Source of the DNA: Bacillota bacterium
Lineage (GTDB): Bacteria; Bacillota; Clostridia; Clostridiales; Clostridiaceae
Length of the DNA: 64,000 bases
Direction: 5' to 3'
Assembly (NCBI GenBank): GCA_021781655.1
Contig: JAJXWJ010000005.1
Span: 1 to 64,000, forward strand
Of the stretch, positions 1 through 64,000 are shown one piece after another. Below the pieces are notes generated by a model. The model saw only the letters and a list, made by a program, of their open reading frames with translations. It made no database searches and was not told where the DNA came from. Each line of letters opens with the position of its first letter. The stretch's first letter is position 1. Position numbers and translations under genes: made by a program.

Positions 1-64
1 AATGAACATGAGATTTTAAGATAGTAGTCTTAATCCTAGTAGTTGAATCCTGTGACACTACCGT

Positions 65-117
65 CCTACTTAGTCAGTAGGATGAAAAACTATGCAAATT
101 TAATTTGTCATAGTTTT
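65..117. other. Two adjacent hairpins at window start
   Basis: A short hairpin (65-82, arms CCTACT/AGTAGG) is followed by a longer one (85-117, arms AAAACTATG/CATAGTTTT extended by CAAATT/AATTTG). They may belong to a leader or terminator of a gene outside the window. I could not match them to a known riboswitch class. Nothing else is seen in 1-149. Confidence 0.4.
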
Positions 118-149
118 AGAAACCAGGCTATAAACAAGGATTTAAAATC

Positions 150-406
150 ATGTGGCTTCCGGCAATTTTTACTGTTATAGTCGTCTTATATACAAGATAT
201 AAAGTTCCAAAGCCATCAATCTTAGAAGAAAATATTAGTATCGAATCAGAAGTACTAAGAGAAAATAATGTTTCTTCAAAGCATTTACCTAAAAGCTTTT
301 GGTATTATATGAATATTCGCCAAACTATATTATTGTGTTCGTTGCTATAATAGAGCTAATTGCTATTCTATGTTTTGTTTTATTTAAAAAATTTTCTACA
401 AAATAG
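150..406 (+). pseudogene. Frameshifted small membrane protein remnant
   Basis: One frame reads from an ATG at 150 to a stop at 350, with a hydrophobic segment near the start. A second frame from about 317 to 406 encodes another hydrophobic helix followed by a basic tail (KKFSTK) and stop. The two join naturally if a frameshift near 320 is assumed, giving a two-helix product or the C-terminal end of a larger membrane protein. The family is not recognised. It may be a decayed gene or contain a sequencing error. The bases 407-510 hold nothing I can name. Confidence 0.4.
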
Positions 407-510
407 CAACTACAATTAGCTATAACTATCATACATATCGTGAAATTAATTTAACGTACTTAATACGTACGCTATATATATTATCTCATTAGAAAAGCTT
501 GTCAGGGCAT

Positions 511-566
511 AAAGAGAGTGAAGTAGTAAATCACATTATATATTGATTCACTACTTCACTCTCTTT
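511..566. terminator. Long hairpin downstream of nrdG
   Basis: Perfect 17-bp arms, AAAGAGAGTGAAGTAGT and its complement, are extended by AATCA/TGATT. It lies just past the nrdG stop and between two facing genes, so it probably ends transcription from both sides. The T-tracts are modest. Confidence 0.65.
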
Positions 567-574
567 GATTTTAT

Positions 575-1093
575 TTAAGCAGTGGCAAGTACCTTTGCTT
601 TTTCATATTTTAAGCTTTCTTTAACATTGATTATCCTCTGATTGCTAGAGCCTTTAAACTTTAAAGAAGAGTCATGATTATTCTGCTCAAACTTTCCATC
701 TACAATAATATCTATGTGATTTATGAGGTCTGACCAGCCTTTTCTCATATTCATATTTTCAAGAATAAATTCAAATTTATATCCTGTATAGCACCATATG
801 TTTAATCCAGCCTTTTTTAGTCTTTTGGCTATGTATTGAAACTTATCAGCTTGCTCAAAGGGATCCCCACCTGAAAAGGTTACACCTTTTAACATTGGAT
901 TTTTTAATATATCTTCAATTAAATCATCCATATTTTCAAGTCTTCCACCATCAAAGTCGTGGGTATCTTTATTAAAACATCCAGTGCAGTTATGCTTACA
1001 GCCTTGTGCAAACAAAACCCTTCTAAGCCCAGGACCATTAACCAAGCTTTCATATGCTATTCCAGATAGTCTAACATACTTGTTATCATCCAT
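575..1093 (-). CDS. nrdG: Anaerobic ribonucleotide reductase activating protein
   Basis: Radical-SAM activase that uses an iron-sulfur cluster and S-adenosylmethionine to form the glycyl radical on NrdD, allowing dNTP synthesis without oxygen. The CxxxCxxC cluster motif is visible (GCKHNCTGC) after the conserved start LSGIAYESLVNGPG, and TFSGGDPF is the SAM-binding glycine motif. A longer reading frame begins at 1150, but that overlaps nrdD; the ATG at 1093 follows a good AGGGGAAG ribosome site, giving 172 aa, normal for the family. It starts 31 bp after the nrdD stop, so the two form an operon. Confidence 0.93.
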   Translation of the reverse strand: MDDNKYVRLSGIAYESLVNGPGLRRVLFAQGCKHNCTGCFNKDTHDFDGGRLENMDDLIEDILKNPMLKGVTFSGGDPFEQADKFQYIAKRLKKAGLNIWCYTGYKFEFILENMNMRKGWSDLINHIDIIVDGKFEQNNHDSSLKFKGSSNQRIINVKESLKYEKAKVLATA

Positions 1094-1124
1094 GAAATTT
1101 CTTCCCCTCTTAAAATTTAATTTC

Positions 1125-3236
1125 CTACACGTAATAAACCTTATTTCCACTCACCTGGGAAACTCTATCTTCTCTTTCCTCTTGTTTACCGCTACCAAAC
1201 CTTTCATCTAGGCTTAAATAACCTGTAACTCTAGAAACGCCTTGAACTTCATGACTTCCGCATTTTGGACACTTTTGCTCGCCTCCAACTAGATATTCTC
1301 CACAATTTTTGCAATATCTTATATGAAAGTTTATGCCCAAATAACTTATATTAGTATGCTTATATCCATAATTTATTATATCCATAATTGTAGCTGCATC
1401 TGGATAATCATCAAGTTCTATATAAGATATATGACCACCATTACATAACTCATGGTATGGTGCTTCTATGTCAATTTTTTCTTTTAATGATAGCTTATAC
1501 CCTACTGGAACATGATAGCTGTTAGTATAGTAGTCCTTATCTGTTACACCTTTTATTTCTCCAAAAATTGCTTTATCTTTAACTATAAATTTCCCACTTA
1601 AGCCTTCAGCAGGTGTAGCATAGCAGCTCCAGTTAAGCTTTGTTTCTTCTGTAAGTTTATCTGTGTAGGCTCTAATATGAGAAACTATTTTTAGTCCTAA
1701 CTGTCTTGCTTCTTTATCTTCACCGTGATGCTTACCGATAAGTGCACATAAAGTTTCCGCAACTCCGATAAAGCCTATTCCCCAAGTACCTTGTCTTATT
1801 ATTGGTTCTATTGAATCATCTGGCATTAATCCTTCTGAGCCTTTCATAAGTCCTTGACCTGCAACGAAAGGTAAATCCTTTACTCTAAGTTTTTTAAGTG
1901 TATCGTATCTTTCTAAAAGACTATCTTTTGCAAGTTCCAATCTAGAATCTAAAAGACTAAAGAATTTGTCTATATCTCCCTTTGCTATAATACCTATTCT
2001 AGGAAGGTTTATAGTAGTTGGGGCTATGTTTCCTCTTCCCTTTGTGCCAGGCTCTCCATTTATGTTGGAGCACACGTAAGTTCTACAGCCCATGGTAGCT
2101 GGTATTACTCCTTGGTCATAATACTTTTTATTAAAGGTTGCATCCATATTCATAAAGGTTGGATTCATTCTTTTTGCTGCAACTCTGCAAGCAAGTTCAT
2201 ATAGGTAAAAATACGGATCCTTTGGCTCTCTATTAACGCCTTCCTTAACTCTAAAGATTATGTTAGGGAATATTGGCTGCTCACCTCTGCCAAGACCTTT
2301 TTCATATTCTTTTAAAAACACTTCACAAACAAGTGCTGCATCTTTTGAATTTGGAATTCCTAAATTTACTGAGGAAAATGGAACTTGAGAACCGGCTCTG
2401 CTGTGCATTGTATTTAAATTGTAGACGATTCCCTGCATTGACTGCTCAATGGCTCTTAAAAGCTTCTTTTCAGTAAGCTCTTCTAGTTTACTTTCTTCAA
2501 CTCCAAGTTCAGTTAATTCTTCTCTTATTTGAACTCTAGTTTCCTCTACAAAAGATCCCATATCATTATCGAAGTCAGGATGAGATTGTCCTCCAAACAT
2601 ATCATTTTGAGTAGATTGAAGCAATATACATGAAAGCTCTGCAGCTGACTCTATTCTTTTAGGCGGTCTTATATAACCATATCCAGTGTTAAAACCTTTT
2701 TTTAAAATTTCCATAGTCGGTATATGTAAACAATTTATGGTTAAATTGTAACTATCCAAATCATGATAATATACATCCCCAGTTTCATGTGCTTTAGAAA
2801 GTCTTTTAGGCATCTTGCTAAGATTGTGCCACTTATTTGATTCACTAGCTATTCTTAATAGCTTTGAGCTAAAATTATTTCCTACATTTGCATTATCCCT
2901 ATCAGTTTCCACACCAATCTGCCCAATAGCCTTCATTAAGTCAGATTTTATCTCTCTAACTTTAGTTCTTTCATTTCTATAGGCTGCATAAACATTACCT
3001 ATCTCTTCATATCCATTTTCGATAAGCGTAGTTTGAACTATATTTTGTATATGTTCTACAGTTACACTGCTTCCATCTAAACTCTCAATAGTTTTCACAA
3101 CTATTTGGCATAACTTTAGAATTTCACTTTCTTTCATTTCAAAGCCTATCTCGTCTGCTGCTCCCTTAATGGCATTAGATATCTTAGTTAGATTAAACTC
3201 AACCTTTCTACCATCTCTTTTTACTACATATAGCAT
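1125..3236 (-). CDS. nrdD: Anaerobic ribonucleoside-triphosphate reductase
   Basis: Class III ribonucleotide reductase, which reduces ribonucleoside triphosphates to dNTPs in anaerobes. An ATP-cone regulatory domain occupies roughly residues 1-90 (VVKRDGRKVEF). The catalytic barrel follows, then a C-terminal zinc site (CKNCGEYL, CPKCGSHE) and the glycyl-radical motif RVTGYL near the end. I chose the ATG at 3236 because it follows GGAGGGGAAG; the upstream in-frame start at 3257 would include the ribosome site. The length of 703 aa is typical. It is followed by nrdG. Confidence 0.95.
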   Translation of the reverse strand: MLYVVKRDGRKVEFNLTKISNAIKGAADEIGFEMKESEILKLCQIVVKTIESLDGSSVTVEHIQNIVQTTLIENGYEEIGNVYAAYRNERTKVREIKSDLMKAIGQIGVETDRDNANVGNNFSSKLLRIASESNKWHNLSKMPKRLSKAHETGDVYYHDLDSYNLTINCLHIPTMEILKKGFNTGYGYIRPPKRIESAAELSCILLQSTQNDMFGGQSHPDFDNDMGSFVEETRVQIREELTELGVEESKLEELTEKKLLRAIEQSMQGIVYNLNTMHSRAGSQVPFSSVNLGIPNSKDAALVCEVFLKEYEKGLGRGEQPIFPNIIFRVKEGVNREPKDPYFYLYELACRVAAKRMNPTFMNMDATFNKKYYDQGVIPATMGCRTYVCSNINGEPGTKGRGNIAPTTINLPRIGIIAKGDIDKFFSLLDSRLELAKDSLLERYDTLKKLRVKDLPFVAGQGLMKGSEGLMPDDSIEPIIRQGTWGIGFIGVAETLCALIGKHHGEDKEARQLGLKIVSHIRAYTDKLTEETKLNWSCYATPAEGLSGKFIVKDKAIFGEIKGVTDKDYYTNSYHVPVGYKLSLKEKIDIEAPYHELCNGGHISYIELDDYPDAATIMDIINYGYKHTNISYLGINFHIRYCKNCGEYLVGGEQKCPKCGSHEVQGVSRVTGYLSLDERFGSGKQEEREDRVSQVSGNKVYYV

Positions 3237-3251
3237 TAACTTCCCCTCCGA

Positions 3252-3267
3252 ACACAATATCTTGTAC
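3252..3267. promoter_or_regulatory. Possible NrdR box
   Basis: ACACAATATCTTGTAC resembles the 16-bp NrdR repressor consensus ACACWATATATWGTGT, with about 13 of 16 positions matching. It lies directly upstream of the nrdD ribosome site. No convincing second box was found at the usual spacing, so this is weak. Confidence 0.3.
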
Positions 3268-3462
3268 TTTTAAGATTATACATTACTATAGTTGCTTTAG
3301 CAATAATGCATTTTAACCTATTATAATAATTAAATCTTATTTTGTAATTCTAGCTTTAATTTAGTCTATTTCTTATATGCTTTGTAATTTATTTTAATTG
3401 TGAAATTAAAATTACTGTAATATTTAACCATGAATTATGTCAAATTTTGTTGCAATAAGGCA

Positions 3463-3506
3463 AAAATGCGATGCAAACTATGCTTAAAATAGGTTTGCAT
3501 CGCATT
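3463..3506 (-). terminator. Terminator of the aspS-gatCAB operon
   Basis: Arms AATGCGATGCAAAC and GTTTGCATCGCATT flank a loop, and in minus-strand reading they are followed by a T-run. The hairpin starts four bases past the gatB stop codon. Confidence 0.8.
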
Positions 3507-3509
3507 TCA

Positions 3510-4949
3510 TTACATTTCTGATAACTTCTTTTGAAGAATGTCTCTCGCCATCTGCGGATTTGCTTTACCTTTACTTTGCTTCATTACTTGACCAACAAGA
3601 TATCCTATAGCTTGCTCTTTACCACCTTTATAATCTGCTACAGATTTAGGATTTGCATTTAAAATTTCAACTGCAATTTGCTCAATTGCACCTGCATCGC
3701 TTATTTGAACAAGACCTTTATCTTTTACTATTTTTTCTGGGTGTTCCCCAGTTTCAAACATTTGTTCAAAAACTCCCTTAGCTGAGGTTACACTTAACTT
3801 CTTATCTGCAACCATACTTAAAAGCACCGTCATATCTTCCTTTTTTACTGGAATGGCATCATATTCTATCTCTTTTTCCTTTAAAAGTCTAAGCATATCG
3901 GAAAGCATCCAATTAGCAGCACTTTTCGTATCTGCACCAAGAACTACCAAGCCTTCATAATACTCTGCAAAATGCTTATCAGAAATTAATATATTTACCT
4001 CCTTTTCAGTAAGTCCATATTCTTTTATAAATCTTTCCTTCCTTTGAACAGGTAGCTCTGGCATCTCCCTCTTAACAGCATCGATGGTTTCGTCCTTTAC
4101 TATTATAGGAATAATATCTGGCTCTGGGAAATATCTATAATCATGAGCCTCTTCCTTTCCTCTCATAGTTATAGTTCTGCCTTTTCCGGCATCCCATCTT
4201 CTTGTCTCCTGAACTATCTTATCTCCTTCGCCGTAATCGTATAGTTCCTTTTGACGTTTTTCTTCTTTTTCTAATGCTTTTTGAAGTTCTCGAAAGGAGT
4301 TAATGTTTTTTATTTCAACTCTTGTGTTATAGGTTTCTTGCCCGACCTTTCTAAGTGAAATATTTGCATCACATCTAAGTGAACCTTGCTCCATTCTACA
4401 ATCTGATATTCCGGCATATTCAAGCACCGCCTTTAGATTCCTTAGAAAGGTTACTGCCTCCTGAGGCGAACGCATATCCGGTTCCGTAACTATTTCGATT
4501 AAAGGAACTCCAACACGATTGTAATCGATAAGAGAGTATGGTTCATATTCCATATGAACTAATTTTCCTGCATCTTCTTCAATGTGTATTCTATTTAATC
4601 TAACTCTTTTAGTTCCATTTTCAGTTTCTATATCCACAAAGCCTTCTCCGCAAATTGGTAAATCATATTGTGAAATCTGGTATGCTTTTGGAAGGTCAGG
4701 ATAAAAATAATTTTTTCTGTCCATCTTGTTTAATTTATTTATTTTACAATTTAAAGCTGTTCCTGCCTTAACTGCTTTTTTTACAACTTCTTCATTTAAC
4801 ACGGGAAGAGTACCTGGAAGTCCCATACAAATTGGACATGTATTTTCATTTGGCTTTGCACCAAATTTAGTAGAACAATTACAAAATATCTTTGTGTTAG
4901 TATTTAATTCTGAATGTATTTCTAAACCTATTATAGTTTCATAACTCAT
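3510..4949 (-). CDS. gatB: Asp-tRNA(Asn)/Glu-tRNA(Gln) amidotransferase subunit B
   Basis: tRNA-binding and kinase subunit of the GatCAB amidotransferase, which phosphorylates the misacylated Asp or Glu on tRNA and accepts ammonia from GatA. The family start YETIIGLEIHSELNT and zinc-binding cysteines (FCNCSTKFG, CPICMG) are present, and a YqeY-like tail domain covers about the last 140 residues. The 479 aa length is normal. It is the last gene of aspS-gatC-gatA-gatB and uses ATG, unlike the three genes before it. Because the operon begins with an AspRS and carries an Asn T-box, the main job here is probably Asn-tRNA(Asn) formation. Confidence 0.95.
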   Translation of the reverse strand: MSYETIIGLEIHSELNTNTKIFCNCSTKFGAKPNENTCPICMGLPGTLPVLNEEVVKKAVKAGTALNCKINKLNKMDRKNYFYPDLPKAYQISQYDLPICGEGFVDIETENGTKRVRLNRIHIEEDAGKLVHMEYEPYSLIDYNRVGVPLIEIVTEPDMRSPQEAVTFLRNLKAVLEYAGISDCRMEQGSLRCDANISLRKVGQETYNTRVEIKNINSFRELQKALEKEEKRQKELYDYGEGDKIVQETRRWDAGKGRTITMRGKEEAHDYRYFPEPDIIPIIVKDETIDAVKREMPELPVQRKERFIKEYGLTEKEVNILISDKHFAEYYEGLVVLGADTKSAANWMLSDMLRLLKEKEIEYDAIPVKKEDMTVLLSMVADKKLSVTSAKGVFEQMFETGEHPEKIVKDKGLVQISDAGAIEQIAVEILNANPKSVADYKGGKEQAIGYLVGQVMKQSKGKANPQMARDILQKKLSEM

Positions 4950-4969
4950 TTATATTTTCCCCCTTTCTG

Positions 4970-6412
4970 CTACTCGCATAATGCTTTTTCTAGTGCTCTA
5001 GCAGCTTTAAATATTTTCTTTTCTCCAAAATGTGGTCCTAACAGCTGCACACCTATTGAGAGTCCAGTTCTACTAGTGGCACAAGGCACCGAAATACCTG
5101 GAATACCTGCTAAATTGATATTTACAGTGTATATATCTGCTAAATACATTTCTAATGGGTCATTTTTCTTTTCATAAAGCTTAAAAGGTAACACAGGAGA
5201 AACTGGGCTAATTATTATATCATACTCTTCAAAAGCTTTTTTAAATTGTTCTTTAATCTTTTTCTTTAATTTAAGTGCTCTGTTGTAATAAGCATCATAA
5301 TATCCTGAAGAAAGTGCATAAGTCCCAAGCATTATTCTTCTTTTAACTTCTGCTCCAAAAGCTTCTGTCCTGCTCTTTTCCATAAGCTCATATACATCAG
5401 CATATTCTTTTGTTCTATATCCATATCTTATACCATCAAATCTGGCTAAATTTGAGCTAGCTTCAGCAGAAGAAATTATATAGTATGCAGACAAACCTTC
5501 TTCTGTAATAGGAAGGGACATTTCTGATATTTCTGCACCAAGTTCTTTAAGTTTTTCTATTGAATTTTTAACAGCAGCATCTATTTCAGAATCTAAGCCT
5601 TCACCAAAAAATTGTTTTGGAATACCTATTTTCATTCCCTTTACTCCAGCTTCTATTTCAGTTAAATAATCGGTATCCACAATTTTTTTTGAGCTAGTAT
5701 TGTCCAGTTCATCACTTCCTGCTATTACTTGTAAAGTAATAGCACTATCTCTTACTGTTTTAGAAAGTGGTCCTATTTGGTCCAGTGATGATCCAAAGGC
5801 AATAAGTCCAAATCTTGATACAAGACCATAAGTTGGCTTTAAGCCTACAACTCCGCAAAATGCAGCTGGCTGTCTTATGGAACCGCCTGTATCTGAGCCT
5901 AAAGATATAGGAACTAAATTTGCACCTACTGAAGCTGCCGAACCTCCAGAGGAACCCCCAGGTACTCTTTCTAAATCATGAGGGTTTTTTGTAATTTTAA
6001 AAGCTGAATTTTCTGTAGATGAACCCATAGCAAACTCATCCATATTTAATTTACCTATAATTATAGCACCCTCTGCCTTTAATTTTTTAATAACTGTAGC
6101 ATCATATGGTGGGACAAAATCTTGAAGCATTTTTGAAGCACAAGTTGTTTTTATGCCATCTGTACAAATATTATCTTTAATAGCTATAGGAACTCCAGCT
6201 AATTTTCCTACAGACTCACCACTAGCTATCTTTTGATCTATTATTTTTGCTTCTCTAATAGCTTCTTCCTCACAAATGGTTAAAAAGGCATTTATTTCAT
6301 CATCCTTTTCTTTAATTTTATTTAAATATGACCTTACTATTTCTTCTGAAGTAAATTCATTATTTTTTATACCATCTATTATTTTTTCAACTGTTAATTT
6401 TTCAAGTTCCAA
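4970..6412 (-). CDS. gatA: Asp-tRNA(Asn)/Glu-tRNA(Gln) amidotransferase subunit A
   Basis: Amidase-signature subunit that hydrolyses glutamine and channels ammonia to GatB. The Ser-cisSer-Lys triad is visible: the Lys in GVPIAIKDN, the Ser in the glycine/serine-rich PGGSSGGSAA loop and the Ser in GSDTGGSIRQP. Length is 480 aa. The start is TTG at 6412, placed a few bases after an AAGGAAGGTG ribosome site, with no better ATG nearby. It lies 18 bp after gatC and 20 bp before gatB. Confidence 0.95.
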   Translation of the reverse strand: MELEKLTVEKIIDGIKNNEFTSEEIVRSYLNKIKEKDDEINAFLTICEEEAIREAKIIDQKIASGESVGKLAGVPIAIKDNICTDGIKTTCASKMLQDFVPPYDATVIKKLKAEGAIIIGKLNMDEFAMGSSTENSAFKITKNPHDLERVPGGSSGGSAASVGANLVPISLGSDTGGSIRQPAAFCGVVGLKPTYGLVSRFGLIAFGSSLDQIGPLSKTVRDSAITLQVIAGSDELDNTSSKKIVDTDYLTEIEAGVKGMKIGIPKQFFGEGLDSEIDAAVKNSIEKLKELGAEISEMSLPITEEGLSAYYIISSAEASSNLARFDGIRYGYRTKEYADVYELMEKSRTEAFGAEVKRRIMLGTYALSSGYYDAYYNRALKLKKKIKEQFKKAFEEYDIIISPVSPVLPFKLYEKKNDPLEMYLADIYTVNINLAGIPGISVPCATSRTGLSIGVQLLGPHFGEKKIFKAARALEKALCE

Positions 6413-6430
6413 TTAATTCACCTTCCTTTA

Positions 6431-6718
6431 CTACTCTATAATTTTAGGTACTTCTATAGCTCCATCTCTCATTGTCTTAACATTTTGCATAAGCTTTTTC
6501 TTATCCTCAAACACACTTGCAATATCTTTTCTAAATTCTGTATTAACTTCATCAAATGCATGTAGATCAACATCGCTTAAATCAAGCTTATCGATTGCTT
6601 TAAAATGATTTAATATTGCTTCAAACTCAGTTGCCATTTTTGAAGCCTCTTCTTCAGTAAAGCTAAGCTTTGCTAGCTTTGCAATGTATTTTACCTCTTC
6701 AATAGTTACCTTTTCCAA
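6431..6718 (-). CDS. gatC: Asp-tRNA(Asn)/Glu-tRNA(Gln) amidotransferase subunit C
   Basis: Small linker subunit (95 aa) that wraps around GatA and GatB and stabilises the complex. The family pattern is clear: VEEVKYIAKLAKLSFTEEE-like N-terminus and the later FRKDIA segment. The start is TTG at 6718 behind GGAGTG. It sits between aspS and gatA in the same operon. Confidence 0.92.
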   Translation of the reverse strand: MEKVTIEEVKYIAKLAKLSFTEEEASKMATEFEAILNHFKAIDKLDLSDVDLHAFDEVNTEFRKDIASVFEDKKKLMQNVKTMRDGAIEVPKIIE

Positions 6719-6763
6719 ATAATTTCACTCCTTCACAATTTTTTTATTAACTTATAAACAAAA

Positions 6764-8056
6764 CTAAGGTGTTATTCTCTTCATATCTCTTGGAAGCAAT
6801 GCAGCTTCTCTTATGTTATCTAAGTTTAATATTTTCATAGTTAGCCTTTCTAAGCCTATAGCAAAACCGCCATGAGGAGGCATACCATATTTGAAATTTT
6901 CAGTATAAAAAGCAAAATCTTCAGTTTTAATACCAAACTTAGCTATATTATTAACTAACATTTCGTAATCGTGAATTCTTTGTCCCCCAGTTGTTATTTC
7001 AAGTCCTTTATATATTAAGTCGAAGCTTTTTGTAGTCCCTTCTAATTCATCATCTGGCATTGTATACATTGGTCTCTTTGAAACAGGATATTTGGTTAAA
7101 AACACAAAGTCACTGTCATACTTTTCTTTAACATACTGAGAAAATAACTTTTCACCTTCTGCATCGATATTTCCTTTTGGAGATCTTTTCCCATACTCTT
7201 TAAGAAGTATATCTTGTGCATCAGCTAAAGGAATTCTTGGTATCTCAACCATTCCAGGAAGATCAACTCCTTGAAGCTTAAGTTCTTCTGCACATTCCTT
7301 TTTTAGATAGTCAAAAAGATAATTTAAAAAGCCTTCTTCTAAATCCATTAGTTCAAACTCATCTTCAATAAATCCCATTTCTACATCTAAACTCACATAT
7401 TCATTTAAATGCCTATAAGTATTATGGAGCTCTGCTCTATATGCATGCCCTACCTCGAAAACTCTTTCAAAACCTGCTCCTACCATCATTTGCTTGTAAA
7501 ATTGAGGACTTTGAGCTAAAAATGCTCTATGATCAAAATAGTTTACAGTAAATAATTCACTTCCACCTTCTGTTCCTTCTGCAACAATTTTAGGAGTATA
7601 TATTTCTGTAAAATGTTCTTTTTTTAAATATTCCTTGAAAGCAAAAGCAATCTTTTCTTGTATTTTAAATACAGACATAATTTTTGGTGCTCTTAAGCTT
7701 ATAGCTCTGTGATCTAATTGAGTTTCAAGTGTAGCTTCTATTTTCCCAGAGTTAATTTCAAAAGGTAAAATGTCATAATATGCTTTTCCTAGAATTTCGA
7801 CCTTATTTCCTTGAACTTCAATACCATTTGGTGCTTTTGGATTAGAAGCCTTGATACCAGTTACAGATATACACATTTCCAATCTTAATTTACCTCTATG
7901 CTCTTTATCTAAAACAACCTGAATAACGCCATATTTATCTCTGAGTCTGACAAAGCTTATTTTACCTAAATCATAAATTTTATGAACCCAACCTTTTAGT
8001 TCAACCTCACTGCCATCTGCTAACGCTGCAACATCTTTAACATAAATTTTTTTCAA
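6764..8056 (-). CDS. aspS: Archaeal-type (non-discriminating) aspartyl-tRNA synthetase
   Basis: Class II synthetase of 430 aa. It has an N-terminal OB-fold anticodon domain (about 1-100) and a catalytic core with motif 2 near FERVFEVGHAYRAE and motif 3 GGFAIGLERLTM. It lacks the roughly 150-residue insertion of bacterial AspRS, so it belongs to the shorter archaeal/eukaryal type. Together with gatCAB downstream and an Asn T-box upstream, it probably charges tRNA(Asn) with Asp for later amidation. A second, bacterial-type AspRS would be expected elsewhere. The start is TTG at 8056 after AGGGGG. Confidence 0.9.
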   Translation of the reverse strand: MKKIYVKDVAALADGSEVELKGWVHKIYDLGKISFVRLRDKYGVIQVVLDKEHRGKLRLEMCISVTGIKASNPKAPNGIEVQGNKVEILGKAYYDILPFEINSGKIEATLETQLDHRAISLRAPKIMSVFKIQEKIAFAFKEYLKKEHFTEIYTPKIVAEGTEGGSELFTVNYFDHRAFLAQSPQFYKQMMVGAGFERVFEVGHAYRAELHNTYRHLNEYVSLDVEMGFIEDEFELMDLEEGFLNYLFDYLKKECAEELKLQGVDLPGMVEIPRIPLADAQDILLKEYGKRSPKGNIDAEGEKLFSQYVKEKYDSDFVFLTKYPVSKRPMYTMPDDELEGTTKSFDLIYKGLEITTGGQRIHDYEMLVNNIAKFGIKTEDFAFYTENFKYGMPPHGGFAIGLERLTMKILNLDNIREAALLPRDMKRITP

Positions 8057-8081
8057 AATATTTGCCCCCTTTTTATAATAA

Positions 8082-8360
8082 AAAACACCTCATTCCATAT
8101 CTTCCGATATAGGAACGAGGTGTATACTTCGCGGTACCATCCTAATTTAGCATAACTAAATGCTCTCTCAATAAGGTACAGATTTTATGTAAACTCAATC
8201 AATACCCTGTCTTTTTAACGGTAGACAACCGTTTAAGCCTACTCACTGAAAGCTTTCAGTTAACTGTTCGAGGATGTTCTTCACTATAATCTTCATATCA
8301 GGCTTCCACCATCCCTGACTCTCTAAAAATCCAATTATAACTACTCTTCCCGTCATCACC
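8082..8360 (-). promoter_or_regulatory. T-box leader with Asn (AAC) specifier
   Basis: Read on the minus strand, the region shows a stem I start (GATGACGGGAAGAG), the AGTCAGGGATGG internal pattern, a specifier segment GTGAAG-AAC-ATCC, and the conserved antiterminator bulge GGATGGTACCGCG at about 8128-8143. A terminator hairpin at about 8087-8124 (arms ACACCTC/GAGGTGT plus T-run) competes with the antiterminator. Uncharged tRNA(Asn) should therefore turn on aspS-gatCAB. The placement of the specifier agrees with the metG T-box in this same window (GAAG-ATG). The 8361-8439 remainder is AT-rich and probably holds the promoter. Confidence 0.9.
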
Positions 8361-8439
8361 AATTTTTCATCTTTTTTATATTATATAAATATATTTTAAA
8401 CAAATCAATAGTTTTTTATTAAATAAATGGGAATTGACA

Positions 8440-10881
8440 TTACAGATTTATAATTTTTTGAATATCTCCAGTTATTTCATTCAACAAAAGTTCAGCTTCT
8501 TCTTCATAAATTGACTCTGCATAAACCTTACAAAGTGGCTCTTCTGAATCAGGTATAACTAATGCCCAAGCATCTGTATATCTAAGCCTAACTCCTTCAA
8601 TCAAATCAACCGAACTAGTGGCATTATCTTCTATAAGATTTCTCATAACCTTACCCTTTTTATCCCAAGGGCAGTTAATATCCAGTTTTTTCATATAGTA
8701 TCTTGGTACAATTCCTATTATTTCTCCAAGCGTTTTATTTGTTACAGACATTAAATTCATAGTTAACACAAGTGAATTTACAGCATCTATAGTTGCTAAA
8801 TAAGCATATAAAACATCTTTTCTATTAATTTCTCTTTCATTTTTAATATATTCGTCTATTACATTTCTTTCAGAAGACTTTGTCCTAATAAATTTAGCAT
8901 GAAACATCTTTACAACTTGTTCAACAGAATAAGAAGCTGTTACTGGCGCTACAAAGGTTTTAAATCTTGCATCTTTTAAAAGTATCATAGCTTTCAAGGC
9001 TTCATTTATTTCATCTTTGACGACATTGCCCTTTTCATCAATGAACACTTCATAATCTGCTTCATCTGAAATATATATTCCAAGGTCTGCTTCATCCTCT
9101 CTAACCTCTTTACTAAGCCCAACTAAATCTTTAGGATAATCATATATTTTTACCTCAATATCCATCTCTGTCAAAATTTCTTTAACAACGTTTTTTATTA
9201 TGCTGTTACGTGTACTTAATACGATTTTATACTTTTTAGTTTTTATTTTTGGAAGGTCAACTTGGTTAATTACTTGTCTTATATAATATTCCGTACAATC
9301 ATTTATTTGAAGCAATCTTTTAAAGGTATCTGTCTTTATTCTCCTAAAGTCCTCTCTTGTGAAGCTGTTTTCTACCTTTCTTTGAATTGCCCTTGTAATA
9401 TCAAGCCCATCCTTATCCATAAAAATTATATTTACCTTTTGGCTATCTTCTTTATCAATAGCTACATGAACTGAAGCTTGCATCCCGAAAAACACTGTAG
9501 ACGTTCTAGTCATAGATGTGGTGAGCCTTTTTAAATCGAAAACTTCAATTCCAATAGATAAAAGCCCTGTGGCTAATGAATATTTAAACATTTGTGCAGC
9601 TCCATCATCACTGCAACTAATAGCCACTTTAGATTCTGGTTTTAGTATGGAGCCAAAAGCAGAACCAAGCTTTGACACAAATTCTGGTGTTATATCTACA
9701 TTAACTTCACCACTTACACCAAACCTTCCAAATATTGAACGTGAAAATTTCCCGCCCCAAATCAAATTACTTTTCACTACAGAACTAGAGCCAATGGCTT
9801 TATTGGGCCAAATTTTCACACCTGGTTTAACTATAGTTCTATGACCAATTATAGTTTCTGCTCCTATTGCAGCCTCTTCAAATATAGATACTGAATTTTC
9901 AAGCTGCACCTTACTACATAAAACTGCACCTCGCACTTCTGCAAAATTTCCTACGTAACAATTATCAAAAATAACGCTTCTTTTTATAGTAGCTCTGGGA
10001 GAAATAATATTCCCACTTCCAATAGCACTATAAGGTCCAACTTCCACATCATCATATATCCTAGAATTATCACCAATAAATACTGGGGGTTTTATTAAAG
10101 CTCTTGAACTGATACAACAATTTTCACCTAACCATACCCCTTTAGTAACCTCTGTACCCTTTATGTTTACCTTTACAGCTTTATTTAAAATATCGTAATG
10201 ACATTTTATAAACTGCTCAACATTCCCTATATCACACCAATAACCATCTACAACATATCCGAACATAGGCATATCATTTTTTAATAATATAGGAAACAAA
10301 TCATTACTGAAATCAAACTGCTGATTTTCTTCATAGTAATCAAATATTGCTGGCTCTAAAATATATATACCTGTATTTGCCTTATCGCTGAATACTTCAC
10401 TCCAACTTGGTTTTTCTAAAAAACCAGTTATTCTATCTTCCTTATCCGTTATAACTACACCATATTCAAGAGGAACCGAAACTTCCTTTAACAATAAAGT
10501 TGCTATAGAGTTTTTAGCTTTATGATACCTTATAGCTTTACTCAAATCTATATCTGTAAGTGCATCTCCGCTAATTACTATAAAGGTCCCATCTAAAAAC
10601 TTTTCAGCAGTTTTTACACTACCTGCAGTACCAAGTGGCACTTCTTCAATAAAATATTGCAAATTAACACCAAATTTTTGACCATCTCCAAAATAATTTA
10701 AAACCTCATCTGGTAAGTATTGGAGAGTAATGCCAATATCAATAATTCCGTGACTTTTTAATAGTTCAATTGCATACTCCATTACAGGTTTACCCAAAAT
10801 GGGCATCATCGGCTTTGGCATATTACATGTCAAAGGTCTTAGCCTTGTACCTTCACCTCCAGCCATTAAGATAGCTTTCAT
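8440..10881 (-). CDS. Sugar nucleotidyltransferase / phosphomutase-like fusion
   Basis: An 813-aa fusion. Residues 1-230 are a nucleotidyltransferase (MAGGEGTRLRPLT, ISGDALTDIDL), as in mannose-1-phosphate guanylyltransferases. Residues about 245-370 form a left-handed beta-helix of hexapeptide repeats (IGDNSRIYDDVEVG). Residues from about 380 resemble a phosphoglucomutase/phosphomannomutase. The usual phosphoserine motif TASHNP is not visible in the third part, which suggests a regulatory or inactive mutase domain. It probably makes an activated sugar for surface polysaccharide. The exact sugar cannot be read from sequence. It stands alone between the T-box promoter region and the ferredoxin gene. 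Confidence 0.85.
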   Translation of the reverse strand: MKAILMAGGEGTRLRPLTCNMPKPMMPILGKPVMEYAIELLKSHGIIDIGITLQYLPDEVLNYFGDGQKFGVNLQYFIEEVPLGTAGSVKTAEKFLDGTFIVISGDALTDIDLSKAIRYHKAKNSIATLLLKEVSVPLEYGVVITDKEDRITGFLEKPSWSEVFSDKANTGIYILEPAIFDYYEENQQFDFSNDLFPILLKNDMPMFGYVVDGYWCDIGNVEQFIKCHYDILNKAVKVNIKGTEVTKGVWLGENCCISSRALIKPPVFIGDNSRIYDDVEVGPYSAIGSGNIISPRATIKRSVIFDNCYVGNFAEVRGAVLCSKVQLENSVSIFEEAAIGAETIIGHRTIVKPGVKIWPNKAIGSSSVVKSNLIWGGKFSRSIFGRFGVSGEVNVDITPEFVSKLGSAFGSILKPESKVAISCSDDGAAQMFKYSLATGLLSIGIEVFDLKRLTTSMTRTSTVFFGMQASVHVAIDKEDSQKVNIIFMDKDGLDITRAIQRKVENSFTREDFRRIKTDTFKRLLQINDCTEYYIRQVINQVDLPKIKTKKYKIVLSTRNSIIKNVVKEILTEMDIEVKIYDYPKDLVGLSKEVREDEADLGIYISDEADYEVFIDEKGNVVKDEINEALKAMILLKDARFKTFVAPVTASYSVEQVVKMFHAKFIRTKSSERNVIDEYIKNEREINRKDVLYAYLATIDAVNSLVLTMNLMSVTNKTLGEIIGIVPRYYMKKLDINCPWDKKGKVMRNLIEDNATSSVDLIEGVRLRYTDAWALVIPDSEEPLCKVYAESIYEEEAELLLNEITGDIQKIINL

Positions 10882-11060
10882 AAAATCACTTCCCCTAATA
10901 ATTTTATAAAAATCCGTATGCTATAGCTTTTTATAATATAATTTTACTCCAATATAATGATTAATACAAATATATTCTATTATTTTTTGTGTAATTATTA
11001 TTAAATTGAAAAAATATTAACGAAACTGATTGTTAATCTATTTATTTTTATGTAAATAAA

Positions 11061-11092
11061 GATACCAGAAAGGTTAAACCCTCACTAGTATC
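11061..11092 (-). terminator. Terminator after ferredoxin
   Basis: In minus-strand reading, arms GATACTAG and CTGGTATC are followed by TTTATTT, 24 bp past the ferredoxin stop codon. Confidence 0.65.
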
Positions 11093-11116
11093 CTATGATG
11101 ATTTTATAGCTGTTAA

Positions 11117-11305
11117 CTAACCTACTGAGATAGCACTAACAGGGCAGCTATCAGCAGCTTCTTTTGCTGTGTCACCGGCTGATTCTGGAACGTTTCCTGT
11201 AATTTCTCCAGCCTTACCATCATCTTGCATCTCAAAAACTTCTGGACAAACAGATGGACATAACCCACAGCCAATACAAGTATCTTTATCAACATGTGCT
11301 TTCAT
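11117..11305 (-). CDS. Single-cluster [4Fe-4S] ferredoxin
   Basis: A 62-aa electron carrier. Cys10, Cys13 and Cys16 (CIGCGLC) plus Cys54 (SCPVSAI) fit the four ligands of one [4Fe-4S] cluster; Cys20 is extra. The middle is acidic and shorter on cysteines than the clostridial 2[4Fe-4S] type, so this is the monocluster family. ATG follows AAAGGGAG. It is monocistronic, with its own terminator. The redox partner is not indicated by neighbours. Confidence 0.93.
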   Translation of the reverse strand: MKAHVDKDTCIGCGLCPSVCPEVFEMQDDGKAGEITGNVPESAGDTAKEAADSCPVSAISVG

Positions 11306-11389
11306 AACTTTGACTCCCTTTCTTGATTGAAATTAAAAACACATCTGTATTATTAACAAAAAAATCAAAAAATAATCTTTATGATATTT

Positions 11390-12427
11390 CTACTCAATTT
11401 GTTTGTTTTGAATCTTTCCATCGTTCACAAAAATCAAATTGCTACTTGTAACCTTTATAAAACTTCCACTATAGCTTACCTTTTTATTGCTTTTTGCATC
11501 TAAAATATTATGCTCTAAACTATTGTTAATTAGAACCTTACCTTCTGCTGTTATGTTTATATTATTTTTGTCTGCTGAAGCATTTAAATTTATTGTTTGC
11601 CAATTTGAGGATTTTTGTTCCATTGTACCATATAAAATTTTTGTAACCATATTGTTATTACCAATTCCTATGTAAATATTATCGTTACTGTCAATTCCAA
11701 GCAAGTAGGCATTCTCACTATAAACTACATTTCTTGCTTCTGAATATTTTATGCAGCCATTGTCTAAATCTTCGTATATAAATCCAAATTTATCATCAAA
11801 AGTTTTAATGCTTCCAATATTTTGAGAATTAAGCATAGATGTAGTTTGACCATTAACATCGTTATACAAAATATAATTCCTGCCATTAGTTTTTAAAACC
11901 TTGGCATAGAAAATACCCATTATTGTAGAATATTCTATGTCTTCAATTTTATCTCTTTCACTATTTAATTGAAGCTTTATAGGATTGTTATTGGTATCAG
12001 TTGGCGCTTGTTTTATGTTATTTTCTGCATTATATTTGTAAATTTCAATTATGTCCTTTTCAGAAGATTTAACTTCACATAAAATTATTGAATCTATATC
12101 AGGAAGCCAATTGGCATATACTCTAGAGTAACCGCTACTTAAACTTACTGTATTTTTAGCTCCATTAGCCGTATTTACTACTATTAATTGATTATTTTCA
12201 TAATAAGATATATATTTACAGTCATAAGATGCACTCAATTGGGTTGCATCATTCGGTACAAATACATCTACATTTTTATTTGTTTTTTTATTGTCAAGAA
12301 TTCTTACTTCTGTAGTTTTAGTATTTAATAAAGTACTTTTGTAATATTTATCTAAAGCAAAAAAAACACCACTTTCTAACAACAAAGTAACTATACACAA
12401 AATTGTTAAGGTTTTTACAACTTTCAT
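11390..12427 (-). CDS. Exported or membrane-anchored protein, unknown function
   Basis: A 345-aa protein with an N-terminal hydrophobic helix (LTILCIVTLLLESGVFFAL, residues 8-26) that serves as a signal or anchor. The remainder is extracytoplasmic, rich in Asn, Ser and Lys, with repeated strands such as YISYYENNQLIVVNTANG. This pattern suggests a beta-propeller-like fold, but I see no diagnostic repeat motif. It starts 15 bp after the NAGPA-domain gene upstream, so the two are probably co-transcribed and may act together at the cell surface. Confidence 0.6.
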   Translation of the reverse strand: MKVVKTLTILCIVTLLLESGVFFALDKYYKSTLLNTKTTEVRILDNKKTNKNVDVFVPNDATQLSASYDCKYISYYENNQLIVVNTANGAKNTVSLSSGYSRVYANWLPDIDSIILCEVKSSEKDIIEIYKYNAENNIKQAPTDTNNNPIKLQLNSERDKIEDIEYSTIMGIFYAKVLKTNGRNYILYNDVNGQTTSMLNSQNIGSIKTFDDKFGFIYEDLDNGCIKYSEARNVVYSENAYLLGIDSNDNIYIGIGNNNMVTKILYGTMEQKSSNWQTINLNASADKNNINITAEGKVLINNSLEHNILDAKSNKKVSYSGSFIKVTSSNLIFVNDGKIQNKQIE

Positions 12428-12442
12428 ATTATTAATTCTCCC

Positions 12443-13447
12443 TTAATTTGCCACATAAAATGCCGTTGCAACATATCGTTCACCATTCCAGCCATGAGGA
12501 TTATTTATAACTGTTCCATCATAATACAAGGTAGATGAAAATCCTCCATCAAGAATTGTTGCGTTGAAAGCATCATGCTTTAATAGTTCATCTTGAACAT
12601 CTTTTAGTGTTGCACCCGACTTAGTAAGATTTTTTCTTCCATCCATAACTAAAAACAAAATAGTTCCATCCTGCTTTTGCCCAATTGCAGTTCTTGGCTG
12701 AAAACCACAATCACCAGCCGATGCATCATCAATTTGCCCTTTTCCATTAATTATTAATGCTGGAGCATTAAAGCCTAGCAAATCAAAACATACCGCTTCC
12801 GAAACATCCATTTTTTGAAGATCATTTATGCTGAAGTTTCCTGCAAAAAGACGATTAGATTTGTTAAAGGCAACAACTTTAAAAGGCGTGCTGTCACTAA
12901 TGTTTTTATCCTTATAGATAACATTCCCATTTGAAATAACAAAACGACCTGGAAAAGCTGCTGCCCCCCCGTAAGAATCCTTGTTTTTATCTCTAAACGC
13001 GCCTCCATTAATTGCCGCGATAGCATTATGCTCCTTTGCCATTTCACTAGTCCTTTGGCCTACAACACCAAGTTTATTTGTCCATGCTACTTTAACCTTA
13101 TATGTTGGAGGAATTTCTAGCAAATAGCCATCATACCTTCCTGAATCAGGGTGTATATCATATCTTATAATCTCATTATTTTTCTTAGTATTTATCTTTA
13201 CTTTACTAACATCAATTTTTTCAACATTCTTGGAAGAATTATTGCCCATTATACTTTTTATATCATTTTGTGATAAAAATGCAGTAGCAAAATACTGATG
13301 TTGTGTTCCCATAATAGTAGCAACAACAACCTTTTTTAAATTATTAAAAGGCCCTTTATATACGTATATTATGGAAGTGATGACGGTAAATACTATTTCA
13401 AAAACAATAAATAATATTATTATTTTGAATTTCCTCTTCTTAGCCAT
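12443..13447 (-). CDS. Phosphodiester glycosidase (NAGPA) domain protein
   Basis: A 334-aa protein with one N-terminal transmembrane helix (about 7-28) and an extracellular NAGPA-type domain. Family hallmarks are AAINGGAF, RTAIGQK and the closing LDGGFSSTLYYDG and NPHGWNGERYVATAF segments. Relatives act on phosphodiester-linked sugars in cell-wall or exopolysaccharide metabolism. The substrate here is unknown. It is the first gene of a two-gene unit with the exported protein that follows. Confidence 0.85.
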   Translation of the reverse strand: MAKKRKFKIIILFIVFEIVFTVITSIIYVYKGPFNNLKKVVVATIMGTQHQYFATAFLSQNDIKSIMGNNSSKNVEKIDVSKVKINTKKNNEIIRYDIHPDSGRYDGYLLEIPPTYKVKVAWTNKLGVVGQRTSEMAKEHNAIAAINGGAFRDKNKDSYGGAAAFPGRFVISNGNVIYKDKNISDSTPFKVVAFNKSNRLFAGNFSINDLQKMDVSEAVCFDLLGFNAPALIINGKGQIDDASAGDCGFQPRTAIGQKQDGTILFLVMDGRKNLTKSGATLKDVQDELLKHDAFNATILDGGFSSTLYYDGTVINNPHGWNGERYVATAFYVAN

Positions 13448-13586
13448 AATTTTCTCCTCAAAATTTTATATTCATACTAGTAAACTAAAATTAATTATAC
13501 TACACTTTGTACAAATTTACCAAAATAATTTAGAAATTAACAATTTGTTTAACATTGTGTTAATATTTTTCACCATAAAGCAAAAA

Positions 13587-13626
13587 AAATACCTATGCAA
13601 AACTTTCATTAACGCATAAGTATTTT
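13587..13626 (-). terminator. Terminator after mrp
   Basis: Arms AAAATACCTATGC and GCATAAGTATTTT flank a 14-base loop; on the minus strand a run of eight T follows. It lies 30 bp beyond the Mrp stop. Confidence 0.8.
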
Positions 13627-13655
13627 ACGTATTTATTTTATTATAAATAAAAAAA

Positions 13656-14483
13656 CTAAAGATTTATACTCTTTAATAAAGATTCATATTTAGGCGATGC
13701 CTCAATATAACTTTCCGCTTTACCATTCTCTAGGTTTTCTACTAAATCTAAATCAATAGGGAGCTCTTGTAAAAGTGGAATTCCTAAATATTGTGCCTGC
13801 TCCTTACCACTTTTTTTGCTAAAAACCGGTATCTTCTCTCCGCAATTACCACATTCTACGTAGGACATATTTTCAACAACACCTAGTATAGGCACATTTA
13901 ATTTTTCTATCATAGTTACAACCTTTTTAACTATCATGGAAACCATATCTTGCGGAGTAGATACTACAACCATTGATTTTATAGGAAAACTTTGCATTAC
14001 CGTCAAAGCTATATCTGCAGTTCCTGGAGGCATATCTATGAGCAAATAGTCTAAATCATCCCATACAGTATCCTCATACATTTGATTTAATGCCCCTGTA
14101 ATTACAGGTCCTCTCCATATAACAGGGTCGTCTTCCCCTTCAATAAGAAGATTAATGGATATTACTTTAATTCCCATCTCAGTTTCTACAGGAATAAACT
14201 TTACATTTTGATCTGTAATAGGTATCATTTGTGCTCTCTTTTTATTTATTCCAAAAAATCTTGGCATAGATGGACCTGTAATATCCGCATCTAAAACTCC
14301 AACTTTATAGCCTGATTTTTTTAATTGAGTAGCTAATATACCTGTTATAGTAGATTTTCCTACTCCACCTTTTCCACTAATAACACCAATAATGTTTTTA
14401 ATATTTCCATATTTAGTAGAAAGTTTATTGCATTTTTCTTTATTACAACTACTACTACTTGAACAACTTTCACAATTACTCAT
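13656..14483 (-). CDS. mrp: Mrp/NBP35-type iron-sulfur carrier ATPase
   Basis: A 275-aa P-loop ATPase of the Mrp/ApbC/NBP35 family, which carries Fe-S clusters to apoproteins. The deviant Walker A motif GKGGVGKST lies at about residues 35-43, and the family segments DADITGPSMPRFFG and LIDMPPGTADIALT follow. The N-terminus is rich in cysteine and serine (about 5 Cys in the first 18 residues), as in the NBP35-like branch, and a CxxC pair (ECGNCG) lies near residue 212. Both can bind a cluster. It is a single gene with its own terminator. Confidence 0.92.
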   Translation of the reverse strand: MSNCESCSSSSSCNKEKCNKLSTKYGNIKNIIGVISGKGGVGKSTITGILATQLKKSGYKVGVLDADITGPSMPRFFGINKKRAQMIPITDQNVKFIPVETEMGIKVISINLLIEGEDDPVIWRGPVITGALNQMYEDTVWDDLDYLLIDMPPGTADIALTVMQSFPIKSMVVVSTPQDMVSMIVKKVVTMIEKLNVPILGVVENMSYVECGNCGEKIPVFSKKSGKEQAQYLGIPLLQELPIDLDLVENLENGKAESYIEASPKYESLLKSINL

Positions 14484-14532
14484 AATTAATCTAGTGACAG
14501 CTCAAATACCATCACTTTTACACCTCTTTTCT

Positions 14533-15387
14533 TTAATTTGTACTGCTTATATCTATATTCCAACTATCATCATTGGATGTATATGTGCCTACAATGCTGT
14601 ATTTCTTTTGTTCTTTTGTGTCATTATCATAAAAAACCACTGTACTTTTATAAAGGTATCCAGTTAGAGATTTACCTTTATAGGAAAAGCTACCAAACTT
14701 ATAGCCATCTGTTGTTACAGTTTCTGTAATAGGTGCAGTATCATTTTCACTTTCTAAAACCTTACAATTTGATGGCAGAGAATTTTCAAAATCCGCTAAA
14801 TCCGCAGAAAAAATATATTTTTGTACATCCAAATCATCATACATATCTATGCCAATTTCTTTATTTGAAGCTTTTGTGTCATTTCTATACTTTGTTATAC
14901 ACTGTTCGATAAAGGTATAGTATAACTTACTAAAATCTTTTGGCGTTCTAGTGTCATCAAAATTTTTTATAATATCCGTATCTATTCTATTTGGAACATA
15001 ATAGCACTTATCATTTGAATAAAGATTTCCTCCTGCTTTTGAATCTAAACCAACAATATATTTAAACTTTAAAGGGTCTTTTTGACCTTTTATATATATA
15101 TCAAACTCATAGTCTGGCTTTAAATTAGATTTAGTAGTTGCAGGTTTTGCATCTGATAAAATATTATAAACATCTAAAATAGCTTTTTCATTTGTAATAA
15201 TAAATTTATAGCCGTTATCTCTTTCATTTTGTATATCTATTTCACTTACTTTTCCTTGTTTCATATAATCAAAATCGCTATTTTTCAAACCTACTTTTAC
15301 CTCTAAGGTATCAATTTGACTGCAGCTAGAAAAAAGTATAGGTATTAATATGATTATGCATATCAAATATATGTTCTTAATTTTCAC
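14533..15387 (-). CDS. Lipoprotein, unknown function
   Basis: A 284-aa protein with a lipoprotein signal peptide: a hydrophobic stretch and lipobox LFSSC with Cys22 as the likely lipidated residue. The mature part has no motif I recognise. A repeated theme of hydrophobic strands and Lys/Asp-rich turns suggests a beta-rich extracellular domain. It stands between mrp and a membrane-anchored protein, all on the minus strand with separate intergenic gaps. Confidence 0.7.
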   Translation of the reverse strand: MKIKNIYLICIIILIPILFSSCSQIDTLEVKVGLKNSDFDYMKQGKVSEIDIQNERDNGYKFIITNEKAILDVYNILSDAKPATTKSNLKPDYEFDIYIKGQKDPLKFKYIVGLDSKAGGNLYSNDKCYYVPNRIDTDIIKNFDDTRTPKDFSKLYYTFIEQCITKYRNDTKASNKEIGIDMYDDLDVQKYIFSADLADFENSLPSNCKVLESENDTAPITETVTTDGYKFGSFSYKGKSLTGYLYKSTVVFYDNDTKEQKKYSIVGTYTSNDDSWNIDISSTN

Positions 15388-15462
15388 AAAAGAATCTCCC
15401 CTACTATTATAATTTACACTACTAAATTATAATACTAATAAAATTACAATTCAATTAAATAA

Positions 15463-16023
15463 TTAGCTTGAGGCAGTATTTACTATTGCATTTAATATAT
15501 TGTACATATTTTCATTCTTATTATTTGTTATATAAAAGGAAAACCTTAAAATTTTTTCTTTATCTTTTATGAAATATTCAATGCAATTAAAAGTCACACT
15601 ATCTTTTTTTAATATATAATTCACTTCATATCCATCCATGTTATTAACAATTATTTTTGTTATTTTGTAATTTTTCACTTGGGAAAAAAGTATGCTTTTA
15701 TTAATACCTTCATTTAAATCACTACAATTTAACAATTGAACAAAGCCTTTTATGCTGCTATCATCCGATACAAAATCATTTTCATACATTACTATACCCT
15801 TTAAAGTTTCATTTAAATTTGTTTTCCAGCTTAAAGGTAATTTATAATTAATATTATATTTATCAATATAATACTGCTTTAAGGTTCCCATATTACTTTC
15901 AATAAAGGCTGTAGCTCGAATATTATCATCAAAAGTCATGCCAAAGCCGAAAAGTATACACATTAAACCTGAAATTATTATTACAATACCTAACCTCTTG
16001 CCATCTAATATAACTATTCTCAT
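15463..16023 (-). CDS. Single-pass membrane-anchored protein, unknown
   Basis: About 186 aa with a transmembrane helix at residues 11-30 (GIVIIISGLMCILFGFGM) and an extracytoplasmic domain. I chose ATG 16023, behind AGGTGATAAA, over the ATG at 16047, which lacks a ribosome site. The C-terminal half (YEVNYILKKD, FNCIEYFIKDKEKILRFSFYI) has the strand pattern of small stress- or lipid-binding domains but no family can be named. The gene lies 36 bp after the 422-aa protein gene and may be co-transcribed with it. Confidence 0.6.
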   Translation of the reverse strand: MRIVILDGKRLGIVIIISGLMCILFGFGMTFDDNIRATAFIESNMGTLKQYYIDKYNINYKLPLSWKTNLNETLKGIVMYENDFVSDDSSIKGFVQLLNCSDLNEGINKSILFSQVKNYKITKIIVNNMDGYEVNYILKKDSVTFNCIEYFIKDKEKILRFSFYITNNKNENMYNILNAIVNTASS

Positions 16024-16082
16024 TTTATCACCTATTAAAGAAGTCATCTAAAAGTTAATTATCTTCAGATGACACCTTAATC

Positions 16083-17351
16083 CTATTTATTTTTAGGAAC
16101 CACAATAACAGATTTTTTAAAGTCATAAAACATTAACCAATAACCTTCGTCTCCATGCCTTCCTTTGTTTTTTGATGGCTGAGTCCAAGAAACAAATCCA
16201 TATTTTCCTCCATACGGCTGATCATATGTTTCTTTTGTTCCTAAAATTCCATAAATTAAATATTTTACTTCTCCTTTGTCACCATACTTATAACCTACTA
16301 AGTAGTGTCTACTTTTAATAACATATGGAAAATAATTAAGCATCGGAAAATAAAGCAAAATATATGCTTTGTAACTAGACGATGTATACATATCCTCTCT
16401 GCAATTTATATTAACCTTATACCATTTACAATTTTCAAGTTCTTCAAAATCATCCTTCCACTTTTCCAGTCCCTCGCAAATACTTTTGAAGAAAGTCATT
16501 TCACTACTTTCAGTTTTGCTTTCTATATTTGTTTCAATCTTCATTTCATTATTTATTTGTATTTTGTTATCACTATTTTCTTCAAGATTTATTGCTTCAC
16601 TCATCTCAATATTTTTTTCCGCTTTTATTTCTAAACTATTATCCTTCCTAAGGATTTGAGTTTCTAATTTTTCAACTTTCTCCTCCTGCACTACCTTTAA
16701 AACCTCTTCTTCATCTAATTCTTCCCTTTGTATAGGTTCTATAGTTATATCTTCATCATTTACAGGCACTTTTAAACCCGAATCATCTTCCTTTTCAATA
16801 TTTAAATCTTTAAACTGTTCTTTTTCCTTTTCAACTTTTTCTTCATATTCTTTAAAGTTAATAGCTTCATCTTTAACCTCTGGCTCAATACTTCTTTCTA
16901 AATTTTGTTCTACCTTTGAAATATCTATAAGGTTATAGCTTTTCCAATCAGTTATGTTGTCTTTAGTAGTAAATCCATTCATCACGCTAACAATGTCATT
17001 ATCTACCAACCTTACAACAGCTGCACCGCTTATTTTTTCAATTTGAACTTTTGCATTTCCTACATTATTTGCATCGTATTCTTTACTGATTTCTGACCTT
17101 CCTGTATCGTCTATGTTTAATTCCCCAAGTGTAACAAGTTTATTATTATTATTTCCACTAAAAATTAAAACCATATTATAAGGTTTCATTTCTTTCTTTA
17201 GATTTTGAGCATAAAAGGATATTTTACATTTTCCATTTTTCACCTCTAGTTTTGCATAACCTGTAGGCAATTTATCAGATGCAATACCGTATCCTTTTTC
17301 ATCTTCTTGAAGTATTATGAAATATCTGCTGTAATTTTTTCTTTGACTCAC
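16083..17351 (-). CDS. Conserved clostridial-type protein, unknown function
   Basis: A 422-aa cytoplasmic protein in three visible parts. Residues 1-140 are a compact beta-rich domain (RYFIILQEDEKGYG, ISFYAQNLK). Residues 150-290 are low-complexity, strongly Glu/Lys-rich and probably disordered or coiled. Residues 290-422 form a second domain rich in Tyr and Trp (YLVGYKYGD, YGFVSWTQPSKNKGRHGDEGYWLMFYD). Such two-domain layouts occur in clostridial proteins linked to the spore surface, but that link is only inference here. Confidence 0.6.
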   Translation of the reverse strand: MSQRKNYSRYFIILQEDEKGYGIASDKLPTGYAKLEVKNGKCKISFYAQNLKKEMKPYNMVLIFSGNNNNKLVTLGELNIDDTGRSEISKEYDANNVGNAKVQIEKISGAAVVRLVDNDIVSVMNGFTTKDNITDWKSYNLIDISKVEQNLERSIEPEVKDEAINFKEYEEKVEKEKEQFKDLNIEKEDDSGLKVPVNDEDITIEPIQREELDEEEVLKVVQEEKVEKLETQILRKDNSLEIKAEKNIEMSEAINLEENSDNKIQINNEMKIETNIESKTESSEMTFFKSICEGLEKWKDDFEELENCKWYKVNINCREDMYTSSSYKAYILLYFPMLNYFPYVIKSRHYLVGYKYGDKGEVKYLIYGILGTKETYDQPYGGKYGFVSWTQPSKNKGRHGDEGYWLMFYDFKKSVIVVPKNK

Positions 17352-17537
17352 TCTTTTATCCCCCCAAAAATATTCATTTAGTACATTATATGAAAACTAA
17401 ATGAAAAAATGATTATTATAATCTACATATTTTGTTATTAATTATTTGTAAACGTTATTTTAATTTAAATTTTCTCATAAATTATATGCTATAATATCAA
17501 TAAATAGACTAAATATTGCTTAAGGAGTGATGCTCAT

Positions 17538-17945
17538 ATGCCGTTAATTACTTGGGAAAATAAATTTAGTGTTGGTGTAAAAGAATTAGATAATCAGCAT
17601 AAGAAACTAATCGAATTAATTAATGAATTATACGATTCCATGAGAGCAGGCCACGGAAAAGATGTTTTAAAACAAATATTAAATGATTTACTTGAATACA
17701 CAAAATATCACTTCGATACAGAAGAAAAATACTTTATTAAATACAATTACTATGGTAAAACGGAACATATGAAAGAACATGCTGAACTAAAAGAAAAAGT
17801 TATGGACTTAAAACAAAAAGTGGATGGGGGTAAAGCTGTAATTTCAAATGAAATACTTCAATTTTTAAAAAACTGGCTTTCAACTCACATTATGGAAAGC
17901 GATAAAAGATATTCTTCATTTTTTAATGATAACGGACTCAACTAA
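17538..17945 (+). CDS. Bacteriohemerythrin
   Basis: A 135-aa four-helix oxygen-binding di-iron protein. All seven expected ligands are present: His21, His58, Glu62, His77, His81, His117 and Asp122. In anaerobes such proteins scavenge or deliver oxygen. ATG follows AGGAGTGATGCTCAT. A TATAAT box lies at 17490-17495. A second, slightly divergent paralogue occurs at 23367. Confidence 0.95.
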   Translation: MPLITWENKFSVGVKELDNQHKKLIELINELYDSMRAGHGKDVLKQILNDLLEYTKYHFDTEEKYFIKYNYYGKTEHMKEHAELKEKVMDLKQKVDGGKAVISNEILQFLKNWLSTHIMESDKRYSSFFNDNGLN

Positions 17946-17956
17946 TTTAAATAATA

Positions 17957-17989
17957 AAGACGCCGAAAAACTTTTACGGCGTCTTTATT
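17957..17989. terminator. Bidirectional terminator
   Basis: Arms AAGACGCCG and CGGCGTCTT flank a short loop, with T-rich flanks on both sides. It is shared by the hemerythrin gene and the converging rsmA. Confidence 0.85.
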
Positions 17990-18830
17990 ATTTCTGCAAA
18001 AATTTATATACCTCATCCGATAAATTAGCAAATTCTTCTATAGAAAGTGTTTCTCCTCTTCTTTTTGAATCTATCCCACAATTCTGAAAAACCTTTTCTA
18101 AATTTTCTTTGCTTAAATTTAATGTTTTTAATGCATTAAAAATAGTTTTTCTTCTCATATTAAAAGAAGCCCTAATTACTGAAAAAAATAATTTTTCATC
18201 AATTATATCAACTCTTGGTTTTTCTAGCTTATCAAGTCTTATGACAATTGATTCAACCTTAGGCTCAGGTATAAAAGAAGAAGGCGGAACTTTTTTTATT
18301 ATTTTAGTATTGCAATAGTACTGAACTAGCAAAGATAATGCTCCATATTCCTTGCAATTTGGCTCAGCTGCTATTCTTTCTCCTACTTCTTTTTGAATCA
18401 TTATGGTTAAGGATTTAAATTTATAGCCTTCTACTAAAAGTTTAGATATTATAGGTGTAGTAACATAATAAGGAAGGTTTGCTACTACCTTTACACTTTT
18501 TTCATCTCCAATAATTTCATTAAAATCTACCTTCAAGGCATCTTTATGAATAAGCGTAAAATTATTAAAACCTTTTAGTTCTTCTTCTAAAATTGGAAGC
18601 AGACTATTATCTAGCTCAATTGCATACACCTTTTTAGATATTTTAAGAAGTTTCTCTGTTAAAGTACCAACACCAGGTCCAATTTCTATTATAGTATCTT
18701 CTTCTGTTATATTAGCACCATCTATTATTTCATTTAAAATAGATGCATCCACCAAAAAATTTTGGCCTAAGCTTTTTGTAAATTTAAATCCATATTTTTT
18801 AACTATATCTTTTGTATTTACCTCAGACAT
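17988..18830 (-). CDS. rsmA: 16S rRNA adenine dimethyltransferase
   Basis: RsmA/KsgA dimethylates two adjacent adenines in helix 45 of 16S rRNA during 30S maturation. It shows [10 protein letters not shown] at the start, the SAM-binding motif [14 protein letters not shown], the catalytic [12 protein letters not shown] motif, and the C-terminal helical domain ([14 protein letters not shown]). Length is 280 aa. Its start overlaps the rnmV stop by one base, the same order as in Bacillus (tatD-yabE-rnmV-rsmA). Confidence 0.96.
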
Positions 18831-19369
18831 TATATATCACCAACCTTCTTTATTGCATGGATAAGCTCTTCCTTTGTTATACGAAAATTATTTAATCTAG
18901 ATAGAAATTGTGCTGTATTTGCATAACCAATACCTAGTTCTCTTCCTACAAGATCTCTTCTTTCTTTAGACTTAGGGTCTCCTGTTAGTTTAAAGAAAAT
19001 CATATCTGAAATTGAAAAAGTATTTATTTTTTCTGTCATTTCCACCTTTGCATTTTGAAGTGCTTTAATTATTACTTCTGGTGAAGCATTTTCAACTCCT
19101 ATGTCATCTCCTTTAGTAGCATCCTGCTGATTTATACGAGCATGCTTAACACCTTTAACTCTCTTTGTGATAATTCTCCTTATCTTTTCACCTGCAAAAT
19201 CTGGGTCAGTAAAAACAATTACTCCTCGTCTTTTATTAGCATCTATTATTTTGTCTATAACTTTTTTATTTATTCCAAATCCGCCAACAGCAATTACATC
19301 TGCATCAACAGCTCTTTTTATTGCTGAAATATCATCTCTTCCTTCCACTACTATTACTTCTTTTATCAC
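18830..19369 (-). CDS. rnmV: Ribonuclease M5
   Basis: A TOPRIM-domain RNase that matures 5S rRNA. Motifs are the TOPRIM glutamate [14 protein letters not shown], the DxD motif [13 protein letters not shown], and the C-terminal domain ([20 protein letters not shown]). A longer frame opens at 19477, but it runs through the terminator of the upstream gene. GTG at 19369, six bases after AAAGAGGTG, gives a 179-aa product of normal size and begins with the conserved IKEVIVVEG. Confidence 0.93.
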
Positions 19370-19401
19370 ATTCTTCACCTCTTTATCTACTACAAAGAAA
19401 A

Positions 19402-19436
19402 AATTAGGGGCAAAAATATACCTTGCCCCTAATTTA
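19402..19436 (-). terminator. Terminator after yabE-like gene
   Basis: Arms AATTAGGGGCAA and TTGCCCCTAATT with a 9-base loop and a T-run in minus reading. The stop codon of the preceding gene is inside the stem. Confidence 0.8.
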
Positions 19437-20451
19437 TGATGTAAACATCTACGTTCTTTGCTCCCCAGCTGTAGCATTCCTCTTCGCTGTCAAAAAATAA
19501 ATCTACCCTATCACCTTTTATTGCTCCACCTGTATCACTAGCTATTCCATAACCATATCCTGGTATGTATAATTTAGAGCCTAAAGGAATTACTCTAGGG
19601 TCCACAGCAACCGAACTATATCCATCTGGATTTCTTACTGTTCTAGTACCTGTTGCCGTAATTCCAAATGAAGGACTATCAGTGTAAGCGGTAGCAAGTG
19701 CCGTTACTTCTGACTTATATAATACTCTTCCTCCTCTGTTTACATTTAATACTCCTAAGGTTCCAACCTTCATAATAGCTTGAACCGGATTAACTGTAAC
19801 AGTCTCCTTAACTATGTTTCTCGAAACTTCCTTGCCATCTTCATAAACTATGTTCATAGTTACTTGTTTACTGCCATTTACGCCTTGCTGAACTACCTTA
19901 CTCTGATCATTTCCCATAGTATTGTCTTTCTGATCTATAGTGTCATAAGCTATAGGCTGCACCTCTGTGACAGTTTTGGTATTGACTCTCGTTATAACTA
20001 CTTTCATTCCAGAAACAATCCCGGAACTCTTATCTGGTTTAACTTTATCAATATCACTCATTGATATTTTTTCTGCCTTAAGCATACTTCCAACGGAGCT
20101 TTCTGCAGATTTGATTTTTAAATCTTTTCCATCTACTAGTACATCTAAATTTACTGCTCTTTTGATATATATTTCTTGTCCATTTTCTACGTTAGTGTAT
20201 AAACCAGGTTCAACTTTGTCCTTTGCTCCAATTACGATATTGTTTTTTTGTAAAATATCACTTACCTTGCTGCTGTATGTAATGACACTCATTACCTTGT
20301 TATCAACAGCAATTTTGACTGTTTTCCTGCAGGATGCAATATATACGGCAATAGCTAAAACCAATATTGCAATAAATGCTGCAGCTAATATCGTACTTCT
20401 TGAAAAATAATTTCTGATTTTTTGAGAATTACTTTTCAATATTTGTTGCAT
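19429..20451 (-). CDS. yabE: G5 and 3D domain cell-wall protein (YabE-like)
   Basis: A 340-aa exported protein resembling B. subtilis YabE. A transmembrane/signal helix covers about residues 20-40. Two short DUF348-type ubiquitin-like units follow (VITYSSKVSDILQKNNI, and the one at about 100-140). A G5 domain lies at about 155-235. The C-terminal 3D domain (about 250-340) carries the three aspartates in AVDPRVIPLGS, ASDTGGAIKGDRVDLFF. This family is related to resuscitation-promoting factors and probably cleaves peptidoglycan during growth or outgrowth. It stands between tatD and rnmV, a conserved order. Confidence 0.9.
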   Translation of the reverse strand: MQQILKSNSQKIRNYFSRSTILAAAFIAILVLAIAVYIASCRKTVKIAVDNKVMSVITYSSKVSDILQKNNIVIGAKDKVEPGLYTNVENGQEIYIKRAVNLDVLVDGKDLKIKSAESSVGSMLKAEKISMSDIDKVKPDKSSGIVSGMKVVITRVNTKTVTEVQPIAYDTIDQKDNTMGNDQSKVVQQGVNGSKQVTMNIVYEDGKEVSRNIVKETVTVNPVQAIMKVGTLGVLNVNRGGRVLYKSEVTALATAYTDSPSFGITATGTRTVRNPDGYSSVAVDPRVIPLGSKLYIPGYGYGIASDTGGAIKGDRVDLFFDSEEECYSWGAKNVDVYIIN

Positions 20452-20664
20452 AAAAATCCCCCCTTTTTTACAAGAGTCTTAATGATTATAACCTAGAATA
20501 GATTACAATGTCAAACTCCTTACATATTTAGTTAAAACATCAAAATAAAGTAACCATAAAAATAATACTATAATACCCATTAAATTAAGTATATTTTTCT
20601 ATTTTGACTAAATAAAGGGTGCATATTAAATTAATAAATATCACAGGACAATATTACCATATTT

Positions 20665-21426
20665 TTATATATTAAACAATTTTTTGGTGTTTAATATAGC
20701 TTGATTTTTTACATTTATTGCAGTTTCACTCTTAATTTCTGCTATTTTCATAGCTATATATTCTATATAATCAGATCTGTTCCTTTTACCTCTATATGGT
20801 TCAGGGCTCATGTACGGGCAATCTGTTTCCAATAAGATTTTTTCCATTGGAATTTCTCTTGCTACTTCTACCGCTTTTTTGGCATTTTTAAAGGTTACTA
20901 CTCCTGTAAAACCAATGAAATAACCTAATTTAATACATTCCTTTGCAAATTCCACACTACCAGAAAAACAATGCACAACTCCTATTACTTCCGGAAACAT
21001 TTTCAATATATTTAACGTATCTTCATGTGCTTCTCTATCATGAATAACAACTGGCAGTTTTAACTCTTGTGCAAGCTTCATCTGTTTAATAAAAGCATCT
21101 TTTTGAACTTTTTTTTCCGGATTTCCATCATAATGATAATCCAGTCCTATTTCTCCAATTGCCTTAACTTTTGATTCCTTTGCTAAGCTTCTTAATTCTT
21201 CTATTACATCATCATTTAAAATGTCTGCATATTCAGGATGAATTCCTACTGCTGCATAAAAAAAATCATATTGCTTGGTAAACTTAACAGAAGCTCTAGC
21301 CCCTTCAAGTGAAGCACCACAATTTAAAATGCCAACTACCCCATTATCCTTTAGTTCTTCAATTAATTGTTCTCTATCCTCATTAAAAGATTCATCATCA
21401 TAATGTGCGTGTGAATCAAAAATCAT
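20665..21426 (-). CDS. tatD: TatD-family metal-dependent deoxyribonuclease
   Basis: A 253-aa TIM-barrel hydrolase of the TatD/YabD family. Metal ligands are visible in DSHAHYDD, GEIGLDYHY, VIHDREAHED, VHCFSGS and ETDCPYMSPEPYRGKRN. TatD proteins have 3'-5' DNase activity in DNA repair and turnover. ATG follows AAAAGGAGCTG. In related genomes tatD follows metG directly; here csp, a sugar dehydrogenase, a hemerythrin and the transposon lie between them. Confidence 0.94.
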   Translation of the reverse strand: MIFDSHAHYDDESFNEDREQLIEELKDNGVVGILNCGASLEGARASVKFTKQYDFFYAAVGIHPEYADILNDDVIEELRSLAKESKVKAIGEIGLDYHYDGNPEKKVQKDAFIKQMKLAQELKLPVVIHDREAHEDTLNILKMFPEVIGVVHCFSGSVEFAKECIKLGYFIGFTGVVTFKNAKKAVEVAREIPMEKILLETDCPYMSPEPYRGKRNRSDYIEYIAMKIAEIKSETAINVKNQAILNTKKLFNI

Positions 21427-21613
21427 ATTTTCAGCTCCTTTTTAAATTTTTCTTATAGTTATGATTGTAACATAAAAAATAAGCTTACGAACAAATTGAA
21501 TAAGTAAATTCGTAAAAATTGACCTAAACAGATTTTAATGTATAAAAAAAAATTATTTTGTCATAATAATGTTAATAGTTTATTATTTATTATTTAGGAG
21601 GTAGACTTTATTT

Positions 21614-21811
21614 ATGTTAGGAACTGTTAAATGGTTTAATTCTCAAAAAGGCTTTGGCTTTATTACCACTGATGAAGGCAATGATGTTTTTGTTCATTAC
21701 TCTGGTATCGAAGACAAAGGTTTTAAAACCCTAGAAGAAGGACAAAAAGTTGAATTCAACGTAACTCAAGGTGACAAAGGTCAGCAAGCAGTACATGTGG
21801 TTAAAGCCTAA
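21614..21811 (+). CDS. csp: Cold-shock protein
   Basis: A 65-aa single OB-fold nucleic-acid chaperone. RNP1 (KGFGFIT) and RNP2 (VFVHYS) are intact. The start follows AGGAGG with 13 bases between. The 5' leader is short and AT-rich, without an obvious long cold-shock structure. It is monocistronic and read opposite to both neighbours. Confidence 0.97.
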
Positions 21812-21819
21812 AATATAAA

Positions 21820-21857
21820 ATGCAGGCATATTTTCATAAAAATCTGCCTGCATTTTA
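21820..21857. terminator. Terminator after csp
   Basis: Arms ATGCAGGCA and TGCCTGCAT are followed by TTTTAA on the plus strand and an A/T-rich run on the other side, so it can also serve the converging dehydrogenase gene. Confidence 0.8.
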
Positions 21858-21869
21858 ATAATTATAATT

Positions 21870-23039
21870 TTAATCTCTACTAAATAAATCTCTTGTATAT
21901 ACTTTTTCTTTCACATCTTCTATTTCATCGCACATTCTATTAACAACTATTACATCAGAAATATCTTTAAACTCCTGAAGATTACGAATTATTCTTGAGT
22001 TAAAAAAATCATCCTCTAAAAGTGTAGGTTCATAAACTACCACTTCAATTCCTCTAGCTTTTATTCTTTTCATGACCCCTTGTATAGAAGATTGTCTAAA
22101 ATTATCCGAATCAGTTTTCATAGTCAACCTATAAATTCCTACGATTTTAGGAGCCCTTTTTATAATCATTTCTGCAATGTGATCCTTTCTTGTCCTGTTA
22201 GAATCTACAATAGCAGACATAATATTATTTGGTACATCAGCATAATTTGCAAGTAGTTGCTTTGTATCCTTTGGCAAACAATATCCACCATAACCAAAAG
22301 AAGGATTATTGTAGTGATTTCCAATCCTTGGATCAAGGCAAACTCCATCAATTATTTCTTTAGTGTTTAACCCTCTTATTTCTGCATAAGTATCAAGCTC
22401 ATTAAAATAAGCAACTCGCATTGCTAAAAAAGTATTAGCAAACAATTTAATTGCCTCTGCTTCAGTAGAATTTGTGAAAAGCACTGGTATATCCTTCTTT
22501 ATGGCACCATCAATTAATAACTGAGAAAATCTTCTTGCCCTTTCTGATTGTTCTCCAATTACAATTCGAGAAGGATATAAATTATCATAAAGAGCCTTTC
22601 CTTCTCTTAAAAATTCAGGTGAAAAAATAATATTTTCTGTTTCAAACATATTTTTAACTTTTTCTGTGTATCCAACGGGAACAGTAGATTTAATTATCAT
22701 AACTGCTTCTGGATTTATGGATAATACATTTGCTATAACCGCTTCAACCGTTCTAGTATTAAAGTAATTCTTTTCATGGTCATAATTTGTTGGGGTAGAA
22801 ATTATAACAAACTCAGCATCCTTAAAGGCTAAATAGTTATCTGTAGTTGCAATTATATTTAATTGCTTTTCTGCCAAATAATTTTGTACATCTTCATCGA
22901 TTATCGGTGATTTTTTATTATTAATCAAATCTACCTTTTCTTGAATAATATCTAGTGCTATTACTTCGTTATTTTGAGCTAATAATATAGCATTTGATAA
23001 ACCTACATAACCTGTTCCAGCAATTGTTATTTTACTCAT
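21870..23039 (-). CDS. UDP-glucose/nucleotide-sugar 6-dehydrogenase
   Basis: A 389-aa NAD-dependent dehydrogenase that oxidises a UDP-hexose to the uronic acid. It shows the Rossmann start [18 protein letters not shown], the STPTNYD and [11 protein letters not shown] segments, and the catalytic Cys in [14 protein letters not shown]. It probably supplies UDP-glucuronate for surface polysaccharide. The Ugd-type family is clear; the exact sugar is not. Confidence 0.92.
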
Positions 23040-23366
23040 ACTTCAACAACCTTCCACTAACATATTCCTACCTTTTCGTATAGTAGGGTCTAGTATTATT
23101 TTATAATATCCAATTTTTCAATTAATTTAAATTAGTTAGATTGTACTATAAATATGTTACATTTAGATGACAATTTTAAACTTCTTTTACCTATTCCAAT
23201 TTTTTATTAAGTATCATATCCACAGGTTGAACAAAATTATTGCTCAAACTAATCAAAATACATGCATAAATTTTAGGTTATTTTGAAATTTTATATATAT
23301 TTTTTTAGTGTTTTATTGTATAATTTAATTATTAAAATAAATTTTATAGCTATTGGAGGGTTTTAA
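23040..23366. other. Divergent promoter region, no gene seen
   Basis: This 327-bp gap separates the dehydrogenase (minus) and the second hemerythrin (plus). A TATAAT box at 23319-23324 could serve the hemerythrin. No reading frame or clear hairpin stands out. Confidence 0.5.
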
Positions 23367-23783
23367 ATGGGAACTATGTTATCTTGGAATTCGCAATATT
23401 CTATTGGTGTAGAAAAAATTGATTCACAGCACAAAGAATTATTTGACAGAATTAATATTCTTTTAAATGCTATGAAACTTGGTAATGGAAAAGAAGAAGT
23501 TATAAATACCTTAGATTTCCTAGAACAGTATGTTAATAAACACTTTATGGATGAAGAGCAGATACAACGTGATACAAAATATTCTGGTTATGATATTCAA
23601 CATAAACAACATGATGAATTTAGATATAAGTTAAAAGAATTAAGAATAAAATTTGAAAATGATGGAATTAACACCTCACTAGTAATTAGTACTCAAAAAG
23701 AAATGACAGATTGGTGGAGAAATCATATAACAAAATTAGATAGCGAGCTTGGAAAGCATATTATTAATGTTAATAATAGATAG
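23367..23783 (+). CDS. Bacteriohemerythrin, one ligand changed
   Basis: A 138-aa paralogue of the 17538 gene, with His22, His59, Glu63, His82, His120 and Asp125 in the expected places. When aligned to the first copy through the following DEF segment, the position of its His77 is Gln78 (QHKQH); the neighbouring His79 could substitute. The di-iron site may therefore differ in affinity. ATG follows TTGGAGGG. It is the last chromosomal gene before the transposon left end. Confidence 0.9.
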   Translation: MGTMLSWNSQYSIGVEKIDSQHKELFDRINILLNAMKLGNGKEEVINTLDFLEQYVNKHFMDEEQIQRDTKYSGYDIQHKQHDEFRYKLKELRIKFENDGINTSLVISTQKEMTDWWRNHITKLDSELGKHIINVNNR

Positions 23784-23828
23784 GGAAACATCCACAGATT
23801 TGTGGAAATCAAATCTGTGGATGTTCCC
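23783..23828. terminator. Long hairpin, original shared terminator of hemerythrin and metG
   Basis: An 18-bp stem (CATCCACAGATTT and its complement, extended by GGGAA/TTCCC with one bulge). It lies 13 bp left of the transposon. Before insertion it stood between the convergent hemerythrin and metG genes and probably ended both. The T-tracts are weak. Confidence 0.55.
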
Positions 23829-23836
23829 TCACTACA

Positions 23837-23841
23837 TCTAT
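23837..23841. repeat. Target site duplication, left copy
   Basis: TCTAT immediately precedes the left transposon end and matches 47040-47044 exactly. Five base pairs is the Tn7-family duplication length. Confidence 0.9.
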
Positions 23842-23989
23842 TGTATTGGTTAAATTAAGTTGGTAAGTTTTAATTACCTTAACTTATTGATATTGCCTAT
23901 CTAATATTTTTACTTATCCAAATTAAGTTGGTAAGTTTCTAAAATTACTTAGTATCATTTCTAAATTTTAATGTAATTAAGTTGGAAAG
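23842..23989 (+). repeat. Transposon left end with three spaced TnsB sites
   Basis: The 16-bp motif occurs at 23852-23867 and 23920-23935 (identical) and 23974-23989 (TAATTAAGTTGGAAAG, two changes). The spacing of 68 and 54 bp over about 150 bp copies the layout of the Tn7 left end. From 23990 to 24072 nothing else is seen. Confidence 0.9.
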
Positions 23990-24075
23990 TAATTTTGTAT
24001 AGCTATACATTCCTATTCATTCTTACAATATCCAAGCTTTCAAATTTCCCATTAATCAAAATGTATTTAAATTAC

Positions 24076-24351
24076 TTAAAACTCTATATAATCGTGTAAT
24101 ACGTTCTTAAGCATATATTTTCTTGCATCCTCAGAAGAGTATTCACTTGTATTATATATTACAGTTGAATAGTCATGATAGTTATTTTTTTGAACTTCCA
24201 TTGCTTGAGCATTTTCATAACCTAACTCTAATAAGCCATCAAATAACTTTCTAGATACGGACCTACTGTCCATAGAATCTATATCATTCCTGGTTACAAC
24301 TCCATTCAACATAAATACTTGAACAACTTGATTAAGTAATTCTTCTTCCAT
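24076..24351 (-). CDS. Small cargo protein, unknown
   Basis: A 91-aa acidic protein, started at ATG 24351 because GGAGG lies seven bases before it; the upstream in-frame start at 24387 lacks a site. The sequence (LNQVVQVFMLNGVVTRNDIDSMDSRSVSRKLFDGLLELGYE) looks helical. No family is recognised. It is the cargo gene nearest the left end and stands alone on the minus strand. Confidence 0.6.
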   Translation of the reverse strand: MEEELLNQVVQVFMLNGVVTRNDIDSMDSRSVSRKLFDGLLELGYENAQAMEVQKNNYHDYSTVIYNTSEYSSEDARKYMLKNVLHDYIEF

Positions 24352-24518
24352 AGTTTCCTCCACAAAATTCAGCTTATTTTTTATCATATAATTTTTATAC
24401 TTAAATCATATTAAATTAAACTTTCTAACATTCGCAGATGATAACACAATTGTCAAAAATAAAATTATTTACTTAACTTGCCTTTATGTAATAAACATAT
24501 ATTTTTGACCTCATGCCG

Positions 24519-27500
24519 TTATTTTCCTTCTTTTTCTTCTACATATCTGATTAATTCAACAATATAATCAATATCTTCATCAGTACTGAATAAAAGATTA
24601 TCTTTAATTAACTTTATATATTTTTTCATGTTGAGTTTATCTTCTTTAAACATGGCAAGATAGCTTACTACAAAACTTACAAATGCTATTGCAACATTAA
24701 ATAATTTTATAAATTCACTTGATTGGATAATTTGAGAATAAATATTTTGTGTAATCGCTCTGAGTCTATATATTTTATTCATACTTAAAACTATTCTAAT
24801 AGAACAATTCTTAATGAGTTTCTCAAAATCATCTTTAACTTCCGGAAAACTTCTACTAACTGAATACATATTATATCTCATTTTGCCGATATAGATATCC
24901 ACGAATTTAATAAATTCAATAGATACTTTTTCAAAATCTTCAACTGATATTTCATCCTTGATTCTTTTTAGTACTTCAACGTAAACAAGCGCAAAACTCT
25001 TATAATCAGCATTTTTTCCCATTCTTAAAAAAGGTTTAATACCTTCAATGCCATTATCTTGATAACATATAAAGATATCATTTGCATCAAAACTAATAAA
25101 TTCTGCTTTGTATTTTCGGAGATTCGCAATTGTTAGTGCTACTAATATTCTTATTGATGGCTTCTTCTGCTTCAAAAATTGAAAAAAAGTGTTAATATCA
25201 ATCATATAATTTGTATCAAATTCTCTAGATGCATATACCTCAGTATTCAAGAAAGGCACTTTAAGATATTTTGATAAAGCAATACAATCAAGTGTATCCT
25301 CAGGTAAAAATTGTTTTGAATCTGTTTTCAACTTAATTCTTATATCAACTGGGACTTCTTTAATATTTACTGATTTATTAACGTAATCTAAAATGTTATT
25401 AGAAGAGTTTCTAATAATACCTGATTGCCTTTCTTTTACAATTGTTATTGCATTATAAGGTATAAGTACTTCTTTAAATGAATCAAGTAAACTCAACGCA
25501 CCAACTTCAGATAAAATTGCTAAAGTATTAGCATCAAGTAAAATTTTATCATCAATTTTTTTAACATCTTCAATTGAATTATATATATTTCCATCGGAGA
25601 TTTGGACATTAGTAAATGGATAATAATTATTTAAAAGTATTTCTTCTATTCCAGTACCAACCAATTTATTGTAAACTGTAATTCCAATTATACCTTGAAC
25701 AAAATACGAGTTTATATGCGATAGATCTCTTTTCCCACCAATCATATCCTCCAATTTATTAAGTAAATCTTGTCCACTTTCATTCTCTGAATGTTGAAGC
25801 ACTTTAAACCATTTTGGATTATGATTCTTAGAATAATATTCAGCCATATATATAAAAGCATCATCAGTTCTACCATTATTCATGCAAAATGCTGTATAGT
25901 ATTGATGAAATTGAGAATCCAAATCGTTCTTAACATATTCCTTAATTTCCTTAAGCTTTTCAAATGCTTGTTCTATATAACCCTTCTCTTTTAAAACAAT
26001 AGAATAATAAATATAATATAATTCAGGTTTCTCTAATTTAAAAGGCTCAACATATCCAAGATAAAATTCTGCATCATATAACGAATTGCTACTAAGTTTC
26101 AGTTCTACAGCCTTTATTAAATTATTATAATTTCCATCAATTTTAAACAATTCAAAATAAGCTTTAGCTTCATTATCTAAATCACCCTTAAAAGTGTAAT
26201 AATTAATCCCCAATATTGCTTTACTAATTGGAAGTAGCATTTCTAAATTGCTATTCTCATACTCATTAAAGAAATCCTCATACTTTTCATTCTTAAGTAG
26301 ATACATCAATCTATTATAGAGAATAAACGGCATTTGAAATCCTATAATCTGATATTTACCAGTATCTATATTTTGAAAAAATTCATCCAATTCTTCAGAT
26401 AAATTATAATCAAGTAGCAATACAAATATATCGTATATAACAAGAGAATTATTAACAACTCGTTTAATCTCTTTAATTTCTTGAATAACCTTATCTTTCT
26501 CATTTCTCTTATCAAGAAAATGGATATAATTCATCCAAAGAATTTCATCATTGTTATCTTTGTTAAATTTTTTATAATAGTGAATATATCTGATATCTTG
26601 ACTATCTTCTATTAATGCATTCAATAAAGCCAGTTGTAATATTTTATCATTTTGGTATTCATTTTCAAGTACTGGAACCAATAAATTAATTTCCGATTCA
26701 TAATCTTTTTTAATTTCATAGTAAAATGATTTGTATTTCACTTTTTCATAATTGTTAAGATAGTTGAACGTTTCTTCGTTATATATTCCATTAATAATTT
26801 CAGCTTCCACGACATACTTCAAAATATCTGGTTTTGACAAATCAACAAATTTCATACACTCGCTTTGTATGTCAAGAATCCTCTTATGTTTGTTCGTTAT
26901 AGAAAAGATACAAAACAAGTATGGAAAAATCAATCTTGATATTAAATGTAAAGTATCAATATTTCTATTTTCATAGATCTCCTCTAATTTCACTCTTGCT
27001 TTTTCTAATTGTATAAAGTCAATTTTATCAAGAGTCACCATCTCATTTTCTTCAATTTCCTTAACTGATTTAAAATATTCACAAACAGCAATTGCTATTT
27101 CTTTTGGAAGACTTTTTATGAATTCATTTGACTTAATATAATTTTCTTGTGCATAGTCAAAATCACGATAATTAAAGGCTAAATCACCTAAACTTGCATA
27201 AATAGTTGCTTTGTCTTTAATTTCTATAATAGCATTTTTAAGTAATTTATCTAACTGCATTTTACCCTCTATATAGGATATATCCTTATTTGTTGCCCGT
27301 AACAGAATACCCCAAGCTAAAGCATTGAAATAATCACCTTTTGCCTTAACGGCTTTTTCATTGAGAATAATTGCTTTCTCTAGTCGTTTATTATTATATT
27401 CCCATATAGATAATAAAAAATAATATCTATGAATCTCTTTTATATCTTCTCCTAATGCATCAATTTTGATTGACCATTTATTTATAATGTTCTCATCTGC

Positions 27501-27875
27501 TTCTAAATTTATATAACAGTTAAGTAATCCATTATAAACAAGAAATTTTTCATCATTGATATAATTAATAAATTTATCAGATTCAATTAACTTCTCATAT
27601 TCATTTATTGCTAAATATGACTTACCATCAGTAATTAGCTTTTCTATTGGAATAATTTTTTCTTTAAATTCTATTGAAGAATCTTTATTTAAAGCAGTCT
27701 CATAAATTTCTTCAAGCTGTTTAGTAATATCAAGATGGAAGTTATATTCTTTAATCTCTACATTATTTGCAACAATGGAATTACTTGCGTCTATGTTGCC
27801 ATTAACACTACTTGGGCTAAACATTACCTTTTCATTCTGAAAAATCCCTCGAAATAAATCATTAATCTTCCACAT
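24519..27875 (-). CDS. TPR-repeat protein with PIN nuclease domain
   Basis: A 1118-aa protein. Residues 24-40 carry a short motif (GNIDASNSIVANN). Residues about 50-700 are helical repeats of TPR type (KSYLAINEYEKLI, YIEQAFEKLKEIKEY). A PIN-type RNase domain lies at about 775-930, with acidic residues in LLDANTLAIL, EDTLDCIALSKYLKVPFL and the following aspartates. The C-terminal about 180 residues are helical and hydrophobic in part. The layout resembles TPR-PIN conflict-system proteins. It is translated 16 bp after a small membrane protein gene. Likely role: antiphage RNase, by inference. Confidence 0.75.
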   Translation of the reverse strand: MWKINDLFRGIFQNEKVMFSPSSVNGNIDASNSIVANNVEIKEYNFHLDITKQLEEIYETALNKDSSIEFKEKIIPIEKLITDGKSYLAINEYEKLIESDKFINYINDEKFLVYNGLLNCYINLEADENIINKWSIKIDALGEDIKEIHRYYFLLSIWEYNNKRLEKAIILNEKAVKAKGDYFNALAWGILLRATNKDISYIEGKMQLDKLLKNAIIEIKDKATIYASLGDLAFNYRDFDYAQENYIKSNEFIKSLPKEIAIAVCEYFKSVKEIEENEMVTLDKIDFIQLEKARVKLEEIYENRNIDTLHLISRLIFPYLFCIFSITNKHKRILDIQSECMKFVDLSKPDILKYVVEAEIINGIYNEETFNYLNNYEKVKYKSFYYEIKKDYESEINLLVPVLENEYQNDKILQLALLNALIEDSQDIRYIHYYKKFNKDNNDEILWMNYIHFLDKRNEKDKVIQEIKEIKRVVNNSLVIYDIFVLLLDYNLSEELDEFFQNIDTGKYQIIGFQMPFILYNRLMYLLKNEKYEDFFNEYENSNLEMLLPISKAILGINYYTFKGDLDNEAKAYFELFKIDGNYNNLIKAVELKLSSNSLYDAEFYLGYVEPFKLEKPELYYIYYSIVLKEKGYIEQAFEKLKEIKEYVKNDLDSQFHQYYTAFCMNNGRTDDAFIYMAEYYSKNHNPKWFKVLQHSENESGQDLLNKLEDMIGGKRDLSHINSYFVQGIIGITVYNKLVGTGIEEILLNNYYPFTNVQISDGNIYNSIEDVKKIDDKILLDANTLAILSEVGALSLLDSFKEVLIPYNAITIVKERQSGIIRNSSNNILDYVNKSVNIKEVPVDIRIKLKTDSKQFLPEDTLDCIALSKYLKVPFLNTEVYASREFDTNYMIDINTFFQFLKQKKPSIRILVALTIANLRKYKAEFISFDANDIFICYQDNGIEGIKPFLRMGKNADYKSFALVYVEVLKRIKDEISVEDFEKVSIEFIKFVDIYIGKMRYNMYSVSRSFPEVKDDFEKLIKNCSIRIVLSMNKIYRLRAITQNIYSQIIQSSEFIKLFNVAIAFVSFVVSYLAMFKEDKLNMKKYIKLIKDNLLFSTDEDIDYIVELIRYVEEKEGK

Positions 27876-27891
27876 ATAATCTCCTAATATA

Positions 27892-28077
27892 TTAATCCTT
27901 TCCGTTGTTCTTATTTATATCATTCCCAATTGTTGAATTACTGAAATCAATATCTCCATACTTTGTCTTAGGTTTAATAATCACAGTATTCTTTTTGCTA
28001 TAAGTTAAAAATCCTGCAACAGCCAATATTATTCCAACAATTCCAAAAACTATAGTTAGAACAATTCCTGTGTCCAT
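27892..28077 (-). CDS. Small single-pass membrane protein, partner of TPR-PIN
   Basis: A 61-aa protein, with ATG at 28077 six bases after AAAGAGGTG. Residues 4-24 form one transmembrane helix; a basic stretch (YSKKNTVIIKPKTK) follows, so the C-terminus is probably cytoplasmic. That tail (GDIDFSNSTIGND, residues 41-54) closely resembles residues 26-38 of the neighbouring 1118-aa protein. The two genes form an operon, and the shared motif suggests that the small protein holds the large one at the membrane. Confidence 0.7.
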   Translation of the reverse strand: MDTGIVLTIVFGIVGIILAVAGFLTYSKKNTVIIKPKTKYGDIDFSNSTIGNDINKNNGKD

Positions 28078-28080
28078 CAA

Positions 28081-28459
28081 CTACACCTCTTTCATAATTA
28101 ATTGCATACATTACAATATTCTGAGTCAAACTACAGATGTAATATTTCTTTATAATATATTTTAATCTTATTGTATCATTTCTACAAATAAACTTAAATT
28201 CCTTTATATATAAATTTCCCGCTTTTATTCCACCGCAAAATGAATATTATATAATTTATTCACATAATCATCAACGAATAAATAATGAATCAAAGTATAT
28301 ACTATTGTCTAAAAAAGATATTTTTATTTGATTTTTAGAAATTAGAACCCTATTATATTATAAGATAAGAAGTAGTCTTGATAATTTTAAGACCTGTACA
28401 CATAATTGAGAAAATTCAAGATACGATTAAACAAATCCAGGTTTTATATTATTTTAATA
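28081..28459. other. Intergenic region inside transposon
   Basis: This 379-bp AT-rich stretch should hold the promoter of the TPR-PIN operon and the 3' end of the tns operon. No gene, repeat or strong hairpin stands out. Confidence 0.4.
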
Positions 28460-30307
28460 TTATACTTTAGTTCTGCTCACTTTATACTTTTGTAAAATGA
28501 GCTTATCCTTAATACTTGCCATTTTAAGTATTTTCCACTCTGGCAATTCAACTTCATTTTTATAAACATATTCGTAAATCACATCTAACCTTCTAAATCT
28601 AAATTCTTCTATACTTTCACAAACTGATTCTAAAAACTCTTTAGTATTAGGCATTTTATCTAATTGCATCGTTATTAATGCACGTTTGTGGATTCTCGTT
28701 CCAATTAATGATTTTGTTATTCTAATTGGTTTTATATTATTCTTAAGTGAATTATATGCTTCTTTTACAAGCCTTAATGTTTTATTATCTTTATCATTCC
28801 AATAATCGCTATAATCAATTGTATTTGTATTTCTCTTGCTTTTATCTGGCAGATTGTCTTCAAGCCATTTTCTATCATGTTTTAATGACCATAAATATTG
28901 TCTCGTTAATCTTTTTCTTATATTATTTCTAATTATATCAGGTTCTAATGCAATTATTTCAATAATTTCTTTTCTATATTGATTTCTCAAATCTTCTTTA
29001 TTTTTAAAATTTTTATCTATTTTATTTAATATTTTTCTATTTGTATTTAACAAATTTCTTATACCTAATTTTTCTGAATATTTTACTACAGTACCAGGAT
29101 CACAATGCATTTCCCTAGCTATTGCTCTTATAGATATATTAGTATTTACAAGTTCTTTTAACTTTGCCTCCCAAACATCTCCATAACTCCTAACTCTTCC
29201 AATATGCATTAAGTCTCCAGTTATTTTTCTAGAATAAATGAAGCCACAGTCACACTTAAATATTCCAATTGTACCTTTACTCTTGCAATCCGTTATTATT
29301 TTACAATCTTTAATTACTGGTTTCCTATAATTTGTACAGCATGGATTTAAACATAGCCAAGGTCTTTCAATATCTGATTTTACATGAACTTTTATCAAAC
29401 TAACAAACTTTTCTACATTACCACACAAAAAATCAATTAATAATATGTGCCTTAAAGGATGAAAAGTTTTATTGTGTTTTCTTACTATGTTATTAAGCCA
29501 ATTAAACTTATAATCTTCTTCTAAATCACTTTCAAGTATTTTAAGAAATTCATTTCCATAATGATTTAAAAATTGACTCTGTAATTCTACTTGGTTCACT
29601 CTTCCTTTTCTATTTGTTAATCCTTTTCGATACATTAAATAATCATATTTATCCTTAATTTCATCTATAAAATACGCTACATTATTATTGAGTATAAAGT
29701 AGACATCTTGAGCTATTCTTAATAACTTTTCTTTATTCTCATCTTTAGGATAATTAATATCAAAAAACATACTTTCTTTATCAAAACAAATATATTCTTG
29801 CCTCTTTGAATTCACAACATATGGCTTTAATAAGCATCCATGTTTTTCACAAACAAATACACCTTGTACTTGATGAGTTCTGTGAATATACGCTTCACCA
29901 TACTCACTAAATTCTTCTTTTGAACATACTGGGCAATAATTTATATAATCTTTTTTACAAATTGTATTACGCATCATTCCAATTTTATATTTTATTGATT
30001 TTCCATCAGAGCTTATCATAATCTTTTTAATTTTATTGATTTTTTTCCTTCTCGTAAAACATGAATACAATGGTAATAAAGTATTATTTTCTATAATATC
30101 ATTAATATTAATATCAATTTTGCCGTTTAAATTTTTAATAAATTCTTTCAAATGACTTTGAAATTCTATCGTTGGTATTATATCTATTGTATTAAAGACA
30201 TCTTTTAAAGTAAATCTCAAATTTGTATTTCCAGAATAACTACTATACCTTCCAATTACACTATATATTAATTCGTCCTTATATATGGATGGTAAATTAT
30301 AAATCAT
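28460..30307 (-). CDS. tnsD: Tn7-type target selector TnsD/TniQ, operon copy
   Basis: A 615-aa DNA-binding protein that directs TnsABC to a fixed chromosomal site. The N-terminal TniQ domain has a zinc motif with Cys125, Cys128, His142, His145, Cys153 and His156 (YIHRTHQVQGVFVCEKHG). A second Cys cluster lies in WLCLNPCC and FKCDCGF. A helix-turn-helix (IRAIAREMHCDPGTVVKYS) follows at about 405-425. ATG 30307 follows AAGGAAG and overlaps the end of tnsC, so translation is probably coupled. As the tnsABC-linked copy, it is the best candidate for recognising metG. Confidence 0.92.
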   Translation of the reverse strand: MIYNLPSIYKDELIYSVIGRYSSYSGNTNLRFTLKDVFNTIDIIPTIEFQSHLKEFIKNLNGKIDININDIIENNTLLPLYSCFTRRKKINKIKKIMISSDGKSIKYKIGMMRNTICKKDYINYCPVCSKEEFSEYGEAYIHRTHQVQGVFVCEKHGCLLKPYVVNSKRQEYICFDKESMFFDINYPKDENKEKLLRIAQDVYFILNNNVAYFIDEIKDKYDYLMYRKGLTNRKGRVNQVELQSQFLNHYGNEFLKILESDLEEDYKFNWLNNIVRKHNKTFHPLRHILLIDFLCGNVEKFVSLIKVHVKSDIERPWLCLNPCCTNYRKPVIKDCKIITDCKSKGTIGIFKCDCGFIYSRKITGDLMHIGRVRSYGDVWEAKLKELVNTNISIRAIAREMHCDPGTVVKYSEKLGIRNLLNTNRKILNKIDKNFKNKEDLRNQYRKEIIEIIALEPDIIRNNIRKRLTRQYLWSLKHDRKWLEDNLPDKSKRNTNTIDYSDYWNDKDNKTLRLVKEAYNSLKNNIKPIRITKSLIGTRIHKRALITMQLDKMPNTKEFLESVCESIEEFRFRRLDVIYEYVYKNEVELPEWKILKMASIKDKLILQKYKVSRTKV

Positions 30308-32006
30308 AAAAACTGCTTCCTTCACTTATATCTTCAAGAATATCTTTCTTATTTTCTTCTTGAAAATTTTCAAGAAGTTCATTATTCTTTTTCCTAGCCC
30401 TTTTGGAATTTGATTTTTTATTTGATTGATTATTTTTTTGTTCTTTTGATTCCACTTCCTCTAGCAATATCTTCTTAGCAACTTCTCTTACTAAAATACT
30501 AATATCCTTATCGAATCCTATCTTATTAACTACTTCTACCGCTACCTTTTTAATTAAATTCTCATCATATTGCATCGTATTATATAATGTAATTACTATT
30601 GAATCAATAATCATTTGTTTATTTAGATTATCCTTAAACATTTTACTTTTATAAATTTCACTTATTTTCTCCGCAGCCTTATTTCTGCTTAAATATTCTT
30701 CTATTTCCATATCTGGTGCTTTTATATCGTCATACTTACTAATTTGCTCAGGATCGTTTGATTCGAAAGCCTTAATTATTGCATCTGTTAATTTGAATTT
30801 TTCATCAGCCACCTTATTAATTAAATCTAGTGTGATTTTTTCTTGACCTGAAAGTATGGCTTCAAGTTGAACCGCCATAAATAACTTATTTACTCTATCA
30901 ATTATCCCTATTGTTTTTTTATACATTAATTCTTTGATTTCATTTGTTAATGGAGTTTTGAATTTCACCCATTGGTATTCCCAAAGAAATTCGATAAATA
31001 AATCCCATTCACTATCCGTTTTCTTCAACCTAAAATACTCAACAGTCCCAATTCCTTCAGCCTTTCTACCTTGTCTATATTGTTCACCTAAAATTGTTTT
31101 GACTGTTTTATATGTCCCTATATAAACAATAGGTATTCTTATTGTGTTAGTTAAAGTTACAAAAAAATTTAATAATGATTCTCCATTATTTGTATGCCTA
31201 ATATGCTGAATTTCATCTACAATCAATACTCCAATTGCATACCTTAAGGCGAGAAATGACATTGATGCAATCATTTTATCCACTTTTGTACCTGTTTTCC
31301 CATATTGATATGAATAATTAGTTCCTAATAACAAATCTATTTCTTGAAAAAAGTTATCACATACCCCTGAAATTTTTCCGTCGTATGAACAATCAACTCT
31401 TAACCAAGGAATTTGAGTAAATAAACTTTTATTGCCATTATAATTAATTATATGTCTTATTACTTGGGGATATTGAGTTAGAGCATTATTTACTCCAGTT
31501 GTTTTCCCCGAACCACTTGAACCCATAACTAAAAAACCATTTGATGGATTTGATGCTACAGAACATTGAGTAATAAGTTCATTATTCTCATTATTACTAT
31601 TAAATATATTACCGCTAGCATTTCTTAATATTTTCAAGTACTGAGGAGTGCCAATTTTTTTATTAACATATCCATTTCTAATAACAATCGACAAATATTC
31701 GTCTGTTAACAAATTAGAGGCTGTAGGTAATAAATAATCAAGTAACCTAAATATCGCATGAATTCTACACTCATTTGAACTACATCTTTCTTCTTCAGAA
31801 TACATGGGGAATTTTTTTATAAAATTAAATGCCTTTTCAGCGTTTTTTATAGGTGGCAAGGCTTCAATTAACAAATTCCCTCTATATGTGGCTTGCTCTT
31901 GTACTATATATCTTGCTTCTACATGCTCTCTAAACAAAAATTTTCCTCCACAAATATCTTCATATTGATTATCAATAAAGTCATTATAATATTCATAATT
32001 AAACAT
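30297..32006 (-). CDS. tnsC: Tn7-type AAA+ regulator TnsC
   Basis: A 569-aa AAA+ ATPase that links target recognition to the transposase. Walker A is GSSGSGKTT (162-170) and Walker B VLIVDE (260-265), followed by QHIRH. The arginine-containing segment EQYRQGRKAEGIG lies near 325. The acidic/Lys-rich last 100 residues probably contact TnsA-TnsB, as in Tn7. It begins 20 bp after the tnsB stop. Confidence 0.95.
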   Translation of the reverse strand: MFNYEYYNDFIDNQYEDICGGKFLFREHVEARYIVQEQATYRGNLLIEALPPIKNAEKAFNFIKKFPMYSEEERCSSNECRIHAIFRLLDYLLPTASNLLTDEYLSIVIRNGYVNKKIGTPQYLKILRNASGNIFNSNNENNELITQCSVASNPSNGFLVMGSSGSGKTTGVNNALTQYPQVIRHIINYNGNKSLFTQIPWLRVDCSYDGKISGVCDNFFQEIDLLLGTNYSYQYGKTGTKVDKMIASMSFLALRYAIGVLIVDEIQHIRHTNNGESLLNFFVTLTNTIRIPIVYIGTYKTVKTILGEQYRQGRKAEGIGTVEYFRLKKTDSEWDLFIEFLWEYQWVKFKTPLTNEIKELMYKKTIGIIDRVNKLFMAVQLEAILSGQEKITLDLINKVADEKFKLTDAIIKAFESNDPEQISKYDDIKAPDMEIEEYLSRNKAAEKISEIYKSKMFKDNLNKQMIIDSIVITLYNTMQYDENLIKKVAVEVVNKIGFDKDISILVREVAKKILLEEVESKEQKNNQSNKKSNSKRARKKNNELLENFQEENKKDILEDISEGSSFYDL

Positions 32007-32026
32007 GCTCTTTATGTCCTTTCAAA

Positions 32027-34144
32027 TTACTTATTTTTTGTAATATTATCTTTTATGAACTTATTAAAAAAGCTTCTTGAACTTCTTGAAATTTCTTCGT
32101 CTTCTTCCATTTCTTTCTCTAAATTCTTATATTCTTTTTCATTTTTAACATCCATTTTTAAATATGGATTTCTTGTGAGTGTATTCTGCTCATTATCAAT
32201 TTTTCTTTCAATCAATCTATTTTCATTTATGTCTTCAATTACTATCTTATTATTTCCACTTTTTTTAGCAGCTTCTTTTACTATCTTATTTCTTTTTTCG
32301 CTTCCTTTTGCAAACAGTTGGTCATTGATATCGGTATATATTGATTTTTCCTTAAAATTAATCAATTTATCATAACTTTCAATTTCTTCCAATGTTCTAT
32401 CAATATAAATATCATTTGATGTCATCTTTCTATTAATTTTGCATTGTATATATTTATTTGTTGATTTATGATAAATAAGTATTTCATTCATACAATTTGA
32501 ATCGAACGCAATCTCAATTTTTCTATTTTTATTTAATCTAGAAAACCATAATTCTTCTTCTGCCAATTTACATGTATAAAGCATATTTTTAAATTTTATA
32601 CCTTTCTCAGTTATCGATGCATTTTCGTGCCTTAATAGATAAAATCTAAGTTTATCCTCTGGCTCTTTCCTTAATAAACCCTTTTTATTTTTGATACCCC
32701 AATTCCAAATTTCATTTGCACTTGGTTTTACCCCAGCCCAAACTAGTTCTTTTTCAAGAGGATAATCTTTCATAATCATTGCATTTCTTTCCAAAACGGC
32801 TTCAATAACTATTTGAGTAAATTCATAGAGATCAAGCTTAGCATCTTTCCTATAATCCTTTTTCCCACGTTCTCTATACTTAGTCATAATTATTCCTGGC
32901 AAATCCGATTTAATCATATTCTCAATTATATTGAATTTCTGTTCGACTGTCCCTTTTGCCTGACCCTCAAATGTAGGTGCATATTCAGTCGATATCTTTA
33001 AATACTTTACTAACATATCAGAATTCTTAGTAAGGAATCCTCCTCTATCACCCATAATTATTTGTGGAGATCCATCTACATTCAATTCCTCAATATTTTC
33101 TTCTATGCCATAATATCTGCAATAATTCTCCTTAGGTTGAATTGTATTATAAAGCAATGATGCGTATCCTGACCATGAATCCTGCTCAAGTCCAATATGC
33201 ATTCCAGTGATTTTTGTAGAAAAACAGTCAGCTGATATGTAAAGAATAGGCCTACCAATGCCTAAACTTCTATCAATTCTATTTACAAGATATATTGGAA
33301 ATATTGTGGAATCTACTTGATATCTTAGTCCAGGATTAAATCCATCATATACCGTATCTGACTTTATAGGCTTAACATTATTCTGATAATTCTTTTTACC
33401 TTTTCTGTCCTTTTCCATTTTATCCTTATCTATGCTTTTCTTATACCAATTATAAAATTGATATATCGTTGGTTTTTCATACCACAGCTTATCACTATAA
33501 TAATCTCTTTTAATATTTCTAAAGGTCTTTGCAAGTGTAATTTTATCATTATTTCTATAATATCTATCAATTCCATCTTGAAAAACTTTTTTCACATTCT
33601 CATCTATAACGATACCTATATTATCTCCCATCATACTTCCCGCTACGCCTTTTCGACCTGGCTTTTTTGTATATGTTTTATCGACACACCTTCCACAATT
33701 ATTATATTTATCAAACAAGGCATCCTTAGTCCTTCCTCCTTGCCAATACTTTCTCAAATACTTGTATATGCACTTTTCAGAAACATCATATTTATCCATA
33801 GCCTGTTTAACAAATTTACCTCTATATTTTCTAACGAAACAAAAGGGAATATTTTCTAAATTATCAATCATATTTACAATATTATAACTGTTTTCAAGTT
33901 TTTCTTTTCTATTTTCATTTAAATTTTCTTCAAATAAAATCACATAATCATCGTTTGGTATGATGGTATATGCTCCTTCTTCGAACCCATTATTAATATC
34001 TTCTAATAACTTAACGTTTATATTCAATTTGTTGATACCCATTTGGATACAATAACATTTTCCTTGTTCTGCATCAATCCATAAAATCCTCTCGATTTCA
34101 TTAGTATTTAAATTTTTAAGTATGTCATTAGTTCTAACTTCCAT
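32027..34144 (-). CDS. tnsB: Tn7-type DDE transposase TnsB
   Basis: A 705-aa retroviral-integrase-type transposase that binds the transposon ends and joins 3' ends to target DNA. The triad is Asp278 (YQVDST), Asp366 (IMGDRGG) and Glu401 (TVEQKF). The spacings of 88 and 35 residues equal those of Tn7 TnsB. Helix-turn-helix domains precede the catalytic core. ATG 34144 follows GAGGTGATTCTT; a GTG nine bases upstream is less likely. The gene starts 19 bp after tnsA. Confidence 0.96.
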   Translation of the reverse strand: MEVRTNDILKNLNTNEIERILWIDAEQGKCYCIQMGINKLNINVKLLEDINNGFEEGAYTIIPNDDYVILFEENLNENRKEKLENSYNIVNMIDNLENIPFCFVRKYRGKFVKQAMDKYDVSEKCIYKYLRKYWQGGRTKDALFDKYNNCGRCVDKTYTKKPGRKGVAGSMMGDNIGIVIDENVKKVFQDGIDRYYRNNDKITLAKTFRNIKRDYYSDKLWYEKPTIYQFYNWYKKSIDKDKMEKDRKGKKNYQNNVKPIKSDTVYDGFNPGLRYQVDSTIFPIYLVNRIDRSLGIGRPILYISADCFSTKITGMHIGLEQDSWSGYASLLYNTIQPKENYCRYYGIEENIEELNVDGSPQIIMGDRGGFLTKNSDMLVKYLKISTEYAPTFEGQAKGTVEQKFNIIENMIKSDLPGIIMTKYRERGKKDYRKDAKLDLYEFTQIVIEAVLERNAMIMKDYPLEKELVWAGVKPSANEIWNWGIKNKKGLLRKEPEDKLRFYLLRHENASITEKGIKFKNMLYTCKLAEEELWFSRLNKNRKIEIAFDSNCMNEILIYHKSTNKYIQCKINRKMTSNDIYIDRTLEEIESYDKLINFKEKSIYTDINDQLFAKGSEKRNKIVKEAAKKSGNNKIVIEDINENRLIERKIDNEQNTLTRNPYLKMDVKNEKEYKNLEKEMEEDEEISRSSRSFFNKFIKDNITKNK

Positions 34145-34163
34145 AAGAATCACCTCATTAAAT

Positions 34164-34955
34164 CTATACCCAAACTTTCATTTCATAATAATTAAACTTT
34201 TTCTTAAAATCAACTTTAACTTCTTTATGAGTTATAAGGTACTTGAAAAAATTTAAACCTTCTCCTTCTTCCCATCCCATATCTTCTTGAAAATCCTTTG
34301 TTGTTTTCATAATATCCATATTACATTTGAAAATTTTCTCTTTAAATTTATTAATCAGCCAATCCATTTCATACTCATCGAATTGCATTTTATCATTCCA
34401 GAAATAATCTTGATATATACTGTAAATATTCTTTCCAATAACCTTGCATTCTTCATCATGCAAAATCACTCCCCAATCTATACCTTTTTGTGACCAATAT
34501 TCTTTTTCTATTAGGAATTTTTCTTGAGTACGTATCTTATTAAAGTCATCTTCAGTTTTTAGTGTTCGAACTATTTCTTTTACTACATCACCTTTCTTTA
34601 CTAAAAGGTTAAAATCAGACGTCATAACTGTTTTCATATTACGATCACTTCTATTTTTGGGTGGATGAATTATATTCATTTGATCTGCAATCAATAATGT
34701 CTTTTCTATTGGCAACAACGGAAATTGCTCTCTTATATCCAATACATTATCCTCCATCTGATAAATTAGAAAAACCCATAACTCTCCATCGGATAATAAA
34801 TAATATACCCTGTTATGTTTCCATCCTAAAATTTTATGAGTACGGCTATCAGAAGGAAGCTCATGAGGCAATATCCATGGTTTATAGTTTTCTCCATATC
34901 CTTGTCCTCTTTTTTCTCTAAGTCTAGCTTTATCAGTTTTTCTAACCATTGTCAT
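34164..34955 (-). CDS. tnsA: Tn7-type endonuclease TnsA
   Basis: A 263-aa restriction-like endonuclease that cuts the 5' ends, making the element leave cleanly with TnsB. Catalytic residues are Glu58 (LLSDGEL), Asp114 (MTSDFNLL) and Lys133 (RTLK), in step with Glu63, Asp114 and Lys132 of Tn7. The segment VLDIREQFPLLP is as in Tn7 TnsA. A C-terminal winged-helix region follows. Its presence indicates cut-and-paste rather than replicative movement. ATG follows GGAGGGTG. It is the first gene of tnsABCD. Confidence 0.95.
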   Translation of the reverse strand: MTMVRKTDKARLREKRGQGYGENYKPWILPHELPSDSRTHKILGWKHNRVYYLLSDGELWVFLIYQMEDNVLDIREQFPLLPIEKTLLIADQMNIIHPPKNRSDRNMKTVMTSDFNLLVKKGDVVKEIVRTLKTEDDFNKIRTQEKFLIEKEYWSQKGIDWGVILHDEECKVIGKNIYSIYQDYFWNDKMQFDEYEMDWLINKFKEKIFKCNMDIMKTTKDFQEDMGWEEGEGLNFFKYLITHKEVKVDFKKKFNYYEMKVWV

Positions 34956-35413
34956 TTCATTTCACCCTCCAAAAATACCGTTCCATATTCCTTTTAACTA
35001 ACTGTAATCTTTTTCAACAAAAGGTAGCTTACTTGTATTATTGTTATTACTTTTTTCAACATCTATTTTTACTATTTTCACAAATACTTACTTGATAATT
35101 ATAAAAATTTATCTCTATTAATGTAAACTCTAACAATTACATCTATATAATAAGGAATATAAGGCAAATATCTATATAATACATAACATTACTGTATCTA
35201 TAACTTGTTATTCATTTTCAAAATTTATGGCAACTTTCTAAATATTGTTCTTATTTTATTCTGCTTATTTTTATATTTTTTCCATTATTAAGAATACTAT
35301 GCACAAATATTCGCTTATGTATAAAAACTTTCAAACTTTTTATACATAAGAATATAAATCTTAAAAGTGACAAAATATATATTCAGAAATTTTTATTAAG
35401 AAGGTGTGCGTCT
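34956..35413. promoter_or_regulatory. Divergent promoter region between tnsA and second tniQ
   Basis: A 458-bp AT-rich gap between oppositely read transposition genes. TTTTTATACATAAG and its near-complement CTTATGTATAAAAA occur at about 35314-35350 and form an imperfect palindrome that could be an operator for the element. No gene is seen. Confidence 0.45.
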
Positions 35414-37186
35414 TTGTTAAATAACATAACTGAACCTTTTGATGATGAAATATTTTATAGTTGGTTTTGTAGATATCATTTACTTAGTGGTAATATCAAT
35501 TCAACATATACAGATATGGACTTTTTTGGTATCAAAACGTATAACAAAAACATTAGCTATCCATGCAATTTAAACTATCTTTGCTCACAGCTCCCATTTA
35601 CCTTTAATATCTCATATGATTCAATTATAAATAACAATACATGCTTTCCAATTTTTAAACCATTTTTAAAAAAGTCTTTTTCAAATTACTTATTAGAGCT
35701 CATGAAATACGGAACAACTACACCCAAAAGTAACATAAGAAAAATTTCATCTTTATTTAATAATAAGATAATAAAAATTTGTAACCAATGTATTCTTGAA
35801 GATAAAAAAAATTATGGTATATCATATATTCATAGGATTCACCAAATCCCTGGATGTTTTATATGCCAACACCATCATATACCTCTTGAATATATAGATT
35901 TATCAGGTAAATCATATATAAATAATTATTATTCTATATTAGATAATATCATTAAACTTAAGATTCCTTTTAAATTAGATAATAAAATCCACAATGATTT
36001 GTATGAACTACAATCTGATGCTATTAATTTTTTAAAATTCAATATTAATGATTATACTGTTGAGAAAGTTATAGCTAAATACAAACAAAAGCTAATTTGC
36101 GATGGATATTCAACCATCAAAGGGGTAATTAGATACGAAGATTTGTCAAATAACTTTTTAAACTTTTATTCTAAAGACCTTTTAGATTTTTTCAATCTTA
36201 ATATAAGTTTAAACACTCTCCCAAGCCAAAACCCATTATGTAATTTAGTAAGAAATTCATCGACTAAATTTAATCCAATAAAACATTTCTTATTTATCAA
36301 ATTTTTATTTGGAAGTGTAGAAAATTTTATTAATGCTCCTGAAGAATTTTTACCATTTGGTGTTGGCCCATGGCCCTGCCTAAATAGTGCTGCAACACAT
36401 TACAAAGAAAATATAATACCTTCTTATGAGTTAAGGAAGTCTACTCTTGACAATAACTTATTTGGTGTATTTGAATGTAAATGCGGCTTTGTCTATACTA
36501 GATCTCTACCAGAGAAAGGTAATGATGATAGATATAATAAGCGATCTGTCCTAAATAGAGGTGAGGAATGGGAAATCAAAGCTACGGAACTTATTATAAG
36601 TGAAAATTACACCTTAAAGAACCTTGCTTTACTTCTAAATTGTAGTACTGGTAAAGTTATCTCCCATGCTATAAAAAACAAATTGCTACATCACATAGAA
36701 ACAAAAAAGAAATATAGAAAGATAAAAGATAAGTTCCAAAGTAGCCAAAACTTACTAGACGAATATAAGCAAAAAATAACGCAATTTATATCTGAGCATC
36801 CAGATATGTCAAGAAGTAAGATAGCTAAAGTATTAGTCGAAGAATGTAAATCAGTCCTAAGAAAAGATAAGGAATGGTATGATAAAAATATGCCACCTAA
36901 ATTAATACCTTGTAATAATAATAACTATGTTGATTGGCATGAAAGGGACCTAGAAACAAGCAAACTAGTCCAGGTTGCAATTAAGGAGATAGAAGAAAAC
37001 ACAGATCTTAAATTAAGCAAACAAAACATCGCTAAAAAGACTGGACTAACATTCATTGTAGAATCAAGGTCTCAATCTAAAATGCCAATAACACAAAAAA
37101 TTATTGTAGATTCTAAAGAAACAAAAGAAGAATATATTAAAAGAAAAACTGAATTTACAATTATGAACTTGAAGAGAGAAAAATGA
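35414..37186 (+). CDS. Second TnsD/TniQ target selector
   Basis: A 590-aa TnsD-like protein on the opposite strand to tnsABCD. The TniQ start is FDDEIFYSWFCRYHLLSGN, and zinc residues Cys123, Cys126, His140, His143, Cys151 and nearby His are intact (YIHRIHQIPGCFICQHH). In the second cluster the operon copy reads WLCLNPCC but this protein reads WPCLNSAA, so two cysteines are lost. A helix-turn-helix (KNLALLLNCSTGKVISHA) lies at about 400. It starts with TTG after AAGGTGTG. It probably recognises a different target, either a second chromosomal site or a mobile plasmid. Confidence 0.85.
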   Translation: MLNNITEPFDDEIFYSWFCRYHLLSGNINSTYTDMDFFGIKTYNKNISYPCNLNYLCSQLPFTFNISYDSIINNNTCFPIFKPFLKKSFSNYLLELMKYGTTTPKSNIRKISSLFNNKIIKICNQCILEDKKNYGISYIHRIHQIPGCFICQHHHIPLEYIDLSGKSYINNYYSILDNIIKLKIPFKLDNKIHNDLYELQSDAINFLKFNINDYTVEKVIAKYKQKLICDGYSTIKGVIRYEDLSNNFLNFYSKDLLDFFNLNISLNTLPSQNPLCNLVRNSSTKFNPIKHFLFIKFLFGSVENFINAPEEFLPFGVGPWPCLNSAATHYKENIIPSYELRKSTLDNNLFGVFECKCGFVYTRSLPEKGNDDRYNKRSVLNRGEEWEIKATELIISENYTLKNLALLLNCSTGKVISHAIKNKLLHHIETKKKYRKIKDKFQSSQNLLDEYKQKITQFISEHPDMSRSKIAKVLVEECKSVLRKDKEWYDKNMPPKLIPCNNNNYVDWHERDLETSKLVQVAIKEIEENTDLKLSKQNIAKKTGLTFIVESRSQSKMPITQKIIVDSKETKEEYIKRKTEFTIMNLKREK

Positions 37187-37201
37187 TTTACTTACTAAAA
37201 A

Positions 37202-37246
37202 GCTGCAGAATTAAGTAAAATATACTTAAAATCTGCAGTTATTTTT
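37202..37246 (+). terminator. Terminator of second tniQ
   Basis: Arms CTGCAGA-TTAAGTA and TACTTAA-TCTGCAG are followed by TTATTTTT, 16 bp past the stop. The rest of 37187-37499 is AT-rich and empty. Confidence 0.8.
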
Positions 37247-37499
37247 ATGTACTATGCTCAATAATCAAAATATGTATTTTTTTATTAAATAACTTATGCT
37301 TGTACACTTTAAAAATTTAAACCTATAATCAAAATATTTACATGGATAGGTATAGAATAATCCTAAATGCAACTTTCTTTATGTCTCTATCTTTATTATT
37401 AAATACTATTTTTAAAAATGAGTTTTTTATTAGCTTAGTCTTGAAAACAAAATTATCTATTTAAATACCTTAAAATTACTTAATACAACTTGTCTAACT

Positions 37500-37850
37500 T
37501 TAAAATAAAGTTAATTGCTCCATTTTGCATTCATCTTTTTTAATAAAAGAAAACACACCAATAATTATAAATTTAGGCCAAGGATGAACGGTTCCCAAAA
37601 TAAAATAACTTTCTCTTCTTTCATTATTAAAAAAACCTAGCCACTTTTCTTTCAGTTTTTCTAATGCAAGTTTTTCATTCTTGTAATACCTTTTAATGTT
37701 TCTATAAGTTTGATATATTTCCCAGTCAGTAATTTTCATCTTATGTGTCTTGGTACATGTTTCGCTACAATTAAATTTAAATGAAAATTCCCATGGTACC
37801 TTTTCTAATACATTATGTTGATTATCAAATATTGAAATCTGATTTTGATG
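37500..37850 (-). pseudogene. C-terminal fragment of a truncated gene
   Basis: A 79-aa frame begins at ATG 37739 without a ribosome site, but the same frame stays open upstream to 37850 and reads like protein (IFDNQHNVLEKVPWEFSFKF), until a stop 13 bp before an IS remnant. The continuous part includes MKITDWEIYQTYRN, FILGTVHPWPKFIIIGVFSF and the ending EQLTLF. It therefore looks like the end of a longer gene whose front was lost when the IS element inserted. A domain with WE-Y, GT and IIG motifs of this kind occurs in proteins carried by mobile elements; function unknown. Confidence 0.55.
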
Positions 37851-37862
37851 TTAGTATAATAT

Positions 37863-38086
37863 TGTAGACACTAAAAGCCTAACACTTTAAAATAAAGAAA
37901 AAGAAGGAAGAGGTAAATCTTATTGAATATCTGGATTTTAATTCTGCTAGACTTGCTATTTTTGAATATATAGAAACCTAGTATAACATAAGAAGGCTAC
38001 ATAGTAGCATTGGCTATATGACTCCACAAAAATGTGAAGATTTATCTAGAAATTCTGCATAATTTGTTCAACTTTTTGTGTCCAAG
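37863..38086 (+). mobile_element. IS3-family insertion sequence remnant
   Basis: The stretch 37921-38062 encodes the end of an IS3/IS150-type OrfB: ARLAIFEYIET, a stop in place of the expected Trp, then YNIRRLHSSIGYMTPQKCED. The ends are imperfect inverted repeats sharing GACAC-AAAAG-AACA (37863 side and about 38060-38086). Most of the transposase is deleted, so only about 220 bp remains. Confidence 0.7.
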
Positions 38087-38527
38087 ATATTGACATAGAT
38101 CCAGAAATCAAATGAAAGGTCAGTATAAACGTTGATAACAGAGAATTCTACACTTCAAGTTTAGTTCTTTTCATAATTTAACATTTTAAAAAGTAAAACT
38201 ATCGACATCTTTCAATGTCTCATTAGCTATCATTAAAAAGTTTCCTTAATAAATATCAAAATTTATTTGCCATATTTTAAATAAGTTAAGCTTCTTCATT
38301 ATAAATCCACAAATGCTTACTGTAATCTTAGTATAATTGAAGCTATTTTATTTAATTAATAAAATAAGCGTACCCTAAAGTACGTCTTTATTAAGCAAAA
38401 AATTAAGGAACAATATTACTGTTCCTATACTGTATATAATTTTTCATTTTACTAATAATATTGTATATAAGATTTTCTCTTAATAACATTTTCACCTATG
38501 CCTTTTAAGAAACGAGGTGTTGATGAT

Positions 38528-38587
38528 ATGAATATATTATTTTTTATTTTAAAAATGATAATATTTATTTTAGAAAATCTTTTATAA
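38528..38587 (+). CDS. Possible 19-aa hydrophobic peptide
   Basis: The frame MNILFFILKMIIFILENLL is preceded by GAGGTG at eight bases and followed at once by a hairpin (38593-38618, GAAAGAGCT/AGCTCTTTC, then TTTATAT). An almost purely hydrophobic peptide with its own ribosome site and terminator resembles type I toxin peptides, though shorter than most. In AT-rich DNA such a frame may arise by chance. Confidence 0.35.
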   Translation: MNILFFILKMIIFILENLL

Positions 38588-38592
38588 TCTTT

Positions 38593-38618
38593 GAAAGAGC
38601 TCCTTCACAGCTCTTTCT
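38593..38618 (+). terminator. Terminator hairpin after small peptide
   Basis: Nine-base arms GAAAGAGCT and AGCTCTTTC with a 7-base loop and a T-rich tail. It is a strong candidate for a rho-independent terminator of the small transcript. Confidence 0.65.
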
Positions 38619-38732
38619 TTATATATATTATGTGATTTATTTATTTTAATTATTCTTTATTAAATTAATTTAAATTTAATTTATTATTATTTAATTGAAA
38701 CATATACTAAGTACAGCTTGTATAATAAATTT

Positions 38733-39785
38733 CTAAATATGCAAAATAAACTTTGAGAAAATCAGACCTAAAATAAAACTAACTGCAACTAATATATACA
38801 TACCTTTCATTTTCTTTTTATTTTCCTCTTTTATGCGATTAATTTCTTCTATGAATTTATTTTCTAAATTTTTCATATCATCATTCAAATCTGTAATCTT
38901 ATTTTCATATTGTTCTTTCACTTCTGATTCTTTCTTTTGGCGTTCAATAACATCATCGTTCATTCTTCTAAAGTAATCACCTAAATTAGCTGGTGTATCC
39001 GATTTTTTATCAGCTATCTCATCTAAAAACACCTTATCATCTGCATGTCCAATTGCAGTTAAGAATACAGTTTTCATTTCAAGTACAGCTTCAGCAATAT
39101 CTGGATCATTAAATATTTCAAGTCCACTTCCACCACCTCTTGATAAAGCAATAATATCATATTGCTTTTCATCCAATTCTCTTATTTGATTGATTATTTC
39201 TTCTTTTGATGAAAGATTTATTCTATATTCATTTATAGCGTATGCAGTTATTGAATTTTGCATTGACTTATATATATCTTTATCTACTATACCATTATTT
39301 CCAAATATAAATGCAATTCGTACTAGTGTATTATTATATATTTTATTTCTTATTAATCCATCAACTTCTCTATATCCTTTATTAACTTTTTCCTCTCTAA
39401 TATTAAATGTTTTATATTGTTTTTCTGTAATAAGTTTTCCTTCTTCATTTTTTATTTCAATAACATAAAAACTTATTTGTATAAATCCTTCATTTTTTAC
39501 CTTTCTATTCAAATATCCATAAAAGGTATATACAAAGCCATCTTTTAGTCGTTCTCTCAATTCTTCATTTACCACCAAGGTAATTTCAAATTGGCTATAC
39601 CTATCAACTATCTTGTCATAATAGCAGTTATTTTCATATAATTTTCTTCCTACGCATCTGTATACTCCATTTAAATAAATTTGTATTTTCTCTTCTTTTA
39701 TATTCAATGCACTATGATATATATTCACTATAGATTGTGGTGTATAGCAATCATTTATTTCTAATTCTAATGACATCTTACTCAT
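38733..39785 (-). CDS. Membrane-anchored exonuclease VII large-subunit-like protein
   Basis: A 350-aa protein built like XseA but shorter. Residues 1-120 are an OB-fold-like domain (IQIYLNGVYRCVGR, FTFYGYLNRKV region). Residues about 140-270 carry the ExoVII core motifs SRGGGSG (215-221), IFNDPDIAEAV and TAIGHADD (243-250), then TPANLGDYF. Residues 275-328 form a charged coiled coil, and 329-348 a C-terminal transmembrane helix. No small subunit (xseB) is adjacent. The anchor is not usual for XseA. ATG follows AGGAG. It probably acts on DNA at the membrane, perhaps against incoming phage; this is inference. Confidence 0.75.
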   Translation of the reverse strand: MSKMSLELEINDCYTPQSIVNIYHSALNIKEEKIQIYLNGVYRCVGRKLYENNCYYDKIVDRYSQFEITLVVNEELRERLKDGFVYTFYGYLNRKVKNEGFIQISFYVIEIKNEEGKLITEKQYKTFNIREEKVNKGYREVDGLIRNKIYNNTLVRIAFIFGNNGIVDKDIYKSMQNSITAYAINEYRINLSSKEEIINQIRELDEKQYDIIALSRGGGSGLEIFNDPDIAEAVLEMKTVFLTAIGHADDKVFLDEIADKKSDTPANLGDYFRRMNDDVIERQKKESEVKEQYENKITDLNDDMKNLENKFIEEINRIKEENKKKMKGMYILVAVSFILGLIFSKFILHI

Positions 39786-40083
39786 AAAAATACTCCTAAC
39801 ATCAAATTATTCTTGTTTATCTATTCATATCGCAATTGTCATATATTTTTATATAAAGGTTTTATTTCTGAAAACTTTAAGCTAGGTAATTCTAAATTAA
39901 TCTTCCAACCATATTTATTTCAGCTTCAAACTGCTGATTTGTTATCACATTCTGAAATTATTATAAAAAACTTCTTCCAAAAAACTTGATGCTGCTAAGA
40001 AAATTTATAATAATTTACAAAGTTAATAGAAATATGAACCCTTTTAGTTTATTTTCCTTTTTATCTTATTTATATATGTACTA
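39786..40083. other. Intergenic region, no gene seen
   Basis: About 300 bp of AT-rich DNA between the ExoVII-like gene and the broken membrane-protein gene. It probably holds the promoter of the ExoVII-like gene; nothing else stands out. Confidence 0.35.
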
Positions 40084-40915
40084 TCACCAGTTTCTATCAT
40101 ACATAGGCGGTATATTATCTTCTTTATTATTAGTCTTCTTATTGATTAAAGCGATAAACAATTTATTTAAAAAGGCATCAATTTTCATGAGGATTTTATT
40201 TTGCCTTTTATAATCACCATTTATAATTATATATGGGAATGCAAATATGACACATATTGAAAAAATTATAATTACAAAATAACTTATTTTAGGAAAGTAA
40301 TTAATTATTATATTCGGTAAACCTTTTTGTCCAGTTATTCTATCACATAATAGTATATAGAGCATAAGAACCCATATAGATACAATAAAAACCATTGTTT
40401 TATAACAAAGAACCAATATTTCCATCAAAAATTTCAAAAGATAATTTCTCTTTGTTAGAAATTTCCGCCAATGATAGTCATTATATAAACTCCCTTGTAT
40501 ACTAAAATAATCTTTATTAATATCATAATTAATACTTTTCAATTTTATCCAAATATCATCCCACTTTTCTTTCGATCTATCTTTTTTAAACTTAAAATAC
40601 ACTTTATCCAACTCGTAGAATTTTTGTATAAGATTTTGATTCCAAGACATATATATATATTACTATTTTCTGAACTATATTTTTCTATAAATAGGTGTAA
40701 TAAGTGTTCTCTTTTCTTTGAATCATTCTCAAGCATAATCTTTCTTAACATATGATATGCTGGGCTATAGAATTCCTTTATACTTTCGTATCCATCTTTA
40801 TAAAACTTCTCTAATTTATATTTTCTATTACTTAAGACATATCCTAAAAAAGCTCCTAAAAATGCTGTAATTATCGGTAAATAATCTTTTAATAATTTAT
40901 AATAAATTATATTAT
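40084..40915 (-). pseudogene. Membrane protein gene broken by an (AT) repeat
   Basis: The downstream frame (40650-40084, 188 aa) has two transmembrane helices and begins SWNQNLIQKFYELDKVYF. The upstream frame (about 40915 to 40650) encodes a transmembrane helix (LPIITAFLGAFLGYVL) and a charged helix ending EKYSSENSNIY. They would join as one protein of about 275 aa if the (AT)6 tract at 40649-40660 had five units. No clean start codon fits the upstream frame; an ATG near 40916 is out of frame. It is either a decayed gene or one switched by slippage. Family unknown. Confidence 0.6.
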
Positions 40916-40989
40916 CATTCCCTTTCCTTATTTTTAAAATTTTAAGATTTTATCATGCAAACAACTATCTTCTATTTTTCTATTTCTAA

Positions 40990-41289
40990 TTATTTGAAAA
41001 TCATCTCAGAAATTCTTTTTATATCACTTTCATATTCTGTGTATAATTCCATCATATCTTCTAGATTTTTAAATACATGCTCAGGATTTAAATATAAGCC
41101 TTGATTAAAAATTATATCTCCACCAACTCTAGGTCCATTATTCCAATCATTACAACAATCATTGTGACAAATATGAATATAAGTCATAATGGAAGTATCT
41201 TCACCATACCCCCATTCAATACGTGAATCAGAAATATTCATATATTTACCACACACATCACAAATACCATCATTTGAAAAATTATGCAT
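40990..41289 (-). CDS. Small probable zinc-binding protein
   Basis: A 99-aa protein with CDVCG near residue 10 and HICHNDCCNDW near residue 40, which could form a Cys/His zinc site. The rest is acidic and helical. It has a weak ribosome site (GGAAGGATG region) and lies 60 bp upstream of nothing else in an evident operon. No family is recognised. Confidence 0.6.
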   Translation of the reverse strand: MHNFSNDGICDVCGKYMNISDSRIEWGYGEDTSIMTYIHICHNDCCNDWNNGPRVGGDIIFNQGLYLNPEHVFKNLEDMMELYTEYESDIKRISEMIFK

Positions 41290-41352
41290 ATAATCATCCT
41301 TCCAATTAATATTATATATTTATTTTAAGATTATTTAAGTGTCATATATTAT

Positions 41353-41565
41353 CTACCCAACTCTATTTTCACTATACTGATTTTTTATTTCCCTATGAAA
41401 AAATTTACCCTTAGATTCAGAATTTCTAAACTCATACCATAAAAATTCCGGATAATCAAAATATTGCCACACTGCTCCACTTTTAAATTCAACCTCTAAA
41501 ATTGAGCAATTAGGATCATATCCAATGCTCGTTATCATTGATGACTCTATATATTCTCTGTTCAT
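41353..41565 (-). CDS. KTSC-domain protein
   Basis: A 70-aa protein that matches the KTSC domain throughout: IGYDPNCSILEVEFKSGAVW, then YFDYP, and SKGKFFHREIK close to the end. KTSC domains occur alone or fused to nucleic-acid-related proteins; their role is not settled. ATG follows AAAGGAGAAG. It starts 18 bp after the herA stop, so it is likely part of the sir2-herA operon. Confidence 0.85.
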   Translation of the reverse strand: MNREYIESSMITSIGYDPNCSILEVEFKSGAVWQYFDYPEFLWYEFRNSESKGKFFHREIKNQYSENRVG

Positions 41566-41583
41566 ACAACTTCTCCTTTATAT

Positions 41584-43356
41584 TTATATTTTTTGTTCTC
41601 TTATTTTTGTTACAACTGTTTTATAGTTATTTATATTACTTTCATGCCTCCTTGTCCAACTTTCAACTAATTTAGGATCTTCACTTGTCGGCCTTGGATT
41701 GTTTAGCTTTATTCTTACCCTCGAAGGTATTTTTATTGATTCTCCTACAATAACAGCTTCACCAATTCTTAATGAAGGTAATAAATCTATTAAACTATTA
41801 AGATTTTCTGGTGATGAGGATTTAACAATAGATTGATCTCCAGAGTTTGTTAAGCGTAATGCTATTAGAGTTCCTATTTGAGCTAAAATTGTTTCTGAAA
41901 TTTCTGAAGGTCTCTGAGATATAACTAATGAACCAACACCAAATTTACGTCCCTCTTTAAAAATTCTTTCGACAGCATTTTTTGAATAACAATTGCTTTC
42001 GTTTTTATTTAAATAAGTATGAGCTTCTTCAAATGCAAGTAATAATGGTCTTTTTTTCCCAGTATATGATTCATTCCTTCCCCAAAACATACTGTCATAA
42101 ATAAATCTTGTTATTAATCCAACAGTTATATCTAATACTTCAAATGGAACCCCGCTCAGATCTAATATTACTAATCTTTCATCGCTTCCAATCCATTCAT
42201 TAAGAAGATTATGTAAATCTTTAGATGACTTTTCATCCTTATATTCTCCTGGATTGAATAAATAATCATATCTAGAATCCTTTAGTCTTGAAAGTATTTT
42301 CTTCTCATATGCATAATACTCAATATGTTGGCTTTTATAAGGTGCAGTGTTACTAGCTGTTTTTAAATGAGACTTAAATTTAGCACCTAATAAGTTGTCA
42401 AAATCTCCATCATCTTCAATTTCAGCTGTTTCTTTTTTTTGTTCATCTTTTTTAGTTGTTGTAAAGCTTGCATTTAACCACCAATTCATTTCATACCATA
42501 ACTTTCTTGCATTGAATGGTATAGGCGAATCTGCTGTAATAAGGTCTTCATTTACTTTACCTGCTTTTAGATCATAATTTTCTTTCTTCAGTGAAGTTAC
42601 TAATTCACGGAATAGCCTATATTCAGTTCTCTGATCATCAGTTGGCTTAGCTGCAACCAAAAAATATGCCAATTCATCAAAATTCATTAACCAAAATGGA
42701 ATATAAAGTGGATTGTTTTTATCATTTATTTTTAAAACTTTAGCTTCTGGAAAAGCTGAAGCATATTCTCCATGTGGATCAACTAATATTATTCTTGATC
42801 CAACATAATCATTTAAAATTGATTTTAATATACTTACTGTAGTGTTAGACTTGCCACTTCCTGTTGACCCTAATATTGCACAATGTCTTAATATCAATTT
42901 ATGAATGTCAACATAAACACTAAGATTTTCAGATGAAGCATGTTTACCTATTTCAATTGATCCTTCATTCTTTTCACCATATATTTCGAACAAATCATTT
43001 TCTATAACTAAATGGACCTCATCATTAATTGTAGGATATGTACCAATTCCTTTTTCAAATTCATCATCTCCAATTTTCTCACCAACAAGTTGAACAGTTA
43101 AAAATCTTGAACCAATATATTTATTTACTGAGCCTTCTTTCAAATCCTTGCTTGCTGTATTGCTAACTGCAGAGACTATTCCATAGATGGATATATTTCC
43201 AATGGGAATTTTTACAAATGTCCCAATTTGTCCAATCTTATATAACCTTCCATTTATAATTGGTGCAGAAGATGGAATATGATCGCTAACCTCAACCTCT
43301 ATAGAACTAGAATCAACTCTTATAATTTTCCCTAAGTATGTAATATCACTTTCCAT
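41584..43356 (-). CDS. herA: HerA-family ATPase of SIR2-HerA defence pair
   Basis: A 590-aa hexameric DNA-translocase-type ATPase. The N-terminal HAS-barrel covers about 1-130. Walker A is GSTGSGKS (163-170), and Walker B is LLLAFEEAH at about 435, followed by the GRKFGVGSLVISQRPSE sensor segment. Next to a SIR2 protein, this matches the SIR2-HerA antiphage system, in which a large complex depletes NAD or degrades nucleic acid on infection. Its start overlaps the sir2 end by 11 bp, which suggests translational coupling. Confidence 0.92.
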   Translation of the reverse strand: MESDITYLGKIIRVDSSSIEVEVSDHIPSSAPIINGRLYKIGQIGTFVKIPIGNISIYGIVSAVSNTASKDLKEGSVNKYIGSRFLTVQLVGEKIGDDEFEKGIGTYPTINDEVHLVIENDLFEIYGEKNEGSIEIGKHASSENLSVYVDIHKLILRHCAILGSTGSGKSNTTVSILKSILNDYVGSRIILVDPHGEYASAFPEAKVLKINDKNNPLYIPFWLMNFDELAYFLVAAKPTDDQRTEYRLFRELVTSLKKENYDLKAGKVNEDLITADSPIPFNARKLWYEMNWWLNASFTTTKKDEQKKETAEIEDDGDFDNLLGAKFKSHLKTASNTAPYKSQHIEYYAYEKKILSRLKDSRYDYLFNPGEYKDEKSSKDLHNLLNEWIGSDERLVILDLSGVPFEVLDITVGLITRFIYDSMFWGRNESYTGKKRPLLLAFEEAHTYLNKNESNCYSKNAVERIFKEGRKFGVGSLVISQRPSEISETILAQIGTLIALRLTNSGDQSIVKSSSPENLNSLIDLLPSLRIGEAVIVGESIKIPSRVRIKLNNPRPTSEDPKLVESWTRRHESNINNYKTVVTKIREQKI

Positions 43357-44545
43357 TTACAATCTCCTCTATAACTTGTTTCCTACCTGAATTTATAACA
43401 AAGAAATCAGCTAATTTGTTAAAATCTCCAAGTATAAATTTTTCAGATGACTCGTCCCAGTAATTTTGCCATTTTTCGTTTGGATTTAAATCATTCTTGT
43501 TAAATGACCATTCCCCAATCACCCCATTTATTATAGCCTTATTGGGTCCAAATACATTTAAATTTAAATAAGAAGATACAAGCTTATAAATATTTTCTAC
43601 TTCTTCATCCTTATAAAAGAATACTTGGACAAAAAGTCTATTATTTTGTCTAAGACAATTAAAAATTATTTCATTAATATGCTCATCAGAAAATGAATAA
43701 CCAGTGAAGATAAATAATAATTCTCCACTTAAAAGATAGTTCTTTAGTCTATCAAAATACGCAATAAAAGGCTGTTTCCTTGAAATAACATATTTTTCTT
43801 TTGACGGATAAATTACAAGTTCATTATTAACACAATCTATTGAATCTATCTTACCAACTCTATTTATTCTATAATTGTTTTTATCTTTATCTTTTTTCCA
43901 AGACCAATTTAGGGAACCATGTATTTTCCATAATCTTATCCAATTATGCGTTAAATCGCTTTGTTGCACAAAAGTATCTATGCTTTCTTGCCAAAAAAAC
44001 GGCTCATATGAACCGACAAATCCATCAAAATAAGGAATCATCGTTTCCTCAAGTGCTCTCTCTATAATCAAATCATAATTAGTAGTAAATATTTCCTTAG
44101 AATAATTTCTATTTTGCATATTTAGCCACGATAAAAATTTTTTAGTACTATTAATATTAGCATTTTTCTCTTTATCCATAATAATTTTAAAGATATTCTT
44201 ACATATCTCTATATCTAATTTTTTTGCTAATTCTCCATTTACATTTATATATTCCCTGTCATTTCGTTCACCTGTTATTTCTCTAATTTGTCTTATATGA
44301 TTTAATATGTTTTCAATAGTAATATTTATATCTGGAAATGTTAAAATTAAATTATTCTTTATATTTTGAAAACTAGTTAAAAGTTCATCTTCAAGCAGCT
44401 CTTCTATTTTATTCGTTAGTTGTTCAATATTCGGTATCCCAAGTGCACATGAACTACCCGCTCCAAAAAAGAAACCTAAATTTTTCGAGTATGATAATTG
44501 ATTTTTTAATTCTTTTACTTCTCTAATAATATCAAATTTTTCCAT
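43346..44545 (-). CDS. SIR2-like NADase of SIR2-HerA defence pair
   Basis: A 399-aa protein with a SIR2-type NAD-binding fold. Visible motifs are GFFFGAGSSCALGIP (24-38), IFTTNYDLIIE near 160 and LWKIHGSLNW near 210. ATG at 44545 follows GGAGG with eight bases between; the in-frame start at 44572 is less likely. It is the first gene of the operon with herA and the KTSC gene. Family knowledge assigns NAD hydrolysis or nuclease activity to such proteins. A 34-bp palindrome lies upstream. Confidence 0.9.
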   Translation of the reverse strand: MEKFDIIREVKELKNQLSYSKNLGFFFGAGSSCALGIPNIEQLTNKIEELLEDELLTSFQNIKNNLILTFPDINITIENILNHIRQIREITGERNDREYINVNGELAKKLDIEICKNIFKIIMDKEKNANINSTKKFLSWLNMQNRNYSKEIFTTNYDLIIERALEETMIPYFDGFVGSYEPFFWQESIDTFVQQSDLTHNWIRLWKIHGSLNWSWKKDKDKNNYRINRVGKIDSIDCVNNELVIYPSKEKYVISRKQPFIAYFDRLKNYLLSGELLFIFTGYSFSDEHINEIIFNCLRQNNRLFVQVFFYKDEEVENIYKLVSSYLNLNVFGPNKAIINGVIGEWSFNKNDLNPNEKWQNYWDESSEKFILGDFNKLADFFVINSGRKQVIEEIVNGK

Positions 44546-44572
44546 AACTCTATCCTCCGTCATATAATACAA

Positions 44573-44606
44573 TAATATAAATTATATTATATATTATAAT
44601 TTATAT
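44573..44606. promoter_or_regulatory. Palindrome upstream of sir2-herA
   Basis: AATATAAATTATA and TATAATTTATATT face each other across a short centre. It lies 28 bp before the sir2 start, a good place for an operator. The XRE-type neighbour could bind it, but in such AT-rich DNA a chance palindrome is possible. Confidence 0.45.
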
Positions 44607-44702
44607 TACAACTTACCTATTTTATTACATTATATTATATTATATATCATATTTGTACATTATCTTCAATTTATATTATTTATTTTGTTTTTTGCAATAA
44701 TA

Positions 44703-44755
44703 AAAAACATAAAAAGATATACCAATATTTCCTCATATCTTTTTATGTTTTCTTC
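44703..44755 (-). terminator. Terminator after the XRE/ImmA gene
   Basis: Arms AAACATAAAAAGATAT and ATATCTTTTTATGTTT flank a 14-base loop, 18 bp past the stop. Confidence 0.7.
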
Positions 44756-44772
44756 CAGATAAATGAATTATT

Positions 44773-45942
44773 CTATTTAATTATTTTCAATTTAGGTTTA
44801 TTTATATTTTCAATATAATTTTCAAAGTAACCTTCAGGTAAAAAGCATAAATTTTCTATATCTTTATAACCCATACCTATATTATCTAAAAACTCCACAG
44901 CAGTAATAATATGATTTTCAATTAACAATTCTATAGCTTCTTTAAACATATTTGGTCTTTCAAATTTAATATTATCGTCTAGTGGCTCTTTGGATCTCCA
45001 TCTCTTCATACTTATTTGTTTAAATAAATAAGTATATTGTTCATCGCTTACTATATTTAGTGAATGTGCTCTTACAATCATACCTGCAATAGAAACTTTC
45101 CACTTTTCTTTTAAATAAACAAAAGAATCCAAAGTAGTTGTATATATATCTTTTACGAATTCTTCAGCTGGCAATAAAAATGAACTTGCAAATTTTTTTG
45201 CTTCATTTTCAATAACAATGTAGTTTTTTTCAAATTCATGTTCTTGTAAATGCGAATGTAAAATTATATGCCCAAGCTCATGAGCTAAATCCATTCTTGA
45301 TCTTACAGCTGAATCTTTATCACTCCCCAAAATAACAAAAGGTACTCCAATACTTGTTAACTTTGAAAAGGCATCCACTTTTTCAGAGTTTAGTTCAATT
45401 CTAGTAATAATTATACCCTTCTTCAGCAATAAATTTGTTAGGTTATTTATCGGTCCGCTACCTAATCCCCAGTATTGTCTCAATTTTAATGCCACATCAT
45501 CTATATAATCATCATCAATGCCAATTTTATAGTTTAAATTCAAGTCTTCAGGTATATCAAAACTAGGAAACTCAATATAATTTTGAATAAATGAGTATAT
45601 TTCTTTCATAAATTCAATATTTTGCTCTAATGAAATCTTAGTTTTTTTACTAGTTGACCTAAGGCTTCTAAAAAATGTGATACCTTCAGACGAATTTTCT
45701 AAAGTGAATTTCTTATCTTTATAAAAAAATGGAATTGGGAAATCTAACAATTCAGAAATTTTTATTAAATTTTCTATTGGTATTTTAACAAGACCTGTTT
45801 CATACTTTGATATTATCTGTTTTGTTAAATCTAACTTTTCTGCTAAATCATTTAATGAATAGCCTCTAGCCGTCCTAGCTTCTTTTATCCTTATTGGTAC
45901 AACAGACTTTCTATTATTATCTGAAAAATCTAAATACCTCAT
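44773..45942 (-). CDS. XRE regulator with ImmA/IrrE metallopeptidase domain
   Basis: A 389-aa protein. Residues 15-70 are a helix-turn-helix of the XRE type (GYSLNDLAEKLDLTKQIISK). Residues about 165-260 are an ImmA/IrrE zinc peptidase with HELGH (221-225) and a following Glu in VIENEAKKFASSFLLP. Proteins of this kind cleave or bind repressors to switch mobile elements and toxin-antitoxin-like units. It starts five bases after its upstream partner, so the two form an operon. Confidence 0.92.
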   Translation of the reverse strand: MRYLDFSDNNRKSVVPIRIKEARTARGYSLNDLAEKLDLTKQIISKYETGLVKIPIENLIKISELLDFPIPFFYKDKKFTLENSSEGITFFRSLRSTSKKTKISLEQNIEFMKEIYSFIQNYIEFPSFDIPEDLNLNYKIGIDDDYIDDVALKLRQYWGLGSGPINNLTNLLLKKGIIITRIELNSEKVDAFSKLTSIGVPFVILGSDKDSAVRSRMDLAHELGHIILHSHLQEHEFEKNYIVIENEAKKFASSFLLPAEEFVKDIYTTTLDSFVYLKEKWKVSIAGMIVRAHSLNIVSDEQYTYLFKQISMKRWRSKEPLDDNIKFERPNMFKEAIELLIENHIITAVEFLDNIGMGYKDIENLCFLPEGYFENYIENINKPKLKIIK

Positions 45943-45947
45943 GTAAA

Positions 45948-46619
45948 TTACCTCATCTCTTGCTCATACTTTTTAATGCTGTCAATTATATCTTTCTTTA
46001 TATTTTCTCTCCCTAAAACTCTTTCATATGTATCATCATTATTCAAATATTCTTTTCTTACTAATCTTAATTTCTGAGTTATTGGAATATAGTCAATAAC
46101 ATTTCTATATTCACTATCTGGTATAACTATATTAAGAAAGTCTAATTTATCGTTCCTTAAATTGTATGTTATTATTCCATAATAAGGAACATCACCAACC
46201 TTTATCTCATTCTTATCTTCATATAGTTTCAATTGCTTACCTATAGTTGAATTTCCTAGAGAATACTCTTTTTTATATTGAGAAAACCCTGGAAGCATAT
46301 TGGGATTTTGAGCTCTACCCAATGTAAGCAAGAGATTACCTCTCTTAAGTTCCGTTCTTTTTTGTCCAAATGCCATGCCAATAGCATTGACTTCAAAAGG
46401 AAAGCTTTTTGGTATCCTATCAACATCAAAAAACCTCTTAATTATATAATTAATAAGCCTTCCTTTAAATTCACCAAAATAAGATCCTCTAAAAATATCC
46501 TGTTCCTTATCAATAAGTTCTGTAAAAACAATTGTAGCATCTTCAAAAATATTATAAATTGGTTGTAATAAATCATTTGACAGTTCATTTTTTATCAATT
46601 CTGACGATGAATTATACAC
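45948..46619 (-). CDS. Unknown partner of XRE/ImmA protein
   Basis: A 223-aa soluble protein without a recognised domain. Segments such as GEFKGRLINYIIKRFF, FEVNAIGMAFGQKR and DVPYYGIITYNLRND suggest a mixed alpha/beta fold. It is first in a two-gene operon with the XRE/ImmA gene, five bases apart. That arrangement resembles toxin-antitoxin or effector-regulator pairs, where the protease domain acts on the partner. The role is inference only. Confidence 0.6.
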   Translation of the reverse strand: MYNSSSELIKNELSNDLLQPIYNIFEDATIVFTELIDKEQDIFRGSYFGEFKGRLINYIIKRFFDVDRIPKSFPFEVNAIGMAFGQKRTELKRGNLLLTLGRAQNPNMLPGFSQYKKEYSLGNSTIGKQLKLYEDKNEIKVGDVPYYGIITYNLRNDKLDFLNIVIPDSEYRNVIDYIPITQKLRLVRKEYLNNDDTYERVLGRENIKKDIIDSIKKYEQEMR

Positions 46620-46954
46620 TTTCTCACCCCATTTAAATCTTCTTGTCTATTATTATAAGATTTTAATGTGAAATCGTCAACCAAATTCCATTAATTTTTA
46701 TATCAATAAATTGTATTAAATACTTTACAGTTGGATATTTTTTTTAAACTTAACCAAATCAACACAGCTTCTATTTAATTATATTATCTAAAATCAAGAA
46801 CTCCCAATGATTTTTTCATTAGAAGTTCCTAATTAATTATAAGTTTCTTTTTTTGTGGTGAGTAATTTTTTCATCCTATTAGTTACGTGGTAAATGCCCC
46901 CATTAACTTTAATTTCAGTTCAGACTAATGTTTTTATATTGATGTATATTTATG
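46620..46954. other. Intergenic region next to right end
   Basis: It holds an imperfect hairpin at 46796-46830 (AAGAACT...AAGTTCCT around AATGA/TCATT), which could stop transcription from metG or from within the element. No gene is seen. Confidence 0.4.
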
Positions 46955-47039
46955 CATTTTCAACTCATTTCTAACTTACCAACTTAATTTAAACTTACCA
47001 ACTTAGTTACAAACTTACCAACTTAATTTAGTCGATACA
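46955..47039 (-). repeat. Transposon right end with packed TnsB sites
   Basis: CTTACCAACTTAATTT occurs at 46975-46990, 46994-47009 (one change) and 47014-47029. A weak fourth copy has CAACT at 46961, keeping the 19-20 bp step. This packed array copies the Tn7 right end. The end is the one next to metG, as in Tn7 at glmS. Confidence 0.9.
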
Positions 47040-47044
47040 TCTAT
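47040..47044. repeat. Target site duplication, right copy
   Basis: TCTAT covers the metG stop codon (TAG, complement at 47041-47043) and one base on each side. It equals 23837-23841. Confidence 0.9.
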
Positions 47045-48981
47045 CTAACTTCACTTCCAGTAGGTAATTCTCCAGGAATTGTTACAGTAAACAATTTGCT
47101 ATCATCCTCTGTAGAAGCAGCTAATATCATGCCTTCTGAAAGTTCTCCTCTTAATTTTACTGGTTTTAGGTTTGCCACTAATACTACATACTTTCCAACT
47201 AAGTCTTCAGGTTTATAATATTTTGCTATACCTGAAACTACCTGTCTTGTTTCACCTGCTAAATCTACCTTAAGCTTTAAAAGCTTATCAGACTTTTTAA
47301 CTGGTTCACACTCAAGCACCTTAACAACCCTTAAATCGATTTTTTCAAAATCTTCTATAGTTATCTCTTCTTTAATTGGTTTAGCAGCAGTTTTTTGTGC
47401 TTCTTTTATTGTTGCTTCTTTTAATTTATCTAATTGTTCAAGCTTTGCAGCTACATCTATTCTAGGAAAAATTACATCGCCTTTTTGAACCTTAGTGCCG
47501 CATCTCGTTCCATCAAAGGAAAATATACTATCCCAAGTTGTTAATTCGACATTTAATTGTTTGTATATTTTTTCACTTGTTTCTGGCAAGAAAGCTGATA
47601 ATAATGTAGCTGTTATTCTCAAAGACTCAATAAGATTGTATAGTACGGTGCCAAGTCTTTCTTTTTTAGCTTCATCCTTAGCAAGAATCCAAGGTGCTGT
47701 TTCGTCTATATATTTATTTGATCTTCTAATAAGTTCCCAAATGTTATCTAAAGCTTCTGGTATCTTTAACTTATTTATATTATCCTCTACCTTTACAGGA
47801 ACTTCTAAAGCTAAGGAAATAAGTTCTTCATCTATAGCTTCCTTTGCAGTTGGAGACTGAATAATTCCCTCAAAGTATTTTTCTACCATAGCAACTGTTC
47901 TTGATACAAGATTACCTAAATCATTTGCAAGATCTGAATTTACCTTTTTAATAAATATTTCATTATTAAATAAACCATCTGATCCAAATGGTATTTCATG
48001 AAGTAAATAATATCTTACAGCGTCTGCTCCAAATTCATTTATTAAAACAACTGGGTCTACCACATTTCCTTTAGATTTTGACATCTTACCACCATCTACA
48101 AGAAGCCAACCATGACCAAAAACTTGTTTAGGAAGTTCAAGGCCAAGAGCCATTAAGGTAATAGGCCAATAAATTGTATGAAATCTCAATATATCTTTTC
48201 CAATGAGATGGACATTACATGGCCAGTACTTTTGAAACAATTGGTCATTTTCTGTTCCATATCCAAGTGCTGTTATATAATTAAGTAATGCATCTATCCA
48301 AACATAAATAACATGTTTTTCATCAAAAGGTGCTTTTATTCCCCAATCAAAGGAAGTTCTAGAAATACATAAATCTTCGAGACCTGGTCTTAAAAAATTG
48401 TTTAGCATTTCATTTTTTCTTGATTCCGGCTGAATAAAATCTGGATGCTCTTCGATATATTCAATAAGTCTGTCTGCATATTTTGAAACCTTGAAAAAAT
48501 ATGCCTCTTCCTTAGCTTTTTCCACTGGTCTTCCGCAGTCTGGGCATTTTCCATCCACAAGCTGAGTTTCTGTCCAAAAGGATTCGCAAGGGGTACAATA
48601 CCAACCTTCATAGGAACTTTTATAAATATCCCCTTGGTTATATAACTTTTCTACTATCTTTTGAACTGATTCTATATGATAATCATCAGTAGTTCTAATA
48701 AACTTATCATAGCTTATGTTCATCATTTTCCATAAATCTTTGATTCCTGCTACGATTTCATCTACGTATTCCTTTGGTGTTACTCCTTTTTCTTCTGCTT
48801 TTCTTTGAATCTTTTGACCGTGCTCATCTGTACCAGTTAAAAACATTACGTCGTAACCAGACAGTCTTTTAAATCTAGCCAGTGCATCAGCTGCTACAGT
48901 TGTATAAGTGTTACCAATATGTAGTTTTGCTGATGGATAGTAAATTGGCGTTGTAAGATAAAATTTCTTTTTTTCCTTCAT
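47041..48981 (-). CDS. metG: Methionyl-tRNA synthetase
   Basis: A 646-aa class I synthetase that charges tRNA(Met). HIGN (21-24) and KMSKS (about 300) are the ATP-binding signatures. A zinc motif with two CxxC pairs (CTPC, CPDC) lies at about 128-150. A C-terminal EMAP-type OB-fold tRNA-binding domain occupies about 540-646. The gene is intact, since the transposon inserted one base beyond the stop codon. ATG follows AGGAGG. Expression is under the Met T-box upstream. Confidence 0.97.
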   Translation of the reverse strand: MKEKKKFYLTTPIYYPSAKLHIGNTYTTVAADALARFKRLSGYDVMFLTGTDEHGQKIQRKAEEKGVTPKEYVDEIVAGIKDLWKMMNISYDKFIRTTDDYHIESVQKIVEKLYNQGDIYKSSYEGWYCTPCESFWTETQLVDGKCPDCGRPVEKAKEEAYFFKVSKYADRLIEYIEEHPDFIQPESRKNEMLNNFLRPGLEDLCISRTSFDWGIKAPFDEKHVIYVWIDALLNYITALGYGTENDQLFQKYWPCNVHLIGKDILRFHTIYWPITLMALGLELPKQVFGHGWLLVDGGKMSKSKGNVVDPVVLINEFGADAVRYYLLHEIPFGSDGLFNNEIFIKKVNSDLANDLGNLVSRTVAMVEKYFEGIIQSPTAKEAIDEELISLALEVPVKVEDNINKLKIPEALDNIWELIRRSNKYIDETAPWILAKDEAKKERLGTVLYNLIESLRITATLLSAFLPETSEKIYKQLNVELTTWDSIFSFDGTRCGTKVQKGDVIFPRIDVAAKLEQLDKLKEATIKEAQKTAAKPIKEEITIEDFEKIDLRVVKVLECEPVKKSDKLLKLKVDLAGETRQVVSGIAKYYKPEDLVGKYVVLVANLKPVKLRGELSEGMILAASTEDDSKLFTVTIPGELPTGSEVR

Positions 48982-48999
48982 TTCGTTTCCTCCTAAAAT

Positions 49000-49260
49000 A
49001 AAAAACCTCTAAGTTAAGTTATTTACTCAACCTAGAGGCGTAATTTTACGCGATACCACTCTATTTTATCCCTGTGTCACCACAGAAACCTTACTAAGTG
49101 ACTTTAAAGATCACCCTGCACAATAACGAGTGCTTCCGTCATATCTTACTTACATCTCAGATAAGCTGCTCAGGGGCCATCTTCATAAAAAAATTCACCA
49201 CCGATTTTCACCAATCCTCGGCTCTCTTTGGGTAGCTTCTTTTATTACTCTTCCCATCAC
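49000..49260 (-). promoter_or_regulatory. T-box leader with Met (ATG) specifier
   Basis: On the minus strand it shows a stem I start (GTGATGGGAAGAG), a specifier segment GAAG-ATG-GCCC, the T-box bulge GAGTGGTATCGCG at about 49048-49063, and a terminator at about 49005-49038 (CCTCTAGG/CTTAGAGG plus TTTTTT). Uncharged tRNA(Met) should allow readthrough into metG. Confidence 0.9.
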
Positions 49261-49330
49261 TGCATTTTATAGCATTTGTTTTAATTATACTTTTATTTCT
49301 GCGTAAATACAATATATAATATTAGCTTTT

Positions 49331-50899
49331 TTAAATTTCCTCTATTTTACACCTATGTTCTTTACTATTAGAGTCATAGCATATTGCAACTGCAAGTATT
49401 TTTTTACTATTATCTTTCTGTCTTAACTTCTGTACGTATTCTTTATCCTTAATTTGTTTTATTGCCACTTCTGGTAATTCATCTTTTTTAAGTTCTACAA
49501 TAAAAGGAACATCATTTTTTCTTCTTGGATGAAATGCAAAATCAGCATATCCCTTCCCTGTTTTCTCTTCTCTTTCTACTCTATAAGTATCTCTTGCTGA
49601 AAGGTATGCTAAAGTCAAAACACATGAAAGACTATTTTCGTCATTATACTGAAGAATTGGTATCTCAGAATTATGAATATCATGTAAAATACTTACTATT
49701 GTTTCTGTGTCCCCATTTATTGTTGCCTTTAGCATCTTCTTTGAATTTTCTATAATTTCCGCCACATACCCAAAAGACTCATCTCTTAAAGCTTTTTCAA
49801 ATTCCCTCATTAGCTCTTTATTAGGAATCCTTAAGTATCCATCATGATATGATAAGAAGCCAAGCACAATCATGGCTGAATATATCTCTTCTTTATTTCT
49901 TGGTATTCCTTGCCCTGCTCTAAAATCTTCATTTATAACAATATCTATTTCTTCACCAGCTACCATTTCTATAACATCATCTCTAATATCTAAAGTATTA
50001 TACCTTAGATACTCTGCAACCTCATCCATAGCACCAGTATTAGTCCAATAACTTTCACAAAAGCTATTTTGAAGTGCTTTTACTACTGATCTCGGATTAT
50101 ATACTTTAACTCCTGTTGCTGTTTGATAGCCATTATACCACCCTTCTAATTGTTTAAAACTTATATTTTTATTTTTGTCGCAAAGCTTCACTACTTCCTC
50201 TTGTATAAATCCAAAATATTGATCAAAGGTTCTATCTTTTAAAAAAGTAAACTCATCAAACATATTAAGGGCAGAAGCACTTGAATATTTCTTTATTGGA
50301 AGAACACCTGTCATGTATGCTAAAGCGACATATGGCTGATCTTTTAAAAGATTTCTTAAAAATTCTAAAAAGTCATTTTGATTTTCTTCAAAGAGATTAT
50401 TAGTGAAAATATAATCCCATTCATCAAAAATAAAAATAAATTTATCCTTTGTGTCATATAACATAGAACTTATATTAAAATATTCATTTGGTCTAATGTT
50501 ACAATACTTACTTGATATATCTTTTTTTATCGTATCCCTTATCATTTTAATATAATCATCATAAGTGTTTCCATAATCAGATATTGAATTAAAGGATATA
50601 TTGATAACGTTGAATTTATTTAAATGCTTCTCGTAGTCTTGAGTTTTACTTATATTAAGTTCATCAAATATTTCTCTTGAATTTATTGCTTTTGAATAGT
50701 AGGCACCTATCATATCCGTAACACTTGATTTTCCAAACCTTCTTGGTCTTGTTACGCAAATGTACTTATCTGAAGTTTCTATTACCTCACTTAGCTTTTC
50801 TATCATCGCTGATTTATCCACAAAATATTTGCTTCTGTATAAATTTTTGTAGTTTTCAAAAGGCTTATTCGTATTTAAATATAGAGACAATTCACCCAC
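49331..50899 (-). CDS. AAA-ATPase with C-terminal PD-(D/E)XK-like domain
   Basis: A 522-aa protein of the AAA-ATPase-like family common in clostridia. The start FENYKNLYRSKYFVDKSAMI is followed by a variant P-loop VTRPRRFGKSSVTDM (about 50-65) and Walker B FIFIFDEWDYIF. The C-terminal 110 residues carry a nuclease-like pattern (GKGYADFAFHPRRKNDVPFIVELKKD), with Asp and ExK placed as in the PD-(D/E)XK fold. Function is unknown; a link to mobile elements has been suggested. It stands alone downstream of the metG promoter region. Confidence 0.82.
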   Translation of the reverse strand: MGELSLYLNTNKPFENYKNLYRSKYFVDKSAMIEKLSEVIETSDKYICVTRPRRFGKSSVTDMIGAYYSKAINSREIFDELNISKTQDYEKHLNKFNVINISFNSISDYGNTYDDYIKMIRDTIKKDISSKYCNIRPNEYFNISSMLYDTKDKFIFIFDEWDYIFTNNLFEENQNDFLEFLRNLLKDQPYVALAYMTGVLPIKKYSSASALNMFDEFTFLKDRTFDQYFGFIQEEVVKLCDKNKNISFKQLEGWYNGYQTATGVKVYNPRSVVKALQNSFCESYWTNTGAMDEVAEYLRYNTLDIRDDVIEMVAGEEIDIVINEDFRAGQGIPRNKEEIYSAMIVLGFLSYHDGYLRIPNKELMREFEKALRDESFGYVAEIIENSKKMLKATINGDTETIVSILHDIHNSEIPILQYNDENSLSCVLTLAYLSARDTYRVEREEKTGKGYADFAFHPRRKNDVPFIVELKKDELPEVAIKQIKDKEYVQKLRQKDNSKKILAVAICYDSNSKEHRCKIEEI

Positions 50900-50939
50900 C
50901 TCGATCCATACAGTTTTATTACTATAGCAAAAGGCAGTA

Positions 50940-51115
50940 TTACCTGCCCTTATGCTTTTCTTTCTTTTTTTGCTGTTTCAATTCAAACTGCTTTTTCTTT
51001 TCAAGTTCTCTTTCAGCCTTTGTGTAAACTTTCCTTTGAAGTTTTGTTTCTTCATGCTGTAATTTTAAGACTTTCTGAGCTTTTGTGCCGATTTCAATTT
51101 TATCTTTGCAATTTT
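50940..51115 (-). pseudogene. yjdF: C-terminal remnant of a YjdF-like RNA-binding protein
   Basis: A frame without a start encodes about 57 residues, including KAQKVLKLQHEETKLQRK and the closing QQKKKEKHKGR, which is the basic tail typical of YjdF (DUF2992). Stops lie just upstream at about 51116. The N-terminal half and the riboswitch normally in front of yjdF are gone, replaced by the ATPase gene at 51159. Confidence 0.65.
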
Positions 51116-51158
51116 ATTATATTAAACTTATATATGTTTATCAATCATGGACTCATTT

Positions 51159-52547
51159 TTATTTGCAAAGTAAAATATCTTCTCTACTTTTTGCAAGTGC
51201 TTCCATACTGCTCGAAAATCCATTGATACTGAAAAACACATATGAAGCTTTTCTACTATTTCTTTTCCAATCTACTTCTTTTGATTTCTCTAAAAGATCA
51301 TAGAATACATCTACATCAAGTGGCTGTTCTTTGTATTTACACTCTCCAAAAATAATATTTTTGCCATTTGAATCAAAAGCTACAATATCAATTTCAATAT
51401 TATTATTCCAAAATCGACCAACCTTATCAAAATTAAAACTCCATTTGCCTTCAGCATTCATTTTCCACATTTCTTCAATGCAAATATCTTCATACACATA
51501 AGCTATATGATTATCAATAAGGTTTTTATTTATTTTATTAATTACAAATTCATTTTTATCAATTTCAATAAAACTTTTATTTGGATATATAAATTTAAAC
51601 CAAAACTCTATAAAATTATCTTTAATTTTATAAAGCCCCCTCTTACTTTTTTCTGGATTTTCCTCTGTTATTGGAACTTCTCTTTGTAAAATATCTAAAT
51701 TAATCAAAGTTCTTAAATACTTAGTCAAACTGGTTTGTTTTACTTCTAAAGCAGTTGCTATTTTAGATAGTTTTTTATTCCCAGCCGCAATAGTTTTTAT
51801 TATTGAGAAATAACTTCCAACCTCTGAAACTTCATTTTGTAACAAAAAAATGGGTTCTTCATATAAAAAGCTTTGCTTCGATAAAATATTTTTTTCTATT
51901 GCAGAAATAATATTCTCACTATCATAAAACAATTCAATATACTTTGGTACACCGCCCGTAATGCTATAATATTCTATAAGCTCTTTTCTACTTTTATTTT
52001 TAAAAAAGCCAGCATAGTCTGTGAATGGTATTTGTTTTAGCTTTATTTGCCCTGTTCTTCTTCCATAAAGTGGACTTCCATAAGCAAGGGTTTGAGCTTC
52101 CATCATAGAAATCAACGAACCACACAATATAACCATTATATTGCTTTTTTCCAAAATAGTGTCCCATATTTTTTGAAATATAGACGGAAATGCTTGATTT
52201 ATTTTACCTAAGTATTGAAATTCGTCTATTATAACTAGCTTCTTTTCATTTGGTTTGTCATTGACTAATGCTTTAAAAATAATTTCCCAATTATCTATAA
52301 TAGAATTTTGAAGCAATTCATTATTAGTAAACTCTGCCACTAAAATTTTAAATTGATTAAGATTTTCTTTTTCTGATTCCTCTGTAGCAAGAAAGTACAG
52401 TATATTTTTATTCTTACCAAATTCGGTTGTAAGTGTTGTTTTCCCTATTCTACGTCTTCCATAAAGAATAATAAGCGAAGATGTATCTTTTTTATATTCA
52501 TCACTTAAAAATTCCAATTCTTTATGTCTACTAATAAAATCAACCAT
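51159..52547 (-). CDS. AAA ATPase with DUF234 nuclease-like domain
   Basis: A 462-aa protein. The P-loop LYGRRRIGKTTL lies near residue 30, Walker B KLVIIDEFQYL near 105. A winged-helix follows at about 250-310. The C-terminal DUF234 region includes EIDIVAFDSNGKNIIFGECK, which has the Asp...Glu-x-Lys pattern of restriction-like nucleases. Such proteins are frequent in archaea and clostridia; the function is not known. ATG 52547 follows AGAGGTGG. A perfect inverted repeat lies 22 bp upstream. Confidence 0.85.
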   Translation of the reverse strand: MVDFISRHKELEFLSDEYKKDTSSLIILYGRRRIGKTTLTTEFGKNKNILYFLATEESEKENLNQFKILVAEFTNNELLQNSIIDNWEIIFKALVNDKPNEKKLVIIDEFQYLGKINQAFPSIFQKIWDTILEKSNIMVILCGSLISMMEAQTLAYGSPLYGRRTGQIKLKQIPFTDYAGFFKNKSRKELIEYYSITGGVPKYIELFYDSENIISAIEKNILSKQSFLYEEPIFLLQNEVSEVGSYFSIIKTIAAGNKKLSKIATALEVKQTSLTKYLRTLINLDILQREVPITEENPEKSKRGLYKIKDNFIEFWFKFIYPNKSFIEIDKNEFVINKINKNLIDNHIAYVYEDICIEEMWKMNAEGKWSFNFDKVGRFWNNNIEIDIVAFDSNGKNIIFGECKYKEQPLDVDVFYDLLEKSKEVDWKRNSRKASYVFFSINGFSSSMEALAKSREDILLCK

Positions 52548-52569
52548 ATAATCCACCTCTTTAAATTAT

Positions 52570-52615
52570 TATACTTTAAATTATTATAATTTCAAGTATA
52601 ATAATTTAAAGTATA
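52570..52615. promoter_or_regulatory. 19-bp perfect inverted repeat before DUF234 ATPase gene
   Basis: TATACTTTAAATTATTATA (52570-52588) and its exact complement (52597-52615) flank eight bases. TTAAATTATTATA is also present as a direct copy at 52561-52573. The position in front of the gene suggests an operator or a cruciform. The remaining 52616-52779 shows nothing firm. Confidence 0.55.
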
Positions 52616-52779
52616 AAATCCCTTTTGCTTTTAAAAATAATTCCCATTCATCCCAAAACTCCAAATCATAATACTTAAGGTATTTATCTAATTCCATTCT
52701 ATTTATATACACCAACTTTATAAAACCTATTAATATCTTTATTATAGCCTATGATTTGGCATATTAAAACTGTAACTTA

Positions 52780-53475
52780 CTAAACTTTCAGCTTATACCC
52801 AGCTCCCCATACGGTTTCCACGTACTGAGGATTTGAAGGTGAGGTTTCAATCTTGTCCCTAATTCTTCCAATATGAACTGTAACTGTAGAAATATCGCCA
52901 AGCGCATCGAGTCCCCAAATTTTCTCAAATAAATGGTTTCGTGAAAATACTATATTGGGATTTTCTGCAAGATAAACTAAAAGTTCAAATTCTTTTTGGG
53001 CTAAATTCACTTCTCTGCCATTAACAAATACTTGTCTTGATTGCTTATCTATTTCAAGTCCTCCTATTATGATTTTACTTACCTTTTGTTTATTACCAAA
53101 TTTATTTTTTAATCTCTCATAATTGCTAAGATGAGACTTCACTCTTGCTACAAGCTCTCCTGGGCTGAAAGGCTTAGTAATATAATCATCTGCACCAAGT
53201 GAAAGTCCTTTTATTTTATCTATTTCTTCTTTCTTTGCCGATACAAGCAAAACTGGCATATCTTTATGATCGCTAATAGCTTTTAAAATATCAAATCCGT
53301 CTAACTTCGGTAGCATTATATCGATAATTAAAAGATCATATTCATTTTTTTTGATCTCATTTAATCCTGACACACCGTCACTACATATAGTTACTTCAAA
53401 ATCTGCAAGTTCTAAGTAATCCTTTTGAAGCTTTGCTATGCTTTCGTCATCTTCAATAATCAAAATTTTTTTCAT
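52780..53475 (-). CDS. OmpR-family response regulator
   Basis: A 231-aa regulator with an N-terminal receiver domain (phospho-acceptor Asp52 in LLIIDIMLP; acidic pair EDD at 8-10; Lys in ITKPFSP) and a C-terminal winged-helix DNA-binding domain (LAQKEFELLVYLAENP, VTVHIGRIRDKIE). It lies three bases after the kinase gene, last in an operon with an ABC transporter, and probably controls that operon. Confidence 0.95.
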   Translation of the reverse strand: MKKILIIEDDESIAKLQKDYLELADFEVTICSDGVSGLNEIKKNEYDLLIIDIMLPKLDGFDILKAISDHKDMPVLLVSAKKEEIDKIKGLSLGADDYITKPFSPGELVARVKSHLSNYERLKNKFGNKQKVSKIIIGGLEIDKQSRQVFVNGREVNLAQKEFELLVYLAENPNIVFSRNHLFEKIWGLDALGDISTVTVHIGRIRDKIETSPSNPQYVETVWGAGYKLKV

Positions 53476-53478
53476 ACG

Positions 53479-54918
53479 CTATTCCCCCAATTTACCTAGT
53501 GAAATCATAATACTTGTTCCTTCATCTCCGTGGCTAATCCCCCAGATCTGTCCGCCATGCCCTTCTACTATTTGCTTTCCAATTGCAAGTCCAAGTCCAC
53601 TACCTTTTGAGCCACTTCTTGCTGAATCTGAACGATAAAATCTATCAAAAATATTATTTATTTCATCTTTGCTCACACCTACACCATTATCTCTAATTTC
53701 AATAATAATGCTCACTGATGTTTCTCTAAGTATTATTTTTATTTCACCTTTTTCTTTATTCATATACTTACGAGAATTATCAATTATGTTGAGAATAACT
53801 CTCTTCATTCTTTCTAAATCGAGCATTACATAAATTGTTTTAGATAATTCATTTTGCAGTTTTAATTCTATATTATTTTTTAAAAGCAAAGGAGCACTTT
53901 CAGCAATACAAAATGAAAAATATTCATTTATATCTACCTTCTGAAAATCAAAAGGTATTTGATTCATATCAAGCTTCGAGTAAAGAAGAAGGTCATCTAT
54001 CATAAAATCTATACTTTCAGCTTTAGAATAAATGGTTTTTAAATATTCTTCCAATTTCTCTGGAGTACTGGCAACTCCATCTAAAATACCTTCCACATAG
54101 CCCTTTATAGATGTTATAGGTGTCTTTAAATCATGAGATATGCTGGATACAAGCATTTTTCTATCATCATCGTATTTCAACTTCATCCTAATAGAATCTT
54201 TTAACTGTATCCTCATTACTTCAAAGTCTTTGCAAAGCTCCCTTATCTCTTCGTCTCCAGTTTCTATTATTTCATGTTCTAAGTTACCTTCTCTTATTTC
54301 AGCAGTTGCAGCTTTTAATAATTCTACTGGTTTAGCAATTCTTGCGGAAAACAAATAAGAAGTTATTATACTTACTATTATTGCAGATACAATAAAGGAA
54401 AAAAATCCAACTATAAATAGTTGTTTAACTATATCCCCACCATAATTATTTGGTGCAAGCAAAATTACACTTGCATTATTAGCATTGCTTAACTTTACAG
54501 CAACACTTTGAACTTCATAAGAAATATTATTAATTTGATAATTCATCAATATACTTTGTGAATTTACTTCTTTAAAGCATCTAACTGCTTCTATGTCATC
54601 TATCCCATCGGATTTATCCACCACATTACTATTTCTTATTATTATGTATTTCCCTTTAATATCTCTAAGTTTTTGTTCTAATAGATTTTTTAGCTCCATC
54701 TCATCGAAGGTTACATTACTATTCCTTGATATTTCATTTGTAATATTAAACACTTCCGCTTCAATATCAGCAAACTTTTTTACACTTCGTAAACTTACAT
54801 TGCTTCCAAATAAATTGGATGCTACTGCACCATAGGAAAACACTACTGCTACTGTTATAATTATAGGAACAAATACTGTTAATGTATTTGATATTATTAG
54901 ACGTTTATTTATATTCAT
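53479..54918 (-). CDS. Sensor histidine kinase
   Basis: A 479-aa membrane kinase. Transmembrane helices lie at about 9-32 and 165-188, bounding an extracellular sensor of about 130 residues. A HAMP domain follows (about 190-240), then the His box SSISHDLKTPITSIKGY (His about 262), N box NIIDNSRKYM, and G boxes DNGVGVSKDE and GSGLGLAIGKQI. It pairs with the regulator that follows. The sensed signal is unknown, but the co-operon ABC transporter suggests a toxic peptide or envelope stress. Confidence 0.95.
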   Translation of the reverse strand: MNINKRLIISNTLTVFVPIIITVAVVFSYGAVASNLFGSNVSLRSVKKFADIEAEVFNITNEISRNSNVTFDEMELKNLLEQKLRDIKGKYIIIRNSNVVDKSDGIDDIEAVRCFKEVNSQSILMNYQINNISYEVQSVAVKLSNANNASVILLAPNNYGGDIVKQLFIVGFFSFIVSAIIVSIITSYLFSARIAKPVELLKAATAEIREGNLEHEIIETGDEEIRELCKDFEVMRIQLKDSIRMKLKYDDDRKMLVSSISHDLKTPITSIKGYVEGILDGVASTPEKLEEYLKTIYSKAESIDFMIDDLLLYSKLDMNQIPFDFQKVDINEYFSFCIAESAPLLLKNNIELKLQNELSKTIYVMLDLERMKRVILNIIDNSRKYMNKEKGEIKIILRETSVSIIIEIRDNGVGVSKDEINNIFDRFYRSDSARSGSKGSGLGLAIGKQIVEGHGGQIWGISHGDEGTSIMISLGKLGE

Positions 54919-54936
54919 TTCTTCACCCTATGAAAA

Positions 54937-55689
54937 TTAAAATTCTTTCTTATCAAATAAATAATATCCAGCTGTAAATAACAGTATAACATAACTTATC
55001 ATAAGAAAAAATTGCCTTATTATTTTTATAATAGGTATATTATCCATAATCCAAAAATTATACCAATCTAACATTGATGTAAATAATATTCCTGAATAGC
55101 TATAAAAAAACATACCTGCTACCTTAAAACTTAAATATATTAAAATAGAAGTAAAAAATACCCCTATACCGTTTCCTATCACATTGCAAAGTAAAACAAT
55201 TATCATCACGACTACAAGCATTGGAAACAAGGTTACTATATATGAAATTATTATTCTCAAAAATCCAATTGCATTAAAGTCATTATCATTAAAAATAAAA
55301 CCTGCCACTATTGAAAAAAACATAACAAACATCAAATTTGCAAATACAAATACCATTATAGCTATTATTTTAGCTGTGAAAAACTTCAATCTAGATACAG
55401 GTCTTGTAAGAGCAATTTTCATAACGTTTTGAGAAAATTCACTTGAAAAACTGTCTATGGTAACAAAAGCTATAAACAAGGGAATAATTGAATTGGAAAC
55501 TATAGATAATACAAGCGTAGGAAACTCCATGCTTCCTACTCCTCTTAAGCCTAAACTTTCTCTCATTCCTACCATAATAACTTGTCCAATAATAATAAAT
55601 ATTAGAGATAGAACTGCAGCTACTATAATTTTTTTCTTTTTATATAACTTTTCAATTTCGTTTATAACCGCTACTTTAAAGCTTTCCAT
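54937..55689 (-). CDS. ABC-2 type transporter permease
   Basis: A 250-aa membrane subunit with six predicted helices and short connecting loops, typical of ABC-2 permeases for small hydrophobic exports. The N-terminal amphipathic segment FKVAVINEIEKLYKKKK and the helices LSLIFIIIGQVIMVG and IIAIMVFVFANLMFVMFFS are clear. Its start overlaps the ATPase stop by 14 bp, so both subunits are translated together. Confidence 0.88.
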   Translation of the reverse strand: MESFKVAVINEIEKLYKKKKIIVAAVLSLIFIIIGQVIMVGMRESLGLRGVGSMEFPTLVLSIVSNSIIPLFIAFVTIDSFSSEFSQNVMKIALTRPVSRLKFFTAKIIAIMVFVFANLMFVMFFSIVAGFIFNDNDFNAIGFLRIIISYIVTLFPMLVVVMIIVLLCNVIGNGIGVFFTSILIYLSFKVAGMFFYSYSGILFTSMLDWYNFWIMDNIPIIKIIRQFFLMISYVILLFTAGYYLFDKKEF

Positions 55690-56401
55690 ACCTTTGAACC
55701 TCGCTAATAAAATAATTTTCTAGAGAAGCATAATTATTTATTATGTTTTCCGTATATTCAACATTAAGTATCCTTCCATCATATAAAACGCCAATTCTAT
55801 TGCAAGTCAGCTCTACATCATGGATTAAATGACTAGATATAAAAAAAGTTGTATTTTCTTCTTTTGCCAGTCTTTTTATAATATTTCTTACTTGAATCAT
55901 ACCTTCAACATCCAAGCCATTAAGTGGCTCATCAAATATTATTACCTTAGGATGAGACAATATTGCAGCAGCAATGCCTAGCCTTTGCTTCATTCCTAAA
56001 GAAAACTTTTTAGGCTTTTCATTTTTATATCTAAATAATCCTACCATATCTAATACTTCATCTATTCTTTTATCATCTATATTTTTATAAAATCTAGAGA
56101 AATGCTTTAAATTTTCATAAGCTGTAAGATAATTGTATGATTCTGCTGTTTCTATTATACAAGTTACTTCTTTCATTGCTTTTTCATATTCTCTGCATAT
56201 ATCATAACCTAATATTTTAACCTCTCCGCTATCTGGTTTACAAAGCCCTGTCATTATTTTCATGGCAGTTGTTTTCCCAGCACCATTAGGTCCTAAAAAT
56301 CCAAAAATCTCTCCTCTCTCAATTTCTAGGTTTAATTCTATTATACCTCTTCCATTTTTAAAGGTTTTGGTAAGATTTTTTATTTCAATCGCTTTTTCCA
56401 T
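55676..56401 (-). CDS. ABC transporter ATP-binding protein
   Basis: A 241-aa ATPase. Walker A GPNGAGKTT lies at 37-45, Q-loop region near 85, signature SLGMKQRLG near 137 and Walker B VIIFDEPLNGLD near 160. It matches the BcrA/drug-export branch of ABC ATPases. It sits between the polytopic membrane protein and the permease, overlapping both. Confidence 0.93.
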   Translation of the reverse strand: MEKAIEIKNLTKTFKNGRGIIELNLEIERGEIFGFLGPNGAGKTTAMKIMTGLCKPDSGEVKILGYDICREYEKAMKEVTCIIETAESYNYLTAYENLKHFSRFYKNIDDKRIDEVLDMVGLFRYKNEKPKKFSLGMKQRLGIAAAILSHPKVIIFDEPLNGLDVEGMIQVRNIIKRLAKEENTTFFISSHLIHDVELTCNRIGVLYDGRILNVEYTENIINNYASLENYFISEVQRYGKL

Positions 56402-57897
56402 CTATTTTCCCCCAGTTCAACCACCTTTAAAATAATGTGTAAAATCCACAATAATGATATACACATCATTGCATCGAAAGCTAAATTCATTAGAAATAGA
56501 TGTTTCCCTAAATCACCGTGCCCCGAACCTATTTCTGGTAGAATCAGCTGTGAACTAGCAGTGGCTAATACAAATAACAACATTAGATTTAACAATCTCC
56601 TTTCCTTATTTTTATTTTTAATCAAGTCTATAATAACAATTATGAAAAAAACAACACAAAATGGAACTAATATAAATATATTGTTCTTTACTATTGGATG
56701 CTTTTTCAAATAATCTATCAGTTTACTTCTAAAATCATTAATAGGTTTATTTATTATTACCTTTCCATTTGAATCAAAAGTAACTTGCCCTTTTATAAAA
56801 TTACTTCTACCAGGTAAATAAAAAGCATATGCGTTGTTTGCTGATTCCACAATCTTTTGCCACATTCTATCTGGATGGGCAAAATAAAAAAATAGCACCT
56901 TGAAGCTAGAAATATGTGGATAAAACTCAGTTTCCATATAACTTCCCATTGGTTGAAATTTAGCATTTTTTACATAGAAGGAGTGCCCTTCATATACTTC
57001 TAAGCTTTTATTTAAACCTAGCTCTTTAAGATCTTTTTCTGGAGATTTTGAACCCCTTAGTACGCCTGAAAAAACTGCTTGATAAAGGTTGTTTTGATTC
57101 ATTGTTTTTGTTATAGATATTAATGAACCTATACATATAACAGTAACAAGTAGAGCTCCTATTATAATGGCTTTTCTTTGCCTTTTTTCTTTATAATATA
57201 TGAATAATGAGACGTATATTATTAGCATGAAAGCTAACAGTGGAATATTTTGTGCCTTGCCCGTTAAAAATGCACCGGAAGCTATAAAAAACCATACAAA
57301 ATCTTTTACCTTTGGTACATCCTTTGAAATCAAATGTAGATAAGTACCTATATTTAAAAAGAAAAATACTATAGTTCCTGCCTCTCCAAAGAAAGAATTA
57401 AAATAACTTATGTATGAAACATCTGTAAATATAAAAATAATAATAATACCTGCTGCTATTTTAATTGGTTTTGAAAAACCCTTGTAGCTTAATATTAAAA
57501 ATATACCTATAAGAAAAACTATACAATATGTAAAAGCTAAATATCTTACATCAAATAAATTACTTAAAAACAAGTGAGTAATTGAAAAAAGCAAAACAGC
57601 AATTTTAAGTAAAACAGAGCCTGACACCCAATCCACATTTATGGGTAAAATACCCCAAGGATCAGATATTATATAGTTTAAATGAAAATATCCATCATAA
57701 ATATCTTTGTATCGATTACTAATATTGCTTAAGCCTCCATATATCATTAGTCTTCCAAAATCCCCATTGTCGCTTTTCCCAAATATAGGATAAATAAAAA
57801 GAGTGCTAATTAATATTATAGAAATTAATATTAAAATAATTGTTTCTATCAAGTATTGCTCCCTAATAAGCCTTATTTTTTTTAATATAAAATCCAC
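56380..57897 (-). CDS. Polytopic membrane protein, unknown function
   Basis: A 505-aa protein with about ten to eleven transmembrane helices (for example ETIILILISIILISTLFI at the start) and one large extracellular loop at about 270-370, which includes LYQAVFSGVLRGSKSPEKD. The layout resembles GT-C type membrane glycosyltransferases, but I see no firm catalytic motif. It starts with GTG behind AGGGGG and overlaps the ABC ATPase start by 22 bp, so it heads the operon. Confidence 0.65.
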   Translation of the reverse strand: MDFILKKIRLIREQYLIETIILILISIILISTLFIYPIFGKSDNGDFGRLMIYGGLSNISNRYKDIYDGYFHLNYIISDPWGILPINVDWVSGSVLLKIAVLLFSITHLFLSNLFDVRYLAFTYCIVFLIGIFLILSYKGFSKPIKIAAGIIIIFIFTDVSYISYFNSFFGEAGTIVFFFLNIGTYLHLISKDVPKVKDFVWFFIASGAFLTGKAQNIPLLAFMLIIYVSLFIYYKEKRQRKAIIIGALLVTVICIGSLISITKTMNQNNLYQAVFSGVLRGSKSPEKDLKELGLNKSLEVYEGHSFYVKNAKFQPMGSYMETEFYPHISSFKVLFFYFAHPDRMWQKIVESANNAYAFYLPGRSNFIKGQVTFDSNGKVIINKPINDFRSKLIDYLKKHPIVKNNIFILVPFCVVFFIIVIIDLIKNKNKERRLLNLMLLFVLATASSQLILPEIGSGHGDLGKHLFLMNLAFDAMMCISLLWILHIILKVVELGENRWKKRLK

Positions 57898-57917
57898 TAA
57901 ATTTCCCCCTAAATTTC

Positions 57918-57952
57918 ATTTTCTGATGCTTTTCTTTTATTGAAAAGCATCA
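57918..57952. terminator. Hairpin between membrane-protein operon and secreted protein
   Basis: Arms GATGCTTTTC and GAAAAGCATC with a 7-base loop. The T-tract is on the plus-strand side, so its strength for the minus-strand gene at 57967 is uncertain. Confidence 0.55.
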
Positions 57953-57966
57953 GCTTTTTATATTTT

Positions 57967-59241
57967 TTAGTTTATTACTTTAAATAATTGGCCATTTAAT
58001 ATGGCATCACCATTTGAGTAATTTGCAAAATTCATTCCAACATATGGTTCTCCAGGACTTACATATATATCACCTTGTTCTTCGTTTCCTAATGTATCTC
58101 TTGATGTATATTTGTAATCTCCAGGATTTTTGCTATCTGTTTTTCCTATAATTGTAAAATCTTTAGCATTTTTAGCATAACTTTCATACCCATTTAAATA
58201 TTGTTCCTTATAGCTTGCTGTCAAAGTTTTGTTATCAAGACTTTTAATATCAAGAATTTGTTCACCAATTTTTTTAAACTTACCATCTTTAATTATAATA
58301 ATATCACTTCTATATGTTCCTAGATACATACTTGGATTTGTTAAAACATTTCCATCATATTGAATACTGGTTTTATTCACATCTTTACCTTGCAAATTTG
58401 GCTTTGTAATTTTAGTATTGTTAACATCCGTTATCTTGCCAAGTAATTCATAGGTTATATCATGACTTTTTCCTTTGTCATCTTCACCTGTAATTATTAC
58501 ATCTCCAATAATATTTTTTATAAAACCATCCTTATCTACTAGTATATCTCCTTTTACCTCTTTTACATAGATGTCCTTAGTTATATTTGGATATATATTT
58601 TGCCCATTTTGCCCCTTACTATCCTTAAATATATTTTTTGACTCAAAGGAAACTAAAGCATTTGCTATTGCTGGAATCTGCTCTTCAGTAATAGTTCCTT
58701 TAATATCTTTTGTACCATCACTGTTTTCAGTGACAACCACAGAATCTTTTAAATTTCCTACTAAAGCATCTGCTATTTTCTCATAATCTCCTGCTCTATC
58801 ATAACTAAATGGGTCATTAAAAAGTGGCTTACTTGTGTCCTTGCCATTAGGATAATCTACTTCGTAATAAACATCTGAATTTTTAACATTCTTCCCAGAT
58901 ATATTTGTTATATCTGTATTTTTATCGTTGTAAGAATAATTCTGTTGACTTGTACCATCACTACCAATGGTAGTATTCCTACTTTCCGTTTCATAATTTT
59001 TATTGTCATATTTTTTCGTTTGGTCAATCTCCTCAATAACCGTACCATTATCCTTAACAACTTCTGAATAATTTAAAGTAAAGCTAGAAAGTTTAGTGCA
59101 GCTACTAGATGTATACTTTAACGCATCTTTTAACTGATCATATCCACTTTTAGAGGTTACTTCTGCAAAGGCAGTTGTTCCAAACATAATAGTTCCAATT
59201 ACTATACTTAACCCCATTGCTGTTTTCTTCCCTATCTTCAT
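57967..59241 (-). CDS. Secreted protein, unknown function
   Basis: A 424-aa protein with a standard signal peptide ending TAFA (residues 1-26). The mature part is rich in Thr, Asn, Lys and Asp, without Cys, and contains repeated strand-like segments. It has similarities in pattern to lipoprotein-sorting or carrier-like extracellular domains, but nothing diagnostic. ATG follows GGAG. It lies next to, and in the same direction as, the two-component operon at 59409-61553, from which a terminator separates it. Confidence 0.65.
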   Translation of the reverse strand: MKIGKKTAMGLSIVIGTIMFGTTAFAEVTSKSGYDQLKDALKYTSSSCTKLSSFTLNYSEVVKDNGTVIEEIDQTKKYDNKNYETESRNTTIGSDGTSQQNYSYNDKNTDITNISGKNVKNSDVYYEVDYPNGKDTSKPLFNDPFSYDRAGDYEKIADALVGNLKDSVVVTENSDGTKDIKGTITEEQIPAIANALVSFESKNIFKDSKGQNGQNIYPNITKDIYVKEVKGDILVDKDGFIKNIIGDVIITGEDDKGKSHDITYELLGKITDVNNTKITKPNLQGKDVNKTSIQYDGNVLTNPSMYLGTYRSDIIIIKDGKFKKIGEQILDIKSLDNKTLTASYKEQYLNGYESYAKNAKDFTIIGKTDSKNPGDYKYTSRDTLGNEEQGDIYVSPGEPYVGMNFANYSNGDAILNGQLFKVIN

Positions 59242-59362
59242 CCCTTAGATCTCCTTTTACTTTTATAGGAAGTCTTCCTTAACTTTATTATAAATTTATA
59301 CCCTTGATTTTAACTAAACTAAATATTAATAAAATATTAACTTTAATCAACATAATATTAAA

Positions 59363-59397
59363 AAGTTGCCATAAAATATAAATACTTTGGGCAACTT
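59363..59397 (-). terminator. Terminator of second two-component operon
   Basis: Arms AAGTTGCC and GGCAACTT with an 18-base loop; in minus reading TTTTTAATATT follows. It lies 12 bp past the kinase stop. Confidence 0.7.
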
Positions 59398-59408
59398 ACT
59401 AATATTAA

Positions 59409-60851
59409 TTATTCTAATTTAGGAAGCTGAATAATAAATCTTGCTCCCCTGACAGTATTTTCTGCTATTATATTTCCGCCATGTCTTAAAACAACGTCTC
59501 TGCTTATAGCTAATCCTAAGCCAAATTTACCTTTAGTTTCCTTATAAAACCTTTCAAAAATATTCGAAATTTCTTTTTCGTCAAAGCCGTCACCATCATC
59601 TTCTATAATAACATTTATTAAATTACTTTGCTCTTTTACATATATATCAATAGATTTTTTAGCATATCTTACACAATTACTTATAATATTAATAATAGCT
59701 CTATGTATTTTTTCTTCATCTCCGTTTATCTCTAATGCTATATCTATATTATAAACATTTATAATTATATTATTTTTTATTGCAATAATATTCATTCTTT
59801 CCACACAATCACTAATAATGTTATATAGATTTATATTTCTAAAATTATAGTTTTCTTCCAAAGCATCTAACCTTGAAAGATATAACATATTTTCAACAAG
59901 CTGAGTAAGCCTCTCTGTTTCATCTATAATTATCTTTACAGCAGAAACATCATCAATTACACCATACTTTATTCCCTCGGCATAACTTTGAATTGACATT
60001 AAAGGTGTTCTGAATTCATGTGATACGTTTTGGAGGAATACCTTTTGAGCCATATCATAATTTTCTAATTTTTCTGTCATAGTGTTTATATTATTTACTA
60101 ATTCTTTAAATTCATCATTCATTTCCATCTTTATTTTAGATCTGAAATTTCTCTCTGCTATAGATCTTATATGGCTGTTAAGCGCTGTAAATGGTGTAGA
60201 TATTCTTTTTGACAGAATAGAAGAAAACAAAATTATGATTAACGAAGAAAAAATTAAAATTGCAAAAAATATTATATTTATACTTAACTGTATTCTATTA
60301 ACTTCCTGCAGGCTTGAATATATTATTACCCATCCTAAACCAAAAGTGTTTTTATCAGATACAGGTTTTATAATAGCTACATAATCATAACCTTCTATTT
60401 TGAATTTTATGTATGACTCATCATTAAATTTATTTATTTTCAATATTTCATTTTTAACCAACTTATTTGTATTATTATTACTAACAGGTAGTGTCTCTTT
60501 CGGAGATATAATATTTTTATTTACATCAAGCAATATAAAATCTGCATTTAGCACTGTCAATGTTTCCTTTAATGACCTATCCAGCATAAAATAATATCTA
60601 TAAATATTGTCAGTTGAATTATAGCTACTATATGGCGGTGGATTTGCTATCGGTGGTTTAATATAATCCTGTCCATGCTGTAGTGCGGTATCCGATATAC
60701 TTAAAGAAATTTTATTTAACTGACTAAATATTTGATTTTCCAAATAGAGTCTAATTGTTATATTAAATATTATAGTAGTTAAAGCGATTAACATGATTAT
60801 AATAATAAGATTATACTTGAATATTGTCCATTTTATCGTATTTCTTTTCAT
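59409..60851 (-). CDS. Sensor histidine kinase
   Basis: A 480-aa kinase with transmembrane helices at about 12-34 and 190-213 and an extracellular sensor between them. HAMP follows at about 214-265, then VSHEFRTPLMSIQSYAEG (His about 277), NIISNCVRYA (N box), and DDGDGFDEKE and GLGLAISRDVV (G boxes). It is translated six bases after its regulator. The order regulator-kinase differs from the 52780-54918 pair. Confidence 0.95.
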   Translation of the reverse strand: MKRNTIKWTIFKYNLIIIIMLIALTTIIFNITIRLYLENQIFSQLNKISLSISDTALQHGQDYIKPPIANPPPYSSYNSTDNIYRYYFMLDRSLKETLTVLNADFILLDVNKNIISPKETLPVSNNNTNKLVKNEILKINKFNDESYIKFKIEGYDYVAIIKPVSDKNTFGLGWVIIYSSLQEVNRIQLSINIIFFAILIFSSLIIILFSSILSKRISTPFTALNSHIRSIAERNFRSKIKMEMNDEFKELVNNINTMTEKLENYDMAQKVFLQNVSHEFRTPLMSIQSYAEGIKYGVIDDVSAVKIIIDETERLTQLVENMLYLSRLDALEENYNFRNINLYNIISDCVERMNIIAIKNNIIINVYNIDIALEINGDEEKIHRAIINIISNCVRYAKKSIDIYVKEQSNLINVIIEDDGDGFDEKEISNIFERFYKETKGKFGLGLAISRDVVLRHGGNIIAENTVRGARFIIQLPKLE

Positions 60852-60857
60852 TATATT

Positions 60858-61553
60858 TTAATCCTTATCTACTATCCTAAAACCATATCCCCATATAGTT
60901 TCGATTTTTAATACAGAACCACAATCAATTAGTTTTTTCCTTATCCTTTTAATCATATCATCTGCTGCTCTAGTTTCAACTTCGCTTCCAAATCCCCAAA
61001 TCTTGTCTAGTAATACACTTCTACTAACAGCTTTGTTTTTATTTTTTGCCAAAAAATAAAAAAGAGAGAACTCCATTGCTGTAAAGCCAAGACTTTTTTC
61101 TTCTAAAGTAACTTCTTTTCCATTAATATCAATTGTTAAATCACCAATATTAAATATTTCTGTGTTTTCACTAAGTTTTTGATCTAAATCTATTCTTCTA
61201 AATATTGTTTTAATTCGTGCTATTAACTCCATAGGACTAAAAGGTTTAGTTAAATAGTCATCCCCACCTAATGTAAGTCCTGCAATCATATCTGTTTCTG
61301 TATCCTTTGCTGATACTATAATAATTGGAACTGAACTTTTTTCTCGAACCTTTCTACAAAGTGAGAATCCATCAATTTTGGGCATCATAACATCTATCAC
61401 TAATAGATCTGCCGGTTTTTTATTAAATGCATCTAAAATAGATTGTCCATCATTAAATGTTTCAACATTATATCCTTCTTTTACTAAAAATGACTTTATT
61501 ATATTGCAAATATTCACTTCATCATCTGCTATGTAAACTAACTTATCTTCCAT
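60858..61553 (-). CDS. OmpR-family response regulator
   Basis: A 231-aa regulator. The receiver domain has the acidic pair at 10-12, phospho-acceptor Asp54 (LLVIDVMMP) and Lys in LTKPFSP. The C-terminal winged helix (EFSLFYFLAKNKNK, DDMIKRIRKKLID) binds DNA. Three direct repeats spaced by 11 bp lie just upstream, matching the tandem binding mode of this family, so autoregulation and control of the divergent gene at 61760 are likely. Confidence 0.95.
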   Translation of the reverse strand: MEDKLVYIADDEVNICNIIKSFLVKEGYNVETFNDGQSILDAFNKKPADLLVIDVMMPKIDGFSLCRKVREKSSVPIIIVSAKDTETDMIAGLTLGGDDYLTKPFSPMELIARIKTIFRRIDLDQKLSENTEIFNIGDLTIDINGKEVTLEEKSLGFTAMEFSLFYFLAKNKNKAVSRSVLLDKIWGFGSEVETRAADDMIKRIRKKLIDCGSVLKIETIWGYGFRIVDKD

Positions 61554-61616
61554 ATTTTAAGTTCACCTCATTGCTATTTTAGCACATATACATTTTTTTA
61601 TCATTGCAACTTTTTG

Positions 61617-61644
61617 TTGCCACAATTTTGCCACATATTTGCCC
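61617..61644 (+). promoter_or_regulatory. Three direct repeats at 11-bp phase
   Basis: TTGCCACA at 61617 and 61628, and TTGCCC at 61639, repeat every 11 bp in the shared promoter of the regulator gene and the His-rich protein gene. One helical turn spacing is typical of OmpR/PhoB binding sites. The last copy may also serve as a -35 element. Confidence 0.6.
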
Positions 61645-61759
61645 TTATACTGCCTAACAGTATTTTATAAATACTTACGATAAAAAAATAGTTACATTTG
61701 AAGGCCTACTTCTTATAGTGATGCCCAATAAAAATAATTTACAAACCGGAGGTATTAAA

Positions 61760-62386
61760 ATGAGCTCAATTAGCAATACTCAAAATTCAAGTAATTTGTA
61801 TAATGTTTATTCACTAAATAATACAAATTCAACAAGCGATGTTGAAAAAGCATCTAGTCAACATCATAAACATCATCATTCTAGTGATTCTGTTTCATTA
61901 AGTCAACAAGCACTTCAAGCATTAGGAAGTACCACAGATACAACAAATAGTAATTCTTCTACAAGCAATCCTGCTGAAAATGCATTAAATAGTCTTGTAT
62001 CCGCAGGTACAATAACTTCTGATCAAGCAAATGCAGTTGTATCAGCATTTCAGTCTGCTGGTAAATACAGTTCCGTGTCTGGAGCCTACAGTAGTACTCC
62101 AACAAATCCATTAGATAACTTGGTAAAAAGCGGAACTATTACTTCTGATCAAGAATCATCAATTAAATCTGCATTACAAAGTGCAAGAGGATCCCATCAT
62201 CATCATATGGCTTCTTCAACGATTGATTCAAGTAATAATTCTAGTGCCGATTCAACTACAGATTCTACTAGCACAGACCCACTTGCAAGCTTGATGTCTT
62301 CAGATTCATTGACTGGAGATGATTCTTCAATTGATGATCTATTACAATCAACTTTAGCTTCTAGTCAATCAAACATAGATTTATAA
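61760..62386 (+). CDS. Ser/Thr-rich protein with His clusters and two repeats
   Basis: A 208-aa, cysteine-free protein. Two copies of a helical unit, L-LV--GTITSDQ---SA-QSA, lie at about residues 76-101 and 117-142. Histidine clusters HHKHHH (about 37) and SHHHH (about 147) could bind metal. There is no signal peptide. ATG at 61760 follows GGAGG; an upstream ATG at 61718 has no ribosome site. It is divergent from the two-component operon and probably its target. Family not recognised; similar units are seen in small clostridial proteins of unknown role. Confidence 0.7.
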   Translation: MSSISNTQNSSNLYNVYSLNNTNSTSDVEKASSQHHKHHHSSDSVSLSQQALQALGSTTDTTNSNSSTSNPAENALNSLVSAGTITSDQANAVVSAFQSAGKYSSVSGAYSSTPTNPLDNLVKSGTITSDQESSIKSALQSARGSHHHHMASSTIDSSNNSSADSTTDSTSTDPLASLMSSDSLTGDDSSIDDLLQSTLASSQSNIDL

Positions 62387-62437
62387 GAAATAATTGAATC
62401 AAAAAAAATTGTTATGGACGATTTAAGTTGACAATTG

Positions 62438-62469
62438 ACAGTGGAGGTGGATTCGCTCGCCTCCGCTGT
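62438..62469. other. GC-rich hairpin downstream of His-rich gene
   Basis: ACAGTGGAGGTG and CGCCTCCGCTGT form a 12-bp stem with two G-U pairs. It stands out in AT-rich DNA and sits between converging genes. It lacks a T-run, so it may be a repeat element rather than a terminator. Confidence 0.4.
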
Positions 62470-62553
62470 GCTACAGAAATTCTTTGAACAAATAAGTTGT
62501 TCAATAAGAATGATTTTGTTAGTACGTTTTGAGTGTTTTTTAATCCATATACT

Positions 62554-63075
62554 TTATAAAAAAATAAATTTTGCTAATATTATTGCCATTATTATCGCTG
62601 TAATATCAGCCATGACTGCAGCCCACAAAGAATGTCTTATTTTTTTTATTCCCACAGCTCCATAATATATTGTAATAGTATAAAATATAGTTTCTGTTGA
62701 ACCCATCATTATAGATGCAATAATTCCTATATAGCTATCTGCACCATATTTTTTAAGAATTTCAGCAAATATTCCCATTGCTCCACTTCCAGAAAGAGGC
62801 TTAACCATAGCAAGCGGAAGAACCTCCGGAGGTAATCCTATTAATGTTACAACTGGTCTTACCAGTTCTATAAGATAGTCCATTCCCTTTGATGCCCTAA
62901 AAATAGAAACTGCAGCTATCATAGCAAGCAAATACGGAAATATTTTAATACAAATTCCAATACCATCCTTTGCTCCTTCCACAAAACATTCATAAACCTT
63001 CACCTTTTTGTAAAAGCCATATATTATTATTAATCCAATTATTATTGGAATTATTGATTTAATAACATAATCCAT
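62554..63075 (-). CDS. spmB: Spore maturation protein B
   Basis: A 173-aa membrane protein needed with SpmA for proper core dehydration in spores. It has the conserved features VKPLSGSGAMGIFAEILKKY and GSTETIFYTITIYYG. I took ATG 63075 behind AAAAGG; the longer frame to 63240 overlaps spmA. Five hydrophobic helices are visible. It starts 11 bp after spmA. Confidence 0.93.
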   Translation of the reverse strand: MDYVIKSIIPIIIGLIIIYGFYKKVKVYECFVEGAKDGIGICIKIFPYLLAMIAAVSIFRASKGMDYLIELVRPVVTLIGLPPEVLPLAMVKPLSGSGAMGIFAEILKKYGADSYIGIIASIMMGSTETIFYTITIYYGAVGIKKIRHSLWAAVMADITAIIMAIILAKFIFL

Positions 63076-63086
63076 AAAAATACCTT

Positions 63087-63662
63087 TTAAAAAAATTTTT
63101 CTAAAATAGAGCAATAGACAATTCCCAAAATTGCAGCTATTCCAGTTGCTAATATTGCAGGCAAAATAATTATTCCAGGATTCTCTGATCCAGCTGCTGC
63201 TCTTATTGACAAAACAGAAGTAGGTATTATTTGTATGCACGCTGCATTTAAAACTAAAAACTTTGCCATGTCATTTGTTGCTCTGCCTTTTACTTTATTT
63301 ATCTTTTCCATCTCTATCATAGTTTTTATTCCAAAGGGAGTAGCTGCATTAGAAAGCCCCATCATATTAGAAGTCAAATTCAAAACCATTGGTTCCATCA
63401 CATCATTATTTTTATATGTTTCCTTAAATACAATTTTTAATATTGGCTTCAGCATTTTGGATAATTTATCTGTAAGCCCCGCTTCCTTTGCTATTCTCAT
63501 TACTCCACACCATAATGACAAAATTCCTACTAAAGAAATAATTAGATTTACTGTATCCGAAGCTGAACTTACTATTGATGTTGACACTATGCTGCCTCTT
63601 CCTGTTATAACGCCAATTATAATGCCTGAAATCATTAATAAAAACCATATATAATTAATCAT
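63087..63662 (-). CDS. spmA: Spore maturation protein A
   Basis: A 191-aa membrane protein of the SpmA family, partner of SpmB. The conserved NLTSNMMGLSNAATPFGIKT motif and LWCGVMRIAKEAGL are present. ATG 63662 follows GGGAGTGATAAT; the in-frame start at 63719 would run through the upstream terminator. It is first in the spmAB operon and supports a spore-forming host. Confidence 0.94.
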   Translation of the reverse strand: MINYIWFLLMISGIIIGVITGRGSIVSTSIVSSASDTVNLIISLVGILSLWCGVMRIAKEAGLTDKLSKMLKPILKIVFKETYKNNDVMEPMVLNLTSNMMGLSNAATPFGIKTMIEMEKINKVKGRATNDMAKFLVLNAACIQIIPTSVLSIRAAAGSENPGIIILPAILATGIAAILGIVYCSILEKFF

Positions 63663-63710
63663 ATTATCACTCCCTTTTTTATAGTAATATGTGCCTGGCC
63701 AAAAAAAAAT

Positions 63711-63735
63711 AACCTTCATTTTTCCTATGAAGGCT
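63711..63735 (-). terminator. Terminator before spmA
   Basis: Arms CCTTCAT and ATGAAGG with a T-run of nine in minus reading. It ends transcription of the partial gene at the window edge. Confidence 0.8.
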
Positions 63736-63808
63736 AAACTTTTTTAATTTATATAAGCATAAAATATTTCAAAGTGAAATTAAGGATAATGTAGACACTT
63801 TTTCATCT

Positions 63809-64000
63809 CTATATGGTTTTAGGTATAATAACTACATCATATCTAATAAGTGCATCTTTAATCAATGGCTTTTCTTCTGTAACTTGCTTAACTTCTTCTA
63901 AATTCTTTGCCTTAAAAACTATTGTTCCACCTTTTCTGCTATACACTCCGCTGCCAATCAAATATTTTGAACTGCTTATTTCGCCATTTCGTATTTTAGT
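63809..64000 (-). CDS. YciI-related protein, partial at window edge
   Basis: The last 63 residues of a small protein are visible; the start is outside the window. The sequence reads YLIGSGVYSRKGGTIVFKAK, then LEEVKQVTEEKPLIKDALI, and ends VIIPKTI. The Gly-rich strand and the LIKDALI stretch resemble YCII-type dimeric alpha/beta proteins. It is read on the minus strand ahead of spmA. Confidence 0.6.
   Translation of the reverse strand, partial: TKIRNGEISSSKYLIGSGVYSRKGGTIVFKAKNLEEVKQVTEEKPLIKDALIRYDVVIIPKTI

Follow-up and report, generated by a model that had tools for sequence, protein, structure and literature searches.

In the family Clostridiaceae, homologs of the Tn7-like transposon described below are found, where they can be placed, mostly at the end of glmS. 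The locus described here, in a 64,000-nucleotide stretch of a Clostridiaceae contig (the "window" below), raises the question of whether a complete transposon of this type has inserted at the end of a different gene, metG, and, if so, which of its proteins selected the site. Judged by its ends, target-site duplication and genes, the Tn7-like element occupies positions 23842 to 47039, a length of 23,198 bp. The following features define its borders:

23837..23841, read directly: target-site duplication TCTAT, left copy
23842..23867, plus strand: left-end terminal inverted repeat of 26 bp, with 23 matches to the right one
23852..23992, plus strand: three TnsB-site-like 19-mers near the left terminus, spaced apart and starting at 23852, 23920 and 23974
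46972..47029, minus strand: three TnsB-site-like 19-mers of the right end, nearly head-to-tail
47014..47039, minus strand: right-end terminal inverted repeat of 26 bp, with 23 matches to the left one
47040..47044: right copy of the TCTAT target-site duplication, spanning the metG stop codon

From position 23842 the left end reads TGTATTGGTTAAATTAAGTTGGTAAG, opening with TGTAT; the right end, reverse-complemented, reads TGTATCGACTAAATTAAGTTGGTAAG, the last base of its ATACA being 47039. An earlier note on this DNA had claimed TGTAT at both ends, 23 matches in the 26 terminal bases and a perfect TCTAT duplication, and all of these were read where it had put them. At this base composition, a 5-bp match is expected by chance with a probability of 0.0024. 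In a survey of all TGT..ACA pairs of the window that bracket the tns genes and carry a matching 5-bp duplication (n = 348), the 23842/47039 pair showed 26 of 30 terminal matches, the runner-up 18 of 30. A TnsB-site-like 19-mer resembling AAATTAAGTTGGTAAGTTT is present three times at each end; the left copies extend across about 150 bp, whereas the right ones fit within 68 bp. Tn7 shows the same asymmetry between an end with separated sites and one with tightly packed sites, and shares the TGT..ACA termini and the 5-bp duplication. The combination of TGT..ACA ends, several TnsB-site repeats and a 5-bp duplication places the element among the Tn7-like transposons.

The tns operon is central in the element and flanked by cargo genes, an arrangement that departs from Tn7. 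The genes for the transposition proteins are:

28460..30325, minus strand: tnsD1, target selector of the glmS-type clade (Pfam full-length TnsD and TniQ)
30297..32006, minus strand: tnsC, AAA+ ATPase (Pfam TniB/AAA)
32027..34153, minus strand: tnsB, DDE transposase (D281, D369, E404; Mu-transpos_C)
34164..34955, minus strand: tnsA, endonuclease (E58, D114, K133; Pfam TnsA N and C domains)
35414..37186, plus strand: tnsD2, second full-length TnsD, divergent (Pfam), outside the operon

Sequence comparison matched TnsA, TnsB, TnsC and TnsD1 to Tn7 proteins of solved structure. Alignment of TnsB with Tn7 TnsB (7pik; E 2e-66) yielded the triad D281, D369 and E404, whose spacings of 88 and 35 are those of Tn7, as had been proposed; the Mu-transpos_C match of this protein is found only at the Pfam cut-off. 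TnsC carries a Walker A motif (GSSGSGKT) and the motif VLIVDE. In TnsA, residues E58, D114 and K133 align with E63, D114 and K132 of Tn7, and the position of Tn7 Q130 is taken by T131; T or A stands here in all eight clostridial homologs compared. The claim that TnsA keeps "all catalytic residues" was thus slightly overstated, correct for the first three residues and not for Q130. That tnsA, tnsB, tnsC and tnsD are intact was borne out by Pfam domains and open frames at the expected places. The element therefore has the full Tn7-like set: TnsA and TnsB with catalytic residues, a AAA+ ATPase TnsC and a TniQ/TnsD selector. Absent from the earlier note were tnsD2 (35414-37186), the off-glmS location and the selector exchange discussed below.

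Homology of TnsA and TnsB predicts cut-and-paste movement. By homology with Tn7, TnsB would join both ends to the target and TnsA would cut the other strands, leading to excision of the element; one of the TnsD proteins would bind the end of a gene and position the insertion, with TnsC relaying the target signal. One might instead regard the element as a decayed, immobile remnant, on account of a degraded IS3-like fragment recognized by eye inside it (about 37880-38060) and of long non-coding stretches downstream of tnsD2. Yet every core gene is open and retains its catalytic motifs, and the ends and the duplication are exact, making decay very improbable. With its borders at the top of the 348 end pairs and its core genes open, the element can be considered complete and apparently intact, as had been claimed; the transposon is real and probably functional.

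The insertion site involves two host features:

23786..23828: host hairpin that, in an uninterrupted site, would come after metG (and after the hemerythrin gene)
47041..48981, minus strand: metG, host gene, intact, with the element inserted at its stop codon

The right TCTAT copy spans the metG stop codon, leaving the gene intact. The orientation of the insertion is the usual one, with the tnsA-side end toward the gene, as in Tn7. When the two flanks are joined, a 20-pair hairpin (-30.9 kcal/mol) comes to lie 8 bases past the metG stop; since this restores a hairpin after metG, the element probably separated the gene from its terminator. The possibility that the hairpin belongs to the element was ruled out: several near-identical copies occur elsewhere in the host genome, identifying it as a dispersed, terminator-like host repeat. 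To the left of the element the window contains the hemerythrin gene, a gene of the UDP-glucose dehydrogenase family and then tatD (20665-21426). The genus being represented by a single genome in the collection searched, the metG neighbourhood was compared with that of 29 more distant relatives found through metG. Within the stretch fetched, tatD follows metG in 17 of the 29; neither a hemerythrin match nor a tns gene was found beside metG in any of them. Because tatD also sits slightly further left in the window, the flanks appear compatible with an uninterrupted ancestor.

Taken as a whole, the locus is best explained, with high confidence, as a complete Tn7-type transposon with TnsA, TnsB, TnsC and TnsD that lies away from glmS, at metG. 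Such systems are already well known and the element is ordinary in kind; its unusual points are the off-glmS insertion, the presence of two full-length TnsDs and the exchange of a selector. Tn7 itself (E. coli, TnsABCDE, attTn7 at glmS) resembles it in its TnsA, TnsB, TnsC and TnsD homologs and DDE spacing, but is found at glmS rather than metG; in the window element no TnsE was detected, and a second TnsD is present.

Homologs of TnsD1 (E <= 1e-30) were found in 41 of 208 genomes of the family. Wherever the gene-side end was readable, distances to glmS were taken from the printed sequences: at 15 distinct sites, homologous Clostridiaceae elements lie 23-27 bp beyond the stop codon of glmS, which is the geometry of Tn7 (PMC2918618). 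Most other elements also lie near glmS, as seen from the positions of TnsD versus glmS across genomes; several are without placement, because TnsD and glmS are on separate contigs or tens of kb away from each other. In this sample, no element but that of the window was shown to abut a gene other than glmS; its relatives stand about 25 bp beyond the stop codon of glmS and the window copy does not. Its lineage normally homes to glmS. In the TnsD tree, TnsD1 falls in the glmS-type clade, grouping with TnsDs of elements that have a single detected TnsD and sit at glmS; from this placement, glmS would be the expected target of TnsD1.

The remaining proteins have a different closest relative. By its TnsABC and D2 sequences, the sister of the window element is a 29.0 kb element at glmS in another Clostridiaceae genome (G191), with TnsA 72%, TnsB 64%, TnsC 70% and D2 49% identical. 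The two share the divergent tnsA/tnsD2 layout and similar ends; they differ in target gene and cargo, and the D1 of G191 is merely 37% identical to TnsD1. The nearest relatives of TnsD1 are found in the G042 element (58% identical) and in the Clostridium bornimense N41 element (50%); in these two elements, identity to the window proteins is as low as 41-44% for TnsC and 33-34% for TnsB. With strong support on both sides, the TnsC tree pairs the window element with G191 and the TnsD tree pairs D1 with G042/N41. This conflict indicates an exchange of selector, the simplest reading being that the window lineage apparently took a glmS-type selector from a G042-like element. The G042 (at glmS) and N41 elements also have a second TnsD, but theirs belongs to another clade and is placed at the glmS side. 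Apart from G191, which was found through the TnsD1 homolog search and holds the one closer relative of D2, no D2 homolog above about 33% identity was detected in 391 genomes of the class or on plasmids. A search of phage records for TnsC relatives gave no match.

Possession of two TniQ-family selectors likens the element to the dual TniQ-TnsD Tn7-like elements of Faure et al. 2023 (PMC10293859). Those usually combine one large and one small selector, whereas both TnsDs of the window are full-length (about 600 aa), and D2 is divergent and encoded outside the operon. The same survey reported few examples fitting selector exchange, in contrast to the exchange indicated here. The window element makes visible an exchange of glmS-type selectors between lineages, in a Clostridium-type host.

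Which selector, then, led the element to metG? Tentatively, we infer that TnsD1 may have guided a secondary insertion at a stretch of metG that weakly resembles attTn7. Scored with a matrix of glmS 3' ends, metG at the Tn7 spacing ranks among the best 0.3-1.6% of coding positions read in frame, and the metG of the window has the best 24-nt score among 23 metG genes compared. By our own count on printed sequences, it matches three of the seven positions listed as critical for E. coli TnsD (PMC2918618). Thousands of genomic positions would equal its matrix score. The resemblance to attTn7 is thus weak, if in the right register, and may be taken as a hint, not as proof. The idea that metG is an evolved homing site of TnsD1 was set aside, the nearest D1 relatives (G042, N41) residing in glmS elements.

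TnsD2 might instead be a dedicated selector for the 3' end of metG, the element homing to glmS via D1 and to metG via D2. Elements that use two selectors for different targets have been described (PMC11406308; PMC10293859), the insertion has the usual orientation and lies at the 3' end of a gene, and TnsD2 is full-length and open, two lineages having preserved it intact at 49% identity. If this were so, the locus would reveal a new attachment site for Tn7, adjoining an essential gene, and an element with two protein-guided homing sites. However, the only close relative of TnsD2, that of G191, sits in a glmS element, the metG stretch at TnsD footprint distance varies among relatives and would make a poor homing site, and none of the 29 relatives has an element at metG; we consider such a role of TnsD2 unlikely. 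It is also rather doubtful that the insertion was unspecific or took some other route, reaching the gene end by chance or through tolerance. There is a single instance at metG, a hairpin lies a few bases from the insertion and, by a rough estimate, a few percent of random positions would fall this close past a gene end; against this, Tn7-type elements seldom insert without a selector (PMC11406308), and the orientation fits selector-guided insertion. A secondary insertion guided by TnsD1 remains the reading that we favor. The division of labour between the two TnsDs is made testable by a complete element with defined borders, which could also provide a site-directed insertion tool for clostridia.

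The cargo on the two sides of the tns genes includes the following:

24519..27875, minus strand: 1118-aa protein without family match; TPR-like repeats and PIN-like C-terminal part by eye only
38733..39785, minus strand: protein resembling the exonuclease VII large subunit, hydrophobic stretch at its C terminus
41584..43356, minus strand: HerA-like helicase, SIR2-HerA type defence (PADLOC)
43346..44572, minus strand: SIR2-like protein (PADLOC)
44773..45942, minus strand: RmrA-like protein, HTH and ImmA/IrrE protease (PADLOC)
45948..46619, minus strand: RmrT-like partner (PADLOC, weaker match)

PADLOC thus called two pairs. The adjacent SIR2-like and HerA-like genes constitute a SIR2-HerA system, a defence function predicted from the genes only. 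The second pair, in which an RmrA with an ImmA-type protease adjoins the more weakly matching RmrT, is a predicted toxin-antitoxin defence system of the RosmerTA type (PMC10440598). Tn7-like elements commonly carry defence genes (PMC8649781). The exonuclease VII-like protein (38733-39785) is possibly a membrane-anchored defence protein. A CRISPR-associated transposon was considered and rejected, no Cas protein being present among the cargo proteins scanned; the TniQ matches of TnsD1 in the cargo defence scan are shared family matches. The degraded stretch at 37880-38060 looks, by eye, like the end of an IS3-family transposase.

In the G042 element, tnsA is split by an insertion (L076:15331-18691) whose genes are IS66-type by eye; the element is probably immobile as a result. 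In the host of the window element, glmS is cut off at about codon 552 by the end of its contig (C73), and a search of the assembly did not recover the glmS 3' end. Occupation of glmS by another element was considered as a conceivable reason for the insertion at metG instead. No second copy of the window element was found in the genome. A different Tn7-like element occupies positions 2705-19040 of contig C70, with the duplication AGAGC and a TnsB 35% identical to that of the window. Its left flank resembles the end of yet another Tn7-like element, which suggests a tandem array of such elements, possibly at glmS.
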